The notes under the pieces: model-generated
Databases searched by the model: none
What the model saw: only the letters and a program-made list of their open reading frames with translations
Told to the model about the DNA's origin: nothing
Shown here: positions 1 through 60,885 of the stretch, in pieces
Layout: each line of letters begins with the position of its first letter
How positions within the stretch are numbered: position 1 is the first letter of the stretch
Position numbers and translations under genes: made by a program
Assembly: GCA_944368925.1 (NCBI GenBank)
Contig: CALVXG010000036.1
Location: forward strand, 1-60,885
Origin: an uncultured Clostridia bacterium
GTDB lineage: Bacteria; Bacillota; Clostridia; Christensenellales; Borkfalkiaceae
Direction: 5' to 3'
DNA length: 60,885 nucleotides

Positions 1-43
1 ACAAGCACACGCCACGGTTGCAAATTGTTTTTTTGAGTCCGCT

Positions 44-386
44 TTAAGGGACAATCGGGGCTTGATTTATTACGATGAATCTGCCATTTCCCAATGTATT
101 TAACAATACATCGCCATCTTGTAAATAATAAGGCGGCATATTTTTTGCGAATTCTTCTGTTGCATATTTAACGAATCTTAAATCTAAACCGTCCCATTGA
201 TTAGCTTGTTGTCCTACGATCTTGTGTGGTGTAGGTTCCTTAGAGTACTTAGGAGATTTGCCACTAAAAGCCGCTAAAACAAAATTTTCAAGATGACACC
301 ACGCTCAACTATCTGGTATCTCAAAGGGTAAATCATCGGTAATATCTTTGATTTCCGAGCCTACCTTCTCATAATAGCGATTATCA
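44..386 (-). pseudogene. hsdS: Remnant of type I restriction specificity subunit (HsdS)
   Basis: On the minus strand one frame reads like an HsdS target-recognition region. It begins near NRYYEKVGSEIKDI, continues DDLPFEIPDS, then GKSPKYSKEP, GQQANQWDGL and LQDGDVLLNTLGNG, and stops at 44-46. HsdS proteins normally have a Trp after IPDS; here the codon is TGA (plus 305-307), an in-frame nonsense change. Only about 115 codons remain of a protein that is usually near 400 residues, and no hsdM or hsdR is visible. It is therefore a broken fragment, probably left by a lost restriction island. The family call rests on recognised motifs only. Confidence 0.7.
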
Positions 387-500
387 CCCTATAAGTAACA
401 GAAAAACCTCGTAAATTTATTTACAATGGCAATGGCTTGAAGCGAAAATATAATGTAGCATTCAAAAGGTTTTGAATAGTATAAGTTGGGAAACTAATGG

Positions 501-537
501 AAAAGCGGAATCCGTTCATTTCACGAATTCCGCTTTT
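501..537. terminator. Bidirectional hairpin terminator
   Basis: AAAAGCGGAAT (501-511) pairs perfectly with ATTCCGCTTTT (527-537) across a short loop. The A and T runs on either side would let it work in both directions. It lies at the 3' end of the recombinase fragment on the minus strand. Confidence 0.6.
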
Positions 538-589
538 GATTTAAACCGAATATAAGCCGTTTCAATCCATATTTGATTTTTTATTATGT

Positions 590-755
590 CCATTTGAGTG
601 CTTATACCCCTCCAAAAGACTTTCAAGAATTCGGGAGTATCAGGGATATTCTCCATAGCGGACAAGATTTTTATCCCGTTGTCTTTCAGGTGCTTCCTGT
701 GCATAGCCATCTCGAACTTGTTACGGGAGAACCTGTCCAATTTGTAAACTGTCAC
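590..755 (-). pseudogene. Serine recombinase (resolvase/integrase) fragment
   Basis: The minus-strand translation from 755 contains VYKLDRFSRNKFEMAMH and KILSAMENIPDTPE. These are hallmark stretches of the serine recombinase catalytic domain (YKLDRFSRN and the following helix). After PDTPE the frame changes: an ILESLLEG-like stretch continues in another frame, and the open frame runs on as unrelated sequence to 516. The N-terminal part with the catalytic Ser is absent upstream. It is a decayed piece of a resolvase or large serine integrase, which marks the left end of the window as former mobile DNA. Confidence 0.75.
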
Positions 756-842
756 ATATTTTTATGGACACTATAAATTCTGCCTTGTTTATTTACTATG
801 ATTCAAGTTTTATAGACGGTTGGAAATATGACTTCTTTTCTC

Positions 843-871
843 TTGATTATTCTGTCAAAATATGCTAAAAT
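843..871 (+). promoter_or_regulatory. Sigma-A-type promoter for the KilA-N gene
   Basis: TTGATT (843-848), a 17-base spacer and TAAAAT (866-871). Transcription would start near 878, which rules out the upstream ATG at 828 and supports the start at 903. Confidence 0.6.
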
Positions 872-902
872 AAATCAAAAGATATCAAGAGGACTCAATG
901 GA

Positions 903-1727
903 ATGAAAAATAAGGAAATTACGGTGTTGAGTCAGGCAATACACATAAATAAAGACGACTATTTTTCTTTAACAGATATCGCGCGATATAAGAATTCCGA
1001 AGATCCTAGATTTGTAATCCAAAACTGGATGCGTAGAATAGATACAATACAGTATTTAGGTCTATGGGAGCAGCTGAACAATTCGAATTTTAACCGTGTC
1101 GAATTCGATACGTTTAGAAGTGAGGCCGGGCACAATTACTTCACCATGACACCTAAAAAATGGATAGAGGGAGTCAATGCAATAGGCATTATTTCCAAAG
1201 CGGGTAAATATAACAGCGGCACTTACGCCCACAAGGATATCGCGCTGCAATTCGCATCGTGGATCTCGCCGGAGATCAATCTGTATATCATCAAGGAGTT
1301 CCAGCGGCTGAAAGCTGAAGAGCAGAAGCAGCTTGATTGGTCTGTCAAACGTGAGCTTGCTAAAATCAATTATCGGATACATACGGACGCGATCAAGGAT
1401 AACATCATCATTCCGCATGAAATATCCAAAGAACAGGCTGCGTTTGTTTATGCCAACGAAGCCGACGTGCTTAATGTTGCGCTGTTCGGAATGACGGCAA
1501 AGGAGTGGCGTGATAAAAATCCCGACAAGAAAGGAAATATCCGCGACTATGCCGAAGTGGCGCAGCTTATCTGTCTTTCCAATCTTGAAAATCTGAACGC
1601 TTATCTGATTGAACGCGGGGTAAGCCAATCGGAAAGGCTTGTGGAGTTGAATAGAGCGGCGATCCGTCAAATGAAAATCTTGGCGGAGGAGAGGGCGAGA
1701 TTGCTTGACGGCAACGGTGAAGAGTGA
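903..1727 (+). CDS. KilA-N domain DNA-binding protein
   Basis: This 274-residue protein has an N-terminal KilA-N-type domain (roughly residues 10-125; YFSLTDIARY, WMRRIDTIQYLGLWEQ, GTYAHKDIALQFASWISPE). The C-terminal half is helical (residues 140-270; SKEQAAFVYANEADVLN). Proteins of this build are common in phages and bacterial mobile elements and are thought to bind DNA; no enzymatic role is evident. The ATG at 903 was chosen because a good promoter lies at 843-871 and an AGAGGA site precedes it. It is followed closely by a small HTH gene and lies beside recombinase and hsdS remnants, so it is probably element cargo. Confidence 0.8.
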   Translation: MKNKEITVLSQAIHINKDDYFSLTDIARYKNSEDPRFVIQNWMRRIDTIQYLGLWEQLNNSNFNRVEFDTFRSEAGHNYFTMTPKKWIEGVNAIGIISKAGKYNSGTYAHKDIALQFASWISPEINLYIIKEFQRLKAEEQKQLDWSVKRELAKINYRIHTDAIKDNIIIPHEISKEQAAFVYANEADVLNVALFGMTAKEWRDKNPDKKGNIRDYAEVAQLICLSNLENLNAYLIERGVSQSERLVELNRAAIRQMKILAEERARLLDGNGEE

Positions 1728-1735
1728 GGTGTGCG

Positions 1736-1927
1736 ATGAAGTTTTCCGAGAAAGTAAAATATGCGAGGATGAAATTATTGCTTACGCAAGAAGCGTTGGC
1801 GAAGGAACTGGGCGTTTCATATGCAACTATTTGTCGCTGGGAAAAGGACAACCGTGAGCCGCAAATTGTATCCCAGGGTAAGTTTTATGCTTTTTGTGAA
1901 AGCAAGGGTATCAAATTTGAAGAGTAA
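1736..1927 (+). CDS. Small XRE-type helix-turn-helix protein
   Basis: A 63-residue protein that is almost only one Cro/C1-type HTH. The fold is visible in SEKVKYARMKLLLTQEALAKE followed by LGVSYATICRWEKDNREP (residues about 5-45), where the second helix and WE..NREP turn are typical of XRE regulators. It starts 8 bases after the KilA-N stop and has a GAGGTG ribosome site. It is likely co-transcribed with the KilA-N gene and may regulate that small unit. No operator was identified. Confidence 0.8.
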   Translation: MKFSEKVKYARMKLLLTQEALAKELGVSYATICRWEKDNREPQIVSQGKFYAFCESKGIKFEE

Positions 1928-1947
1928 GATGTGGAGAGTGGGGCATT

Positions 1948-2265
1948 ATGGCATATCTGTATTTGAATTTTGAAGAAAATCTGCAATCCGGCAGTAAAAA
2001 TTGGGATGATTTTTATACGGAATCTTTGCTGGTGCAGTACGAGAAATTAAAGATAAAACTTGGTGGTCTCGCTCCCGAAACTTTGCAGGGATTCATCCAG
2101 TCCGCTTTTGCGCCGCAAATGCAAAAAACTTTTCATATTTCTGTCCCCGGATTCGATCGCAGGATTAAAACGAATAAGCGAGGCAAGCAATGTATTTATA
2201 ACATTGTGATTCGTCCTGCGCATGATTTTTATTCCGATTATGTTCTTCCGAAAAAATATGATTAG
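1948..2265 (+). CDS. Hypothetical protein (105 aa)
   Basis: I do not recognise this 105-residue protein. It has no signal peptide or membrane segment and is mixed alpha/beta by composition, with a basic stretch in the second half (GFDRRIKTNKRGKQC) followed by an aromatic-rich end (HDFYSDYVLPKKYD). It lies 20 bases after the HTH gene on the same strand and probably belongs to that operon. The context suggests mobile-element cargo. Confidence 0.55.
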   Translation: MAYLYLNFEENLQSGSKNWDDFYTESLLVQYEKLKIKLGGLAPETLQGFIQSAFAPQMQKTFHISVPGFDRRIKTNKRGKQCIYNIVIRPAHDFYSDYVLPKKYD

Positions 2266-2300
2266 TTTTCGAATATTCTTAAAAAATTTTTTAAACAATA

Positions 2301-2329
2301 TTGACAAAACAAAAGAACTGTGATACTAT
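2301..2329 (+). promoter_or_regulatory. Sigma-A promoter of the GH78-lacI operon
   Basis: Consensus TTGACA (2301-2306), a 17-base spacer and TACTAT (2324-2329). The predicted start near 2336 places the operator at 2341-2360 directly in the initially transcribed region. Confidence 0.85.
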
Positions 2330-2340
2330 ATGGTCAGAAA

Positions 2341-2360
2341 ATATGTACTCGAGTACATAT
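2341..2360. promoter_or_regulatory. LacI-type palindromic operator, copy 1
   Basis: ATATGTACTCGAGTACATAT is a perfect 20-bp palindrome with a central CG, the usual architecture of LacI-family operators. It lies 11 bases after the -10 box, a repressing position. A copy matching at 19 of 20 bases stands upstream of the next operon (5106-5125), and the lacI-family gene lies between the two. Confidence 0.85.
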
Positions 2361-2393
2361 TGTGAAATCATATACATACTGGCTGGAGAAGAT

Positions 2394-4022
2394 ATGAAGG
2401 AATATCGGGAAAAAAGGGAATATATTTTACCTGTCAGAATTTTGGCTGCGGTTAATGTGAGCGGTGGAGAAAATTTGTTGCAATACCATTCAGATATTTC
2501 TTCTTTTCTTTGCCAAAAGCCGTGTATAATTCATGCGGGCGGATACATAGTGTTGGATTTTGGCCGAGAATACCAAGGCGGCGTGAAATTGGTGGTGCAG
2601 GATATGTGCGGCGAAAAAAATGCGCGAGTGCGTATACGTTTCGGGGAATCTGCTATGGAATGTTGCAGTGATGTCGGTGTAAAGGGGGCAACCAATGATC
2701 ATTCGGTGCGGGATGAAGTATTGTGTATCCCATGGGTCGGATGTTTAGAATACGGTATGACGGGGTATCGATTTATACGCATAGACAATGTGGATAAAGT
2801 AGCCGTATCATTTATTCAGATTTTGGGGATTAGTGTACATAGCGGCAAAAAGATGGTGGGGGAATTCAGGTGTAACGATGACAGGATCAATGAAGTTTGG
2901 AAGGCCAGCGCTTATACGGTTTACCTGAACAACAACAAATACATTACAGACGGGATCAAGCGGGATCGGCTTGTATGGATAGGAGATATGCATCCGGAAA
3001 CCATATCAGTATTGCGTTTGTTTGGAAATGATGATTCGATACGGCGCAGTCTTGATTATATTCGAAATCTGACGGATCCCGAAGAATGGATGAACGCCAT
3101 ACCATCGTATTCGATGTGGTGGATAAAGATACATTGGGATTTATACTGGTATACAGGAGATTTAAAATATCTGAAGGGACAACTCGGATATTTGCGGTTA
3201 CTCTGTCGGCATTTGGTTTCTTTGATTCATGATGACGGCAGGGATGACATATCTTTTCGTTTTATTGATTGGCCTTCCAGCAATCAGCCGGAAGCGCAAA
3301 ATTTGGGGATTCACGCGTTATTGACGATTTCTTTGCAAGCGGCGATGGAGATTTTTCGTATCTGCGATGAAGATTTGGCGATGCAGAATGAAATCAAGAA
3401 AGCTCTTTTGAAGTTGTCTTGCCGTAAGGCGGAACACACGACTAACAAGCAGGCGGTTGCGTTGGCAGTTTTCGCCGGTCTTATTCCTGCGGATATAGCC
3501 GAAGAGCAGGTTTTATCAAAGCAGCTGTTGTCAGATTTATCCACATTTTTGGGCTATTATGTTATGCAGGCACATGCCCGGGCGGGAAAAATGCAAAATG
3601 CATTAACCATTATTCGGAAATATTATGGAGCCATGCTGGATCTTGGTGCGACAACTATGTGGGAAGATTTTGATTTAAGATGGATCCAAGGAGCAAAGCC
3701 TATTGATTCGTTGTTGCAAAATGGGGAATATGATGTTCATGGCGATAACGGGGCATATTGTTACAGCGGGTACAGGCATAGCCTTTGTCATGGTTGGGCG
3801 GGAGGAACGGCACCTTTTGTAAGTGAATTTGTGTTAGGGATCAAAGTAGCGCAGGCAGGGTGTAAAAAAATTATTTTGAAACCGTCTTTGGGAGGACTGG
3901 AATGGGCCGAAGGAGTTTTTCCTACACCGTTGGGCCCCTTGTCGGTGCGAATTGACAAGAAAGGCGAAAGCGCACAAATCGAATATGAAGCGCCGAAAGG
4001 AATAGAAGTGAGTTTGTCGTGA
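2394..4022 (+). CDS. GH78-like glycosidase (alpha-L-rhamnosidase family)
   Basis: A 542-residue protein without a signal peptide, so cytoplasmic. A beta domain comes first (YIVLDFGREYQGG near residue 50), then an (alpha/alpha)6 barrel and a C-terminal beta domain (KIILKPSLGGLEWAEG). The GH78 landmark appears as DGIKRDRLVWIGD (residues 186-198). Characterised GH78 enzymes usually have Glu at the acid position where this protein has Asp191, so the specificity or even the activity is uncertain. It is shorter than two-module GH78 enzymes, lacking a clear CBM67. ATG 2394 was chosen over 2301 because 2301 is the -35 box, and GGAGAAG precedes 2394. lacI follows after 12 bases. An operator at 2341 implies repression by that LacI protein. 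Confidence 0.75.
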   Translation: MKEYREKREYILPVRILAAVNVSGGENLLQYHSDISSFLCQKPCIIHAGGYIVLDFGREYQGGVKLVVQDMCGEKNARVRIRFGESAMECCSDVGVKGATNDHSVRDEVLCIPWVGCLEYGMTGYRFIRIDNVDKVAVSFIQILGISVHSGKKMVGEFRCNDDRINEVWKASAYTVYLNNNKYITDGIKRDRLVWIGDMHPETISVLRLFGNDDSIRRSLDYIRNLTDPEEWMNAIPSYSMWWIKIHWDLYWYTGDLKYLKGQLGYLRLLCRHLVSLIHDDGRDDISFRFIDWPSSNQPEAQNLGIHALLTISLQAAMEIFRICDEDLAMQNEIKKALLKLSCRKAEHTTNKQAVALAVFAGLIPADIAEEQVLSKQLLSDLSTFLGYYVMQAHARAGKMQNALTIIRKYYGAMLDLGATTMWEDFDLRWIQGAKPIDSLLQNGEYDVHGDNGAYCYSGYRHSLCHGWAGGTAPFVSEFVLGIKVAQAGCKKIILKPSLGGLEWAEGVFPTPLGPLSVRIDKKGESAQIEYEAPKGIEVSLS

Positions 4023-4034
4023 GCGGGAGGGAGT

Positions 4035-5021
4035 ATGGTTACAAGGAAAGATGTGGCGCAATTAGCGGGTGTATCTACAGCGACTGTATCGCGCGTAATG
4101 TCGAAAAGCGGATATGTATCCGAGGCGGCAAAAGAAAAGGTAGAGAGAGCGATCCGTCATCTAAATTATATTCCTAATAATCTGGCAAAAAATTTGACGC
4201 AAAACAAAAGCAATGTTGTTGCTGTTCTGGTGGAAGATGTTACAAACCCTTATTATTTGCAGATTTTGGAATCAATGAGCGACGAAGGGCGAAAGCACAA
4301 TCTGATTATTTCTTTGTTTGCAGTAAACAAGGGTGATATAGACATCATTTTGGAAAGTCTGATCAAAAACAGAGTTTGTGCGATTATAAATTTGGCATTG
4401 TTTTCTTGCAGTGAGAGATACATTTCTATTTTGAATGAATTGGACATTTATACAATCAATGTAAGGCCGCGGGATCAGGAAGCGTGTTTGAAATTATATT
4501 TAAATCAAGATCGCGGCATCGAAGAAATGTTTTCGGTGTTAAAAAGCAAGGGGAGAAGAAAGCTGGTTTATATAGCCGCGCTCAATAAAGAGATCGCATC
4601 CGAAGACATTCGTTTGTCGGCTTATCGAAAAAATTGTCAAAAATACGGCTTTATACAAGATCCGCAATATGTTATATTCGGAGATTATCCGGAACGCAGG
4701 GCGTTTGAGGTGGGGTATGACAGTGCGGAGTTGCTTTTAAAACAAAACCTGGATTTCGATTCTATTTTTTGTCTGAATGATTCTACTGCGATGGGGGTCA
4801 TGAAGTGTCTTCTGTCACACGGAGTCCGAATTCCGCAGGACGTGTGGGTGGTCGGTTGTGACAATATTATATTATCACAATATGTCCATCCTTCTTTGAG
4901 TACGATCGATGTACAGACGGAGCGGCAGGGTAAGGCTTATATCCGTGCCGTTGTGGAAAAAATAGTCGACGGCACAGAAGAAATCGATGCTAAGCTGATT
5001 TGTCGGGAAAGTATAGGTTAA
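4035..5021 (+). CDS. LacI-family transcriptional regulator
   Basis: This 328-residue regulator begins with a canonical LacI HTH (residues 2-22, RKDVAQLAGVSTATVSRVM) and hinge helix (YIPNNLAKNLTQNKSN). A periplasmic-binding-protein-like sugar sensor follows (about 60-320, with VLVEDVTNPYYLQI and VVGCDNIILSQYVHPSLSTI). It is the second gene of the GH78 operon and has a GGGAGGGAG ribosome site. Near-identical palindromes lie at its own promoter (2341-2360) and before the surface-protein/importer operon (5106-5125). The inference is autoregulation plus control of the downstream operon, with an inducing sugar that cannot be named. Confidence 0.93.
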   Translation: MVTRKDVAQLAGVSTATVSRVMSKSGYVSEAAKEKVERAIRHLNYIPNNLAKNLTQNKSNVVAVLVEDVTNPYYLQILESMSDEGRKHNLIISLFAVNKGDIDIILESLIKNRVCAIINLALFSCSERYISILNELDIYTINVRPRDQEACLKLYLNQDRGIEEMFSVLKSKGRRKLVYIAALNKEIASEDIRLSAYRKNCQKYGFIQDPQYVIFGDYPERRAFEVGYDSAELLLKQNLDFDSIFCLNDSTAMGVMKCLLSHGVRIPQDVWVVGCDNIILSQYVHPSLSTIDVQTERQGKAYIRAVVEKIVDGTEEIDAKLICRESIG

Positions 5022-5105
5022 ACAGGCCGCGCGCCATACGTACAATCGGCGTAAAAACAAAGTCATAGTTTTGGATATGTGGTATTATTTAACAGATTTG
5101 GCAAA

Positions 5106-5125
5106 ATATGTACTCGAGTACATAA
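5106..5125. promoter_or_regulatory. LacI-type palindromic operator, copy 2
   Basis: ATATGTACTCGAGTACATAA contains an 18-bp perfect palindrome (5107-5124) and matches the operator at 2341-2360 in 19 of 20 positions. It precedes the ATG at 5152 by 26 bases. A possible -10 (TATTAT, 5083-5088) lies just upstream; the -35 is weak. Confidence 0.85.
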
Positions 5126-5151
5126 TGATTTAATAAAAAAGGAGGGATAAG

Positions 5152-7824
5152 ATGAAAACAAAAAGCAAATGGATGATGATGGCGGCTGTGTTGCTCATGT
5201 TTGTTATTGCTGTCGGAGGATTTTGTTTTACGGCAGGAGCGGAAACATCGGGTAATTCTAACGGCTGGGTAACCGAAGCGCCTGCGGGGTCGAGCGTTGA
5301 TTTTGGTTCCAACAAGCAATGGCCGATGGCTCCTGTTGACAGGGGTGAAGGCGTTACGGAATGGTGTTTCAATAACGGGCAAGTTACCGCGAACGAGACG
5401 GCGCTGGACGTTACGAAGCCGATTGTTCTTACTTATAGTACGAAAAGCAATGTGGCGCCGGATGCAGGGAGCTGGGTCATGTTTGCACTGACGACGACGT
5501 TTGAGGGCGCTACCAAATTGACGGCGGGAATACAGGAAGAGGGCAATGCACAATACCGTCCTTTTTTCTACGCGCATCAGATGAAGGATAACCGTGATCA
5601 GGATGCAGGCGGAGCAGGCGCAACGGTTGTGGTCAATTCCGCAAAATACGGAATGCTGAGCAACAGCTGCGGGGCTGCATACGATAACAATGCGATGACT
5701 ACGCTGGAGATTTATTTGGGCGCCGAACAGAATACGGACGGCTATATTCTTGTTGACGGGCTGTATGTAGGGTATCCTTCCGTGACGCAGAGCGCATATG
5801 CAGACGGAAAAGCGTATCTTGCAATTTCTGCGTTTAATTCCGGGTTTTTCCGTATAAAAGTGGGGAACGCGGTGGAGGTGACGGATGTCAAAGATTATGA
5901 TCTTTCGGCTGCGGTGACCAATGCAGCGGTTGTTTTGCAGGACAACGCGCTTTGGCGTGCGGATGCAGGAGAAACCGTTTCGTTCAAAGTGGAAAACATA
6001 ACGGAGGGGTATCTTGTTAAAAGTGTAAAGGCGAACGATGAAACATTGTCGGCGCAGGACGGGACGTATTCCTTTACGATGCCCTCGCAGGATACCGTAA
6101 TTACGGTAGAAACAGAAAAAGCACCGGACACGTATACCGTTCATTATGAAGGTTCTGTAGCAGAGATCGCTTTCCGAGACAATACCGACACATATGTTGC
6201 AGGAGCAACAGTTACGTTTACGGTAGAAGTCAAGGCTGCATATACTTTACAATCCGTAAAAGTAGACGGAGTCGTGCTGGAAGAGAAAAACGGATATTAT
6301 TCGTTCATCATGCCGCAAGCTGATGCCGTGATTACGGTAGATGGAATAAAGAATTACAGTAAACCATCCGAGCAGACAGTTTCCAACGCGGTAAACGGAT
6401 GGAACAACGAACAGAACACGAAAGATCCCAACTATGGAGCCGTGGTTGACGGAAACGGGTCGTCTATGGTGAATGAAGGAAACGGATATTCGAATTTCGT
6501 GCTTAACAATTCGGGTTCGATCAGTTCGGTAGTCGGTTTTGATGTTACCAAACCTATTTATTTGGACATGCTGGTTATGCCGAACGGGGCGATTCCGGGA
6601 GACATAGGCTGGTTCATGGTCGGGTTTTACGATGACTGGAATATTATGCTGGAAGCGGGGGTGAACGGTTATGGATCGTCGGGAACGACCTTGGATCTGA
6701 ATGAAAAGATCAACGAATATTTGAAATTGTGTTTCGGGTTTAATTACAGCGATATAAATAGCAAATCGACGCCGCTTTCATCTTTCAAAAATATTACAAT
6801 CGCAAGCGACTTGTCTTTGACCAATAAATTCGGCGATGCTTGGGGCTGGACGGAAGAAGGACGCGGAACGGATTTTGATTATGCAAAGTTTGAGATCTAT
6901 ATCGGAGCGACGGCGGAAGAAGGTTATGTCAAAATAGACGGGGTAAAGATCGGCACGCTTTCAGTGACGCAATCGGATTTCCATGAGGGGACGGCATATG
7001 TACATCTTATGAGTTTTTATTCTTCGCGGATTCAGGCGAAAATTTATGCCGAAGCGGAGCTGGATGCACAGACGAACGTAGATTCCCGTGCAGAGATCGT
7101 TTTTGCCGAAGGGACTGACTTAAATTCTCTCATGACATATGACGAGGTACGTTTTAAGGTCAATGTGCCCGCACAATACGGTGCGCTTGTCAGTGCAGAC
7201 GGAAAAGAACTTAAACCCGATGCGGACGGCAATTATGTTCTTTCGGTCGGATACGGAAAAAGCATTCTGACGGTAACGGTAGATGAAATGGTAACGGTAA
7301 CCTTTGAAACCAACGGCGGAACAGAGGTTGAACCCGTTTCGGTAACAAAGGGCGGAACCGTTTCTGCCCCTGAAATCATGAGGGAAGGTTATACATTGGA
7401 ATGGTATGCGGACGAGGCTTTTCAAAATGTTTTTGATTTCGGGGCTGGAATCACGGAAAGCTGTACGGTCTATGCAAAATGGACGCCTGTAGAATATTCT
7501 GTTTCCTATTATGACGGGGCAAATAAAATAAGAGATCTTTCTCCTGCAAGTTATACGGTGGAAAGCGGAGAAATTGCGCTTCCAGTGCCTGTAAAAGAGG
7601 GATATACCTTTGACGGATGGTATACGACTGCAAATTTTGCGGGAGATAAAGTGGAGGTTTTGGAAGCCGGAACCACGGGCGACATTACCTTGTATGCGAA
7701 GTGGACGGAAACCACGGAGGGAGGCTGCAGTGCGGGATTGAACTCCGGATTTATTGTCGGCGCAGTTGTCGTCTTTACGGTATCGGCGGTATTGCTGATC
7801 GCGGGAAAGCGAAAAAAAATCTGA
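5152..7824 (+). CDS. Large secreted surface protein with InlB-type repeats and GGCS tail
   Basis: An 890-residue secreted protein with a signal peptide (about 1-30). It has two copies of a lectin-like beta domain (about 30-240 and 412-645), each starting with NGW, containing DVTKPI and ending near EIYxGA...GYxxxDG. Small FTMP/FIMP-type beta repeats lie between them. Two InlB B-repeats (Listeria-Bacteroides type; about 715-850; VTFETNGG, GYTFDGWYT, LYAKW) precede the tail. The tail is GGCS with Cys859, a hydrophobic helix and GKRKKI. It is first in an operon with a nucleoside hydrolase, sugar importer and GH99-like lipoprotein, behind a LacI operator. The likely role is cell-surface glycan binding; no catalytic motif is seen. 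Confidence 0.85.
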   Translation: MKTKSKWMMMAAVLLMFVIAVGGFCFTAGAETSGNSNGWVTEAPAGSSVDFGSNKQWPMAPVDRGEGVTEWCFNNGQVTANETALDVTKPIVLTYSTKSNVAPDAGSWVMFALTTTFEGATKLTAGIQEEGNAQYRPFFYAHQMKDNRDQDAGGAGATVVVNSAKYGMLSNSCGAAYDNNAMTTLEIYLGAEQNTDGYILVDGLYVGYPSVTQSAYADGKAYLAISAFNSGFFRIKVGNAVEVTDVKDYDLSAAVTNAAVVLQDNALWRADAGETVSFKVENITEGYLVKSVKANDETLSAQDGTYSFTMPSQDTVITVETEKAPDTYTVHYEGSVAEIAFRDNTDTYVAGATVTFTVEVKAAYTLQSVKVDGVVLEEKNGYYSFIMPQADAVITVDGIKNYSKPSEQTVSNAVNGWNNEQNTKDPNYGAVVDGNGSSMVNEGNGYSNFVLNNSGSISSVVGFDVTKPIYLDMLVMPNGAIPGDIGWFMVGFYDDWNIMLEAGVNGYGSSGTTLDLNEKINEYLKLCFGFNYSDINSKSTPLSSFKNITIASDLSLTNKFGDAWGWTEEGRGTDFDYAKFEIYIGATAEEGYVKIDGVKIGTLSVTQSDFHEGTAYVHLMSFYSSRIQAKIYAEAELDAQTNVDSRAEIVFAEGTDLNSLMTYDEVRFKVNVPAQYGALVSADGKELKPDADGNYVLSVGYGKSILTVTVDEMVTVTFETNGGTEVEPVSVTKGGTVSAPEIMREGYTLEWYADEAFQNVFDFGAGITESCTVYAKWTPVEYSVSYYDGANKIRDLSPASYTVESGEIALPVPVKEGYTFDGWYTTANFAGDKVEVLEAGTTGDITLYAKWTETTEGGCSAGLNSGFIVGAVVVFTVSAVLLIAGKRKKI

Positions 7825-7837
7825 CGGAATGAGGAAT

Positions 7838-7859
7838 CTGCGCCGCAGCTGCGGCGCAG
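7838..7859. repeat. Perfect 22-bp GC-rich palindrome between two operon genes
   Basis: CTGCGCCGCAG followed directly by its reverse complement gives a near-loopless hairpin just after the surface-protein stop and 9 bases before the ATG at 7869. There is no T tract after it, so it is not a standard terminator. It occupies the place where a ribosome site would be expected. Confidence 0.7.
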
Positions 7860-7868
7860 TACAAAAAA

Positions 7869-8780
7869 ATGAAAATTATATTGGATACGGATATCGGGAC
7901 AGATATCGATGATGCGTTTGCTCTTTTGTATCTTTTGAAGAAGAGGGCAGATCTTGCGGGCGTTACAACTGTTTTCCGCAATGCGAAACGCCGGGCGAAA
8001 TTATGCAAGGCAATCGCGCATTCAATGCAAATTCCCGCATTGCAAGTGTATGCAGGGATAGATAAACCGTTTGTGCAGGAACCGGAAAAAATAGAGCCTC
8101 CTCAATGCAAGCAGGATTATGATGCCGAGGGGAACTATATACCTCCGCAATGTTCGGATAAATTTGAAGTATATGAGATTCCTCAAACCAATGCGACTGA
8201 GTTCATTATAAAAACTTGCCGGAAAGCGGAAAAAACAGAGATTTTGTCCATAGGAGCGCTTACGAATGTTGCGACGGCGATACGCATTGCGCCGGATATT
8301 GTCCCCAAGATCCGATTGACGATGATGGGCGGTTGTTTTAAAAAATTGTCATTAGGCGGAGAGGCGGAGCATGAGGTAGCGGAATGGAATATCTTATGTG
8401 ATCCTGAAGCGGCGCATATTGTGTTTTCTTCCGGCATGGAAATACGCATGGTGGGATTGGACGTTACGCTGGATTGTACGCTTTCAAAGGAAAATTTTGA
8501 AAAAATACGCGAACTGAAGGTTTGTCCGGTTTTGGATGAACTTATGCAAAAATGGGCGGCATATTACCAAAGAGAACTTCCCGTATTGTTTGACCCGGTG
8601 GCGGCGGTATCGATATTTACCGACTGTCTGACGTTTAAAAAGAAAAAGATGCGCATCGGGCTCAGCGGCAAGAGAAGAGGGGTTACCTATGAAACCCGGA
8701 GCGGGTACAATGTGGAAGTTGCCGTGGAAAGAGACGATAAAAAGTTTTGCGAAGAATTTTTTTCGGTTTTGCAAAGATAA
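7869..8780 (+). CDS. Inosine-uridine-type nucleoside hydrolase
   Basis: A 303-residue cytoplasmic enzyme of the IUNH family, which hydrolyses the N-glycosidic bond of ribonucleosides to free base and ribose. The calcium-binding Asp cluster is intact at the N terminus (DTDIGTDIDD, residues 6-15). The conserved MMGG and AEWNILCDPEAA stretches lie in the middle. The start ATG at 7869 has no good Shine-Dalgarno and sits right after a strong hairpin, so it may be poorly or conditionally translated. It lies in a glycan operon, and a ribokinase-type gene lies 5 kb downstream, which would fit ribose salvage. The base specificity cannot be told. Confidence 0.9.
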   Translation: MKIILDTDIGTDIDDAFALLYLLKKRADLAGVTTVFRNAKRRAKLCKAIAHSMQIPALQVYAGIDKPFVQEPEKIEPPQCKQDYDAEGNYIPPQCSDKFEVYEIPQTNATEFIIKTCRKAEKTEILSIGALTNVATAIRIAPDIVPKIRLTMMGGCFKKLSLGGEAEHEVAEWNILCDPEAAHIVFSSGMEIRMVGLDVTLDCTLSKENFEKIRELKVCPVLDELMQKWAAYYQRELPVLFDPVAAVSIFTDCLTFKKKKMRIGLSGKRRGVTYETRSGYNVEVAVERDDKKFCEEFFSVLQR

Positions 8781-8801
8781 ATGAATTGGAAAGGAGCAAT
8801 T

Positions 8802-10265
8802 ATGAAAAAACTTATTTCGATTCTGTTGGCGGTCATGCTGTGTGCGGGAGTATTTGCCGGCTGCAGCGTTGATATCGGCAATGATGGTGAAGGCACGGGC
8901 GATTTTTCCGGAGAAATAGATTTTAATGCAGGGACAGATTACACGGATACGATTAAAGTTTGGGTTACCAACAATGACAGCGAACTGAAACTGATGGAAG
9001 CGTTTGTGAATGCTTTTAATCAGGTGTATCCGAACATTACGGTGGAATACCAAGGCATCGATTCACTGACCGATCAGCTGATATTCAATTCCGGGTTGGA
9101 GAGTATGTGCGATGTGTTCTGGGTGACGCCCGAATACATTTCCCGTTATCAGGAATATGGCTTGATTGCCCCGCTGTCTCCCATTGTGGAGGCAGATCAG
9201 GGATTTGATCTGGAAAATCTGAACGAAGATTGTGTGCGCAGTTGCAGCAGCGACGGGGTATTGTACGTAATGCCGCGCGACTACAATCAGGTTGTAATGT
9301 ATTATAATGTGGATATGTTTGATGCAGCGGGCGTTGCTTATCCTTCTTCGGAGGAGGCAATGACGCAGGATGAATTTGTGGAAATGCTGGCTGCATTGAA
9401 AGAGGGGCTGCTGACTTCGGATGAAACCAACAGCTATGGCGTAAAGTACAGCGAGGGTTTTACAAACTCGATGGATGCCTCGATTTTATGGGATTCTCTT
9501 TCCTGGCCTGTCGTGAAAAGTTTTGGCGGCATGATTTTTGACGATGAAGGCAATTATCTTGATGAAAACGGAAACATGCTTTTTGATTCGGAAGGGACAT
9601 ACGAGGCGATGTTGTTTGCACATGACCTGGTGGCGAATCAATACATGGGGAATCCGGGAACGTGGAGTACCAAAGACGGTGCGCAGTTTCTTTTGGAAAC
9701 AGCGCCTGTATATTTGCATTGCAGGGCGATATTGTCTTCGTTGACCACGGCGACCAGCGCCTATCACGGACTTTCCGATATCGGCGTTGCGCCCTGTCCT
9801 GATTTTGGCGACAGTGATACGTATTATGTCGGATCCGGTGCCACGGGGTATTCCATGTATTCGGAGAGTGAGCATAAAACAGCGGCATGGCTTTTTTTGA
9901 AGTTTATTGTCAGCGAACGTGCACAGGAAGAGGCGTCCAAAACGGGAAATCACGTACCTGTGATCGAAAGTTTGATCACCGATGAGAATGCGGAGTGGAG
10001 AAAATATACGACTTCTGCTTTCGGGGAACAGTATTCCAACGAACCGTTTATTTACAGGAGAGAAGAGTGTTTCACGCACGTGCGCGATTTTATGCAATAC
10101 ATTGATGCGTCATATCAGTCCACCGTTTTCGAGCGTTTGCAGAATTGTTATACGGATTGTATTACAAATGTAAAATCGACGGATGCGGCCGGCATAGAGA
10201 CGGAGATCAAGGCATTCATATCGAAGTATGCAAAAGAAATGAAGAACTATATTGAAGCGGATTAG
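8802..10265 (+). CDS. Sugar ABC transporter substrate-binding lipoprotein (locus 1)
   Basis: A 487-residue lipoprotein of the family 1 extracellular solute-binding proteins. It has a signal peptide with lipobox GVFAGC (Cys near residue 26) and an acidic Gly-rich linker. The binding-protein core follows (KVWVTNNDSELKLMEAFVNAFNQVYPNITVEY, split over two beta/alpha units). The ATG at 8802 is preceded by AAGGAG; the in-frame ATG at 8781 lacks a ribosome site. Two permease genes follow at once. It captures an oligosaccharide for import; the ligand is unknown. Confidence 0.92.
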   Translation: MKKLISILLAVMLCAGVFAGCSVDIGNDGEGTGDFSGEIDFNAGTDYTDTIKVWVTNNDSELKLMEAFVNAFNQVYPNITVEYQGIDSLTDQLIFNSGLESMCDVFWVTPEYISRYQEYGLIAPLSPIVEADQGFDLENLNEDCVRSCSSDGVLYVMPRDYNQVVMYYNVDMFDAAGVAYPSSEEAMTQDEFVEMLAALKEGLLTSDETNSYGVKYSEGFTNSMDASILWDSLSWPVVKSFGGMIFDDEGNYLDENGNMLFDSEGTYEAMLFAHDLVANQYMGNPGTWSTKDGAQFLLETAPVYLHCRAILSSLTTATSAYHGLSDIGVAPCPDFGDSDTYYVGSGATGYSMYSESEHKTAAWLFLKFIVSERAQEEASKTGNHVPVIESLITDENAEWRKYTTSAFGEQYSNEPFIYRREECFTHVRDFMQYIDASYQSTVFERLQNCYTDCITNVKSTDAAGIETEIKAFISKYAKEMKNYIEAD

Positions 10266-10276
10266 GAGGAATACAG

Positions 10277-11227
10277 GTGCTGAGTGCAAACGGAGATTTG
10301 AAATCCGAAAAGGCGAGAGTTTCGGTGTCGCTCAAAAAATGGATAAAAAAAGATTATGCTTGTTACCTGTTTCTTTTGCCGGCGTTTATAGGTTTTTTTG
10401 TCTTTTCCGTGTATCCGATGGTGGCGTCGCTGTTGTACGCTTTTACAAATTTCAACGGGACAAAAATCACACAGATCGGCACAATGAATTTTGAAAAAAT
10501 ATTCAGTTCGGATATTATAGACGGTTGGTCTGAAGTGGGGAAATCTTTCGGGCTCAGTATTCTGTATTCAGTCATATCCATTCCGATGAATCTTGTCCTT
10601 TCATATATTTTAGCCTTGTTTTTATACAAGGAGATAAAAGGCATACGTTTTTTCCGTTTGCTGTATTATCTGCCCGTAGTTATTCCCGGAATTGCAATGG
10701 GCTTGCTTTGGATGGACGTATTCAGTTCGGAATCTACGGGAATAATGAATCAGATTTTTGCTTTTTTGGGCATACCGAAAAGTAACTTTTTTCAAAGTGC
10801 GGATACATCTTTGGCGACCTATATTTCAACAGGTTTGTGGGTGATCGGCGGAAATATGATCATGTGGCTTGCCGCATTGAACAATATTCCGCCTTCGGTG
10901 ACCGAGGCGGCTAAAATCGATGGCGCGGGATATTTTCATCGTTTGTTTGTAATTGTGATCCCGCTTTGTACTCCCATATTGTTTTATAATCTGATAAACG
11001 GAATTATTGCTACGCTGCAGACATTTGATTCGTATGCAATGGTAGGAGCCGGCGTAGACAACAGTTTGTATTTTATAGCTGTCCGGATTTATGTAACGGG
11101 ATTCAAGCATATGAAGATGGGCCTTGCTTGTGCGGAGGCATGGCTGCTCTTTTTGATGGTCGCGGCGTGTACGTTGATCATGTTTCGGTTTTCGAAATGG
11201 GTATTTTACAGCGATGATGAAAACTAA
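10277..11227 (+). CDS. Sugar ABC transporter permease, MalF-like (locus 1)
   Basis: A 316-residue membrane protein with about six transmembrane helices. It carries the inner-membrane permease EAA loop, EAAKIDGAGYFHRLFVIVIP (about residues 211-230), that contacts the ATPase. It starts with GTG at 10277 after AGGAGG, 11 bases past the binding-protein stop. It overlaps the next permease gene by 14 bases, which suggests translational coupling. No ATPase gene follows. Confidence 0.92.
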   Translation: MLSANGDLKSEKARVSVSLKKWIKKDYACYLFLLPAFIGFFVFSVYPMVASLLYAFTNFNGTKITQIGTMNFEKIFSSDIIDGWSEVGKSFGLSILYSVISIPMNLVLSYILALFLYKEIKGIRFFRLLYYLPVVIPGIAMGLLWMDVFSSESTGIMNQIFAFLGIPKSNFFQSADTSLATYISTGLWVIGGNMIMWLAALNNIPPSVTEAAKIDGAGYFHRLFVIVIPLCTPILFYNLINGIIATLQTFDSYAMVGAGVDNSLYFIAVRIYVTGFKHMKMGLACAEAWLLFLMVAACTLIMFRFSKWVFYSDDEN

Positions 11228-12065
11228 AAAATTAACTGCCTTTAAAATTACGGCGCGATCGCTGCGATATCTTTTAATGGGTGTGTTTGCATTGTTTTTT
11301 ATTTTTCCGTACTTTTATATGCTGACGCGCAGTCTGATGTCGCTTTCGGAAGTAAATTCTGCTTCGTTTCTACTTTTTCCCTCGCAATTGCATTTCGAAA
11401 ATTATAAGGTGGTCATCGATTATCTGCCTTATCTTCGCAATACGCTGATTGTAGTCGTTATCAACGGTTTTTTTATCCCTGTTACGGGAGCGATGATCGC
11501 ATTTCCTTTTGCCCGTTATTCGTTCAAAGGCAAAAAGATCATGTTTGCTTTGTTGATGGGCACAGTCATGTTGCCCGGATCGGTAACGACCATCCCGTTG
11601 TATGTTTTGTACAGTAAACTTGGGCTGTTGGATCGGCTCGCTTCACAATGGGTAGGCGCGTTTTTCGGCGGCAGTGCAATGCAAATATTTTTGATCGTTC
11701 AATTTATGCGCGGGGTTCCCAAGGAGCTCGATAACGCTGCATATCTTGACGGGGCAAACAAGTTTGTTGTTTTCACAAGGATCATGCTGCCTCTTTGTTT
11801 CAATATCCTGGTCTATACTTCGATCGGGGTTGTCTTGGCAAAATGGAATGATTTTACCGGACCGTTGGTTTATTTACGCAGTAAGCAAAATTACACGATG
11901 GCCGTAGCGTTTTACTATGAGTTTTCACAAAACGGTGTAAATGCTTTATTTGTCAATTACAAAATGGCTATGACAACGTTTATGACAATCGTTCCGCTTC
12001 TGTTGTTTTTTATTTTTCAAAAAACAATGATCGGCGGGATCAAAGTCGGCGGCTTAAAAAATTAA
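11214..12065 (+). CDS. Sugar ABC transporter permease, MalG-like (locus 1)
   Basis: A 283-residue permease with about six membrane helices and a MalG-type coupling loop (ELDNAAYLDGANKFVVFTRIMLP). Its start overlaps the end of the preceding permease gene. It ends in a GGIKVGGLKN tail, like many MalG-type carbohydrate permeases. It forms the membrane pore with the upstream permease. The energising ATPase must come from elsewhere, probably a shared MsmX-type subunit. Confidence 0.92.
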   Translation: MMKTKKLTAFKITARSLRYLLMGVFALFFIFPYFYMLTRSLMSLSEVNSASFLLFPSQLHFENYKVVIDYLPYLRNTLIVVVINGFFIPVTGAMIAFPFARYSFKGKKIMFALLMGTVMLPGSVTTIPLYVLYSKLGLLDRLASQWVGAFFGGSAMQIFLIVQFMRGVPKELDNAAYLDGANKFVVFTRIMLPLCFNILVYTSIGVVLAKWNDFTGPLVYLRSKQNYTMAVAFYYEFSQNGVNALFVNYKMAMTTFMTIVPLLLFFIFQKTMIGGIKVGGLKN

Positions 12066-12085
12066 CATAGAATGAGGAAACAGCT

Positions 12086-13945
12086 TTGAAAAAAATAATT
12101 TCTGTTCTTTTGGGAATAGGCATGCTGTTTTCCGTCGCGGCATGCGGCGGCGGAAATTCAGACGATGAAAAAGGGGAAACTATGACGGATCAGCAATTCA
12201 CGCTTTCACAGCTTGCGGGAACGGATGCTCTCGGCCGTAAAATTACACCGACATCCGGCAGAAAAGAAAATAAGTACGTCGGGATTTACTATTTTGTCTG
12301 GCATGGCTATCATACCCAAAAAATTTACGATACGTCCAAAATATTGGAAAAATACGAAAACGGAATTGTAGGAAATCCCGAAAATCCTTTGTGGGAAATC
12401 GATCCTTCTTCGGAAGTATATGACGCCGATATCAGTGCAAACAGTGCTTTTCATTATTGGAGCGAACCTCTTTACGGATATTATAATTCCGAGGATGCAT
12501 GGGTCATTCGCAAGCATCTTGAACTTCTTTCTTATGCCGATGTAGATTATCTTTTGCTCGATTATACCAACGGGTTTATTTACGAGCGGGCAACGGGTAT
12601 TCTGATCGATACGATTTTAGAAATGCGAAAAGAGGGTTGGAATGTCCCGCAGGTTGCGTTTATGCTGCCGATCGACAGCATAAAGAGCGAGGAGACGTAT
12701 GCTTTGGTCTATGAGACATATCTCTCCGATCCTGAAAACGAAGGTGCATTTTTTGTTGCGGATGCAAAGACAAATCCTTCCGGGAAACCTTTGGTAACGG
12801 GAACGCTCGGAGAGGACACCCCTCATTTTGATGCGATTTGGTATAAACCATTGCAATGGCCGGGTACACCGTATGACGACGATGCTTTACCCTGGATGGA
12901 TTGGGCTAAAAATAATGTGCAGCATAACCATAACGGAGTAATGAGCGTTTCGATCGCACAGCATACGAACGGCACATGGTCTTCCGATCCGTATTTGTAT
13001 CCCGGAAAGCAATTTTTCAGAGGACGCGGATGGGTATCTTCCGATCCTTTGGACAACGGTGCCGATGAACAAAACGTGATGGAAGGCACGAATTTCCAGT
13101 ATCAATGGGATAACGTATTTAACTCCGCCGAGGAGGTGAATATGGTAGTCGTAACCGGCTGGAACGAATGGATTGCACAGAAACAGAGTACCCTGCAAAA
13201 TACCTACCACACATCGTTACGGGCGGTTTTTGTGGATAGTTTCAACATGCCGTATTCCCGTGATGCGGAAATGATGACGGGGGGCTATGCCGACAATTAT
13301 TATTTGCAGCTTGTCCGGAATATCCGTAAATTTAAGTACGAGACGTCAGAAAGTGGCGCAGTGGAAAATGAAAAAACGACGATCGATATTACAAAGGGGA
13401 TTTCTGAGTGGACCGGTATTACCAGGATCTATTTGGACGCGGCAGGTGAAGTGGCGGAGCGAAATTATAAGAGCGTAGATCCCGCTTTGGTTTATACCGA
13501 TACCAGCAACCGCAATGATGTGGTGAGTCTGAAAATAGCAAACGATTCACAGAATTTGTATCTGCGCATTGAGACAAAGGAAAAGGTGACTGCGCATGAA
13601 AGCGGGGATGAAGAATGGATGAACGTATATATTTCGACGGGCGAAGTAAACGGCTGGGAAAGTTACAATTATATAGTAAACCGTAAGCCGCAGGATAACG
13701 GCATAACCTCGGTGCAGAAAATTACAGGCGAAGAATTGTCTGATTGCGGCAGCGCTTCCTATTATCAAGAGGGTAATTATATTTTCTTTGCAATTCCGCT
13801 GAGCTCCGTAAACGGTTCGGCGGGGGAGGAAATCCAGATCAAGATCACGGACAATATGCAATCCTTTATGAATGCGGATGATTTTTATATCAGCGGGGAA
13901 AGTGCTCCTGTTGGCAGGCTGAACTATGCATATAAGATAGCGTAA
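12086..13945 (+). CDS. GH99-like glycan-active lipoprotein with C-terminal CBM9-like domain (paralogue 1)
   Basis: A 619-residue lipoprotein (lipobox SVAACG, Cys near residue 20), so extracellular and membrane-anchored. Residues about 60-420 look like a GH99/WbsX-type TIM barrel: KYVGIYYFVWHG, HYWSEPLYGYYNSEDAWVI and VVTGWNEW (WNEW from residue 359). Residues about 470-615 resemble a CBM9-type beta sandwich (NDSQNLYLRIETKE). A paralogue of the same build is encoded at 29195-31024. The start is TTG at 12086 after GAGGAAA. It is last in the LacI-controlled operon and is followed by a hairpin. Endo-acting glycosidase activity is an inference; the catalytic residues are not assigned. Confidence 0.75.
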   Translation: MKKIISVLLGIGMLFSVAACGGGNSDDEKGETMTDQQFTLSQLAGTDALGRKITPTSGRKENKYVGIYYFVWHGYHTQKIYDTSKILEKYENGIVGNPENPLWEIDPSSEVYDADISANSAFHYWSEPLYGYYNSEDAWVIRKHLELLSYADVDYLLLDYTNGFIYERATGILIDTILEMRKEGWNVPQVAFMLPIDSIKSEETYALVYETYLSDPENEGAFFVADAKTNPSGKPLVTGTLGEDTPHFDAIWYKPLQWPGTPYDDDALPWMDWAKNNVQHNHNGVMSVSIAQHTNGTWSSDPYLYPGKQFFRGRGWVSSDPLDNGADEQNVMEGTNFQYQWDNVFNSAEEVNMVVVTGWNEWIAQKQSTLQNTYHTSLRAVFVDSFNMPYSRDAEMMTGGYADNYYLQLVRNIRKFKYETSESGAVENEKTTIDITKGISEWTGITRIYLDAAGEVAERNYKSVDPALVYTDTSNRNDVVSLKIANDSQNLYLRIETKEKVTAHESGDEEWMNVYISTGEVNGWESYNYIVNRKPQDNGITSVQKITGEELSDCGSASYYQEGNYIFFAIPLSSVNGSAGEEIQIKITDNMQSFMNADDFYISGESAPVGRLNYAYKIA

Positions 13946-13961
13946 TGTAAAAAGGATCAAA

Positions 13962-13998
13962 ACATATGCCGCCGCAAAAAAAATACGGCGGCATATGT
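13962..13998 (+). terminator. Hairpin ending the locus 1 operon
   Basis: A 13-bp perfect inverted repeat, ACATATGCCGCCG (13962-13974) with CGGCGGCATATGT (13986-13998), and an A-rich 11-base loop. It lies 17 bases after the GH99-like stop. The T tract is short, so termination may be partial. Confidence 0.65.
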
Positions 13999-14039
13999 TT
14001 CTGAAAATAAATAAAAAGGAACAAGGGAAAATAATCTGT

Positions 14040-14915
14040 ATGAAGAAAGTAATTATAGTTGGCAGTTTGAACATGGATTTAAGCATACAAGCGCCTTATT
14101 GTCCTCAGGCGGGGGAGACTTTGTCGGGAAGTGGATTTTTGACGAACTGCGGAGGCAAAGGGGCGAATCAGGCAATTGCGGCAGGAAAATTCGGGGCGGA
14201 CGTTTTTATGTGCGGCTGTGTGGGAAAAGACGAATTCGGACAAAAAATCTTGCAAAATTTTCAGAAAGAAAAGATATGTACGGATTATATCAGAAAAGTT
14301 GAAAATATTTCTACGGGAATAGCCGTCATCCTGATTACAAAAGGGGAAAACAGAATTGTATTGAATGCGGGTGCAAATGCTTTTTTGCAGAAGACCGATA
14401 TAGACAATGTGTTGTCTGTCGCCGAAAAAGGGGATATCTTTTTAACGCAATTGGAAAATGATATCCACGAAATCGGTTATGGGTTAGAAAAGGCAAAAGA
14501 AAAAGGATTATTTACGATTTTAAACCCGGCTCCTGCAAATATTGCGGTAAAAAAATACTTTCAATTTGTTGATTTAATCATTCCGAATGAAAGTGAATTG
14601 AATATTTTAGGAGGAACAAGGGAAATCATGAATGCCGGGGTGCAAACCATCGTTACCACTCTTGGCGGCAGAGGATATGAAATAACTGATTCTTACGGAA
14701 CAACAAAATATGACTGTATTAAAGTGAACGTTGTTGATACGACGGGGGCGGGAGATACTTTTTGCGGTGTTTTGGCGACGGAACTGGCCAATGGAAAAGA
14801 TTTAAAAACAGCAGCTTTTTTTGCAAGCAGGGCAGCCAGTATTTCGTGTACAAAAAAAGGAGCCGCGGTATCGATTCCCTCACGAAAAGAAGTTTTGGAT
14901 TACAAAATCAATTAA
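14040..14915 (+). CDS. Ribokinase-like PfkB-family sugar kinase
   Basis: A 291-residue cytoplasmic PfkB-family kinase close in build to ribokinase. The N-terminal signature GGKGANQAIAAGKFG (near residue 40) and the C-terminal anion-hole and catalytic-base motif TTGAGDTFCG (near residue 240) are intact. It would phosphorylate ribose or a related sugar with ATP. The ATG at 14040 is favoured over 13995, because 13995 lies inside the terminator hairpin and AAGGAACAAGG precedes 14040. With the nucleoside hydrolase upstream it would complete ribose salvage; this link is inferred. Confidence 0.87.
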   Translation: MKKVIIVGSLNMDLSIQAPYCPQAGETLSGSGFLTNCGGKGANQAIAAGKFGADVFMCGCVGKDEFGQKILQNFQKEKICTDYIRKVENISTGIAVILITKGENRIVLNAGANAFLQKTDIDNVLSVAEKGDIFLTQLENDIHEIGYGLEKAKEKGLFTILNPAPANIAVKKYFQFVDLIIPNESELNILGGTREIMNAGVQTIVTTLGGRGYEITDSYGTTKYDCIKVNVVDTTGAGDTFCGVLATELANGKDLKTAAFFASRAASISCTKKGAAVSIPSRKEVLDYKIN

Positions 14916-14987
14916 TTTAAGTATTTTCGGTTGTAATCATGGCAATTAAACTATAGGGCGGATTAGGTCAACAGCGGCTCGCCGCAG

Positions 14988-16654
14988 ATGCGGCAATCCG
15001 TGCAGAATCTGTCCGTGCAGGTGCATTCGGGCGACGAATATGCGCGCCGCGTGGAGAATGACAACGGCAAAACAGAGATGTGGTATATTTTCGGCTCGGA
15101 CGATGGGGCGGGTATTTATTGCGGTTTCAAGCGCGATACGGACAAAGAGGAGTTCCTTGCCAAAGTCAAAGACGGCACTGTCGAAGAATTGCTCAACTTT
15201 ATCCCCGTAAAGGAAGGGGATTGTTTCCTCATCGAGGCGGGAACGGTTCACACCATCGGTGCGGGGTGCGTCATCTGCGAAGTGCAGCAGAGCAGCAACG
15301 TTACCTACCGCGTGTACGATTACAACCGCAGGGGCGCGGACGGAAAACTTCGCCCTCTCCATGTGGAAAAGGCGATGGACGTCATCAATTTTAAGGCATT
15401 TGAAGACCATACGAACTCAGGGGATTTTTACCCTGTGCAGGGTGGAAAAATACGCCGTCTGACGGGCTGCAAGTATTTCGAGTGCCGCAAACTGAATCTG
15501 GACGGCACGTATGCGGAAGAAAACAAAAATTCTTTTACTGCGATCAACGTACTCAAAGGGGAAGGAAAGGCGGACGGAAAGTCTTTTAAAGCGGGCGACA
15601 GTTTATTTGTTCCATGCGGCGAAAAGTTTATGCTTGAGGGAAAGGCGGAAATTATTCTTACGACAAAGAGTGTAAGCAACTATTATATCGGTATCGATTT
15701 GGGCGGTACGTTTGTCAAATGCGGCATAGTAGACGAACAGGGTAATATCCTCGTCAAAGATAAGTTTCCGACAGGGAACGGCAGACCATATTCGGAGATC
15801 GCCGCGGATATGGCGGATTTTGCCGAACAGCTTATTTCTCGCGCGGGGTTGAAAAAAGAGGACGTAAGGGCGGCGGGGATCGGGGCGCTGGGAACCATCG
15901 ACAGCAAAAACGGGGTCATTGTTTACAGCAACAATATTCGTTGGGAAAATGTACCACTTTGCAAAGAGATCGAAAAGAGATTGGGGCTTCCCACCTACAT
16001 CACCAATGACGCAAACGCGGCGGCGCTGGGGGAAAACTTCTGCGGAGCGGGCAAGGACTACGAAAGCATGGTCTTTATCACGCTCGGAACGGGCGTCGGC
16101 GGCGGTATCATCATCGACGGCAAGATTTTTGAAGGGAATAAGTCCGCCGGTGCGGAGATCGGACACGAAGTCATTCGCATGGGCGGTGAAAAATGTACCT
16201 GTGGGAGAAGGGGGTGTTTTGAGGCATATGCTTCGGCAACGGCGCTGATCAACCAGGCAAAGCGTGCCATGCAAAAGGACAAAGAAAGTCTTTTGTGGAA
16301 ACTTTGCGCAAACGATCTGGAAAAAGTGGACGGAAAATTGTGTTTGACGCCAAGGACGCGGGGGACAAGACGGCGGAAAAGGTGGTCAAAAACTACATCC
16401 GTTACCTTGCGGAATGGGTGGCAAACCTTGTCAACGTATTCCGCCCGCAGGCCATTGTGCTGGGTGTCGGCGTGTGTGCGCAGGGAGATGCGCTCATTAA
16501 ACCGTTAAAGAAAAAGGTGAATGCGCTTGCCTACGGTGGTGTAAAATATGCGCCTGTGAAGTTGGTAACGGCAACCCTTGGAAATGATGCGGGGCTTTGC
16601 GGTGCTGCGCGGTATGCAAGTCAAAAAAATGTTTTGCTTTCAGAATGTACTTAG
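14988..16654 (+). pseudogene. Decayed fusion of mannose-6-phosphate isomerase and ROK sugar kinase
   Basis: Two domains are fused. The first is a type I mannose-6-phosphate isomerase cupin (SVQVHSGDEYAR, AGTVHTIGAG, about residues 1-225). The second is a ROK-family glucokinase-like kinase (YYIGIDLGGTFVKCG, NDANAAALGE, zinc motif CTCGRRGCFE). The isomerase lacks roughly its first 70 residues, including part of the metal site, and no start or ribosome site is convincing. At a run of four A (16334-16337) one A appears to be missing. The normal ROK continuation KIVFDAKDAGDKTAEKVV then moves to another frame, which stays open to 16654. Truncation plus frameshift mark it as a pseudogene; a sequencing error could explain only the second lesion. 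Confidence 0.8.
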
Positions 16655-16966
16655 ACAAATCAAAGTTTGTTGGTTAACTTTAAAACAAATAATGACAAGA
16701 AGAATGCCTGAAAAATATAGATAATACATACACGAAAAATATAATCAATAAGAAAAAGTAAGTAAATAAATCTTGTTGGAAACCAAAAAATCTTTTGTAT
16801 AGCAAACAAAAAGAAGGATATGAAACCATATGGCGGTATCGTTCTATTCTGAACCACTTGGCGAATCGCTATTTATTAAATATGCATTTTTTATACATTT
16901 TTTTTGCGTATTGCAAAAGTAACGCTGTTTCATTTTCCTTAAATCTCCGAATTTGCTTTTTCGGGT
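16655..16966. other. AT-rich intergenic stretch without a gene
   Basis: This is very AT-rich sequence after the pseudogene. A few short open frames (for example one from 16829) have no ribosome site and no recognisable product. I see no gene here. Confidence 0.5.
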
Positions 16967-17082
16967 GGCGATGGTAGCATAGTTCCTCGCGGAAGAGGGC
17001 GGTCGCAAAATCGTCGCCGAAAACACTCATAATTGACCTTAAAAGCCGAGCAAGGAAGTTTATTCCTTGCTCGGCTTTTTTT
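16967..17082 (+). ncRNA. Candidate structured RNA ending in a strong terminator
   Basis: GGCGATG (16967-16973) can pair with CGTCGCC (17012-17018), enclosing an inner hairpin CCTC/GAGG (16985-16988 with 16995-16998). About 20 bases later a long terminator hairpin follows (17041-17079). The helices plus terminator, with no reading frame, suggest a small RNA or leader. The alternative is a gene remnant: one frame reads FLAEEGGRKIVAENTHN just before a stop. It does not match a riboswitch class I know. Confidence 0.3.
17041..17082 (+). terminator. Strong Rho-independent terminator
   Basis: AAAAGCCGAGCAAGGAA (17041-17057) pairs perfectly over 17 bp with 17063-17079 around a 5-base loop and runs into a T tract. 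No intact gene lies immediately upstream. Confidence 0.9.
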
Positions 17083-17235
17083 GCTGTTTTATAAGTAATT
17101 TTTATGTTTTGTACGCAACGATTTTTCTTTATCCCGTTGAATTTCGTAAACTATATTTTGAATATACTGATATCTACCGTCCTATGCTCCTTTGCCTGTT
17201 GCCCGAAAAAGCAAAATCATTCGGAGGAGATAAAA

Positions 17236-17433
17236 ATGGAAATGTTGGTAACCAAGTTTTTAAACGGGAAGTATCGTAATGAAAGTGAATTGTTTGATGA
17301 AACTATTTCAAAAAATAATGTCAAATTCATGGGCGAAATGATCGCAATGCATGTAACAGATCTAAGCAGACCATTAAAATATTCCATATATCGGTTAGAT
17401 ACAGCCATTGTGCTTTTAACGAAGATAGTTTAA
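17236..17433 (+). CDS. Small hypothetical protein (65 aa)
   Basis: A 65-residue open frame beginning MEMLVTKFLNGKYRN with a strong ribosome site (CGGAGGAGA) 7 bases upstream. It has no signal peptide, membrane helix or known motif; the composition is that of a soluble protein with an acidic N-terminal half (ESELFDETISKNN). It is convergent with the araC-type gene, whose stop lies 11 bases away. The upstream part of the frame (from 17104) reads like non-coding sequence, so the start at 17236 is preferred. The function is unknown. Confidence 0.5.
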   Translation: MEMLVTKFLNGKYRNESELFDETISKNNVKFMGEMIAMHVTDLSRPLKYSIYRLDTAIVLLTKIV

Positions 17434-17444
17434 AATTAATTACG

Positions 17445-18326
17445 CTAAAAGACTAATTTTTTATTATAAGATTTTGGGGAAATATGGACAATTTTTTTAA
17501 ATTCTTTTGAAAAATGCAAGGGGTCGGCATAGCCGACCATATCTGCAACTTCTTTTATATAGAAATTACCGTTATCCATTATATTCATTGCTTTGTGAAT
17601 TCTGTATTGACGGATATAGTCAGAAAAGCACATATTTGTTTTTTCATGAAAAAGTTTTGAAAAGTAATTAGGATGAAGATTTAGATATTCAGAAACTTCC
17701 TGTAAAGTAAGATTTTTTTTGGAATAATTATTTTGAATATACAGCAAAGATTTATTAATGTGTTCGGAAGTTGTCGGCAGGGGTTTGGAAGTAAAGACCT
17801 GAATTCGTTTGCTTTCGCAGACAATAGTACATAGCTCGAACAAAGCGGACAGAGCTTTCAGGTCGCAGGCTGTCGATTGGGTATGGGCTTCGATCAGATC
17901 GACATAGATACGTATGATTTTCTGAACGATATCGGGATTATCAAAATGATAGATCGGCCTATCGGCGGTCAGATCTAATCTAGGCAATAATTTTTCAGTA
18001 TAGGGGCCAACAAAATTAATCCATACGATTTCATAAGGATCATCGGGATCCGGATCATGCTGAGTGGGGATGTTTGCATGAATTAAAAACATATCTCCGG
18101 CTGTAAGATTGAAATGTTTTTGATTTACGATAAGATTACCTTTTCCGCGCAACACAAAATGGAGAGAATAATAATGGAGTCTGTTAACAGTTGAGGAAAT
18201 ATCGCTTTTATCACAATCGGCGTGTCCTGCGCATAATACATACAGGGTATCGGTAAATCTTGTGTCGATAAAGAAATTAAAGCGTTTGTTTTGCCGGACA
18301 GTAGAATCTTTGAAACACTCATTCAT
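17445..18326 (-). CDS. AraC-family transcriptional regulator
   Basis: A 293-residue regulator. An N-terminal cupin-like sugar-binding domain (about 30-165; YYSLHFVLRGKGNLIVNQKHF, GDMFLIHANIPTQHDPDPDDPYEI, split by a strand) precedes a C-terminal AraC-type double HTH (about 190-290; LTLQEVSEYLNLHPNYFSKLF and IKEVADMVGYADPLHFSKEF). It is transcribed away from the importer/glycosidase operon starting at 18596, the usual arrangement for a local activator. A consensus promoter lies at 18366-18394 on the minus strand. The inducer is unknown. Confidence 0.93.
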   Translation of the reverse strand: MNECFKDSTVRQNKRFNFFIDTRFTDTLYVLCAGHADCDKSDISSTVNRLHYYSLHFVLRGKGNLIVNQKHFNLTAGDMFLIHANIPTQHDPDPDDPYEIVWINFVGPYTEKLLPRLDLTADRPIYHFDNPDIVQKIIRIYVDLIEAHTQSTACDLKALSALFELCTIVCESKRIQVFTSKPLPTTSEHINKSLLYIQNNYSKKNLTLQEVSEYLNLHPNYFSKLFHEKTNMCFSDYIRQYRIHKAMNIMDNGNFYIKEVADMVGYADPLHFSKEFKKIVHISPKSYNKKLVF

Positions 18327-18365
18327 TATAATTTACGAATCCCCCATGAAAGATTAATATGTAAT

Positions 18366-18394
18366 ATTATAATCAAGGGGAGGTATTTTGTCAA
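18366..18394 (-). promoter_or_regulatory. Consensus sigma-A promoter of the araC-type gene
   Basis: Read on the minus strand: TTGACA (18394-18389), a 17-base spacer and TATAAT (18371-18366). Both hexamers are perfect consensus. Confidence 0.88.
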
Positions 18395-18434
18395 GTTTGG
18401 CGGATTTAAGGGGTTGAGCGATTAAAAAAATCCA

Positions 18435-18464
18435 TTGTGTTGGTGAAAGAGTTTCAAATAAAAT
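18435..18464 (+). promoter_or_regulatory. Candidate promoter of the locus 2 operon
   Basis: TTGTGT (18435-18440), an 18-base spacer and TAAAAT (18459-18464), 131 bases before the binding-protein gene. The match is modest, as would fit a promoter needing an activator such as the divergent AraC protein. The long leader contains a CGCGC/GCGCG hairpin near 18555. Confidence 0.4.
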
Positions 18465-18595
18465 TTTCAGTTGCTAAAGGAAAGGATGTAAAAAGATTTA
18501 ACCAAAAAAGTGAACGGTTTGTATGGAGAAGTGGTTTTGACGAAAGAAACCCGCGCAAAGCGCGTTAAATAATCAATTAAAAAAGGAGAAAAGGA

Positions 18596-20080
18596 ATGAA
18601 AAAAATAATTTGTACGGTTCTTGCGTTGATGTTGACGATTTCTTTGGCTGCAGGGATGATCGGGTGTGGCGGAAAACAGTTGGATGAGACGGAAGATCCT
18701 ATAAATGTAAATCTTCCGACCGATTATAAAGGGAGCCTCACGATAGCTACGAATACAGCATTCTACAACGATATAGAAAAGGTCAAAGTAGAATTTAATA
18801 AAAAATATCCCAATATTACAGTAACGGTAAAACCTCAGCCGGATCAGAATAAGTCTATTTTACAATGGTATAACGGAGATCGGGTAAAACCCGGTACGTC
18901 TCCCGATTTGTTCTGGTTTACGACGCTTGACTGGTTGCCTTTGGCGGAAGGAGGTATCTTAAAAGACCTTTCTGCGGCTATGGATGCTGCCGATGAAGCG
19001 GGTACGCTGGATGTAAGCGACATGAAAGAAGATATTATGGTGCTGGGCCGCAAAGGATTTACAAAACAAGGCAGTCAGTATATGTTTCCGACGACATACG
19101 ATCAGTTCGTAACCTATATAAATACGGAAATATTTGAGCATGCGGGAATTGAGATCGGTAATCGTGGAACGGAAGAGATGACTTTCACGTATACTCCATT
19201 AGGAGCTGCTGAAGCGAAAACAATTTATGCGCAGGAATGGACGTGGGAAGAATTTGAAGAAATTGCGCTTATTATTAAAAAATATTATGCAGACAATAAT
19301 CTGTTTAACGGAGTTGCTCCCGTGACCACGCATCTTGAGTCAGAGGCTTTAATTTCGGGCGTTTTAGGCTCTTTTGGGGTGGATATCTTTAGCGAAGACG
19401 GCGAAATACTTATTAAAGAAGGCGAGGAAAGGGAAGCTCTTATGCAGGGGCTGGATTTTATGCACGACATGGTTGAAAAGGGTTACACTGCCTATGTAGC
19501 CCCGGGTGCGATGGGGCAGGGTACGATTGCCATGCATTTTCAATCACGCGCGGGAATGATTGTACCTGAAGAACCAACGGAAGGCGTAAGTTATCCGGAA
19601 TCCGGTTATTTTTGTGAAGATATGCTTGATGTTGTGCCGTTTCCTGCTATCGGTGATAATCCCAAGGTAGGCGGCGGATCGCACGGTTATGCGATGTATC
19701 GTTATACGCAGCATCAGGACGAAGCGTGGGCTTTCTTACAGTTTATGCTTTCGCAGGAAGGACAAGATGTTCTTGGTGATTCGGGACTGCAGGTTCCCAT
19801 ACTGAAATCAATGGATGAACCCAAAACGGATGGGGAGAACTGGAACTGGCTCACAAAACCTACTGCGCAAATGAATCATGCTGCTTTTATCAGTTATCCG
19901 GAAAGAATGTACCCGACCATATTTCAGATGGTACTTCCGACTGAAATTCAGACAAACATATTCAATGCTTATGTAGCTATGGCTCAGACGACAACGCAGA
20001 GTAACGGAAGCGAAAGTGCGTATAATTCTGCGATCGATTCATTTATCAATCTGATAGAGGCTGAAAAACAAAAGGTGTGA
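18596..20080 (+). CDS. Sugar ABC transporter substrate-binding lipoprotein (locus 2)
   Basis: A 494-residue family 1 solute-binding lipoprotein. The signal peptide ends in a lipobox-like AGMIGC (Cys near residue 24). The core begins LTIATNTAFYNDIEKVKVEF. Binding-cleft aromatics are plentiful (FWFTTLDWLP, GNWNW-like stretch near the end). AAAAGGAGAAAAGG precedes the ATG. It heads the operon divergent from the araC-type gene, with two permease genes next. It differs clearly in sequence from the binding proteins of loci 1 and 3, so a different ligand is likely. Confidence 0.92.
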   Translation: MKKIICTVLALMLTISLAAGMIGCGGKQLDETEDPINVNLPTDYKGSLTIATNTAFYNDIEKVKVEFNKKYPNITVTVKPQPDQNKSILQWYNGDRVKPGTSPDLFWFTTLDWLPLAEGGILKDLSAAMDAADEAGTLDVSDMKEDIMVLGRKGFTKQGSQYMFPTTYDQFVTYINTEIFEHAGIEIGNRGTEEMTFTYTPLGAAEAKTIYAQEWTWEEFEEIALIIKKYYADNNLFNGVAPVTTHLESEALISGVLGSFGVDIFSEDGEILIKEGEEREALMQGLDFMHDMVEKGYTAYVAPGAMGQGTIAMHFQSRAGMIVPEEPTEGVSYPESGYFCEDMLDVVPFPAIGDNPKVGGGSHGYAMYRYTQHQDEAWAFLQFMLSQEGQDVLGDSGLQVPILKSMDEPKTDGENWNWLTKPTAQMNHAAFISYPERMYPTIFQMVLPTEIQTNIFNAYVAMAQTTTQSNGSESAYNSAIDSFINLIEAEKQKV

Positions 20081-20087
20081 GTTTAAA

Positions 20088-20993
20088 ATGAAAAAGAGAG
20101 AGCAATCTTTGTTTAAGGAAATGAAAAAGAACTACCAGGGGTATATTTTTATGGTACCCCTGGTTGCCGGTATATTATTGTTGAACATAGTGCCGATGGT
20201 CCAGTCTCTCATCTATTCGTTTATGGATTATGATATGATGAATAAGATGGAATGGGTTGGGTTCGGAAATTATAAAACCATGTTCACAATTGATTTTAAA
20301 CCCGTTCTGGCGAGTTTGAATGCGACTTTTTTGTACTGCATTATCTCCATACCGTTAAACATGGTGCTGTCTTATTTTCTGGCGTTGCTTTTAAACGCGA
20401 AGTTAAAAGGAATAGGAATTTTTCGGACGCTGATCTATCTTCCCTGCGTTATACCTCCCATTGCGAGTGCGCTTCTCTGGCAGGATATGTTTGATCCGCA
20501 GTTTGGTATTTTGAATCGTATTTTAGAAATTTTTCAACTGCCTAAATCGATGTGGCTGGATTCACCGGATTCTGCACTCGGCACAATGATTTTTATGAAT
20601 CTTTGGGGTCTGGGAGGAGGTATGATTTTATGGCTTGCATCCTTTAAAAACATACCGCCCAGTCTGTATGAAGCTGCGAAAATTGACGGGGCGTCGTACA
20701 TTGTGCAGCTGTTTTATATCACGGTTCCGATGACGACACCTATTATTTTCTATAATTTGCTAAATTCGATGATCGGTGGCTTGCAAGTCTTTACGTCTTT
20801 CCTTATGACAACTTCGAGCACATTATACGATAATATATACTTCTTTGCGGTACGTATTTACAATGAAGCATTTGTATCTTTCAATATGGGTTATGCTTCC
20901 GCATTGGCATGGATACTTTTCATGATTATCGCACTCCTTTCTCTTGCAATGTTCAAGTGGAATCGTTGGGTTTTTTTCGGAGATGAAAATTGA
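20088..20993 (+). CDS. Sugar ABC transporter permease, MalF-like (locus 2)
   Basis: A 301-residue permease with about six transmembrane helices and the EAA coupling loop EAAKIDGASYIVQLFYITVP (about residues 200-219). It starts 7 bases after the binding-protein stop. It closely resembles the locus 1 MalF-like permease in length and motif spacing, so the two importers are probably related by duplication or belong to the same subfamily. Confidence 0.92.
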   Translation: MKKREQSLFKEMKKNYQGYIFMVPLVAGILLLNIVPMVQSLIYSFMDYDMMNKMEWVGFGNYKTMFTIDFKPVLASLNATFLYCIISIPLNMVLSYFLALLLNAKLKGIGIFRTLIYLPCVIPPIASALLWQDMFDPQFGILNRILEIFQLPKSMWLDSPDSALGTMIFMNLWGLGGGMILWLASFKNIPPSLYEAAKIDGASYIVQLFYITVPMTTPIIFYNLLNSMIGGLQVFTSFLMTTSSTLYDNIYFFAVRIYNEAFVSFNMGYASALAWILFMIIALLSLAMFKWNRWVFFGDEN

Positions 20994-20994
20994 T

Positions 20995-21840
20995 ATGAAA
21001 TGCAGAGCATATGCAATTAAAATCATAATTTATTTTGTTCTTTGTCTCGTAACAATTGTGTTTTTATTTCCGTTTTTCTTTATGATCATGAAAAGTTTTA
21101 TGACGCAAAACGAGGCATTTGCGCAAGTAGTGCAATTTTTCCCCAAACAGCTGTATTGGAAGAATTATTCGCAGTTGTTTGATATTCAGATGTTGAATTG
21201 GCTGAAAAATACTTTGGTTATTGTCGTTTTCAATATGGTGGTTACGCCGATTTCTTCGTCGTTTATAGCGTTCGGGTTTGCAAAAATGCGGTTTCCGTTT
21301 AAAAAGGTGTTTTTTACAGTAATGATGTCGACAGTAATGCTGCCCGGTATTGTGTTAAGTATTCCGATGTATGTTATTTATACGATGCTTGGATGGACAA
21401 ATTCTGCGCTGCCTTTAATTGTGCCGTGTATATTCGGCGGAGGTGCGCTTGCAATTTTTCTGTATGTACAATTTATGCGGGGTATCAGTAACGAAATTGA
21501 CAATGCGGCAAAAATCGACGGAGCGGGTGCTTTCCGAAGATACTGGCAGATTTGTCTGCCACTGTGCAAAGCAATTATTATTTATCAGGTAGTAGGCATT
21601 TTTATGGGGCTTTGGAATGATTATACGGGCCCTTTGATTTACATCAACGATCCGGAAGAATATACGCTTGGATTAGGGATATATTACCGCTATCTGACGG
21701 GTTCCGAAGCGGGAATCGATATCTCTGCCGGCCCGAAAATGGCGAGCGGTGTAGTATTTTCCATTCCTCCGGCTCTTGTGTTTTTCTTTTTTCAAAAACA
21801 ACTTATTGAGGGTGTCAATATCGGCAGTGTTAAGGGCTGA
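20995..21840 (+). CDS. Sugar ABC transporter permease, MalG-like (locus 2)
   Basis: A 281-residue permease with about six membrane helices and the coupling loop EIDNAAKIDGAGAFRRYWQICLP. The ATG at 20995 is preferred, with GGAG 12 bases upstream; in-frame ATGs at 20983 and 20944 inside the previous gene are less likely. It ends VNIGSVKG, comparable to the MalG tails in loci 1 and 3. No ATPase gene is present in the operon. Confidence 0.9.
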   Translation: MKCRAYAIKIIIYFVLCLVTIVFLFPFFFMIMKSFMTQNEAFAQVVQFFPKQLYWKNYSQLFDIQMLNWLKNTLVIVVFNMVVTPISSSFIAFGFAKMRFPFKKVFFTVMMSTVMLPGIVLSIPMYVIYTMLGWTNSALPLIVPCIFGGGALAIFLYVQFMRGISNEIDNAAKIDGAGAFRRYWQICLPLCKAIIIYQVVGIFMGLWNDYTGPLIYINDPEEYTLGLGIYYRYLTGSEAGIDISAGPKMASGVVFSIPPALVFFFFQKQLIEGVNIGSVKG

Positions 21841-21855
21841 AATATATTTCTTTTT

Positions 21856-24099
21856 ATGAAAAGCATAGTATTTGATCGCAAAGCACATACATTTTCATTT
21901 GACGCGGCCGGAGTCTTGTCCCGTCATAAATTGATTTTTACGCGCCGTATCAGGAATTCTGCCGACGGAGTACCTTTCGGTTCCGGCACGGTCGGAGCAA
22001 TTTGCCATCATCTGAATGACGGGATACGCTTTCAGATCAATCAAGTGGATGGCAGTCCGCAGACGCAAATTGCGGGAGGGCATATTTTTCTTTGTTCGGA
22101 AGCTTTAAGAGGCAGTGTAAAAACCGTACTTGATTTGTACAACGGAGCGGTAAAGATGGAATACGCAAACGGAACGCGGCTTACGTTCAGTGCGGGAGAA
22201 AAATCGCCTGTCATAGCCGTCCGTGTGCAGGGATGTTCTTCGGCTGTATATCGGTTCGGGTTGAAGATATGGAAAAAAATTCCGCATAATTATCCGCATA
22301 AATTTTTTTCTTATTTAAACGATTATTCCGCATGGGAAAATTATGATATAGTCGGCGGCAGGAATTGGTTTGGCATCGAAAAACGAGGGAGCGATGTCGC
22401 GATGGATCCAAGTATATCGGACAGCGAGGAAGGGTTCGGATTTATTACTGCAGTGGGGACGGACAGTGCGTTCGTCCGGATATCTGAAAAAACCGCGCAG
22501 GTAACGGGAGATTTTACGCTATATGTGGCTCACCCGGCCAGGTTCAGTGCGTTTGATACAGAAAAATTTTATACGCAAATGCCGCGCTTTGAAGATTTTT
22601 TTCAAAAGAATATTGAATTTTGGCATTCATATTGGAATAAAAGTCTGCTCATATACTCTTCAAAAACAAGTGATTATCTGGAAAATATGTATTATATTTC
22701 GCAATACCTTTTTGCCTGCGGAATGGGCGGAAAAATGCCGATGCATTTTACTACGGGTGTTTTTCGCAGCGGCGGCGATGCAGGGTTAAATTGGGCGCCT
22801 GCGTATTGGTGGTACAATGAACGTTGTCTATATGCCGGAATGTTGCAGAGCGGACATTGGGAGAATGTTATTCCGCTGCTTTCGTTGTATTGGGATAACA
22901 GAAAGCGATTTGCCCGCGATACGCGAAAAAAGTATCCGTTCAGCGAAGGTTTTACAGTTCCGGAAACGGTGAGCTGGTGTGGCAGTCGGTATTGGACGGA
23001 CAGAGTAGATCTTGTTGAAAATATCCACGCCAGTGCGTTGGAAATTGCATTGCTGATGTATCGCCTCTGGCGTTTTACGGGCGAATCGGTTTGGAAAGAA
23101 AGATTTGTGGAATTTGGTACGGGAGCGGCTGATTTTTATCGTACCGTACTGCTGGAAAAGAGCAAAGGCGGAAAGTATTTTATTCCTGCGGGGCGGTCAA
23201 ATGCGCGGGAGAGCTTTATCGGTATTGAAAATCCCGTTTGTGATCTGGCAGGTATTAAGAAGGTTTTTCCTCTTCTGTCGGTATGTACGGGAAATAGTAT
23301 TTATGATGAAATAGCAAAACATCTGTGCTCGTTTCCAGTCGGGAAATGCCCTGAAAGGTTTCTTTCGGGAGAAAAAGAAGAAACGTTTCTTCGGCGCAAT
23401 GCGGATGAGCCTACATTGGAGCTCCTTTGGCCTTTTGATGTCTATTCAGAGGGGAAAGAACGGGAGCGGCTGTTTTATAATTATGAGTACCGTAGCGGCC
23501 GAAACGAAGTGCTGCACTATATCAGTTGGGACAACAGTGCGATATGGGCGGCTTGTCTTGGGATGGGTGACGAAGTATACAATTTCAATAAGAAGAATAT
23601 CATGCTTACCCAAAAATATGCGAATGGGCTGGGTACGGACGGAAATTGCGTATACGAATACAACGGAAATCTGATTCATTCGATGAATTTGTCATATTTA
23701 CAGAGCCATGATGGCGTTTTGATCGTTTTTCCCGCGGTACCGAAAAATATAGGAGATTTCAGTTCCGTATTTACTTTGTGGGAAGAAGGAGGGTTTTGTG
23801 TTTCTTCCGAATATGATGTATCGGAATATTGTGCAAAATTTGTTCATATATACAGCGCACGCGGAGAGAAATGCAGACTGAAAAATCCGTGGGGGCGATG
23901 TGCAGAGGTAGTTGAAGAAGAAAGCGGACAGAAAATTTTTTCAGGTAATGAGAATATATTGGAGTTCGGAACAAAGGCGGGCCGGCATTATTGGATAGCT
24001 CCTGAGGGAGAGCAATTTGTTTTCCAAAAAATGCTTTTACCCGAAGCGGGCTGTAAAAAATTATACGACGGAGAGAAAAAAGTCCGACTGGGAAATTAA
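21856..24099 (+). CDS. DUF5703-like six-hairpin glycosidase
   Basis: A 747-residue protein without a signal peptide. The N-terminal beta domain contains GVPFGSGTVGAICHHLNDG (near residue 40), resembling the opening of DUF5703/GH95-like proteins. The middle is an (alpha/alpha)6 barrel with NWAPAYWWYNER and FTVPETVSWCGSRYW. The C-terminal beta domain includes IHSMNLSYLQSHDGVLIVFP. The PET-x-x-WCG stretch recalls the PETMxxWG of DUF5703 proteins, whose substrate is unknown to me. It lies between the permease and GH116 genes, so it is probably an intracellular exo-glycosidase acting on the imported sugar. Confidence 0.65.
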   Translation: MKSIVFDRKAHTFSFDAAGVLSRHKLIFTRRIRNSADGVPFGSGTVGAICHHLNDGIRFQINQVDGSPQTQIAGGHIFLCSEALRGSVKTVLDLYNGAVKMEYANGTRLTFSAGEKSPVIAVRVQGCSSAVYRFGLKIWKKIPHNYPHKFFSYLNDYSAWENYDIVGGRNWFGIEKRGSDVAMDPSISDSEEGFGFITAVGTDSAFVRISEKTAQVTGDFTLYVAHPARFSAFDTEKFYTQMPRFEDFFQKNIEFWHSYWNKSLLIYSSKTSDYLENMYYISQYLFACGMGGKMPMHFTTGVFRSGGDAGLNWAPAYWWYNERCLYAGMLQSGHWENVIPLLSLYWDNRKRFARDTRKKYPFSEGFTVPETVSWCGSRYWTDRVDLVENIHASALEIALLMYRLWRFTGESVWKERFVEFGTGAADFYRTVLLEKSKGGKYFIPAGRSNARESFIGIENPVCDLAGIKKVFPLLSVCTGNSIYDEIAKHLCSFPVGKCPERFLSGEKEETFLRRNADEPTLELLWPFDVYSEGKERERLFYNYEYRSGRNEVLHYISWDNSAIWAACLGMGDEVYNFNKKNIMLTQKYANGLGTDGNCVYEYNGNLIHSMNLSYLQSHDGVLIVFPAVPKNIGDFSSVFTLWEEGGFCVSSEYDVSEYCAKFVHIYSARGEKCRLKNPWGRCAEVVEEESGQKIFSGNENILEFGTKAGRHYWIAPEGEQFVFQKMLLPEAGCKKLYDGEKKVRLGN

Positions 24100-24122
24100 T
24101 CAACAGGGGAGAGTAAAATTTT

Positions 24123-26510
24123 ATGAAATACAAAAAAAATAAACAACGCGAAATAGTATTTCCGCTCGGTGGCCTCGGCAGCGGATGCGTAGGACTTACA
24201 GGATGGGGCGGTTTCAAAAATTTTGAGATATTCGGAAAACCCAATAAGGAGTCATATAACGGTTATACGCATTTTGCCGTGCGTACGGAAGAAAACGGAA
24301 AGACAATAGATTGCCGTGTGCTTGCGGGCGATCAGTCCGGGCCTTATATCGGATATGCAGAATGGATGGGATCAGGATTGGACAGGCGGAGCATGGCAGG
24401 GTTTCCGCATTTTTCCGATTGCGTATTTGACGGAGAGTTTCCGATAGCAAAACTTTCGTTTTCCGATGCGGCATCGCCGCTGCGTTTTCGTCTTACGGCA
24501 TTTAATCCGTTTATTCCGCTCGATTCGGAAAATTCTTCGCTTCCGGTTGCAATGTTTGAATGGGAAGCATATAATCCAACGGAAAGACAGTTGGCTGCGG
24601 TGTTTGGGTTTTCAGTAGGGAATCCTTTTGAAGGCGGACATATTCATTGCGCGGGAAAGGGAAAGGCTCCCGCGATCGTGATAGGGGAGGAGGAGAGTGA
24701 AAGATCCCTTTGTATTGCCTGCGATTCCGAAGATGCTGAATCCCATCTGTACTGGTTGCGCAGCGGATGGTTTGACAGTTCGGGAGATTACTGGCAGTCT
24801 TTTTCGGGACAAAAACCCTTTATGGAATATAATTACAAGCCGTTGAAGGGGAGTGAAGATCACGCAACTCTTTCCGCTCGCGTAGAAGTGGCACCGCATA
24901 AGCGTGCGCGGGTACGTTTTGTTTTATCGTGGTACATACCGGACTACGAGGTTTATGTGGCGCCTTTGCGCACAGAAGAAGATTTGCGTCCCGAATACCG
25001 AGGAAAGATTTCCGATATAGAGTCTTTAAACCATATACGCAAATTTTATGCCACCCGCTTTACAGGAGCGGAAGAAGCGGCGCAATATGCACTTGAAAAA
25101 TATAGTACTCTGTATAAAAAAACGGATATGTTCCGCCGCGCAATTTTTACTTCCACTGTACCGCAGGAAGTGCGGGAAGCGGTATCGCGTAATCTTGCTA
25201 TTTTGAAAAGTTCCACGTTTGTACGGCTGTACGATGGATTTCTTTATGGATTTGAAGGCACGAACAGAAATACGGGCAGTTGTGACGGAAATTGCAGTCA
25301 TGTGTACAATTATGCGTATGCGTTGGCATATCTTTTCCCGGATATTGAGCGGCAATTTCGGGAGGTCGAATTTATCGACAATCTGGAGCCGAACGGTAAA
25401 ATGAATTTCCGCGTAATGCTTCCGCGCAAAGAGCATCGTTATTGGGGATTCCGCGCTTGTTGCGACGGACAGTTCGGGGCAGTGATAAAACTTTATCGTG
25501 ACTATTTGCTTTGCGGTGATACCGCCTGGCTGCAATCGTTGTGGCCGAACGTTAAAAAAGCGATATCATATGCGTGGTCAGAGGAGAATCCGGATCGTTG
25601 GGATCCCGATAAAAGCGGGGTACTGCGAGGCCGTCAGCATGAAACACTGGATACGGAATTGTTCGGCCCGAACAGCTGGCTGACCGGGATGTATGTTGCC
25701 GCACTCAAATGCGCGGCGCGTATGGCAGAAGTTGTGGGGGATGATGAAGCGGAACAGGAATACCGTACGCTTGCGGAAAACGGAAAAAGGTTTTTGAATG
25801 AAGAATTGTATAACGGAGAATATTTTTATCACAAATTAAATATACACGACAAAACGTTGTTAGAAGGTTTTGGTGATGCTGAAGATGTATATTGGTTTGC
25901 CGAAAGAGAAGAGTTGAAATATCAGATAGGCGAAGGATGCGCGATCGATCAGGTTTTGGCCGGATACCATATGGCGATGCTTGGTGAGGAGGACTTGTTT
26001 GAGAAGGACAAATTGCGCAGCGCATTGCTTTCCGTATACAAATATAATTTTATACGTGCACGGGATATAATGAATCCATGTCGGTTGTTTTCCGTGAATG
26101 ATGAACGCGGCGTAATGATTGTAAGCTATCCTCCGCAAGCGGAAAAGCCGACTGTTTCCTGTCCTTATGCGCAGGAGACCATGAGCGGTTTTGAATATCA
26201 GTTTGCGACACATATGGTTTTTGAAGGGCTGATTTCGCAGGCTCTTGAGGTTGTAGGCGCATTACAGCAGCGTTATGACGGGGAAAACCGTAATCCGTAT
26301 TCGGAAATCGAGTGCGGGAATGATTATGTTCGTTCGTTGGCTTCATTCTCTCTGCTGAATGCGTTTAGCGGTATGAAAGTTTCGTCGGAGGGAGCCGTTT
26401 CGTTTAACCCTAAAACGGCAGGTGATTTTACATGTTTTTATTGTAACGGAAGAGAATGGGGTATCTATGAACGCAAATCGGGCACAGAGACGTTCCGAAG
26501 GATGGGATGA
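24123..26510 (+). CDS. GH116-family glycosidase
   Basis: A 795-residue cytoplasmic enzyme of the GH116 (GBA2/DUF608) family; members cleave beta-glucosides, beta-xylosides or related bonds with retention. The N-terminal beta domain starts with PLGGLGSGCVGLTGWGGF. The catalytic (alpha/alpha)6 domain begins around residue 330. By alignment in mind with GBA2, Glu378 (in YGFEGTNRN) is the nucleophile and Asp510 (in HETLDTELFGPNSW) the acid/base. The CNGNC-like CDGNCSHVYNYAYAL motif lies at about 387-402. A GGGGAGA ribosome site precedes the ATG. Its place beside the DUF5703-like gene suggests joint breakdown of one imported oligosaccharide. Confidence 0.87.
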   Translation: MKYKKNKQREIVFPLGGLGSGCVGLTGWGGFKNFEIFGKPNKESYNGYTHFAVRTEENGKTIDCRVLAGDQSGPYIGYAEWMGSGLDRRSMAGFPHFSDCVFDGEFPIAKLSFSDAASPLRFRLTAFNPFIPLDSENSSLPVAMFEWEAYNPTERQLAAVFGFSVGNPFEGGHIHCAGKGKAPAIVIGEEESERSLCIACDSEDAESHLYWLRSGWFDSSGDYWQSFSGQKPFMEYNYKPLKGSEDHATLSARVEVAPHKRARVRFVLSWYIPDYEVYVAPLRTEEDLRPEYRGKISDIESLNHIRKFYATRFTGAEEAAQYALEKYSTLYKKTDMFRRAIFTSTVPQEVREAVSRNLAILKSSTFVRLYDGFLYGFEGTNRNTGSCDGNCSHVYNYAYALAYLFPDIERQFREVEFIDNLEPNGKMNFRVMLPRKEHRYWGFRACCDGQFGAVIKLYRDYLLCGDTAWLQSLWPNVKKAISYAWSEENPDRWDPDKSGVLRGRQHETLDTELFGPNSWLTGMYVAALKCAARMAEVVGDDEAEQEYRTLAENGKRFLNEELYNGEYFYHKLNIHDKTLLEGFGDAEDVYWFAEREELKYQIGEGCAIDQVLAGYHMAMLGEEDLFEKDKLRSALLSVYKYNFIRARDIMNPCRLFSVNDERGVMIVSYPPQAEKPTVSCPYAQETMSGFEYQFATHMVFEGLISQALEVVGALQQRYDGENRNPYSEIECGNDYVRSLASFSLLNAFSGMKVSSEGAVSFNPKTAGDFTCFYCNGREWGIYERKSGTETFRRMG

Positions 26511-26676
26511 CGTTTTCAATCGGAAAGATTTTGTGTTTGCCCGGAGAGTGTGCGTTATACGGAGTATGGGGCTTTGATGACCGGCAATCGTATGTTTTTT
26601 GTGGGTAGGTGAGCAGTAAAAGCAAATGCGTTGCGGTAAGCTGTGATGCGTAAAGATTAAAAAAGGAGTTTTTTGC

Positions 26677-29163
26677 ATGGCTCTTAAAAAAGTAAAAAAA
26701 TGGCTGACGTTGTTTTTTTCAGCAGTATTTGTTTGTTCGATGTGTGCGGCCGGAGCGGCGGCTGTATTCGGGCAAACGTCGGAAGTTGAACAGGTTACCG
26801 TCAGCGGCGGTTGGGAAAGCACCGCTGAGGTTCAGGAAAAGGAGGACGGGGAGATTGTTTATTCCTTTGACTCTTCTTCTGTCAATGAAGAACCGGATAA
26901 AATGTGGTCGGCAGAAACTATTGTGACGGAACAAGCGTTCCGTGTAGGGAGACCTTTCACCTTTTATTCTAAAATGTATTGGGAGTATATGGCAAGCGGA
27001 TATCCGATGCCGTCCTGTTATACTTTTACGTTTGCGCCTGAAAAAGAAAAGGCTGTCACATCGCAGCGTCAGATTCAGATTTTCGGCAGTACGTTCGGAA
27101 TGCTGGAAATTGTCGGAAATTCAGCGAATCTTTTTGAAGACAAAAATCACTACGACGTGCCGCAATTTAATAAATTTGAAGTGACGGTCGGGGAGGATTA
27201 TACGCAGATCGTTATAAACGATCGAGAAGTAAAAACATTTCGTTCCATTTGTGCTGAAGATTTTCCGGAAGGAGATGTATATCTGGGTATCGGTATGCGT
27301 TTTGACGGTGCGAACATGAATGAATATCGGTTCGGAGTTTTGCCGGTGGACGGAGTTATGGTACAAGGCGCGAGCGAAGCGATCATTATACGCGGTGATG
27401 AGTCAGACGTAAATTTTGCGATTGATCTGCGCTGTCCGAAATCTGGCATGACGGTGAAAAACGAGCAGGGAGAAACGCTGACGGAAGGAAACGACTACCG
27501 TTATGATCCGTCTGCAGGAGTATTTACTTTTCTCGGCGGATATTGTCGCACGCTGAACATTGGTACGCACATTTATACATTGCAGGGGGAAAGCGGGGCT
27601 TCCGCGCAGGTAAAAATCATTGTCATGACGGATACTCTTTCCCTGCGCGAATGGAGCGCAAATATTACGGCGGGGAGCACTGTTGATGAAACAAACGGAT
27701 TGAGCGTCCGCGATGCGAGCGGGTTTGTTTTGCACAGGAATGCTCCGCTGAACGATCTTCTGAAGGAAATTCAAGTGGAATTTTCCTTTTCGGACAAAGA
27801 GTATGACAGTGCGGACGTCATGACGTTTGTATTTGCCGGCGAAGAAGGACAATTGCGTATACAGCTGTATTTATCTTCGGGTAGAGTGAGTGTTTACTAT
27901 GAGAACGGCTCTATAGCACGGGAGGATACCCAAAACTACATTTATATCCGGAAACAAGAAAAACATATCCTTCGCTTGTATTACAGCAATTATGGTTGGA
28001 GTATAGGCTGCGATGAATTTGACGGAGTGCCTGTTTTCCCTGAATTTTCGGTAGAGAATTTGCAACTTACGATTAGCGGACGGTTTGTAAATGAGACAGA
28101 CGTGCATCTATATTCTGTTACATCTGAGCAGCCGCAAGAAACGGAAAATTTGAACGGGTGGTCTTGCATACAACACTCGCAGGGCAAACTTATGCCGGAC
28201 GGTACCGCTGTTTTTTCCATGAACGACAGCCGCTTTGATTCTATCCATGTGGGAGAAAACGCTTTTTCGCGTGAGAGGTTATATACGACAGAAGGTTTTG
28301 ATGTAAACAAGCCGATCGTCCTTTATACGCATATGGACTGGCAGTCTTGCGGATCCGGTTGGTGGGGGCTGAATCTTTCTGCGGAGCCTTATGATTTTCG
28401 TATATCAGATAAGACTGTGATGCCTGTGTACGATCTTCTCATACAGGGCCCGTATTTGGGCAGCAGTATTGTAAATAGGGCGAATCCTGCCGAATCGTTG
28501 CCATTCTGGGATCTGAACAATCCGATGGTAGCTTATTCTGACCGTACGCAGCTGAATAAATTTGTCATTGAAATCGGAGAAGAAAACACGGTGATTACGG
28601 TCAATGACAAGGAGCAAGGCGTCTTTTCCATCGCCAAGAGTCGTTTTCCGTCGGGGAAAGTATGGCTTAGCCTCGGAGCATATCTGACGCAGTCGGACAA
28701 GAAAGTAAATTTTGCCGTGGCGGCGGTGAATGCACCAGATACAGGAACCGGAATATATCAGACGGTTACCCCGGAATCCGAGCAGGAACTTTGTTATTTT
28801 GTCGATCTGCACGGTTATGACCTGGAAGTACTGTGGGGAGAAACTCGATTGGAAGCGGGGGCGGATTATAATTACGACGCGGAGACCGGGAGGCTTACAT
28901 TCGAAGCAGCCGTAATGCGTGGGCTTTTGGAAGGAAAATCTTCCGGGACTTATCCTATCCTCTTGCGGACGGCGGGAACACAAGCTGTTTCTCCGGTGTT
29001 TGTGAATTATAATGCGGCAGCGGCGGACAACGATAATGCCTTTGAAGAGCATGATCGGAAAGAGCCGGCAAAAAGCGGATGTTCTTCTGCGGTCATTGCG
29101 ACCCATTCGTTGTCCTTTCTTTTGCTTCCCGCTGTGCTTTTTGTTCTGAAAAAGCGCCGTTAA
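26677..29163 (+). CDS. Large secreted surface protein with X2-like domains and GCSS tail
   Basis: An 828-residue protein with a signal peptide (about 1-32). It contains two lectin-like beta domains (about 45-225 and 490-680; motifs GGW/NGW, FDVNKPI, FxxxIGExxTxIxxNDxE) of the kind seen in the 5152 protein. Each is followed by a CBM_X2-like module (about 245-325, FAIDLRC...LTEGNDYRYD; about 695-775, YFVDLHGYDLEV...LEAGADYNYD). Another beta domain lies between them. The C terminus is SGCSS with Cys802, a hydrophobic segment and KKRR. It has a strong AAAAAGGAG site. It is probably an anchored glycan-binding protein; no catalytic motif was found. Confidence 0.8.
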   Translation: MALKKVKKWLTLFFSAVFVCSMCAAGAAAVFGQTSEVEQVTVSGGWESTAEVQEKEDGEIVYSFDSSSVNEEPDKMWSAETIVTEQAFRVGRPFTFYSKMYWEYMASGYPMPSCYTFTFAPEKEKAVTSQRQIQIFGSTFGMLEIVGNSANLFEDKNHYDVPQFNKFEVTVGEDYTQIVINDREVKTFRSICAEDFPEGDVYLGIGMRFDGANMNEYRFGVLPVDGVMVQGASEAIIIRGDESDVNFAIDLRCPKSGMTVKNEQGETLTEGNDYRYDPSAGVFTFLGGYCRTLNIGTHIYTLQGESGASAQVKIIVMTDTLSLREWSANITAGSTVDETNGLSVRDASGFVLHRNAPLNDLLKEIQVEFSFSDKEYDSADVMTFVFAGEEGQLRIQLYLSSGRVSVYYENGSIAREDTQNYIYIRKQEKHILRLYYSNYGWSIGCDEFDGVPVFPEFSVENLQLTISGRFVNETDVHLYSVTSEQPQETENLNGWSCIQHSQGKLMPDGTAVFSMNDSRFDSIHVGENAFSRERLYTTEGFDVNKPIVLYTHMDWQSCGSGWWGLNLSAEPYDFRISDKTVMPVYDLLIQGPYLGSSIVNRANPAESLPFWDLNNPMVAYSDRTQLNKFVIEIGEENTVITVNDKEQGVFSIAKSRFPSGKVWLSLGAYLTQSDKKVNFAVAAVNAPDTGTGIYQTVTPESEQELCYFVDLHGYDLEVLWGETRLEAGADYNYDAETGRLTFEAAVMRGLLEGKSSGTYPILLRTAGTQAVSPVFVNYNAAAADNDNAFEEHDRKEPAKSGCSSAVIATHSLSFLLLPAVLFVLKKRR

Positions 29164-29194
29164 ACGTAATGCCGGTATTCATCGGGAGGTTTTT

Positions 29195-31024
29195 ATGAAG
29201 AAAAAATTTTTAGCTCTTGGTTTGGCAGCAGCCTTGGTGATCAGCCTGGCGGGTTGCGGTGCGGAAAAGCGGCCGTTGGATGAAGCGACGGACTGGCAGC
29301 AGTTTACGGTAGCGAGCCTTTCGTCGACGGATAGTCTTGGCAGATCCTTTGCGCCGGTGGGTGCATTCAAAGAAGAAAAATACGTGGGCATCTTTTATCT
29401 TACGCTGCATAACAGTCCCGAAGCAGGCATTTATGACATCAGTAAGCTGGAGCAAACGGAAGAAGGCCGTGCTGCGTTGTGGAATCCTGAGGGAACCCCG
29501 GCATCACCCATCAATGCCACGCATTATTGGGGTGAACCGCTTTTCGGATATTATAACAGTGAAGATGAGTGGGTCATGCGTAAGCATATCGAAATGCTAA
29601 CGATGGCACATATCGATTTTTTGTTTTTAGATGCAACGAACGGTTTTACGTATGACAGTGTCTGGCGCAAACTTTTGCCCATTCTTGACGAATACATCCG
29701 TGACGGGTGGGACGTGCCGCAGGTTGTGTTTTATTGTAACGCTCAAAGTGTACATTCCATCGAGCATTTGTACGATGTTCTTTACAGCAAAAAGTATTAT
29801 CCGGATACTTGGTTTGCGCCGCATGGAAAGCCTCTTTTGATTGCAGCAAAATCGGACAGCGTATATGGGCCTGGTTATGAAAACAATGTATCGCAGGAGA
29901 TCCTTGACTTTTTTGAAATCAAAAATGCACAATGGCCGACCGATCCGCAGGTGGAAAATGCTTTGCCGTGGATTGATCTGACTTACCCTCAAGTTGATTA
30001 TGACGGGGCTGTAAGCGTCAGCGTGATTCAGCATCCGAATATGCCGGTCAGCACATCCGTGTATTTCAAGGAGGATCCGGCGCGTTACAACAGTAATTTC
30101 GGCAGGGGGTACAGTCGTACGGATGCACTCAACAATCCTGACCGTATAATGGAGGGCAGTAATTTTGAGGAACAATGGGAAGGTGTGGGGATCCTTGAAC
30201 AGCTCCGCGCTATGAACAGTCAGCCTGAACTGGAATATATTATGGTGACTGGCTGGAATGAATGGTGTGTGGGTAAATCGGCAGGCAGTGATGCAGGAGT
30301 GCAATTCGTCGATCAGATGAATCTCGAATTTTCCCGTGACATTGAACCGATGAAAGGTGGATACGGTGATAATTATTATCTGCAGATGATCCGCAATATG
30401 CGTACTTATACGACGCAGTCGGAATATGTGCCGTATAATTTCCCCGTTCCTGAGTCATTCGGATTGTATCTTTCGGATGAATATTGGGGAGAATACGGTC
30501 TTACTTTCAAAGATATGAAAAATGATACGTTACCCCGCGATCATATCGGTTTCAGTAAGGATGTCTACTACACCAATCATACGGGCAGAAATGATATAGT
30601 CAGCACGCGTGTTGTCAATGACTCCGAAAATCTATACTTTCTTATCGAAACGAAGGAAGAAATTATTTTAGATCGTACGGATGTAAATTGTATGAACATC
30701 TGGTTGGATACGCGCGAAGGTGGTTGGGAAGGATACGATTTTGTGGTTAACCGTTTTATCGGTGAAAACGGCGTAACAAGTTTGGAACGTGCTGTCGGAG
30801 ACGAGTATAGCTTTGAAAAGGTGGCGGATGTATCGTATGCGGTCGCCGCAAACAGGATGGTTGTATGTATACCGCTTTCAGCTATCGGCGTTGGTCAGGA
30901 GTTTTCATTGAAATTTAAGGTAGCGGACAACGTGACAAACCCCTCGGACATTATGGATTACTACGTCAATGGTGATTCTGCACCTATAGGAAGACTGAAT
31001 TATTACTATGAATATGTGAAGTAA
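29195..31024 (+). CDS. GH99-like glycan-active lipoprotein with C-terminal CBM9-like domain (paralogue 2)
   Basis: A 609-residue lipoprotein (lipobox SLAGC, Cys near residue 21). It shares full-length architecture with the protein at 12086-13945: a linker with STDSLGRSFAP, KYVGIFYLTLHNS, HYWGEPLFGYYNSEDEWVMRKHI split across two helices, VTGWNEW (WNEW from residue 354), GGYGDNYYLQMIRNMR, and a CBM9-like end (NDSENLYFLIETKEE). It lies between two GCS-tail surface proteins in the AraC-controlled operon. It probably acts outside the cell on the polymer whose fragments the importer takes up. The enzyme activity is inferred from the fold family only. Confidence 0.75.
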   Translation: MKKKFLALGLAAALVISLAGCGAEKRPLDEATDWQQFTVASLSSTDSLGRSFAPVGAFKEEKYVGIFYLTLHNSPEAGIYDISKLEQTEEGRAALWNPEGTPASPINATHYWGEPLFGYYNSEDEWVMRKHIEMLTMAHIDFLFLDATNGFTYDSVWRKLLPILDEYIRDGWDVPQVVFYCNAQSVHSIEHLYDVLYSKKYYPDTWFAPHGKPLLIAAKSDSVYGPGYENNVSQEILDFFEIKNAQWPTDPQVENALPWIDLTYPQVDYDGAVSVSVIQHPNMPVSTSVYFKEDPARYNSNFGRGYSRTDALNNPDRIMEGSNFEEQWEGVGILEQLRAMNSQPELEYIMVTGWNEWCVGKSAGSDAGVQFVDQMNLEFSRDIEPMKGGYGDNYYLQMIRNMRTYTTQSEYVPYNFPVPESFGLYLSDEYWGEYGLTFKDMKNDTLPRDHIGFSKDVYYTNHTGRNDIVSTRVVNDSENLYFLIETKEEIILDRTDVNCMNIWLDTREGGWEGYDFVVNRFIGENGVTSLERAVGDEYSFEKVADVSYAVAANRMVVCIPLSAIGVGQEFSLKFKVADNVTNPSDIMDYYVNGDSAPIGRLNYYYEYVK

Positions 31025-31045
31025 AGTTGTAAAAGGGAGGAAATT

Positions 31046-34000
31046 ATGAAAAATTTAACGGTCAAACGTATTTTTACGCCGCTTCTTCTTTTGCTGTGCG
31101 TATTTTGTTTGATATTTGGCGTACAAGGAATTGTATCGGCCGACGAAACGCCGAACGAAAACGTACGTATTGACGCTTATACGACACAGTTTGGCACGGG
31201 AAACGTTCCGCTTCTGGAAGTGCGCTTTAATGTTGATCCGCTGTCGGCTCCCTATAACGGGAATTATCTTTGGGTAGCGCGGGGCGAAGAAGGTGTTTAC
31301 GGTTATATTCAGGTCAATGGAGAAACACTTTCTGCGGATGCCGCAGGTGCCGTATACGATGCGCATCAGTACAGAAATACATTGCTGATACAGGTTAGTT
31401 ATCCCGAAGGGACGACGATCACCTATCAGAAAGGAATGGGGCTTGTCAAGGGGAACGGTCTGGGAGTTGAAGATATCCTTACGGGTGACAAACTGGGATA
31501 TACCTATACATTTACACTTAGAAACGGACTTTGGGAACTTACTTTTACGGACGATCCCGCCACGCAGGCTTTGCGGGATGATGTGCATATCGAAGGGTAC
31601 ACTACCAGAAAGAACGATCCGCGCGGCCCGTTGCTGCAAATGCAGTTTGATATCGGCAATGTACCACCGTATAATACACAGTATACATGGGTGGCGCGCA
31701 AAGAACCGGGAGTATATCAATATATTAAATTGAACGGCGAAGTGCTGACGCTGGACGAAGCAGGTTCCAAGTTTGATATGTTTCAAAATCAGAACACGCT
31801 TTATATCTACACAGCCTATGGCGAGGGAACAACGCTTACTTTTGAAAAAGGAATGGGACTGGTCAATGCCAACGGATTAGGTGCCGCATACAGTGATGTT
31901 TCGGGCGGTATACTATCGGGAGATAAGCTGGGATACAGTTATACATTCATGCTTACGGACGGTGAGTGGACACTTGTATCTACGGATGACAATGATGCGC
32001 TGGCAAATGAAGAAAATGTACGCATTAATTCTTATATCAATATAGACAACGGGGCCGGTCAGGCGTACTTGCAGGCACAGTTTGATATGGATGATACAGC
32101 ATATCCGTATAACGGTGATTATCTTTGGGTAGCGCGCAACGAACCCGGGGTATACGAGTATATTCTACTCAACGGTGAAAGGCTGGGAGAAGATCTTGCC
32201 GCCGCTCATTTCGATATGCATCAGATGGGAAATGAGTTTGTAACGCAAAAGGCGTATCCTGAAGGAACGACAATCACTTTTTGTAAAGGCATGAATCTTG
32301 TCAAGGCCAACGGCGCAGGGACAGGCAGCATCCTTTCAGGGGATAAGTTGGGATACAACTATACGTTTACGCTCACGGGAGGCGTGTGGGTGCTTACGGA
32401 AACGGATGATGTATTCTTTGAGAAAAAAGGAAATCATGAAAAGACAGATTCATCATTTATGCTCACGCTTCATTATCAGGGCGCTTTGGCAGATGGTGTG
32501 GTTTCAGCAGATCAGCTCTCCTCGATTACATTAAACGATGTTGCGGCACAAACTGCGACGGTTTCACAGGGTTCTGTTGTGATGACGTTTCCTACAGAGG
32601 CTTATAAAGGCGGTAAAGATCTTCTCAAATTATCTTCCGGTCTCGTTTTAGGCGGCAGAACTTTGGACAAGGAATACAGTGCATATTATTTGGACTATGC
32701 GCACGAGTTTTCGATATCGTTTACGGAAGACATAACAAAGAAAGAAGAAGTGGAGTTTGTCGGGGTAAGAGAGGGGACATCTATAACGCCGAGCGGAACG
32801 ACGCATCAGCAGATTATTCTTGATTTTGATATGAATGATAATACTTATCGCGACTTCTATAACTGGGGATACAAAGCCGGATGCTTTTACAATGACATTG
32901 CCACGCAATCTTATCTTTCGTTTGCCACTTCAATTGAGATTGACGGAAAGCCGTTGAAAGACTGCACCAACATCATAGAGGGAGACGGGGTGTATGTGCA
33001 TTATCGCGCAAATTCGGTTGAACTTTATCTGAAAAACGACTGGTTCGGTACAAATATGCAGGGGCATACCATTGTGTTAAAAGAGGGGTATTTGTTTCCG
33101 AACGGAAAATATTTAGGCAGTGACGTGACGGTGCGATACGATCCTTCCGGGTCTAATGTGAACGAGCAGATTTCTTATGAAATAGGCCTTTCATCGATCC
33201 GATTGGAGGATATAAATGTATATGTAGGCAAGCAAGCGGCGATTTCAGCCGTTATAAAACCGAGTAATGCCACGGCTGAAGTGACGTATTCGGTTGAAAA
33301 TTCATCTGTCGCCGAAGTTTTGGAAAATGCTACAATTCAGGGAAAAGCGGTCGGAACGACAAAATTGATCGCCGTCAGCGGAAATGTGCGTGCCGAATGT
33401 ACCGTTACAGTGGAAAATGCAATAGCCGGTATTGAAAAACCTGCAGATATGGTAGTTGGTTTAAACGAAACGCCTCAGCTGCCGCAGCAGGTGACGGCAG
33501 TAATGTCAGACGGAACAAAGATAGCAGGATCTGCCACATATGATATGAGTACATTTGTCAATACCCGGCCGGGAACATATACGATTAAGGGCACATTCGT
33601 ACCTGCGGGCGGGCAACCGTTCGAGAGTGGTGTAAGTGCAGAATTTGAAGTAAGAGTTTCCATTTTGGATCTAAGCAATTTGGAAAGTGCGATCCAAGCG
33701 GGCAAAGAATTTGTGTCATCGCATAACGAAGATGATTATACTACTGCGAGCTGGACAGTGATTTGCGGAAAGCTGGAAGAGGCTGAGTCACTTTTTGAAA
33801 AGGGACAAAATGAATTTGTTGATATGGCAGAGGCGGAAAGAGTTGGCGAGGAATTGCGTGCGGCGATTGAAGGTGCAGTATTTACGAAAGTTGTTACGAA
33901 AGAACCAATTGGAAACGTAAATGTGTTGTTCGGTCAGAATGTGGAGCAAATATTGCCTGAAAAAGTATCAGTGACTTATGACAATGGCACGAAAGCCGAA

Positions 34001-34498
34001 TTAAATGTTACGTGGGTGGAAATTCCAAAGACAGATAATATCGGAACGGCAACGGCAAAAGGAATTGTGAAAGAAAAAGACGGAAGCGATGCCGAGATTG
34101 CATTTACGGTTACAGTTCTTAATTATGTGACGGAAATCAAAAATATACCTGCGGATAAAACAGTGGAATTCGGTTCGGAACACGGTTTGCCGCAGCAGGT
34201 AACGCTTGTATTGGCAGACGGAAGTGAGATGCCGGCAGATGTAACGTACAGCGGGGACTACCAAAAAATGACGGCTGGTGATTACACACTTACCGGAACG
34301 ATCGGCACGAATCTGGAGTTTGCGGAATATTTATCCGATAGTTTCTCGGTTAATGTGACTGTACAGGGGCAGAAAATAGCAGCACCTGAAGACGGCGGAT
34401 GCAGTGGCGGATTTACGGGCAGTGCATTTTCGATTGCCATTGGAATTGTTTTGTCGGTCGCTCTGCTGATCATAAAAAAACGGTCAGAAATACATTGA
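31046..34498 (+). CDS. Giant secreted protein with three tandem modules, Ig-like domains and GGCSGG tail
   Basis: A 1150-residue protein with a signal peptide (about 1-32). Three tandem copies of an unrecognised module of about 135 residues follow (about 35-165, 180-315, 325-460). Each contains NxxVRIxxYxT, YLWVARxExGVYxYIxLNGE and EGTTxTFxKGMxLVxxNGxG...LSGDKLGY. A fourth beta region (about 470-715) ends before a Big_2-type Ig domain (about 720-795), a Big_4-like domain, a FIVAR-like helical segment (about 870-945) and two more Big_4-like repeats. The tail is GGCSGG with Cys1119, a hydrophobic helix and KKRSEIH. It is probably an anchored glycan-binding or adhesive protein. Confidence 0.82.
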   Translation: MKNLTVKRIFTPLLLLLCVFCLIFGVQGIVSADETPNENVRIDAYTTQFGTGNVPLLEVRFNVDPLSAPYNGNYLWVARGEEGVYGYIQVNGETLSADAAGAVYDAHQYRNTLLIQVSYPEGTTITYQKGMGLVKGNGLGVEDILTGDKLGYTYTFTLRNGLWELTFTDDPATQALRDDVHIEGYTTRKNDPRGPLLQMQFDIGNVPPYNTQYTWVARKEPGVYQYIKLNGEVLTLDEAGSKFDMFQNQNTLYIYTAYGEGTTLTFEKGMGLVNANGLGAAYSDVSGGILSGDKLGYSYTFMLTDGEWTLVSTDDNDALANEENVRINSYINIDNGAGQAYLQAQFDMDDTAYPYNGDYLWVARNEPGVYEYILLNGERLGEDLAAAHFDMHQMGNEFVTQKAYPEGTTITFCKGMNLVKANGAGTGSILSGDKLGYNYTFTLTGGVWVLTETDDVFFEKKGNHEKTDSSFMLTLHYQGALADGVVSADQLSSITLNDVAAQTATVSQGSVVMTFPTEAYKGGKDLLKLSSGLVLGGRTLDKEYSAYYLDYAHEFSISFTEDITKKEEVEFVGVREGTSITPSGTTHQQIILDFDMNDNTYRDFYNWGYKAGCFYNDIATQSYLSFATSIEIDGKPLKDCTNIIEGDGVYVHYRANSVELYLKNDWFGTNMQGHTIVLKEGYLFPNGKYLGSDVTVRYDPSGSNVNEQISYEIGLSSIRLEDINVYVGKQAAISAVIKPSNATAEVTYSVENSSVAEVLENATIQGKAVGTTKLIAVSGNVRAECTVTVENAIAGIEKPADMVVGLNETPQLPQQVTAVMSDGTKIAGSATYDMSTFVNTRPGTYTIKGTFVPAGGQPFESGVSAEFEVRVSILDLSNLESAIQAGKEFVSSHNEDDYTTASWTVICGKLEEAESLFEKGQNEFVDMAEAERVGEELRAAIEGAVFTKVVTKEPIGNVNVLFGQNVEQILPEKVSVTYDNGTKAELNVTWVEIPKTDNIGTATAKGIVKEKDGSDAEIAFTVTVLNYVTEIKNIPADKTVEFGSEHGLPQQVTLVLADGSEMPADVTYSGDYQKMTAGDYTLTGTIGTNLEFAEYLSDSFSVNVTVQGQKIAAPEDGGCSGGFTGSAFSIAIGIVLSVALLIIKKRSEIH

Positions 34499-34511
34499 TG
34501 TAGAGAAAATG

Positions 34512-34545
34512 AAACGCGGGCGCACGATGATGTACGCCCGCGTTT
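34512..34545 (+). terminator. Intra-operon hairpin before the URO-D gene
   Basis: AAACGCGGGCG (34512-34522) pairs perfectly with CGCCCGCGTTT (34535-34545), followed by one more T and then ACG. The short T tract suggests partial termination, which would lower expression of the downstream gene. Confidence 0.65.
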
Positions 34546-34564
34546 TACGAAAAAGGAAATTATT

Positions 34565-35785
34565 ATGAAAGAAACGGATAAAATAGTTTTAAGAAAATTG
34601 GCAGAGACGGTGGCAAAACTTGCAGGCATGGAAGAAAATAAAGAAAAAGCAAAGGCGTGGAAAGCCCACAACGATTTACAGGCAGGTTCGCGCGCCATGG
34701 TTCTTTGTGATCCCGAAAACGGTTGGAATGAGATTATCCCATCTCATTTATTGCAATGTGAGGACAGCTTGGCAAGGTTTTGGGAGTTTGCGCTGCGCAG
34801 GGAAATTCACAGTGCGCAGGTACTTAAAGACGATAAAGTGATCGATGACACAATATATGTAACAAACTATCACACAAATACGGGATGGGGACTGACAAGT
34901 CATCATATGGTATCGGGCGAAAACGGTTCCTATAAGGCAGAAGCTGTTTTGGATGATTATTCAAAAATGGCGATGATGCATTATCCGGAAGTCAAGATGG
35001 ATTACGAAACGATTGAAAGGGTGACGGAGATTGCGCACGACGTATTTGACGGAATATTGAAAGTAGGATATAAGGCGAACTGGTGGTGGAGTTTAGGCCT
35101 GTCTAATGTCGCAATTGATTTACGCGGTCTGGAAAATTTTATGTTGGATATGTATGATTATCCGGATGAATTGCATGCGTTAATGAATTTTTTATGCGAA
35201 GGAACGCTTCGAATGCTTGATTATCTGGAAAAGAACAGACTTCTGACACAAAATATAGGAAATACCTATGTCGGCAGCGGTGGGTTTGGGTTTACTGATT
35301 GTCTGCCAAAAGCAGAAGGAGAAATAAAATTAAAGGATATGTGGGGCTTTACGGAAAGTCAGGAAACAGTGTCCGTTTCTCCTGAAATGTTTGAAGAGTT
35401 TGTTTTCCCGTATCAGTTAAAAATTGCGAAAAAGTTCGGATTGAATTGTTACGGATGTTGTGAACCGTTGGATGCAAGATGGAACATTATCAAGCAGATT
35501 CCGAATTTGCGACGGGTAAGCGTATCGCATTGGGCGGACTGTGAAAAAATGGCGGGATATTTAAGGAATGAATATATTTTCAGTTTAAAACCGAGTCCGA
35601 GCTATTTGGCAACACCGCAGATTAATGAAGATGCCGCAAGAAAGGAATTGAGAACTAAGATCTGGTTTGCCAGATCGGAAGGATGCCATCTGGAAATTAT
35701 CATGAAAGATAATCACACGTTGGGCAATAATCCACATAATGCCTCGAGGTGGGTGGAGATTGCCAGAGAAGAATTGGCAAGATAA
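34565..35785 (+). CDS. Uroporphyrinogen decarboxylase-family protein (URO-D fold; possible methyltransferase)
   Basis: A 406-residue cytoplasmic protein of the URO-D superfamily. The C-terminal half carries the barrel motifs (WGFTESQETVSVSPEMFEEF, LNCYGCCEPLDARW at about 297-310, RRVSVSHWADCEKM). Family members include haem-pathway decarboxylases and corrinoid-dependent methyltransferases such as MtaA. The Cys-rich CYGCCEP site resembles the zinc/thiol site of the methyltransferase branch. It ends a glycan operon and not a haem locus, so methyl transfer from a methylated sugar or other substrate is possible but unproven. No corrinoid protein gene is nearby. A related protein is encoded at 54432-55522. 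Confidence 0.8.
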   Translation: MKETDKIVLRKLAETVAKLAGMEENKEKAKAWKAHNDLQAGSRAMVLCDPENGWNEIIPSHLLQCEDSLARFWEFALRREIHSAQVLKDDKVIDDTIYVTNYHTNTGWGLTSHHMVSGENGSYKAEAVLDDYSKMAMMHYPEVKMDYETIERVTEIAHDVFDGILKVGYKANWWWSLGLSNVAIDLRGLENFMLDMYDYPDELHALMNFLCEGTLRMLDYLEKNRLLTQNIGNTYVGSGGFGFTDCLPKAEGEIKLKDMWGFTESQETVSVSPEMFEEFVFPYQLKIAKKFGLNCYGCCEPLDARWNIIKQIPNLRRVSVSHWADCEKMAGYLRNEYIFSLKPSPSYLATPQINEDAARKELRTKIWFARSEGCHLEIIMKDNHTLGNNPHNASRWVEIAREELAR

Positions 35786-35798
35786 AAGCTCCTTGCTA

Positions 35799-35921
35799 AT
35801 GAAGCGTGCGCTGAATGAAAAAATGACCATAGACAAGGCGGATTGGCCCGATGCCGTTACAAAGGAAATGATAGCGGAATATACGAAATGTTTTCAAGCA
35901 GCTGCAACAGCTACTGTTTGA
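35799..35921 (+). CDS. Possible 40-aa peptide or gene remnant
   Basis: A short open frame (MKRALNEKMTIDKADWPDAV...) starts 13 bases after the URO-D stop without a ribosome site. It reads like plausible protein but matches nothing I recognise. It may be the start of a deleted gene. Confidence 0.2.
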   Translation: MKRALNEKMTIDKADWPDAVTKEMIAEYTKCFQAAATATV

Positions 35922-36033
35922 TCTCCTCATTGAAAAGAGAACGATATTTGAAGATAAGACAGTACTTACTTTGAAACGTTCGGAAGTGTTTGCCCGAACG
36001 GTGATAGGTCGATACATATTATTAAATATAGCG

Positions 36034-36066
36034 AAAACCCCGACGGAAACGATCGGGGTTCTTTTT
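36034..36066 (+). terminator. Rho-independent terminator ending locus 2
   Basis: AACCCCGA (36036-36043) pairs with TCGGGGTT (36053-36060), followed by CTTTTT. It lies about 250 bases after the URO-D gene. Confidence 0.85.
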
Positions 36067-36156
36067 ATATTTCTATAATCTGCCGTGAACCGTTTAATCA
36101 TAAATATAAGCCGACTGTCCTTGTGTTTAGGGTAGATGTTTTTATCATGGTTTAGT

Positions 36157-36309
36157 TCATAAATACTTCTTGATAGCGGTTAATAATCTTCTTTCTGTAT
36201 CTACTGGGGATTGAAATTCGCAAGAATATCGCGCATAGATAACAAACACATGTCCCATCGTCACACCTAAGACAAACCCGTACTTTTCAGGAATTTTTCC
36301 GTACCACAT
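36157..36309 (-). CDS. Small hypothetical protein (50 aa) downstream of the LysR gene
   Basis: A 50-codon open frame on the minus strand (MWYGKIPEKYGFVLGVTMGH..., ending RLLTAIKKYL) begins 13 bases after the LysR stop. There is no convincing ribosome site, so translation would depend on coupling. The frame has normal-looking amino-acid composition. It may be a genuine short gene or the end of a decayed one. The function is unknown. Confidence 0.3.
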   Translation of the reverse strand: MWYGKIPEKYGFVLGVTMGHVFVIYARYSCEFQSPVDTERRLLTAIKKYL

Positions 36310-36322
36310 TATTTGCGCTGAT

Positions 36323-37198
36323 TTATGTTTTAAAATATTTTTCGCAAGAGGAAAGTAAGTTCTTTTGAAGGTTTGAAAACACTTTCTGTTTATGCGATAA
36401 AATGTAATAGAATCTTTTTAAATCTACATTGTTCAAGTTGATAATGCGAAGAGATTTGTTCTGCAAATTTTCCTGCACCATGCTGAGCGGCAAAATGGTA
36501 ATGCCTAATCCTTCTTTTGTGCAGTTGATAGCGGCTTGCGGATTGGAAGTTTCGATAAAAGGATACAATTCTATGCCGTGCTGTTTTAGATATCCGTCAA
36601 AGAAATCACGCGTAGCACTGCCTTTTTCCCGCAGGATCAGGGGAAAGTTTTTCAGCTCCTGCACATTCAGTGTTTGGGGGACATCAAAATCTGATGCGCA
36701 AACGGCAACCAGTTTATCTTCGTAAAATTGCAGAGCATTCAGCTCGGAATGATTTACGGCATTTTCAACCAATCCAAAGTCTAACTCTCCCTGTAAAAGC
36801 ATTGTTTCAATTTTATCTTTGGGAAAAATTTTAACCTTAAACTGTGCCTGCGGATTTTGATTTTGCAGTTCTTTCAAAAGACTCGGTAAAAGAAATGTTC
36901 CGATTGTCAAAGATGTTCCTATTTTTACGAAGTTTGAACTGCTGTTTTCAAAGGCAAGTGTTTCAAAATCATCGAAATTGTTTAAAACGTTGCAGGCACG
37001 CGTATACAGTTCTTGCCCTTCCTCGGTAATGACAAGCCTGTTGTGAATGCGCATAAACAGTTTTACGTTGTATTTCTTTTCCAGATCGGAAATGACAACG
37101 CTGACCGACGGTTGCGAAATAAACAACTTTTTTGCGGCTTTCGTCACCGATTTTTGTTCACAAACTTCTTTGAAAATACGAAGATAACGCAGTGTCAT
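36323..37198 (-). CDS. LysR-family transcriptional regulator
   Basis: A 291-residue LysR-type regulator. The N-terminal winged HTH (about 1-60) includes SVTKAAKKLFISQPSVSVVISDLE. An effector domain of the periplasmic-binding fold follows (about 90-290; VKIGTSLTIGTFLLPSLLKEL). It is divergent from the two chromate-transporter genes, 95 bases away, which is the classical layout for control of the neighbouring operon. An AT-rich inverted repeat, ATAAT-N6-ATTAT (37225-37240), lies in the shared region and fits a T-N11-A LysR box. Confidence 0.93.
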   Translation of the reverse strand: MTLRYLRIFKEVCEQKSVTKAAKKLFISQPSVSVVISDLEKKYNVKLFMRIHNRLVITEEGQELYTRACNVLNNFDDFETLAFENSSSNFVKIGTSLTIGTFLLPSLLKELQNQNPQAQFKVKIFPKDKIETMLLQGELDFGLVENAVNHSELNALQFYEDKLVAVCASDFDVPQTLNVQELKNFPLILREKGSATRDFFDGYLKQHGIELYPFIETSNPQAAINCTKEGLGITILPLSMVQENLQNKSLRIINLNNVDLKRFYYILSHKQKVFSNLQKNLLSSCEKYFKT

Positions 37199-37224
37199 AG
37201 TAAGTCCATAACCTTTTTATTATG

Positions 37225-37240
37225 ATAATGATTAAATTAT
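37225..37240. promoter_or_regulatory. Possible LysR-box inverted repeat
   Basis: ATAAT (37225-37229) and ATTAT (37236-37240) form an inverted repeat six bases before the -35 of the transporter promoter, a position from which LysR proteins activate. AT-rich context makes chance likely. Confidence 0.35.
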
Positions 37241-37245
37241 AGTAT

Positions 37246-37274
37246 TTTACAAAAATATTGTCAACTGATATAAT
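37246..37274 (+). promoter_or_regulatory. Sigma-A promoter of the chromate-transporter genes
   Basis: TTTACA (37246-37251), a 17-base spacer and TATAAT (37269-37274). The start would be near 37281, leaving a very short leader before the ribosome site and the ATG at 37294. Confidence 0.75.
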
Positions 37275-37293
37275 AAAAAGGGAGGGTATTGAA

Positions 37294-38004
37294 ATGAGTC
37301 GGGCAAAAAAATATTGGATACTGTTTACATCTTGTCTTTATATCAGTGCGTTTACGTTCGGCGGCGGCTTTGTCATCATACCGCTGATGCGAAAGAAGTT
37401 TGTAGAAAACTTAAAATGGCTGGAAGAGACGGAAATGATGGATTTGGCTGCGATCGCGCAGTCTTCTCCGGGGGCAATCGCGGTGAATGCAGCGATTTTG
37501 ACGGGTTATAAAATCGGTGGCGTTTTTGGGGCAATGCTTGCCATGCTGGCAACGATTCTGCCGCCTATGATCATTATCGGAATTATTTCCTTTTTTTACG
37601 TTGCATTCCGTGAAAATGTGGTGGTCAATGCAGTGTTGAAGGGGATGCAGGCGGGCGTTGCCGCTGTCATCTGCGATGTCGTGATACGCATGGGCACGGG
37701 CGTGTGTAAAGAAAAGAACGTTTTGTTTGTCCTCATCATGGCGGCGGCATTTGTTCTTACTTTTTTTCTGGATGTCAACGTGGTTTATATCATTCTCGGC
37801 TGTATCGCTTTGTCCGTGATCGTATTTTTTGTAAAGATGGGGATTCGCAAGAAAAAAGCAAATACGTCCGATAAAATTTGCGCCGAAATACAGGAACAGA
37901 AAGACTGTGCGATCGAAGAACAGACAGAAGTAGATTCTGTTGAGGAATTGGCTCAGGAAGAAAATCAAGAAATAGCCAAAGGGGAAAAGGAGGAAGAAAA
38001 ATGA
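37294..38004 (+). CDS. Chromate transporter family protein, first half (ChrA-type)
   Basis: A 236-residue membrane protein of the CHR family. The family signature is visible as FTFGGGFVIIPLMRKKFVE and AIAQSSPGAIAVNAAILTGYKIGG, followed by three or four more hydrophobic helices. After about residue 185 there is an unusual hydrophilic acidic tail (IEEQTEVDSVEELAQEENQE). Short CHR proteins work as heteromeric pairs, and the next gene supplies the partner. The ATG at 37294 follows GGAGGG; the ATG-like start at 37258 precedes the promoter -10. Transport of chromate itself is not established for this pair; other anions are possible. Confidence 0.88.
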   Translation: MSRAKKYWILFTSCLYISAFTFGGGFVIIPLMRKKFVENLKWLEETEMMDLAAIAQSSPGAIAVNAAILTGYKIGGVFGAMLAMLATILPPMIIIGIISFFYVAFRENVVVNAVLKGMQAGVAAVICDVVIRMGTGVCKEKNVLFVLIMAAAFVLTFFLDVNVVYIILGCIALSVIVFFVKMGIRKKKANTSDKICAEIQEQKDCAIEEQTEVDSVEELAQEENQEIAKGEKEEEK

Positions 38005-38564
38005 TCTATCTGGAACTTCTTTGGGTATTTATACAGGTTGGATTGTTCAGCATCGGCGGGGGATATGCCGCGATCCCTATTATTCAAAGCCATGTCGTGG
38101 AAGCGAAGGGCTGGCTGACGATGACGGATTTTACAGACCTTATCACCATCGCAGAAATGACGCCCGGGCCGATCGCGATCAATTCGGCGACGTTTGTCGG
38201 AATGCAGGTCGCAGGGATTGCCGGCGGCATTATTGCAACGATCGGCTGTATCATACCTTCGGCAATCATCGTATCGTTGTTAGCATTTTTATATTTCCGT
38301 TTCCGCAGTCTATCCTTTGTGAAAGATACGCTGGCAATTTTGCGTCCTGCTATTGTTGCGCTTATTGCTTCGGCTGGTATAGGCATTCTCATCCTGTCTT
38401 TCTGGGGAGAAGGCGGTTTTACGACGGACGTAACGGCATTGAATATCGTTTCGGTTATTATATTCTTTTCGGCGATGTTCGTATTGCGGAAATATAAGAC
38501 AAATCCTATTTTTGTCATGTTAGGTTCTGGCGTGCTCGGTGCAGTATTTTATTTATTGTTGTAA
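38001..38564 (+). CDS. Chromate transporter family protein, second half (ChrA-type)
   Basis: A 187-residue membrane protein, the second member of a split CHR pair. It has the same family motif (FSIGGGYAAIPIIQSHVVE, then TIAEMTPGPIAINSATFVGMQVAG) and about five hydrophobic helices. It starts inside the ATGA overlap with the preceding gene, so the two proteins are translationally coupled and probably form one transporter of opposite-facing halves. Confidence 0.9.
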   Translation: MIYLELLWVFIQVGLFSIGGGYAAIPIIQSHVVEAKGWLTMTDFTDLITIAEMTPGPIAINSATFVGMQVAGIAGGIIATIGCIIPSAIIVSLLAFLYFRFRSLSFVKDTLAILRPAIVALIASAGIGILILSFWGEGGFTTDVTALNIVSVIIFFSAMFVLRKYKTNPIFVMLGSGVLGAVFYLLL

Positions 38565-38570
38565 AAGATA

Positions 38571-38599
38571 TTGCGCAATAGCGGAAAGTGATGTATACT
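38571..38599 (+). promoter_or_regulatory. Promoter of the anSME gene
   Basis: TTGCGC (38571-38576), a 17-base spacer and TATACT (38594-38599), 20 bases before the ATG. It suggests that the radical SAM gene is transcribed independently of the transporter pair. Confidence 0.6.
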
Positions 38600-38618
38600 G
38601 TAGAAAAGGAGAAAAATT

Positions 38619-39728
38619 ATGCCGCCTGTCAGTATGTTGATAAAACCTGCTTCGTCCTCTTGCAATATGCGTTGCCGCTATTGCTTTTATGCGGATGTCG
38701 TTTCGCACAGAGAATTGCGCAATGCGGGGATCATGAACAAACAGACGCACGAAAACATGGTGCGCCGCGCCATGGAGTATGCGGAAGGAAGTGTTTCTTT
38801 TGCCTTTCAGGGCGGAGAACCCACTCTCGCAGGACTGGATTTTTTCCGCAGGCATATGACTCTTTGCAAAAAATACGCAAAGACGGGCGTACAAATTCAC
38901 AATTCTTTGCAGACCAACGGGTACGCTGTTGATGACGAATGGGCAAAGTTTTTTTCGGAAAATCATTTTCTGATTGGTCTTTCATTGGACGGGCCAAAAG
39001 AGATCCACGACCTTTTCCGCAAAGACGCGCAGGGGCAGGGTACGTTTAATAGAATCCGCCAGACTGTAACGCTGTTTAACCGTCATAAGGTGGAGTATAA
39101 TATACTCTGCGTCGTGACGGAAGAGGTCGCTAAAAATGCCAACAAGGTGATGAATTTTTTCATTAACAACGGTTTTTCCTATTTGCAGTTTATACCCTGT
39201 CTGGACGGGCTGGAGGGCGAAAAGGGCGAATGGTCTCTTTCGGCAAAGAGATACGGGGAGTTTCTGGTCACCTCATTCAATAAATACTATTCCTGTTTCT
39301 TAAAGAAGAAGTTTTTAAGCATCCGCAATTTTGACAATTATCTTTCGCTGCTTGCAGGATATCCTGCGGAAAATTGCGGCATGAACGGGCGCTGTGCCGC
39401 CTATTTTGTAGTAGAAGGAAACGGCGACGTGTATCCGTGCGATTTTTATGTGCTGGACAAATATCGGGGCGGTAATGTAAACCAAAATTCATTGCGGGAG
39501 ATAAGAAATTCGGAAGTATTTAAAAAGTTTGTGGAGGAATCGTATCCCGTTTCCAAAGAATGCAAAGAATGCAAATGGTTCGGGCTCTGCCGCGGCGGAT
39601 GCAGAAGATACCGTGAGCCTTTTGAAAACGGGATACCGTCCCTCAATTTTTATTGCGAAAGTTATAAAAAGTTTTTCGAAGAATGCGGAAAGTATATTGT
39701 AGCAATGAAAGAATCTTTAATGCGCTAA
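38619..39728 (+). CDS. Anaerobic sulfatase-maturing enzyme (radical SAM/SPASM)
   Basis: A 369-residue radical SAM enzyme that converts an active-site Cys or Ser of sulfatases to formylglycine without oxygen. The iron-sulfur motif is Cys15-x3-Cys19-x2-Cys22 (SCNMRCRYCFY). FQGGEPTLAG follows, and the C-terminal SPASM domain is rich in Cys (CGMNGRCAAYF, YPCDFYVLDKYRGG, CKECKWFGLCRGGC). An AAGGAGA ribosome site precedes the ATG. The nearest sulfatase genes are at 50439 and 51896; both have Cys-type motifs, so they are the obvious clients. A terminator follows at 39853. Confidence 0.93.
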   Translation: MPPVSMLIKPASSSCNMRCRYCFYADVVSHRELRNAGIMNKQTHENMVRRAMEYAEGSVSFAFQGGEPTLAGLDFFRRHMTLCKKYAKTGVQIHNSLQTNGYAVDDEWAKFFSENHFLIGLSLDGPKEIHDLFRKDAQGQGTFNRIRQTVTLFNRHKVEYNILCVVTEEVAKNANKVMNFFINNGFSYLQFIPCLDGLEGEKGEWSLSAKRYGEFLVTSFNKYYSCFLKKKFLSIRNFDNYLSLLAGYPAENCGMNGRCAAYFVVEGNGDVYPCDFYVLDKYRGGNVNQNSLREIRNSEVFKKFVEESYPVSKECKECKWFGLCRGGCRRYREPFENGIPSLNFYCESYKKFFEECGKYIVAMKESLMR

Positions 39729-39852
39729 CAAAATTTTTTTGAAAGTGGCTGAGCGTTAAAAACTTAAAGAAAGCTTTGGCTGTCCATGTATACGTTTCAG
39801 TTATAGTTCTTGAAATGGATCCAAAGATTAGGTTAAAACTAAAAAAATTGGG

Positions 39853-39884
39853 ATGAGTCTGGTATTGCACCGGGCTCATTTTTT
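39853..39884 (+). terminator. Rho-independent terminator after the anSME gene
   Basis: ATGAGTCTGGT (39853-39863) pairs with ACCGGGCTCAT (39869-39879), including G-T pairs, and is followed by a run of T. The rest of 39729-40054 is AT-rich and holds no gene that I can see. Confidence 0.82.
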
Positions 39885-40054
39885 GATTAAAACTTTTTGG
39901 ACTTTTATAATCATCAAAATATCTACAAGGTTTTTAGGGATCTTTAGGAGGATTTTAATTTAGTTGTATTTTACTATTTTTTTATATGCTTTCCGTAATA
40001 GAAACACATTGATATAAATATACCAAGATAATGAAAAAAATTAAAAAAGCGATA

Positions 40055-40083
40055 TTGACAGGTATAAAAAGGGGTGATAAAAT
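40055..40083 (+). promoter_or_regulatory. Sigma-A promoter of the locus 3 operon
   Basis: TTGACA (40055-40060), a 17-base spacer and TAAAAT (40078-40083). It lies 29 bases before the GTG start and shows that the ATG at 40074 cannot be the start codon. No local regulator gene or palindromic operator was noticed at this promoter. Confidence 0.85.
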
Positions 40084-40112
40084 TTTTATATAAATTAGAA
40101 GGAGGGAAAATC

Positions 40113-41567
40113 GTGAAAAAATTTTTCAAAACTTTTTTAATTTTTCTCTTTGTTTTGAGCTTCAGTTTTTCGGGACTGATCGGTTGTGGGGGAAGCGGCG
40201 GTAAAACGCGAATCATTGTTGACGGAGGCGGTGCAGCAGGCAATTTTAATACGACGCCGTCTATGACGCCTTCCGAAGCGAATCCGAGACCGTATAACAC
40301 GTTGGAAAAGCTGGCTGAGAAATGGGAGGAAACGCATCCGGAGTATGATATTGTTATTCAGCGTCAGTCGGCAAACGGAAACCGAGATGTTTTGACCGGG
40401 TGGTTGAGTGCGGGCACAGCACCGGATATCATTTTCCAGAATCCGAGCATTTTGGCGGAAGACCTTGGGAAGGGTTGGTATGTAAATCTCACGGAATGGC
40501 TGGAAAAGCCGAATCCGTATAATGACGATAAACCTTGGAAAGAGCTCTACAACGAGAAGGAGCTTGAAACGACGAGGGGGCCGGACGGCGAGTTTTATTA
40601 TATTACGTTGGAGAAGTTTCCTATCGGGATTATGTATAATAAAGACTTGTTTGTGAAGGCCGGTTTGGATCCAGAATCTCCTCCGAAGACTTACGGAGAA
40701 TTTATGGAAGCACAGGAGGCATTATCAAAAGTAGAGGGGGTCCTTGCTCCCTATTTCCCGCAATTTAACTGGTATAACATTGTTTTAGAAACAAGCATCT
40801 TTGGGGGGGATATAGCCAAACTCGATACAGTGCGCGAGAATTCAATTATTGATACGGAAGAATTTTGCAAAGCATATACCGAGGGGCTATGGAGTCCAAG
40901 TGATCCGAAGTTTACTACATATGCACAGGTGGCGACGGATAAGGCGAAATATTACCCGGATGACTATCAGACATATGTAATGGCGACAGAATTTTTTAAC
41001 GGCAAAGTCGGCATGATGGAGGTAAACGGGCAGAGAATGACGCAGGTTTTGGAAGATGAGAAGAGAACATTTGATGTCGGTTTATTTGGTTATCCCTTAT
41101 TGGGAGAAAACGATCCGGGATATAGCGGATACGGAGTAATTCGAGGTGTTTCCGGGTTAAGTACGGCGTGGTGGGTAACGAACAGCGCGGAAAAGAAGGG
41201 GACTACTGAGGCCGCTATTGATTTTTTGATGTATCTTACGTCTCCGGAACAGAACACACCGCTGATTAACGATTTGGGGCTTACATTACCGCTCGATCCG
41301 GATTGCGAAGTTCCTGAATTTTATCAGCCTCTTGTAGATGTCTATAAAGAGGATTTTTCAAATCCTAAAATGTTGACCTGGGGAGCGTTTAACTCCATTG
41401 GAAAAATGAACAAAGAATATGCAGATACATGGCACAGAACGTTGACGAGCAGTATTGACGGATACAAGACAGTAGCCGAATTTGTTGAGATCATGGAGGC
41501 TGCTGCGGCGGATGCTTATGATAAGCTCATGAAGACAAATGGTTGGACGGCCGATCGTTGGGATTGA
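40113..41567 (+). CDS. Sugar ABC transporter substrate-binding lipoprotein (locus 3)
   Basis: A 484-residue solute-binding lipoprotein starting with GTG after AGGAGGG. The signal peptide is very Phe-rich (FFKTFLIFLFVLSFSFSG) and ends in lipobox GLIGC. The mature part starts with a Gly-rich linker. The core contains WEETHPEYDIVIQRQ, WLSAGTAPDIIFQNPSI and FPIGIMYNKDLFVKAG, typical of family 1 sugar-binding proteins. It heads the long operon that includes the WPHLLL-family genes and sulfatases, so a sulfated glycan fragment is a plausible ligand (inference). Confidence 0.92.
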   Translation: MKKFFKTFLIFLFVLSFSFSGLIGCGGSGGKTRIIVDGGGAAGNFNTTPSMTPSEANPRPYNTLEKLAEKWEETHPEYDIVIQRQSANGNRDVLTGWLSAGTAPDIIFQNPSILAEDLGKGWYVNLTEWLEKPNPYNDDKPWKELYNEKELETTRGPDGEFYYITLEKFPIGIMYNKDLFVKAGLDPESPPKTYGEFMEAQEALSKVEGVLAPYFPQFNWYNIVLETSIFGGDIAKLDTVRENSIIDTEEFCKAYTEGLWSPSDPKFTTYAQVATDKAKYYPDDYQTYVMATEFFNGKVGMMEVNGQRMTQVLEDEKRTFDVGLFGYPLLGENDPGYSGYGVIRGVSGLSTAWWVTNSAEKKGTTEAAIDFLMYLTSPEQNTPLINDLGLTLPLDPDCEVPEFYQPLVDVYKEDFSNPKMLTWGAFNSIGKMNKEYADTWHRTLTSSIDGYKTVAEFVEIMEAAAADAYDKLMKTNGWTADRWD

Positions 41568-41577
41568 GGGGAAAAAA

Positions 41578-42531
41578 GTGAAATCAAATAAAGAAGCGTC
41601 TTTCGAGATGGATGACATGGCTCTTATGAGGAAAAGGTCTGCGGCGATGCGTCGCCGCAGAACCTATTGGGGATATCTTTGGATTTTACCTGCAATCGTA
41701 GGATTGCTGTTGTTCAATTATTACCCGCCTATTGTAGCGGTAATTAAGTCATTTACCGAATGGAACGGCGTAAATTTTACTGAATTTATATGGTTTCGCA
41801 ACTATAAAGAGATCTTGACTGATCCCATTTTTTGGAAGGGGATCAAGAATGTTGTAATATTGACAGCGTTTCAGATTCTCATCGGAAGCGTTTTTGCGGA
41901 TATCATTTTGGCTGAGTTGATATTTAATTTAAAAAGTGAAAAAGCATCAAAATTTTTCAGATTTGCTTTTTTAATTCCCGTGCTTGTGCCCGGAATGGTC
42001 GGAATGTTGGTTTGGACAAAGATTATCCTTACTTCCAGCCCTACCGGTTTTCTGAACTATTTTATCGGTATTTTCGGTATCGAACCGAGACCCTGGTTGG
42101 GCAGCAAGGACACGGCTCTCATAAGTCTTATGATCATGGGCTTTCCGTGGATCGGCGGTTCACAGTTTTTGATCTATCTCGCAGGTCTATATAATATACC
42201 TGCGTCCTGCGTCGAAGCTTCAAAACTGGACGGGATCACAGCGGTAAAACGAATTATATACATCGACCTGCCCTATTTGTTGGGACAGGTAAAATATTTT
42301 GTAACGCTTGGTTTTATCAGCGGGATCCAAGGCTTTGGCGTACAGATGATGATAACAGGAGGCGGACCGGATTATGCGACGACCGTTCCCGGGTATTATA
42401 TGTACAATGAGGCGTTCGGTTATTCAAATTACGGTTATGCTTGCGCGGTCGGTATGATTTTGTTCGTGATTATCTTTGTAATGACAATCATCAACAAGGT
42501 GTTCCTGAAGACAACGGAGGATAAGATGTGA
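41578..42531 (+). CDS. Sugar ABC transporter permease, MalF-like (locus 3)
   Basis: A 317-residue permease with about six membrane helices. It begins with a basic cytoplasmic N terminus (MRKRSAAMRRRRTYWGY). The coupling loop is a variant, CVEASKLDGITAVKRIIYIDLP, where the usual EAA is EAS. The GTG at 41578 follows GAGGGGA and lies 10 bases after the binding-protein stop; 41539 lies inside that gene. It pairs with the next permease. Confidence 0.9.
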   Translation: MKSNKEASFEMDDMALMRKRSAAMRRRRTYWGYLWILPAIVGLLLFNYYPPIVAVIKSFTEWNGVNFTEFIWFRNYKEILTDPIFWKGIKNVVILTAFQILIGSVFADIILAELIFNLKSEKASKFFRFAFLIPVLVPGMVGMLVWTKIILTSSPTGFLNYFIGIFGIEPRPWLGSKDTALISLMIMGFPWIGGSQFLIYLAGLYNIPASCVEASKLDGITAVKRIIYIDLPYLLGQVKYFVTLGFISGIQGFGVQMMITGGGPDYATTVPGYYMYNEAFGYSNYGYACAVGMILFVIIFVMTIINKVFLKTTEDKM

Positions 42532-42532
42532 T

Positions 42533-43387
42533 ATGAGAGCCAAAGGTGAACTTAAAAAAATATCTGTTATTCCGCAAATTATTCTCTTATGTGTTTTGGC
42601 AGTACTGTTGCTCATGGTATTTTTCCCTTTAATCATGACGTTGATCAAGAGTGTAAAAACGCCGACGCAGGATACGTATAAGCCGTTTGAACTTACGTTC
42701 CCTTTTTGTTGGGAAAACTATTCAATCGCGTGGCTGTATGTTTCTCCGCTGATTTCAAACAGCCTCTTTATCGCTATCATGGATACCATCGGAAGCTTGA
42801 TTTTGGCGTCGGTTACTGCATATGGGTTTACGAGATTCAAATTTCCCGGCCGCGAAATTATTTTTATGGCGATCATCTCACTGATGATGATTCCCGGATC
42901 TTTGACGATGATTCCAAAATATATCATGATCCGAGACTTTGGTTTGATCAATAAGTATTTTGGCGTGATCCTGCCCGGAATGATTGCGGGCTTGCCTTTT
43001 CGTTTGTTGCTGCTACGGACATTCTTTAACGGTGTACCCAATGATTTGTTTGAGGCGGCGGAGATTGACGGAGCGAATCATTTGCATCAGTTTTTCCATA
43101 TCATGATCCCGATGTGCATTCCGATTTTGGCAACGATCTGCATGAACAATTTTCTGCAGTCCTGGAACGAGTTGCTGTGGCCGCGCCTGATTCTTTTGGA
43201 TGAAAATTTGCAGACGATTCCGATCGGGCTTGCCTCATTTACGCAAAACTATCAGACTATTACGGGAGGAACGATGGGCGCGCCGCTTGCCGGCTACATC
43301 ATTGTAAGTATCCCGCTCGTTATTCTGTTTGCCTTTACGTCCAAGCAGTTCGTCAGAGGCTTGACGAGCGGAGCGTTTAAAATGTAA
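42533..43387 (+). CDS. Sugar ABC transporter permease, MalG-like (locus 3)
   Basis: A 284-residue permease with about six membrane helices and the coupling loop LFEAAEIDGANHLHQFFHIMIP (about residues 181-202). It starts one base after the upstream stop, indicating coupled translation. It ends VRGLTSGAFKM, the form common in MalG-like permeases. No ATPase gene is present in this locus either. Confidence 0.92.
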   Translation: MRAKGELKKISVIPQIILLCVLAVLLLMVFFPLIMTLIKSVKTPTQDTYKPFELTFPFCWENYSIAWLYVSPLISNSLFIAIMDTIGSLILASVTAYGFTRFKFPGREIIFMAIISLMMIPGSLTMIPKYIMIRDFGLINKYFGVILPGMIAGLPFRLLLLRTFFNGVPNDLFEAAEIDGANHLHQFFHIMIPMCIPILATICMNNFLQSWNELLWPRLILLDENLQTIPIGLASFTQNYQTITGGTMGAPLAGYIIVSIPLVILFAFTSKQFVRGLTSGAFKM

Positions 43388-43402
43388 ACAGGGGAGGAAG
43401 GA

Positions 43403-44368
43403 ATGAGAAAACTCAATAGGATTTTGCAAATATTGTTGGTATTTGTTTTGCTCTTTACCATGGTTGGTTGCGGAGAAGACACTGCATCAACCGGGATACA
43501 GATGCTGAACGATTACGGGTATGGTAACGGATTCAATTTGAAGGGTCTCAGTTCTATGAGTTCGGCAAACACGATTAAGGTTTTGCAGTATGGAGAGGAG
43601 ATGGACGTTGAGCCCTCTTGGGAAATCGCGCAGTGGGGAAGCAAATATAATCTTGCGGACGGAACAGAAAAGAGCGAGGGGGATTGGTATACTTATGCCT
43701 GTACCGGAAAAGCACTCAGCGTGAACCGCAAAACATCCGCTGTAAAGTTAACGTTACACGCGCAGGAGGATTATGGCGATACGCCTCGACAACAAGGGCA
43801 GCCATGGCCGCATCTGTTGCTGTCACAAGGTTTTGGTTCTATTACGCGGTTGGATGAGTATGAGTATATCAACGTGGAGATCGATTATACGATCGATTAT
43901 ATGCAGAACATGATGTCGGAGCAGCAATATATCGAGTCGATCCATACCGCACAAATTTTATTCTATATGACCGTCAAAAACGTAGATGCGTATTCCGCCG
44001 ATAAGGGTAATTACTATTGGTTCGGGCTTCCTCTCTACGATTACAGGTATGAATACCCAATAGGCCATACGCAAATTGACGGAGGAAAGGAGGAGGCTAC
44101 GGGAAAGGTCATTTACACGGTTGACGGGAAAGAGTATTACGATGCGCCCCCGACCGTCGGTGTCAAACAAAGCATCAAAATCGATATTTTGCCGTATGTG
44201 CTCGACTCGTTCAGCGCCCTGCAGGAGGCGGGACATTTTGAAAATTCATTCTTGCAGCACATGGTATTCGGCGCGATGAATATCGGTTATGAGATGCCCG
44301 GAACCTTCAACAGCAGCTTCACGTTGGAAAAGTGCAGCATTCAATATGAACTAAAGGAAATGTACTGA
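43403..44368 (+). CDS. WPHLLL-family lipoprotein (paralogue A)
   Basis: A 321-residue lipoprotein (signal peptide, lipobox TMVGC, Cys near residue 24) of a family I do not recognise. Four members occur in this window. Shared landmarks are NGFNLKGL near the start, IAQWGSKYNL, WPHLLLSQ (from residue 135), IHTAQILFYMTVKN, YYWFGLPLYDYRY, TGKVIYTVDG, KIDILPYV and EMPGTFN. The pattern of conserved Trp, Tyr and Asp with many beta-strand stretches suggests a carbohydrate-binding or hydrolytic beta-sandwich. The gene follows the permease by 15 bases and is coupled (stop/start overlap) to paralogue B. Its place in the operon suggests a surface role in glycan handling. Confidence 0.7.
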   Translation: MRKLNRILQILLVFVLLFTMVGCGEDTASTGIQMLNDYGYGNGFNLKGLSSMSSANTIKVLQYGEEMDVEPSWEIAQWGSKYNLADGTEKSEGDWYTYACTGKALSVNRKTSAVKLTLHAQEDYGDTPRQQGQPWPHLLLSQGFGSITRLDEYEYINVEIDYTIDYMQNMMSEQQYIESIHTAQILFYMTVKNVDAYSADKGNYYWFGLPLYDYRYEYPIGHTQIDGGKEEATGKVIYTVDGKEYYDAPPTVGVKQSIKIDILPYVLDSFSALQEAGHFENSFLQHMVFGAMNIGYEMPGTFNSSFTLEKCSIQYELKEMY

Positions 44369-45222
44369 TGCAAATCATACGCGATAATACATTTCAAAGC
44401 GGTTTTCGCTTGATGGGAACAGACATCCTTAAAACGGGAAAAAATGCCGTCGATATTCTTAATAACTGTGGTACGGCAACGGGCTCTCCGGTCTGGCGTC
44501 TTGCGCAATGGGGAAGTCGGTTCTCCTTAAAAAACGAGACCTGTCGTCGCACGGACCGTGGCTTTCTGTATTCAGATCCAGCAAAAACGTTTTGTGCGGA
44601 TCCGTCAGAGGGAAAGGTTTATCTTGAGATCCTTGCGGAAAAAGAATACGATAAGCCGCGCGTTCGCGGAGAAGCATGGCCACACCTTTTGTTGGCGCAG
44701 GAATTTGAACAAAGGTATTTTTTGTGTGATCTGAAAAGCGTGATCTTTGACATGAGTTTTTACGTAAAGGTCAAAGAAAACAGGATGACGGCCGAGGATT
44801 TCGACTCGCAACTCCACACAGGGCAATTCGTCTGGTTCGTCACCGTTCAGAACCATAACCCGCAGTCACCGGAATATCTCGACTATTTCTGGTTCGGCTT
44901 ACCGCAATGCGATCTACGGTACGGGACTCCTCGCTTTTTTGCAAAAAAGGACGACGGGAAGAGAGACTCTACAAATAAGTTCATAAACAGCATTGATGCC
45001 CGGAAATATCTTCCGCACGATCCTACAAAAGGGGCCGTGCATTACCGATATGACGCTTACGAGGACATTGCAGAAGGTTTTCGTCGCGCAAAAGCTCAAG
45101 GTTTTTTGGAAAAAACGGAGTGGGAAGATTTATCTTTCGGGAGTATGAATACCGGCTTGGAAATGCCAGGTACGTTTAATCTCGGGATAGAGATCTCCAA
45201 AATAGGAATTGAAGTCGGATAA
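44368..45222 (+). CDS. WPHLLL-family protein without signal peptide (paralogue B)
   Basis: A 284-residue member of the same unrecognised family but without a signal peptide, so predicted cytoplasmic. It has FQSGFRLMGTDIL, NNCGTATGSPVWRLAQWGSR, WPHLLLAQ (from residue 104), LHTGQFVWFVTVQNHN, DYFWFGLPQCDLRY, TNKFINSID and LEMPGTFN. The start codon overlaps the stop of paralogue A by one base. Having one exported and one internal version in tandem suggests two steps on related ligands outside and inside the cell, or duplication with change of location. No catalytic residue can be assigned from sequence alone. Confidence 0.7.
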   Translation: MQIIRDNTFQSGFRLMGTDILKTGKNAVDILNNCGTATGSPVWRLAQWGSRFSLKNETCRRTDRGFLYSDPAKTFCADPSEGKVYLEILAEKEYDKPRVRGEAWPHLLLAQEFEQRYFLCDLKSVIFDMSFYVKVKENRMTAEDFDSQLHTGQFVWFVTVQNHNPQSPEYLDYFWFGLPQCDLRYGTPRFFAKKDDGKRDSTNKFINSIDARKYLPHDPTKGAVHYRYDAYEDIAEGFRRAKAQGFLEKTEWEDLSFGSMNTGLEMPGTFNLGIEISKIGIEVG

Positions 45223-45234
45223 GGAGGAATGCAG

Positions 45235-46254
45235 ATGAAATTGTTTCGATTGGTGGTTTTTTCACTGATAGGAGCTTGTCTGTTGAGCGGCTGTTCTTAT
45301 GGACAGGAACAAGAAAATAAGGAGGAAGAACTCGTGTTGCCGAATATCGAAGGGGTGGAGATGCTTGAGGATAATTTCTTTTTACAGGGATTAAACTTGC
45401 GCAGATTGCACTCGCAGGATAAGCAAACGCCTATGATTATCAGAAGACTTGACCTTATGGGGACTGCGCAAAAGGAAGATTCGGTTTGGACCATAGCGCA
45501 GTGGGATTGTAGGAATAATTTTGTTGAAGCGACTGAACGGCAAGAAGGAGATAATTATATTTATGAAGATGAGAGCAAAAAGGTTATCGTAAACAATAAG
45601 GAGCCTTCGGTTTATCTCGAGTGCAATGCAAGCCTTGAATACGATGCGCCGCGGCAACAAGGACAAACGTGGCCCCATCTCCTTTTGTCACAGGATTTTC
45701 AGAAGAGATATTGGATTAAAGATTACTCCAATATTTATGTCCAGATGATTATCGAGTTTGAAAAATTCGAAGACAAGATGCTCCCAGAGGATTTTAATCC
45801 GTCTTTACATGCGGCGCAACTGCAGTGGTTCTTTACGGTGCAAAACCATAACAGAGAGAACGATCAATACGGCGATTATTTGTGGTTGGGCGTGCCGATT
45901 TTTGATAATCGCAAGGAATTTCCGGGGAATACGCAGTCGCAGGACAAGGGGCAAGGGGATAAAGTAGGTACAAATAAATTTATCTACAGCATTGATTCGA
46001 GAGCTTATTTACAGGAAACAATGACGCCGGGAAAGAAGGTGGCGATTACGTACGATATCCTTCCTTCTATTAAAAATGCATTCGAAGCGGCACAAGGAAA
46101 AAACTTCTTAACGGCTACAAGTTTTGAAGAGCTCTCTTTCGGTTCGACAAATTTCGGCTGGGAATTGCCCGGAATTTACGATGTAGGTGTGAAGCTTAAA
46201 GATCTCCGTTTAACGGGAGTCTTAAAAAACAATTCGGAAGGGGGAAATTTATGA
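45235..46254 (+). CDS. WPHLLL-family lipoprotein (paralogue C)
   Basis: A 339-residue lipoprotein (lipobox LLSGC, Cys near residue 20; acidic linker after it). Family landmarks are FFLQGLNLRRL, WTIAQWDCRN, PRQQGQTWPHLLLSQ (Trp from residue 146), LHAAQLQWFFTVQNHN, GDYLWLGVPIFDNR, TNKFIYSIDSRAY, YDILPSIKNAF and WELPGIYD. The ATG at 45235 is placed 7 bases from AAGGAGG; the in-frame ATG at 45229 is too close to it. Its end overlaps the next gene (ATGA), so it is translated together with the surface protein downstream. Confidence 0.7.
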   Translation: MKLFRLVVFSLIGACLLSGCSYGQEQENKEEELVLPNIEGVEMLEDNFFLQGLNLRRLHSQDKQTPMIIRRLDLMGTAQKEDSVWTIAQWDCRNNFVEATERQEGDNYIYEDESKKVIVNNKEPSVYLECNASLEYDAPRQQGQTWPHLLLSQDFQKRYWIKDYSNIYVQMIIEFEKFEDKMLPEDFNPSLHAAQLQWFFTVQNHNRENDQYGDYLWLGVPIFDNRKEFPGNTQSQDKGQGDKVGTNKFIYSIDSRAYLQETMTPGKKVAITYDILPSIKNAFEAAQGKNFLTATSFEELSFGSTNFGWELPGIYDVGVKLKDLRLTGVLKNNSEGGNL

Positions 46255-49100
46255 AAAGCAGGATTTTAAAGGTGTGGATGATGGTGTTTTGTTGCGTTTT
46301 GCTTGTCGTCGGTGCGATCGGGGCAATTTTTGTGCAGGCAGAGGAAGACTATTTTTCCGCTGCCAATTTGACGGAAGTAAAAAACCGCACGGAATTTACT
46401 AACCATTTCGGTGCTTCGCCGATGGAGATATTTGCGGAAAGGGACAGCGAAGATCTCTCTACAACAGTGATGTTCAGTAAAATCGGGATGGGATCGCGTA
46501 TCGCGAAAAAAACGAAGGTTCAGTTGGACGGCTTTATGTTTGAAATGAATTATACCAATATAAGGCCGCAACACAACGTATATCTGATCTTTACCGATAA
46601 GACAAACGGGTTCCCTCAGCCGGTAAACACTTTTAAAGGGTTTACAATCCGTCTTATGCGCGGCAATACAGGCGTGCCAGGCATGAATGATTCTGCCAAG
46701 ATCTATCTTACGATTGGAAAATCTCACGATCAGTCCGCGGCAAATGCAATCTACGGGGTAGGAGGGAGCATTTCTTTCGATTATCGGGAGGATGGCGAAA
46801 ATTCTTTGAGTTTCTCTATTGCGTTAGCGGAAGATAACAGCAAATATGTTTTTTCGGTTAGTGACGGTGTAAGCGAGCAAAATCTCGATATTTCGGAGTC
46901 ATATATCAGAGAATGGTTTGCAAGCGGTTCCGATGCCATTTCACAGGCATTCTTTGTTCTCGGTTATTCGGATTTGCCTACCAAACCGAATACGCTTTTG
47001 ACTTCCGATTATCCTACCTATCATATCACGACTCTTTCGGACGCCTTGAAGACACAGTACCTGACGGCGACATTTGCTCCGGAAAAGGCGAAGGTGGATG
47101 CTTATACAAGTGCGGCAAATAAAAATACAATGACGGCGGCGGAGATCTTAGCTGCAGAAGAGGAGATCGAAACGTTGGACGTAAGCAAGCTGTATGTCGA
47201 AGATCAGTATCTTGTGTCGCAAATCAGAAAGGTTGCGGATGACAATATTGCGGCCTCGATTGCAGGCCTTAATGCAGAACAAGTTAACATTCTTCTTGAT
47301 GAGCAGGTAAGTGCATTTGAAGCGATTGCAGAAGCGGAAAAAACTACGGCACAGGCGATTATTGATGCGCGCGCAGCCAAGGAAGAAATCGATTTGCGAG
47401 GTATTACAGACGAGAATCAGTTGGAAACGGTCAACTTAAGAATTTCCGCAGCGATGGCAGTGATCGACGGGCAGGCAAAAGACTTCGTCGAAGGACAGAT
47501 CGAAAAGCTCGAAGCGGTCGTCGCACAGATCGATTCGCTCGCAAAATACACCGAGGCGTATGAGAGCAGAGAGACACTGGATCTGGATCTGCTTGCTGAT
47601 GCAAATGCACATGATTTCGACACGCGTTTGGCGGCGATCGACGCGGCGTTAGAGACGGCGGAACAGACTTACGGGACGGAGTTCGTCCTCGCGAGAGCGG
47701 AGGCGGCGACGGCTGCGTACGAAGCGGCGTATGAGGAAGCGAAGACGGAAGAAAAGCTGAACGACCTTGCCGTTATCGAGGCGGTCGAGGCGTTGCGGGA
47801 TGCGATCCAGTTCACGGGCATCGACGCTGCGGATGAAACGAGGGTTGCGCTTGAAGCGCGCATTCTCGTCATCGATCAGGGTTTGGCGACAGCGAGAAAA
47901 GATATCGTGGTCGCGCAGATCACAGCGTATGAACAGGCGATTGCCTTGATTACGGACGAAGACACGCTCGCGGACGCGAAGGCGTGCAGAGAAGCGGTGG
48001 ATCTTACGATCTTGCCGGACGATGCATTGTTGCCGGAAGGTAGCCAGGCGGCGGATCTGCAGGCGCGCTTTGATGCAGCGGAAGCGGATTACGCGCAGAA
48101 ATATACGGAATTGAGTGAAGGCATTATCGCGGGCATCGAAGCGGCTTTCAATGCGGAAGTCAAGGATCTGAAACTGTACGAAGAATACGTAAAGACGGTG
48201 GAAGATTTCGAAATCGAACTGTTGCCGGAAGCGGATCGCGCGGCGTTTGAAGACAGACTGGAAGCATTGCAGGCAAAAATAGACGAGCACGTTTATGCCG
48301 ATTTTAAGCAGACGAACCTTGTCGGTGCCGTGATGACGGACGGCGGTTTGCAGATGACGAGTATGCTCGATTACGGAGCGCGCGTCAATTACAACGTACC
48401 GGTTAACGTGGACGGGTTTGAAGTGATTTATACTATGGACGAGTTTGCATACCTTGCACCGGCAGCCGGCGACGGCGCCCGTTCCAATGCGGTGATCATC
48501 AATCTTTTGAATAAACCCAACGCGTTTAAAGCGTATGAAGTTGACGGCGAAATGGTGGAAGGTATTTCCGTTTACGTCTGGTATTACAGCGGCACGACGG
48601 GGATCAAAGTGTACTCCGGTGGTGATAATTCGGCAGTTATCGCACAGAGTTCGCTCGCGCCTAGCACGGCTCCCGCATTGATGAAGATTTCCATCACGGC
48701 GGGTGAACACGGCTGGGTGATCAAGGCGAACAGCGCAGAATGCACGGTTCTCTATCCGCAGATCTCTAAAGACGTATTCACGGACGGGCAGGCTTATTTC
48801 TCGATGGGCGTCAACGGCACAACGAAGGCGGAAGATGTACTCGACAAGGCGACCATTCATAAAATTGGCAATCTGGTTCTTGGCGAATATGAAGAGCCGC
48901 AGCAACCCGGAAACAACGACGGCGACGACAACGATAATCAGCAAAACCCCGGGATTATTCCTGACGGCAACAACGGTACGGACAGCGAGCCAAAGGGCGG
49001 TTGCTCTGGTGCGCTGGGCGTTGCGAGCTTCGCCTTGGCAATTTCAACCGTTTTACCGGCTGTGTACATTCTTGGTAAGCGGAGCAAGAGCAGAAAATGA
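46251..49100 (+). CDS. Large secreted surface protein with helical stalk and GGCSG tail
   Basis: A 949-residue protein with a signal peptide (about 1-27). A beta domain (about 30-260; KVQLDGFMFEMNYTN, FTIRLMRG) comes first. An Ala/Glu/Asp-rich helical stalk follows (about 265-685), built of repeats such as AAEEEIETLDV, LEAVVAQIDSLAKYTEAYESR and YEAAYEEAKTEEKLNDLAVIE. A second beta domain resembling the first (about 685-890; VNVDGFEVIYTMDEF, GISVYVWYYSGTTGIKV) and an Asn/Asp-rich linker precede GGCSG with Cys918, a hydrophobic helix and GKRSKSRK. Base composition rises in GC from about 47480 onward. It probably displays two glycan-binding heads on a rigid spacer. It overlaps the neighbours at both ends. 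Confidence 0.8.
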   Translation: MKSRILKVWMMVFCCVLLVVGAIGAIFVQAEEDYFSAANLTEVKNRTEFTNHFGASPMEIFAERDSEDLSTTVMFSKIGMGSRIAKKTKVQLDGFMFEMNYTNIRPQHNVYLIFTDKTNGFPQPVNTFKGFTIRLMRGNTGVPGMNDSAKIYLTIGKSHDQSAANAIYGVGGSISFDYREDGENSLSFSIALAEDNSKYVFSVSDGVSEQNLDISESYIREWFASGSDAISQAFFVLGYSDLPTKPNTLLTSDYPTYHITTLSDALKTQYLTATFAPEKAKVDAYTSAANKNTMTAAEILAAEEEIETLDVSKLYVEDQYLVSQIRKVADDNIAASIAGLNAEQVNILLDEQVSAFEAIAEAEKTTAQAIIDARAAKEEIDLRGITDENQLETVNLRISAAMAVIDGQAKDFVEGQIEKLEAVVAQIDSLAKYTEAYESRETLDLDLLADANAHDFDTRLAAIDAALETAEQTYGTEFVLARAEAATAAYEAAYEEAKTEEKLNDLAVIEAVEALRDAIQFTGIDAADETRVALEARILVIDQGLATARKDIVVAQITAYEQAIALITDEDTLADAKACREAVDLTILPDDALLPEGSQAADLQARFDAAEADYAQKYTELSEGIIAGIEAAFNAEVKDLKLYEEYVKTVEDFEIELLPEADRAAFEDRLEALQAKIDEHVYADFKQTNLVGAVMTDGGLQMTSMLDYGARVNYNVPVNVDGFEVIYTMDEFAYLAPAAGDGARSNAVIINLLNKPNAFKAYEVDGEMVEGISVYVWYYSGTTGIKVYSGGDNSAVIAQSSLAPSTAPALMKISITAGEHGWVIKANSAECTVLYPQISKDVFTDGQAYFSMGVNGTTKAEDVLDKATIHKIGNLVLGEYEEPQQPGNNDGDDNDNQQNPGIIPDGNNGTDSEPKGGCSGALGVASFALAISTVLPAVYILGKRSKSRK

Positions 49101-50245
49101 AAAAATTATTAATCGTATTGCTTTGCTGTTCCTTTGTATTTCTGGCTGCGGCATGCAACAGTAAAGAAGTCACGTATGATTATGGTTTTGATCAGATGAA
49201 AGAAGTGTTTTGGGAATCGGATATCGTCTATAATGAATCCGTCGTAATGTTGAAGGATGAGACCGGAACGAGCGGCTCGCTGATGTTCACACCGAAAAAA
49301 ATCGTGTCGGTACGCGATTATTCGCTGGAAGTAGAATACAAAGAAGGTGTCGATTGGGAGTTCCGCGATGGAAAGCTCTGGATGCTGGAAGGGAGCAGTA
49401 TGGCATATTTGTTGCGTTCACAGCTTGTCGTTCAGGACAAAGCTGATTTGCCGGAGCAGATCGCAAATCCCCGCCCCACGAAGGATGGTACCGGATGGAT
49501 TCTGTTTTCGGAAAGCGCGTTTATTACTATGCACCAGATTTTTGTGACCTATACCTACGATAACGCGGAATGGAAAGGCCCTCGCCCGACATACCAGGGG
49601 GATAAACTTCCTAAGACGATGGAAAAGCTTAGCACGGGCGGAGAGTTCAACCTGTTGTTCTACGGCGACAGCATTTTCGTAGGCGCGAGCGCTACTGCAC
49701 AGTTGAATTGCCCGCCGTTCATGCCTAGGATCGGCGATTTAACGAAGGAGTATTTTAGCCGCGATTACGGCTGTACGGTCAACTATAAGAATACATCCAA
49801 GGGCGGCCAAACATCCCGCTGGGGTATCCAGAACGTACAGGAACTCGCGGTTGCAAACAACCCCGATCTGATGTTTATAGGATTCGGAATGAACGACGGA
49901 AGTACAATGCAAAACATTTCTGTTGCCGAGTATAAGCAGAATATTCAGGGCATCATCAATGCCGTACGCGCGAAAAATGCGGACTGCGAGTTCGTTTTGG
50001 TTGGTGGTATGCTTCCCAATCCGTTGGACGTTGCAAACGGCATACAGAGGGACTACGTACCAGCGCTGGAGCAACTGGCGGAGGAAAACAGCAATACCGT
50101 CACGATAACGATGGCGGCGATACATGAAGAAATGTTGAAAAACAAAAACTTCATCGATATGAGCGGCAACAACGTCAATCATCCAAACGACTTTTTAATT
50201 CGCACGTATCTGATGAATATCACGACCATATTTGAAAAAGATTGA
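49097..50245 (+). CDS. SGNH/GDSL-type hydrolase lipoprotein
   Basis: A 382-residue lipoprotein (lipobox LAAAC, Cys near residue 20). The first 170 residues form a beta-rich domain. A SGNH hydrolase domain follows: GDSIF (nucleophile Ser near residue 191), TSKGGQTSRWG with the Gly block, GFGMNDGS (Asn near residue 263), and a last block NVNHPNDF, whose His near 360 would be catalytic. Family members are often carbohydrate esterases that remove acetyl groups. It overlaps the upstream surface gene by ATGA, so it is probably an extracellular deacetylase acting on the same polymer; the substrate is inferred. Confidence 0.85.
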   Translation: MKKLLIVLLCCSFVFLAAACNSKEVTYDYGFDQMKEVFWESDIVYNESVVMLKDETGTSGSLMFTPKKIVSVRDYSLEVEYKEGVDWEFRDGKLWMLEGSSMAYLLRSQLVVQDKADLPEQIANPRPTKDGTGWILFSESAFITMHQIFVTYTYDNAEWKGPRPTYQGDKLPKTMEKLSTGGEFNLLFYGDSIFVGASATAQLNCPPFMPRIGDLTKEYFSRDYGCTVNYKNTSKGGQTSRWGIQNVQELAVANNPDLMFIGFGMNDGSTMQNISVAEYKQNIQGIINAVRAKNADCEFVLVGGMLPNPLDVANGIQRDYVPALEQLAEENSNTVTITMAAIHEEMLKNKNFIDMSGNNVNHPNDFLIRTYLMNITTIFEKD

Positions 50246-50255
50246 GCTATACGCC

Positions 50256-50396
50256 TTTAAATGCGACGTAAAAGTTCGCAGAGCATTAAAAAAAGCAAAC
50301 GGGCGGGGCGGCGATCGGCGCGCATCCGATATCTCTGCTCCGCCCAAAATTTCGCCTTGATAGGATGCTTACGGTCGATTTTACGTCGGCTTAAAA
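50256..50396. repeat. Long nested inverted-repeat element
   Basis: Outer arms CGACGTAAAA (50264-50273) and TTTTACGTCG (50379-50388) are perfect complements, flanked by partly matching TTTAA/TTAAA. Inside, GGGCGGGGC (50301-50309) pairs with GCTCCGCCC (50337-50345), and an inner hairpin ATCGG/CCGAT (50314-50330) tops it. The whole of 50246-50438 has no gene. It may be a small MITE-like repeat or a regulatory RNA structure between the SGNH and sulfatase genes. Confidence 0.6.
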
Positions 50397-50438
50397 GGGT
50401 GCTTTTGTCGCATTTGACTTTGTGCGGAAAGGATTGAT

Positions 50439-51899
50439 ATGAGAGTAATTTATTTTGACATCGATACGCTGCGTCCAGATCATCTCGGCTGCTACGGATA
50501 TTTTAGGAATACGTCCCCTGTGATCGACGCAATCTGTAGCGAAGGTGTCCGTTTCGATAACTATTACTGTGCGGATGCGCCCTGTCTTCCCAGCCGCGCC
50601 GCTTGCCTTACGGGCCGTTTCGGATTTCATAATGGCGCCATAGGACACGGCGGATCGTGCGCCGATATTGATAAATTCGGGATGAATCGCTGGTTTACCG
50701 ACCAGCAGCTGACGGAAGGATTATTTTACCGTTTTCGGAAGGCGGGCATGTACACCGCTTCCATAAGTACTTTTGCCGAAAGACACTCTTCCTATTGGTA
50801 CAACGCGGGGTTCAATGAACTCTATAATGTCGGGAAGGGCGGAATGGAGTCGGCGGAAGAGATCATGCCCATTGTCGAGAATTGGTTGAACAAGCATAAA
50901 AATTCGGACGATTGGATGTTGCATATTAACCTGTGGGACGCGCATACCCCTTATCGTGTGCCCGTCACGGAAGGAAATTACTTTGCGGACGATCCCATCG
51001 AAGAATGGTACGACAAGGTGTTGCCTGCCCATCTGCAATACGGGGGACCGCACGGAGCGCGAGACCCTGATATGTACAGCGACAACGATCCCGTAAAGTG
51101 GCCGCGATTGCCCGCCTATATTAAGGATAAAACGACTTTAAAGCAATTCATAGACGGATATGACTGCGGGATCCGCTACATCGATAAACAGATCGGGCGG
51201 ATTGTGGCGCTTTTAAAAGAGTTTGGCATTTACAACGATGTCAGTTTTATAATAACGTCGGATCACGGTGAAAACCAGGGCGAACTCGGCATCTACGGCG
51301 AACACGCAACCGCAGACTTCGCTACTTGCCGTATTCCGTTGATCGTTAAATGGAAGGGATGTCAGGAAAGCAAGGCTTGCTCCGCACTGCATTACAATGT
51401 GGATCTGCTGCCGACGCTCGCCGACTTGTTTGGACAGGAAAATGAACCGTGGTGGGACGGAAAAAGTTTTGCGAAATCCTTGCGTGATGAAAAGGAGGAC
51501 GAGGGGCACGAGTATCTCGTTTTGAGTCAATGCGCGCATGTGTGTCAGCGAGCGGTTCGTTTCGGCGATTATCTCTATATGCGTACCTATCATGACGGGT
51601 TGCATCCCTTCCCGCGTGACATGCTTTATTGCGTAAAAGAAGATCCGCACGAATGCAAGAATATCGCGAAAGACAAGCCGCAACTCGTTGCAGAGGCAAA
51701 AGCGTTGTATTTGGATTGGCTGGAAAAACAGATGTGCAAGAAAAAAAATCATTGCGATCCTCTTTATACCGTATTGGATGAAGGCGGCCCCTTTCATGTA
51801 AAGGGAAACGAAGACGTCTTTATCCGCAGATTGCTCGAGACGGGCAGGGAAGACCGCGCGCACGAATTGATGCATGAATATTTTAGGGAAGATCAATGA
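50439..51899 (+). CDS. Sulfatase, Cys-type formylglycine (486 aa)
   Basis: A 486-residue sulfatase without a signal peptide, so predicted cytoplasmic, hydrolysing sulfate esters. Metal-binding Asp residues are at the N terminus (YFDIDTLRPDHLGCYGY, with Asp7 and Asp9). The formylglycine motif is Cys49-Leu-Pro-Ser-Arg (APCLPSRAACLTGR). A second metal/sulfate site appears as ITSDHGENQGELG (about residues 270-282). The Cys form needs post-translational conversion, which the anSME encoded at 38619 can provide. The gene follows a structured intergenic element and overlaps the next sulfatase gene (ATGA). The exact sulfated sugar is unknown. Confidence 0.93.
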   Translation: MRVIYFDIDTLRPDHLGCYGYFRNTSPVIDAICSEGVRFDNYYCADAPCLPSRAACLTGRFGFHNGAIGHGGSCADIDKFGMNRWFTDQQLTEGLFYRFRKAGMYTASISTFAERHSSYWYNAGFNELYNVGKGGMESAEEIMPIVENWLNKHKNSDDWMLHINLWDAHTPYRVPVTEGNYFADDPIEEWYDKVLPAHLQYGGPHGARDPDMYSDNDPVKWPRLPAYIKDKTTLKQFIDGYDCGIRYIDKQIGRIVALLKEFGIYNDVSFIITSDHGENQGELGIYGEHATADFATCRIPLIVKWKGCQESKACSALHYNVDLLPTLADLFGQENEPWWDGKSFAKSLRDEKEDEGHEYLVLSQCAHVCQRAVRFGDYLYMRTYHDGLHPFPRDMLYCVKEDPHECKNIAKDKPQLVAEAKALYLDWLEKQMCKKKNHCDPLYTVLDEGGPFHVKGNEDVFIRRLLETGREDRAHELMHEYFREDQ

Positions 51900-53188
51900 A
51901 TATAATTTACGTTCATTCGCATGATACGGGCAGATATTTATCTGTGTACGATCCGAGAATTAAGACTCCTGCTTTTGACGCGTTTGCGTCCATGGCATTA
52001 ACGTTTAGACAGTGTTATTGCAACGGCCCTACCTGTTCACCGAGCCGCGCGGCGCTCCTGACAGGTGTATACCCGCACATGTGCGGAATGCTCGGGCTTG
52101 CGCATCTCGGCTTTTCCGTAGATCCTGAAAAACACGTTGCAAACGTTTTGAAGGGTTACGGCTATTCTACCGTTTTATGCGGCGTGCAGCATGAAATTGA
52201 CGGCGCGCGGGTGGCAGAATTGGGTTATGAACGGGTGTACTGTTCACAGAGTAGCGATTATGTCGAGCGCGACAAAGAGACGACATCCCAGGCGGTAAAA
52301 TTTTTGGAAGAAAGGGATACGAATAAACCGTTCTTTCTGTCTGTCGGTTATTTCAGTACGCACCGACCGTTTCCCGAAAGGGAAGAAATTGCCGATTTTG
52401 TACCCGACGTGTTGCAAGATTCAGAGGCGACCCGAAGGGATTTCGGCGGATATTTAAAGTCGGTGCAAAATCTTGATCGTAACTTTGAAAAGCTTTTGGA
52501 GGCGATACGGTCTTCGGATGATTTGCTTAAGTCGACGATGATCCTATATACGACCGATCATGGCATTGCTTTTCCGGAGATGAAGTGCCATTTGACGGGA
52601 CATGGAACGGGCGTATCCTTGATGATCGCATTGCCTGACGGCAGACGCAGGGGAGAGAAGACAGACCGCCTGGTCTCGCATGTCGACGTTTTCCCGACGC
52701 TGCTCAAACTGCTTGGTGAAAAAACTCCCCCTTGGATGGTGGGCAAACCTTTTGACAGTGTATTTGACGGCGACGATAGGGGAGATGGGGCTGTCTTTTC
52801 AGAGATCAATTATCACGTGAGTTATCAACCACAACGTAGTATACGAACTTCCGAATACAATTACATTTGTGATTTCGGGCAATATAAAAAGCTCCCGCCT
52901 TCCAATACGGACGACGGGATAAGCAAAGAAGTATATAGAAAAAGCGGTTATTTTGATCTGCCTTGTGAGCGGGAATATCTCTATGATCTTACGCGCGATC
53001 CTTTGGAACAGAACAACCTTGTAAAAGACTGTGCGTATGCAGACGTTTTGCGCGAGATGCGGGAACGGTTGCGCAAAATGATGATTGCAACCGGGGACCC
53101 TTTAACGAAAGAAGAAGTCATCGCAGCGCCCGAAGGGGCTAAATATCTGGGGAGCAACGCTTATTCTGCCGCAGAACTTAAAAGTTAA
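51896..53188 (+). CDS. Sulfatase, Cys-type formylglycine (430 aa)
   Basis: A 430-residue sulfatase without a signal peptide. It starts NIIYVHSHDTGRYLS, where the usual paired Asp is His-Asp, as in sulfamidase-like (heparan N-sulfatase) branches. The formylglycine motif is Cys47-Ser-Pro-Ser-Arg (GPTCSPSRAALLTG). The downstream site is LYTTDHGIAFPEMK, and MVGKPF and LYDLTRDPLEQNNL are typical C-terminal landmarks. It is coupled to the 486-residue sulfatase, and two enzymes of different branches suggest removal of sulfates at different positions. Its last 11 bases overlap the convergent gntR-type gene. Confidence 0.92.
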   Translation: MNIIYVHSHDTGRYLSVYDPRIKTPAFDAFASMALTFRQCYCNGPTCSPSRAALLTGVYPHMCGMLGLAHLGFSVDPEKHVANVLKGYGYSTVLCGVQHEIDGARVAELGYERVYCSQSSDYVERDKETTSQAVKFLEERDTNKPFFLSVGYFSTHRPFPEREEIADFVPDVLQDSEATRRDFGGYLKSVQNLDRNFEKLLEAIRSSDDLLKSTMILYTTDHGIAFPEMKCHLTGHGTGVSLMIALPDGRRRGEKTDRLVSHVDVFPTLLKLLGEKTPPWMVGKPFDSVFDGDDRGDGAVFSEINYHVSYQPQRSIRTSEYNYICDFGQYKKLPPSNTDDGISKEVYRKSGYFDLPCEREYLYDLTRDPLEQNNLVKDCAYADVLREMRERLRKMMIATGDPLTKEEVIAAPEGAKYLGSNAYSAAELKS

Positions 53189-54302
53189 AGGGTTTGTTCT
53201 GTGTGTATAGGGTGGTGGGAATCTTATATACCTTATGTAGATATGCTTTGTCGGTTAGTTGTTGACAGATCGATTTACCAGCAAGTTTACCGATTTTGTA
53301 AGGATCTTGGCGTATATAGTTGATGTTGTAGTTAAGCAAGTTGTAAATATCTGCAAATTCTTCGTCAAAAATTACAACGTCATCGCTGTTCGGCAGATAC
53401 TGCGAGGATTGCAGGAAAGAGATGGCTTTAATTCCCGTTTCATAGTTTAGAGCTATGATCGAATCGATCGAAGGATATTCCTGAAAAAAAGAGGAAAGTT
53501 TCTTATTAGCATTTTCGTCATAGTTTGTCAACGTGTCTAAAACGAGAGGGGAAAGAGAGTTGGTTTCCGAAATTGCTTTCAGGTAGCCGTTCAACCTTTG
53601 CGTCAGTGTAAAATTGTTTTTGAACGGTTGGCAAATTATGGCGATATTTTTTTTCCCGCGATTCAGGAGATAACTTGTCGCGTTGTAACCCGCCGAAAAG
53701 TTATCGCTGGTCACGATCGTTGCATTGATACCTGTCAGTACGTTGTCGATCAAAACTAGAGGAAAATTTCGTAACGCAAAACGTATAATGTCCTTGTTAT
53801 AATTTTGACTGTCGATCGGGTGGATGATGATCCCATATGAGAGCGTGGCATATTTTTTTAGGAGATATGATTCCTCCTCTTGCGAAAAATGGGACAATGC
53901 AAGGACTAAATTGACGTTTTTCTCCCGAAGGCTGTCAAATAACCCGCTTGCCAGGTGCATGTAGTATTTACTCTTTAGGTCGGGCAAGATAAGGACAACT
54001 GATTTATTTGCAGTCGGAGAACCCGAAAATGAAGGTTCTGACGAAGATTTATGCAATAATTGTTCCAAACGTTCTCTGTCAATATTTTCTTTTACAAACG
54101 TGCCGAGCCCCGCTTTTCGTATGACAAGTCCTTCCTGTTCCAATTCATTCAGTGCGCGCTTTGTTGTGATCCTGCTGACGTTAAAAAGTGCGGCCAGAGC
54201 GTTTTCCGACGGCAAAGAGTTGTCTGCCCCGTCTTTTTCCAGGATCAAACCGTACAGATATTGTTTGATACGAAAATACAGAGGTGTTTTAAGTATATTC
54301 AT
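53178..54302 (-). CDS. GntR-type regulator with LacI-like sensor domain (AraR-like)
   Basis: A 374-residue regulator. A GntR winged HTH (about 1-75; LPSENALAALFNVSRITTKRALNELEQEGLV split over helices) is joined to a periplasmic-binding-type sugar sensor (about 100-370; VVLILPDLKSKYYMHLASGLF, NKSI-like, VVIFDEEFADIYN, YNINYIRQDPYKIGKLAG). This is the AraR-type fusion of two families. The ATG at 54302 has AAGGTGG upstream and a promoter at 54330-54358. It is divergent from the URO-D/GH65 operon and convergent with the sulfatases. It probably controls one or both with a sugar effector; no operator palindrome is certain. Confidence 0.9.
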   Translation of the reverse strand: MNILKTPLYFRIKQYLYGLILEKDGADNSLPSENALAALFNVSRITTKRALNELEQEGLVIRKAGLGTFVKENIDRERLEQLLHKSSSEPSFSGSPTANKSVVLILPDLKSKYYMHLASGLFDSLREKNVNLVLALSHFSQEEESYLLKKYATLSYGIIIHPIDSQNYNKDIIRFALRNFPLVLIDNVLTGINATIVTSDNFSAGYNATSYLLNRGKKNIAIICQPFKNNFTLTQRLNGYLKAISETNSLSPLVLDTLTNYDENANKKLSSFFQEYPSIDSIIALNYETGIKAISFLQSSQYLPNSDDVVIFDEEFADIYNLLNYNINYIRQDPYKIGKLAGKSICQQLTDKAYLHKVYKIPTTLYTQNKPFNF

Positions 54303-54329
54303 AGCACCACCTTGCAATAAATTAGTATA

Positions 54330-54358
54330 AGTATATCATTCTTTCGGAACAAAATCAA
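54330..54358 (-). promoter_or_regulatory. Promoter of the GntR-type regulator gene
   Basis: On the minus strand: TTGATT (54358-54353), a 17-base spacer and TATACT (54335-54330), 28 bases before the ATG. Confidence 0.65.
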
Positions 54359-54431
54359 TAGAAAAAATTTTTTCTTTTTGTTTTAGAGATAATAAGCGAA
54401 AAACCAGTACTACCTGTAGAGGAGGTATTTT

Positions 54432-55522
54432 ATGCGAAAAGCAATTTCGGCAGAAACGGAACAGCGTTTTGAAAGCTGGTGGAAACATGAGAAAATGGAT
54501 AGGCCACTCGTCCGTTTATTGGGTAAAAAAAGACGGTGGAAGAATCAAAGCTGATACCTGTCAAAGAACTTGTACAAAATGCGAAAGATTTTCAAATGAA
54601 TCCGGAATACCGAATTGCTGCGTTTCGAAATTCTTTGATCACACATACGTATTATCTTGATTCTTTTCGATACGTTCAGATAAATTTGGGACCCGGAACG
54701 ATGGCATCTTATTTGAAATGCGAACCAGGTTTCTCGTACGACACTATCTGGTATAAAGAAGTGGAAGCGGAATCCGTTTCGGATCTGTTAAATGTATCGT
54801 ATGAAAACAGTACACATTGGTGGTATGACCATTTAAAAGCGATTGAAAAAACAAAAAAATTGGCGAATGGGGATTGCTATGTGTGTATTCCCGATATTCA
54901 GGAAAATCTGGATATTGTCGCGGCGATGCGCGGATCGCAGAATTTGTGTTTTGACTTGATGGATTGTCCGGAGGACGTGAAAAAAGTACAAAAGATCGTC
55001 GATGACAGTTTTTTTAAATATTACGATGCGATCTACGAGGTAGTGAAGGACGAAGAAGGAAACAGTGTATATACGGCATTTAGTTTGTGGGGACGTGGTA
55101 AAGTGGCTAAACTACAATGCGACTTTTCGGCTTTGATATCGAAGGAGTTATTCGACGAATTTGTATTGCCCGCGCTGCAAAGGCAAACAGCTTATCTTGA
55201 TCGGACTATGTACCATTTGGACGGAGTTATGGCGTTAAGACATCTGGATTCCGTTTTGTCATTGAAAAAACTCAATGCCTTGCAATGGACTCCGGGGGCA
55301 GGACAGGAGGACGGCGGGGCGGAAAAATGGTATCCAATCTATGATAAAGCAATGAACGCAGGGAAATCCTTATGGATCCAAATTTATGACGGCGATGTTG
55401 ACGCGTGGATCAACAAAAGTAAAAAAATATTGAAGAGATATGGACCTACAGGAATTTACTTTGTGTACGGGAATACGGATGAGGAATCGGCAAAAAAACT
55501 AATTAAAGAATTAAAGTTTTAG
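54432..55522 (+). pseudogene. Uroporphyrinogen decarboxylase-family protein, frameshifted near its start
   Basis: A second URO-D-family gene. The expected N terminus (MRKAISAETEQRFESWW, MDRPLVRLLG) starts at ATG 54432 behind GGAGGTATTT. After a run of seven A (54525-54531) the frame hits a stop within nine codons. The rest of the protein is in another frame, open to 55522 (ESKLIPVKELVQNAKDF..., with MYHLDGVMALRHLDSVL, NALQWTPGAGQ near the C-terminal barrel). One extra A would restore a protein of about 363 residues. It may be a sequencing error, a true lesion or slippage-dependent expression; a GTG at 54536 could give a truncated form. It leads the operon with paralogue D, GH65 and pgmB. Confidence 0.75.
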
Positions 55523-55603
55523 TCTTCACGGTATGCGGTTTCGGACAAAAAATTCCGATACGGACGCAGCGGTGTTTTGGACGTTAAACAGAATGGAGAA
55601 AAA

Positions 55604-56470
55604 ATGAAAGAGCTTATTTCAGATCAGACGTTTGAGAACGGTTTTTCACTATGTCATATTAATGCGCTCGTCACGCGGGATCCGATCGCAAAATTTGATT
55701 TCTGTGGTACTGCGAAAGGAAGCCCGCGTTGGATGATTGCACAGTGGTGCAACCAGCATAATCTTGCGTGCGGCACGGAACGGGTAACGCACGATCTCGC
55801 TTATATATATGAAGATCTTTCAAAAACTGTAAAAGTTTATCCGGGAACAGGGAAAATCCAATTAGACGTTCGGGCAAGTACGGAATATTTTTGGGATCGG
55901 AAAGTGGGGGAAGGGTGGCCGCATCTTCTTCTAGAGCAGGTGATTGCAGACGCACCTCGGTTGTCCAAAACGCGAGTCCTTCGTTACGAGGCGGACTATG
56001 CTGTCTCCCTCTTTCGGGACTATATGGGGGCACGTGCAAATCCTGATTTGCATTCTGCAGGTGTTGGCTGGTGTGCCAAGATCCGTAACAAGAATCCGGA
56101 TTCGTCCGGATACGGGGATTTTTTCTGGTTTGTTGTCAAACTTTTCGATAACAGGTATCCCTTTGCCAACAAGTTCCGTGCGCAGGACGGTGGGAAGGAA
56201 GAGAATACGGGGAAATTTATTTATGCGGTGGACGGACACTTATTTCAAAAAGAAGCCTATTATTACATAGAGCCTATGAACCTTTGCTACGATATTTTGC
56301 CCGAATTGAAGAATGCGTTTTTATATTGTAAGGGACAGGGATTTATGAAAGATTCGGAGTGGGAAGATCTTTATTATGATGATTTTAATATCGGTTGGGA
56401 AGTGACGGGGACGTACGATTGCGGTTTGACGATCAACCGTTTGAGCTTGCTATACGAAGGCGAAGATTGA
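55604..56470 (+). CDS. WPHLLL-family protein without signal peptide (paralogue D)
   Basis: A 288-residue, predicted cytoplasmic member of the unrecognised family also encoded at 43403-46254. Landmarks are FENGFSLCHINAL, DFCGTAKGSPRWMIAQW, GWPHLLLEQ (Trp from residue 105), LHSAGVGWCAKIRNKN, GDFFWFVVKLFDNRYPF, TGKFIYAVDG, YDILPELKNAF and WEVTGTYD. It is closest to paralogue B in lacking a signal peptide and in the CGTAxGSPxW stretch. The ATG at 55604 has TGGAGAAAA upstream and is preferred over 55577. It lies between a URO-D-family gene and a GH65 phosphorylase gene, which extends the family's link to intracellular sugar processing. The function is unknown. Confidence 0.7.
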   Translation: MKELISDQTFENGFSLCHINALVTRDPIAKFDFCGTAKGSPRWMIAQWCNQHNLACGTERVTHDLAYIYEDLSKTVKVYPGTGKIQLDVRASTEYFWDRKVGEGWPHLLLEQVIADAPRLSKTRVLRYEADYAVSLFRDYMGARANPDLHSAGVGWCAKIRNKNPDSSGYGDFFWFVVKLFDNRYPFANKFRAQDGGKEENTGKFIYAVDGHLFQKEAYYYIEPMNLCYDILPELKNAFLYCKGQGFMKDSEWEDLYYDDFNIGWEVTGTYDCGLTINRLSLLYEGED

Positions 56471-56587
56471 TTTCATAAGTTGTCGGGGTAAAAATCTACA
56501 AGCGCTTTGGCGCAGGAAACTACTGTTATAGGCAAAAATAATTCACCGTTTATTTTTAAAAATGGAAGGAGGCCGCGGAAAGGGTTT

Positions 56588-58852
56588 ATGCTAGATTATA
56601 ATGCAAAAGGATATTTGAGGGAAGAAAAATACAGTTTAAATAATGATGCAAAACATGCCACATTATTTACGACGGGCAACGGCTATATGGGAATACGCGG
56701 CAGTTACGAAGAATTCGGCTCGTCGCGCGTTCAAGGAGCGTATGTTCGCGGCTTGATAGATGAAATCGTGGAGGTGATGGAACCTTTTCCTGATAACATC
56801 TACATGAAAAAATACTATTTTGATGAACAGAAATTAAAGGATTTTGAAAAACAGGATTCCTGTATCAACTTTGCTGATATAGTATTGGTGCGGTTTTGCA
56901 TAGGCGAGCGCACGTTTTATCCGTGGGAAGGCAAAATTTTGCATTGGAACAGATTTCTGGATACGAAAAGGGCGATGCTTTTTCGTGAAGTGACGTGGCA
57001 GGATGAAGACGGAAACATTACAAAATTTTCGTTTGAACGATTTGCGTCTTATGCGGACGAACATCTCTATGTAATGCGTTGCATTGCAACTCCGGTGAAC
57101 CATAATAAAAAAATTACTGTACTGAGCGGGATCGATAAAAAAGTGCGTACCGGTGGTCAAAGAATCATCCAAGAGGAAAAACAGGAAATCACAGACAGGC
57201 AAATCGTTTATTCTTTAAAAGCGGGCGAAAAATACGGTTTTAGAACGGGTATCGCAGTTTGTACCGATTTTATAACGGAACCCGATGTTTCCGAACCGTA
57301 CGACCAAGATGGTATTATCGCAAATCGGGGAACATGGAACTATCCTTCAGCAAGCGTAGGGGTATGTAAGAAAATTTATATCAATATTTCTCGAGACCAC
57401 GATCGTGACGTTTATGAACAGGCGCAGAACAAGATCGGGGCATATAAAGGCACCACGTTTGAGGAGCTTTTAAAATCACATTTAAATGTTTGGGAGCCTT
57501 TGTTTAAAAAGTTTGATATTAAGATCGAAGGGGACAAAGATGCCGACGCTTCCCTTAGATTTTCTACTTACCATACAATTATCAGTGCGGCAATGAACGA
57601 TAGCGTACACGGGCTCCCTGCAAAATCCCTGTCGGGGGAGCGTTATAATCAGTTCGTATGGTGGGACGCCGAAATTTACCAGGTGCCTGTTTTTACGTTT
57701 GCAGATCCTGCGATTGCGAAAAATTCTTTAATGTTCCGCTATTCGCAACTGAACGATGCCCGTAAAAATGCAAAAAAAGAAGGACTGAAAGGGGCAAGGT
57801 ATCCGTTCGTGTCCTCGGTGGGCGGACAGGAAAGGGTATGGAGCTATGCAAGGCATCCGCATCTGCAGGTGCATATTACCGCGGACGTAGGATATTCGGT
57901 GGTTTTCTATTTTCGGATGACCAGGGATGAGAAATTCTTGTTCGATTACGGGTATGAAATGTTGTCCGAAATTATGCGGTACTGGGTATCGAGAGCGACG
58001 GTTCAGGACGGGAAATTTGTAATTTTAAATGTAACGGGTACGGACGAACATCATCCGTACGTCGATAACGATGCGTACACAAATTATCTCGTAAAGTTTA
58101 TATTTGATGCGGCAATTAAATTTTACGATATATATCCGCAATTAAAAAAATACTTTTCTGATACGGAAATGGAAGAAATGCGAAGCTTTGCAGAAAGATT
58201 GTATCTTCCCATGGATGCAAACGGGCTGATACCGCAGTTTGACGGGTACTTTTCTCTTTCAAGGTCTCTACAGATAGAGGGATCTGGAACGGGGAAAAAC
58301 TTCCAGATGAAGCAGGCTGGATTGTACCATTTATCGCAGGTGATCAAACAGCCCGACGTAATGCTTTTGTATTCATACATCAATTACCCATTCACCAAAG
58401 ATAAATATGCTGAGAATTGGGATTACTACGAAACAATGTGCGAAGCATCTTCATCCTTGTCGTACCCCGTGCATGCAATCTGTTCTGCTGATAACCGTCG
58501 TATGCTCTCGTTCAGAAAATACTTTATGGAAACGGTAAGAATGGATATCGACGATGTGCATCACTGTGCATGGCAGGGGATTCATGCCGGATGTGCTGCA
58601 GGTGGATATATAGCTGTTTTGCGAGGTATATTTGGTGTGAAGTTGGTTGATGGCGAACTTGTTTTTATTCCTTCCCCGGTTCCTTTCTGGGAAAAAGTAA
58701 GTATGCGTTTTATGTATAGAGGGGTATCAATAAAGTGTTCGCTTACAAATACACAACTTGTTATCGATATAGGCGAAAATACCTTAAAAATCAAAGTGAA
58801 CGGAAAGGAACAGATATTAAATAAAAAGAAGATCTTTATAGTGGAAAAATAA
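56588..58852 (+). CDS. GH65-family disaccharide phosphorylase or hydrolase
   Basis: A 754-residue cytoplasmic enzyme of GH65, the family of maltose, trehalose, kojibiose and nigerose phosphorylases. The N-terminal beta-sandwich contains TLFTTGNGYMGIRGSYEE (about residues 25-42). The (alpha/alpha)6 barrel carries GERYNQFVWWDAEIY and the catalytic-acid motif VTGTDEHHPYVDNDAYTN (Glu near residue 486). The phosphate-loop-like stretch HAGCAAGGYIAVLRGIFG is intact, favouring a phosphorylase over a hydrolase. ATG 56588 follows GGAAGGAGG and GGAAAGGG sites; the upstream TTG at 56507 would add 27 atypical residues. The next gene is pgmB, which uses the beta-glucose 1-phosphate made here. The acceptor sugar is unknown. 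Confidence 0.9.
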   Translation: MLDYNAKGYLREEKYSLNNDAKHATLFTTGNGYMGIRGSYEEFGSSRVQGAYVRGLIDEIVEVMEPFPDNIYMKKYYFDEQKLKDFEKQDSCINFADIVLVRFCIGERTFYPWEGKILHWNRFLDTKRAMLFREVTWQDEDGNITKFSFERFASYADEHLYVMRCIATPVNHNKKITVLSGIDKKVRTGGQRIIQEEKQEITDRQIVYSLKAGEKYGFRTGIAVCTDFITEPDVSEPYDQDGIIANRGTWNYPSASVGVCKKIYINISRDHDRDVYEQAQNKIGAYKGTTFEELLKSHLNVWEPLFKKFDIKIEGDKDADASLRFSTYHTIISAAMNDSVHGLPAKSLSGERYNQFVWWDAEIYQVPVFTFADPAIAKNSLMFRYSQLNDARKNAKKEGLKGARYPFVSSVGGQERVWSYARHPHLQVHITADVGYSVVFYFRMTRDEKFLFDYGYEMLSEIMRYWVSRATVQDGKFVILNVTGTDEHHPYVDNDAYTNYLVKFIFDAAIKFYDIYPQLKKYFSDTEMEEMRSFAERLYLPMDANGLIPQFDGYFSLSRSLQIEGSGTGKNFQMKQAGLYHLSQVIKQPDVMLLYSYINYPFTKDKYAENWDYYETMCEASSSLSYPVHAICSADNRRMLSFRKYFMETVRMDIDDVHHCAWQGIHAGCAAGGYIAVLRGIFGVKLVDGELVFIPSPVPFWEKVSMRFMYRGVSIKCSLTNTQLVIDIGENTLKIKVNGKEQILNKKKIFIVEK

Positions 58853-59500
58853 ATGATTAAGGCAGTTATTTTTGATTTGGATGGTGTAATTGTAACTACA
58901 GACGATTGTCATTACAGAGCATGGAAACAAATGGCGGACGGGGAAGGAATTTATTTTGATCGGAAAATCAACGAAAGACTTCGCGGTGTGTCCAGAATGG
59001 AGAGCCTTGAAATCATTCTTGAAAGAGCAGATAGAAAATATTCGCAGGAAGAAAAAGAAGCTCTCGCTTATAAGAAAAACGAGATATATAAAAAATTGAT
59101 CAGTGAGCTTACAGAAAGAGACGTTCTGCCAGGCGTAAAAGAATTTCTTTCGGAATGCAAAAGTAGGCACATTCTTACGGCGATTGGTTCTTCAAGCAAG
59201 AACGCAAAGCCTATTTTGGAAAGGATAGGTATGTTTTCTGAATTCGATGCCGTCGTCGATGGGAACGACATCTCAAAAAGCAAACCAGATCCTGAGGTGT
59301 TTGTAAAAGCAGCACAGCGTTTAGGTGTGGAAAGAGAGAACTGTCTTGTTGTGGAAGACGCTTGCGCGGGAGTTGATGCGGGACTTAACGGTGGTATGCG
59401 TGTATTGGCGGTAGGTTCTGCAGCGGAGTACGAAAGAGCAACGTATTCGGCGAATAGTTTGGAAGATAAAGAATGTTTTAAATTAATATTTCAGCAATAA
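58853..59500 (+). CDS. pgmB: Beta-phosphoglucomutase
   Basis: A 215-residue HAD-superfamily enzyme that turns beta-glucose 1-phosphate into glucose 6-phosphate. The nucleophile and acid/base Asp residues are Asp8 and Asp10 in VIFDLDGVIVTTDDCHYRAW. RGVSRMESLE in the cap, SSSKNAKPIL, KSKPDPEVF and VVEDACAGVDAG complete the HAD motifs. It begins directly after the GH65 stop codon. GH65-pgmB pairs are a well-known pathway module in which phosphorolysis saves one ATP. A strong terminator follows, ending the operon. Confidence 0.94.
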   Translation: MIKAVIFDLDGVIVTTDDCHYRAWKQMADGEGIYFDRKINERLRGVSRMESLEIILERADRKYSQEEKEALAYKKNEIYKKLISELTERDVLPGVKEFLSECKSRHILTAIGSSSKNAKPILERIGMFSEFDAVVDGNDISKSKPDPEVFVKAAQRLGVERENCLVVEDACAGVDAGLNGGMRVLAVGSAAEYERATYSANSLEDKECFKLIFQQ

Positions 59501-59528
59501 TAAGTATAAAGTTTTACTTAAATATCTC

Positions 59529-59573
59529 AAAAACAAACGGGATTACAAGATTGTAACCCCGTTTGTTTTTAAG
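59529..59573 (+). terminator. Rho-independent terminator after pgmB
   Basis: AAAAACAAACGGG (59529-59541) pairs with CCCGTTTGTTTTT (59558-59570). The stem extends by TTACAA/TTGTAA after one mismatch around a 2-base loop. The terminal T run makes it a strong terminator. Confidence 0.9.
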
Positions 59574-60154
59574 ATAGGTGAATTATGCTATTAAGTATAA
59601 CTCGGGAAAAAGAGTTTATACAAATGTGGGGTAAAATAGAGTTTTAAAAAATTCCGTTACCGTCATCGTGGAGCGTCCTGAATACAAGAGGTACGGGAAT
59701 ACATAGACGAGTAGCTGTTGCAAATATGGGCCGCTGAACAGATCGAAAAGATGCCTTGTAGTTTGAAATTGTTTTCGGAGTGCTCTACGTTACATAAAAC
59801 CTGCGCAGGAAAGGGATAGGCAACGGCGGAAGATTCACCATAGGGGAAAAGCATCTGAAAAAAATAAGTGCGTATATATTTGTAAAGAATTCAGGCATTG
59901 GAAAACGGTGTCATCGGGGCAAGGAAAGACGATTGCCAGCGATCGAGGAAGTGAGCTTGCATGCAGATAGCTGGCTATAAATTTTCAACCAAAGAAGGTG
60001 CAGAGTGAAATTTGCTTATATCGCCAATCTCACTAAGATGTTTCTCTATAATTCTTCTTTTTATTATGGGGCGGATTAGGTTGGGAGAGGGTCAGCGGCG
60101 ACGCCCCGCCCGCCGCGCTCCGATTTTCCGTTGGTTTTCGTTCGTTTCGTTTGC
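59574..60154. other. Gene-free stretch, probably decayed sequence
   Basis: No reading frame with a ribosome site or recognisable product was found. Short protein-like pieces such as LLQIWAAEQIEKMPC (near 59710) are interrupted by stops, suggesting a decayed gene. From about 60085 the DNA becomes GC-rich, unlike the preceding AT-rich part. Confidence 0.45.
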
Positions 60155-60224
60155 TGCGACGTGCGCCCGTATACGGCGGCACGGAGCGCCGCCGCTTGTA
60201 TATTATATACGGGCACACGTCGCA
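60155..60224. repeat. 70-bp GC-rich cruciform
   Basis: TGCGACGTGCGCCCGTATA (60155-60173) is complementary at 18 of 19 positions to 60206-60224. Inside, CGGCGGC (60174-60180) pairs with GCCGCCG (60188-60194). The composition differs from the surrounding genes. There is no T tract, so a terminator is unlikely. Confidence 0.75.
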
Positions 60225-60241
60225 GGGTCAGACCCGAACTA

Positions 60242-60274
60242 AACCGTATGTGAACCGTATCTCAACCGTATCTG
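60242..60274 (+). repeat. Three tandem 11-bp repeats (AACCGTATSTS)
   Basis: AACCGTATGTG, AACCGTATCTC and AACCGTATCTG follow one another without gaps, each one helical turn long, 17 bases after the cruciform. This spacing is typical of protein-binding iterons. Confidence 0.7.
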
Positions 60275-60547
60275 AAAAGTCGTGCCAAAACGAGGTGATT
60301 TCCGGGCAGTTTTCGGAGGATTTTGCAACGGGATTTTCAGCCCGGTTTTCGGCTTTGAAAAGGCGTCCTTTCGACGCACGAAACACGAAAAAATTTCAAA
60401 GAATCGGAAAACTTTTTCAAATGTGCAGGAAAATTACACATTTACGGTTTAGAATAGAGGCGTACCCTGAGATTTCCACCATAAACTCAAAATCCGCCTG
60501 TTCCGTTTTTTTACCGTTATGCTTCTTGAGCTGCTAACCGCACAGAA
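60275..60547. other. Intergenic sequence without a recognised gene
   Basis: A frame is open across part of it, but no ribosome site or family motif is seen. Several short TTTTCGG-type repeats occur (TTTTCGGAGG, TTTTCAGCCCGG, TTTTCGGC). I see no supported gene. Confidence 0.4.
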
Positions 60548-60571
60548 AAAGGCAGCATCGCTGCTGCCTTT
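60548..60571 (-). terminator. Terminator of the leftward small gene
   Basis: AAAGGCAGCA (60548-60557) pairs perfectly with TGCTGCCTTT (60562-60571) around TCGC. Read leftwards it ends in a T run, 34 bases past the stop of the gene at 60605. Confidence 0.8.
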
Positions 60572-60604
60572 GAAAGAAAATATTTTTAGACTTTCGATAA
60601 GCCT

Positions 60605-60868
60605 CTATTGAAGTTCGTAAAGCCGTTCGCGGTAATCTTCGAACGCATCGTCAAAATCGGAGAAGTAATGCCCCCACGCCCAGTCGAAATCCCCGGTTTT
60701 AGTTTCGGACAGGTCGCGGACGGTGAGGTAGGGGCAGGTATAGTTCTCCCGCACGAGCAGGGCGAGGTTGCGTTTGTCCGTTCCGTCGCAAAGTACGACG
60801 GTGAGCCGCATGGAATTGTTTTTGAACCGGAAGCCCGGTTTTATGGTTTGTGCGTCAAGCCGTTGCAT
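60605..60868 (-). CDS. Small conserved-looking hypothetical protein (87 aa)
   Basis: An 87-residue protein with an excellent ribosome site (GAGGAGGA, 7 bases before the ATG at 60868) and its own terminator, so very likely real. The N-terminal half looks beta-rich (MRLTVVLCDGTDKRNLALLV). The second half is acidic and aromatic (GDFDWAWGHYFSDFDDAFEDY), with no signal peptide or membrane helix. I do not recognise the family with certainty. Small acidic proteins of this look occur in conjugative-element gene sets, and the nearby iteron-like repeats and cruciform would fit that. The window ends 17 bases upstream, so its operon partners cannot be seen. Confidence 0.65.
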   Translation of the reverse strand: MQRLDAQTIKPGFRFKNNSMRLTVVLCDGTDKRNLALLVRENYTCPYLTVRDLSETKTGDFDWAWGHYFSDFDDAFEDYRERLYELQ

Positions 60869-60885
60869 AAGCAGTCCTCCTCTCG

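Follow-up and report, generated by a model that had tools for sequence, protein, structure and literature searches.

A candidate Gly-Cys C-terminal sorting signal and a co-occurring CPBP-type protease in Christensenellales

The window analysed here, a stretch of 60,885 nucleotides from an uncultured Clostridia bacterium of the family Borkfalkiaceae (Christensenellales, Bacillota), encodes four large secreted proteins that share a Cys-containing C-terminal tail. Secreted proteins throughout the genome bear the tail as a C-terminal signal, which shows strong and repeated co-occurrence with one clade of proteases. Both observations support the tripartite Cys sorting signal proposed in an earlier note on this DNA, and a dedicated CPBP-type, Cys-dependent C-terminal sorting system, akin to MYXO-CTERM/myxosortase, is likely to operate in Christensenellales. 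Tag and co-occurring membrane protease together suggest that proteins are attached to the cell surface by a mechanism not yet described. In the open-access literature searched, no C-terminal sorting system of Bacillota that pairs a CPBP protease with a Cys was found, an earlier mention being possible, and scanning the window proteins and the tails with NCBIfam models likewise returned none.

Each of the four window proteins begins with a signal sequence, and at its C-terminus [GS]-G-C-S is followed by a hydrophobic helix and a K/R tail (Table 1). Re-reading of the open reading frames and tails found these features as first described, and a recount of the residues following the Cys agreed with the earlier count. 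The reported lack of LPXTG was also borne out, as the motif is absent from the last 80 residues of all four proteins. Among the NCBIfam sorting models, only the LPXTG model matched a window tail, and it did so weakly and in a single case (E 0.1). The four genes are interspersed with three sets of solute-binding protein and permease genes. Transport genes of the kind that the earlier note placed beside them are present, while sugars as their substrates are inferred. The accompanying suggestion of glycan-binding proteins found limited backing: carbohydrate-binding domains exceed the Pfam cut-off in just three of the 20 non-window tail proteins scanned (L284, L287 and L291), and the window contributes one sub-threshold match.

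Table 1. Tail-bearing proteins of the window and the positions of their candidate sorting tails.
Feature	Position	Strand	Description
Secreted protein 1, 890 aa	5152..7824	+	N-terminal signal sequence; Listeria-Bacteroides repeats (PF09479, E=5.6e-23); C-terminal Cys tail
Sorting tail of protein 1 (candidate)	7702..7821	+	GGCSAGLN.., Cys859 (codon 7726-7728), then helix and KRKKI; 31 residues after Cys
Secreted protein 2, 828 aa	26677..29163	+	Signal sequence; weak CBM_X2 match (PF03442, 21.9 bits, below cut-off 28.9); C-terminal Cys tail
Sorting tail of protein 2 (candidate)	29041..29160	+	SGCSSAVI.., Cys802 (codon 29080-29082); 26 residues after Cys
Secreted protein 3, 1150 aa	31046..34498	+	Signal sequence; bacterial Ig-like domains (Big_4 E=1.9e-19, Big_2 E=1.1e-6); C-terminal Cys tail
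Sorting tail of protein 3 (candidate)	34376..34495	+	GGCSGGFT.., Cys1119 (codon 34400-34402); 31 residues after Cys
Secreted protein 4, 949 aa	46251..49100	+	Signal sequence; no Pfam match; C-terminal Cys tail
Sorting tail of protein 4 (candidate)	48978..49097	+	GGCSGALG.., Cys918 (codon 49002-49004); 31 residues after Cys

Searching the same genome with a profile of the four tails brought out another 12 clean Gly-Cys tails at C-termini, so the tail exceeds chance. With a 16-row profile, 31 matches were obtained at E<=0.1, and the 29 that were read among those listed are all C-terminal and contain the Cys, in line with the predicted abundance of C-terminal matches per genome. A 32-row profile gave 29 matches at E<=0.01, which are possibly a different set from the 29 tails read. 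A signal-peptide-like start is present in all 27 own-genome tail proteins with a complete N-terminus, the other two running off their contigs; for the 25 non-window proteins, start codons giving a hydrophobic N-terminus were preferred. After removal of the last 55 residues, the bodies of the 29 proteins fall into eight BLAST components (one of 18, one of five and six singletons), and many links inside the large components are short or of low identity. The tail is therefore not a trait of one paralogous family, and the possibility that it occurs only in these paralogues is excluded. Across 96 distinct tails, the distance from the Cys to the end spans 23 to 40 residues, most commonly 27-33, which rules out a fixed spacing as a defining feature; the recurring 31 in the window is thus no rule. 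In 92 of the 96 tails, from many proteins and genera, the residue before the Cys is Gly, although the profile itself favours this. It also favours Cys, so the conservation of the Cys among matches is partly built in. The DNA pattern for Gly-Cys-Ser is uninformative, with 483 matches compared to 428 for the reversed pattern. The tails are best read as a tripartite C-terminal sorting signal, in which a G-C-[GSN]-[SG] consensus is followed by a membrane helix and then a K/R end.

The co-occurring protease, here called M and belonging to the CPBP-type intramembrane glutamic proteases, is encoded outside the window on contig C3 (L024:1180-2157, minus strand). The 326-aa protein scores 51.9 bits against PF02517 (CPBP, Rce1-like), above the Pfam cut-off of 22.4. 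Catalytic residues of the CPBP family are conserved in its clade: E133, E134, R138, F167, H171 and H214, from the EExxxR, FxxxH and second His motifs, are kept in all 34 M proteins. The predicted structure of M has a pLDDT of 91.9, and its best PDB match in Foldseek is the CAAX protease Rce1 (4cad) with a probability of 1.00 and otherwise modest values (E 0.014, TM 0.44/0.49). When PDB sequences were searched with the M profile, Rce1 was not retrieved, the only matches being three chains at E 0.14-0.2. In a CPBP tree of 118 of 120 rows from 61 family genomes (two CPBP fragments of G021 were left out), M forms one clade of 34 members, one per genome, with an SH-aLRT of 90. The window's genome encodes two further CPBP proteins. 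Against the NCBIfam myxosortase models (NF040914 Mrt_core and MrtC/P/S/J/A/Z), none of 32 M proteins exceeded a curated cut-off. The best scores were 35.4 of 100 for Mrt_core, 37.7 of 75 for MrtJ and 29.5 of 130 for MrtS, and the own M reaches 20.3 of 75 for MrtJ. Weak matches at E<=0.01 were obtained with MrtJ for 30 of the 32 proteins, with MrtS for 17 and with MrtA for one.

With M scored at E<=1e-39, a threshold chosen once the distribution of its scores was known and counting G021 (1.2e-40) as M and ten genomes between 1e-39 and 1e-15 as M-less, 398 family genomes comprise 134 with both M and tail, 29 with M only, 36 with tail only and 199 with neither (p 1e-42). The association persists in the 337 genomes that gave no profile rows (103, 25, 33 and 176, respectively; p 3.7e-33), and the 61-genome family sample is distributed as 31, 3, 5 and 22. 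The first genome scans considered at most 6 or at most 19 candidates per genome, so high tail counts are lower bounds and weak M proteins may have been missed. Stratification by genus, in which the labels of 26 genomes were assigned by handle order, gave an odds ratio of 20.5 (p 8e-31). Among 12 independent pairs differing in M, the tail differed in the same direction in 7.1 on average and in the opposite direction in 0.0 (median p 0.016), on a quick-method tree of the housekeeping CPBP of 58 of the 61 genomes that served as a stand-in for a species tree. Genomes with tails are slightly larger (median 1.7 versus 1.5 Mb, p 0.016), but the effect of M persists in a joint model, which rules out genome size as the cause; G014 and G031, of only 1.1-1.2 Mb, hold 18 and 15 tails. 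The 29 M genomes first scored as tail-less were revisited with a Cys-covering rule (query from <=7 to >=29) that was fixed after its listing was seen. Weak Cys-covering matches appeared in 12 of them, compared to none of 29 M-less controls, and all 11 matches that were read are Gly-Cys C-termini. In the other 17 M-only genomes, no tail match spanning the Cys was found at E<=0.3.

Of 274 genomes beyond the family, 11 have both, 3 have M only, 2 have the tail only and 258 have neither (p 2e-15); the order sample was divided 23/274 according to listing order. The earlier note anticipated pairing with one protease gene of the rhombosortase or CPBP type, and such a pairing holds in both samples, with exceptions. 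M is missing at the threshold from 36 of the 170 family genomes with tails, 17 of which belong to genus g3, where the association alone is not significant (p 0.08). The share of tail genomes in which M was found is 5 of 13 below 70% completeness, 28 of 38 at 70-80%, 36 of 49 at 80-90%, 36 of 41 at 90-95% and 29 of 29 at >=95%. M is rarer than mean completeness predicts in the lowest bin (63% expected) and at 80-90% (84% expected), and the five M-less tail genomes at 90-95% are G056, G088 (8 tails), G130, G235 and G269. Other CPBP clades were rejected as partners. The housekeeping clade occurs irrespective of tails, in 58 of 61 genomes, and clade C follows the tail more weakly (13 both, 2 clade C only, 23 tail only, 23 neither; p 0.016). 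Its pairs test gave a median p of 0.5 with only five pairs, which puts significance out of reach. The genes of the supposed substrates seldom lie close to that of M: clear tail proteins lie near M in one of 78 loci (L235, where two of them adjoin it). No adjoining gene is common to more than 11 of 49 loci, and some neighbour pairs are common to eight related loci, the neighbours having been clustered without family assignment.

In the proposed route, tail proteins would, judging from their sequences, exit via Sec by means of their signal peptide, and the C-terminal helix would stop transfer, so that the Cys comes to lie on the outer side of the membrane. M would then recognise the Gly-Cys site, cut beside it and remove the helix, as suggested by the co-occurrence and the chemistry of its family. 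On the model of MYXO-CTERM/MrtX, lipidation of the Cys, possibly by Lgt, probably precedes cutting; this is the least certain step. A C-terminal lipid would tether the mature protein to the outer side of the membrane. In a cell with one membrane, no type II secretion step is expected, unlike in the MYXO-CTERM route. In its fullest form, the proposal is of a Gram-positive lineage, Christensenellales, with its own C-terminal lipoprotein pathway: as many as dozens of surface proteins per genome would be lipidated at a Gly-Cys near the C-terminus, a dedicated CPBP protease would free them from the helix, and the lipid anchors, reversed relative to those of ordinary lipoproteins, would take the place of a housekeeping sortase. 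The chances of this full version being right are about evenly balanced. If the system is real, a large group of gut Clostridia, most of them uncultured, gains a named system for surface display, and one CPBP subfamily gains a function. G-C-[GSN]-[SG] followed by a helix and K/R would then be a signature for annotating surface proteins and their protease, and the question of C-terminal Cys lipidation would be directly testable in a laboratory host.

The closest known counterpart is MYXO-CTERM of Myxococcota, in which, according to PMC11980579, dozens of signal-peptide proteins per genome bear an invariant-Cys motif, a helix and a basic end, and one CPBP glutamic protease, MrtX, tracks the signal and needs the Cys for cleavage. 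The tails described here are alike in joining a short Cys motif, a helix and a basic end on many proteins to one CPBP protease. They differ in their occurrence in Bacillota, in the G-C-[GSN]-[SG] motif, in Lys besides Arg at the end, and in a protease that falls far below the Mrt_core cut-off. TIGR03901 (MYXO-CTERM) matches five of 32 tails, judged by E-value only (best 2.1e-5); this is weak evidence, since the unrelated LAVTG sortase-signal model matches two of the 32 at up to 2.6e-5. TIGR03901 does not match the four window tails at E<=10. Synerg-CTERM/MrtS, JDVT-CTERM/MrtJ and archaeal MrtA share the general build and the enzyme superfamily and match M weakly, the MrtJ and MrtS cut-offs lying far above its scores. 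JDVT is a two-gene unit according to PMC11980579, in contrast to the mostly unlinked M. GlyGly-CTERM likewise directs many C-terminal signals to one intramembrane protease, but this is a rhomboid serine protease (rhombosortase) acting at a Gly site according to PMC3237569, rather than a CPBP protease and a Cys.

The most serious rival accepts cleavage by M but not lipidation, so that the proteins would be released or shed rather than anchored. The co-occurrence is compatible with any M-dependent cleavage, and no lipid-attaching partner was recognised among the clustered neighbours of M. Against shedding stand the invariant Cys at the cut region, a feature of MYXO-CTERM, whose CPBP cleavage needs the Cys according to PMC11980579, and the large, repeat-rich, Ig-like proteins, which suit retention at the surface; release is accordingly unlikely. 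It is more improbable still that another enzyme processes the tail while M merely travels along, or that M has redundant counterparts among the CPBP proteases. The M-less tail genomes and the two additional CPBP proteins of the own genome speak for such an enzyme, and CPBP was the sole protease family profiled across genomes; however, the other CPBP clades follow the tail more loosely or show no relation to it, and every tail genome of >=95% completeness contains M.

The tail could also be an ordinary, unprocessed C-terminal membrane anchor, its Cys being due to chance or structure and the task of M being unrelated. A stop-transfer helix with a K/R tail suffices for anchoring, and Cys-less C-terminal K/R helices occur in M-less G062 (L340) and G349 (L332) as well as in the M genome G306 (L341). 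In a Cys-blind look at the window and 65 loci, six of 12 candidate anchored proteins have no Cys near the helix. Nevertheless, the Gly before the Cys, albeit favoured by the profile, and the strong dependence of the tail on M, seen in several genera as well as beyond the family, make a plain anchor very improbable; a simple anchor needs no dedicated protease. Sortase-type cell-wall anchoring by a degenerate motif is the least credible reading and would be a great surprise. LPXTG signals share the build of motif, helix and basic end in Gram-positive bacteria, and the LPXTG model weakly matches 15 of 32 tails (best E 0.0018); yet sortase belongs to a different superfamily from M, and the lack of LPXTG in the window tails, with only a class B sortase found, led to the rejection of this anchoring for the own genome. 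That sortase scores 199 bits against TIGR03064 and lies on a 13-kb contig, where it adjoins a primase-like gene.

The four open reading frames singled out in the earlier note are present in the window, and the build claimed for them is confirmed in all four proteins: a hydrophobic signal sequence at the start, and [GS]GCS, a hydrophobic helix and K/R residues at the end. The positions of the cysteine and the numbers of residues following it also agree with the earlier count. Matches for 20 further window proteins scanned include three solute-binding proteins and five permeases, as well as a nucleoside hydrolase, a GH116 enzyme, a GDSL lipase, a sulfatase, a rhamnosidase and a ROK protein.

Coordinates and Pfam results for the window proteins and two further loci
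Feature	Position	Residues after Cys	Pfam domain search
Tail-bearing protein, window	5152-7824	31	Listeria-Bacteroides repeats
Tail-bearing protein, window	26677-29163	26	CBM_X2, sub-threshold
Tail-bearing protein, window	31046-34498	31	Big_4/Big_2 Ig-like domains
Tail-bearing protein, window	46251-49100	31	no match
Locus of the class B sortase, own genome (L026)	C39:855-4346
Two secreted paralogues, Mageeibacillus sp. UBA1257	L235:2673-4840

The tail occurs genome-wide and is not confined to the window. In the genome of origin (2.70 Mb, 93.7% complete), a profile of the four window tails yielded 22 matches (E ≤ 10), and 16 of them, including the window four, are clean C-terminal Gly-Cys tails. 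A 16-row profile gave 31 matches at E ≤ 0.1, and a 32-row profile, composed of 5 tails from this genome and 27 from other genomes, gave 29 at E ≤ 0.01. Among the 29 matches listed for the 16-row profile, 25 sequences outside the window were read. All 25 end in Cys, helix and K/R, and all 23 with a complete N-terminus have a signal-peptide-like hydrophobic start, the other two running off their contigs. Tail-bearing proteins are not a single family; without their last 55 residues, 29 of them form 8 components by sequence comparison. Pfam scans of 20 of the 25 non-window proteins revealed Ig-like, InlB/Flg_new and some carbohydrate-binding domains, with at least one above-cut-off match in 11.

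The consensus was derived from 96 distinct C-terminal tails from the window, the same genome and other genomes. Cys is preceded by G in 92 of the 96, a consensus that is partly built in, as the profile favours Cys. The residue directly after Cys is G (49), S (26) or N (14), the second is S (55) or G (37), and Cys lies 23-40 residues from the end. A Cys-independent survey of secreted proteins with one C-terminal helix, covering the window and 65 loci around genes of the candidate protease M described below, yielded 12 candidates, six with Cys (the window four and two in L235) and six without. Of the latter, those in L229 and L231 do not resemble true tails, and L240 has a plain helix plus RRRRKK. 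The remaining three, from locus L250 of the rabbit gut MAG Lapin-033 bin3, are secreted proteins of sortase-type appearance with TGDAG, helix and KKRH, encoded at a locus that also holds an M gene; this genome possibly has two anchoring systems. A C-terminal helix with K/R and without Cys is also found in two genomes lacking M (G062, L340; G349, L332) and in one with M (G306).

The genome of origin encodes three proteins of the CPBP type and a class B sortase. This sortase (TIGR03064, 199 bits), the only one found there, has a primase-like gene as its neighbour; the 13-kb contig carrying both may be a mobile element. All CPBP matches from 61 sampled genomes of the family Borkfalkiaceae (120 sequences, two fragments dropped) were placed in a tree of 118 rows. 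One clade, M, comprises 34 rows (SH-aLRT 90; inner 29 rows, SH-aLRT 98), with one member per genome in 34 genomes. In the 61 genomes, M and tails (E ≤ 0.01) are both present in 31, M only in 3, tails only in 5 and neither in 22 (p 6e-9); the corresponding counts for CPBP clade C are 13, 2, 23 and 23 (p 0.016). A four-member clade next to M (L059, L060, L068, L084) comes from genomes with 0, 0, 1 and 6 tails.

The M profile (E ≤ 1e-39) and the 32-row tail profile (E ≤ 1e-3) were then searched over 398 family genomes: 134 have both, 29 M only, 36 tails only and 199 neither (p 1.2e-42). The 337 genomes that contributed no row to profiles or tree gave 103, 25, 33 and 176 (p 3.7e-33). A genus-stratified analysis gives an odds ratio of 20.5 (p 8e-31), and the association is significant separately in genera g10, g8, g7, g1 and g2, but not in g3 alone (23/5/17/12, p 0.08). 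Counted on a housekeeping-CPBP tree, lineage changes number at least 15 for M and at least 12 for tails. For 12 independent pairs differing in M, tails differ in the same direction in a mean of 7.1 and in the opposite direction in 0.0 (sign test median p 0.016); for 8 pairs differing in tails, M does so in the same direction in a mean of 6.6 and in the opposite direction in 0.1. Clade C offers only 5 such pairs, too few for a test.

M was found in 5/13 tail genomes below 70% completeness (mean 63%), 28/38 at 70-80% (75%), 36/49 at 80-90% (84%), 36/41 at 90-95% (92%) and 29/29 at 95% or above (96%). This roughly corresponds to the expectation from incomplete assemblies if most tail genomes have M, with two bins falling short. 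The 36 tail-bearing family genomes in which M was not found at E ≤ 1e-39 concentrate in g3 (17 of its 57 genomes, e.g. G324, G329, G335 and G292; all below 90% complete), where a divergent protease is possible. The 29 M-only genomes and 29 controls with neither M nor tail were re-searched at E ≤ 0.3, leaving out G292, a Cys-covering match being one with the query from ≤7 to ≥29. Such matches appeared in 12/29 and 0/29, respectively; 11 of the 12 came with a locus, and all 11 are C-terminal Gly-Cys tails. In the other 17 M-only genomes, no tail was found even at this threshold.

The order sample comprises 297 genomes, 23 within the family and 274 outside. Of the 274, 14 carry M (E ≤ 1e-39) and 13 carry tails (E ≤ 1e-4), with 11 carrying both and 258 neither (p 2e-15); M scores show a gap between 2.9e-57 and 3.3e-28. 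G448, G518 and G632 have M only, while G406 and G512 (62% complete) have tails only, which look real (L362, L360). The 14 M holders spread over three further families. Named relatives of M include those of Candidatus Borkfalkia faecipullorum, Candidatus Borkfalkia faecigallinarum, Candidatus Gallimonas merdae, Mageeibacillus sp. UBA1257 and a Christensenellaceae MAG. In the NCBI taxonomy, Borkfalkia belongs to Christensenellales (Clostridia, Bacillota). The M of the genome of origin shares 55-65% identity with the two Borkfalkia copies, similar to the 53-71% shared by other same-genus copies, so that Borkfalkia is most likely also the genus of the window.

E133, E134, R138, F167, H171 and H214 are kept in all 34 M proteins. 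P101 (32/34), N174 and G221 (34/34 each) are typical of M and occur in 0/58 and 0/15 members of two other CPBP clades. For the M of Ca. Borkfalkia faecipullorum, AlphaFold2 gave a model with a mean pLDDT of 91.9. Among the 50 PDB matches listed for this model, only two chains of 4cad (Rce1, CAAX protease) reach a probability of 1.00, the matches being modest (E 0.014 and 0.023, TM 0.41-0.49).

The signal, its C-terminal position and its co-occurrence with M are established by computation. In ordinary lipoproteins, the residues following the lipobox Cys resemble the G, S and N seen after the tail Cys, which agrees with an Lgt-like step and proves nothing. Through such a step, the tail Cys may be lipidated, by analogy with MYXO-CTERM, for which Cys lipidation is likewise a proposal still unproven (PMC11980579). 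For MYXO-CTERM and MrtX, experimental proof grew out of co-occurrence (PMC11980579); by the same reasoning, M would cut the tail. The system would work like that of a myxosortase, but M falls below the membership cut-offs of the named myxosortase families. NCBIfam matches of M, to myxosortase and other CPBP models, stay well short of the cut-offs (35.4 of 100 at best for Mrt_core, 37.7 of 75 for MrtJ), and no M protein among those read exceeds any of them. An NCBIfam scan of the window proteins and tails yielded no named signal and one weak LPXTG match (E 0.1). The 32 tails of the wider set match many helix-type signals weakly, most commonly LPXTG (15), with MYXO-CTERM at 5. No CPBP/Cys C-terminal sorting in Bacillota was found in the open-access literature searched; an earlier mention is possible, e.g., in the 2024 myxosortase survey cited in PMC11980579.

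Around M genes, the two L235 paralogues (336 and 340 aa) carry GCKS tails, with M roughly 1 kb away from one and 2 kb from the other; none of the other loci among 78 has a tail match at E ≤ 0.01 near M. In 8 of 49 loci (L225, L227-L231, L233 and L236), M is directly preceded on its own strand by two genes whose products measure about 260 and 175 aa.
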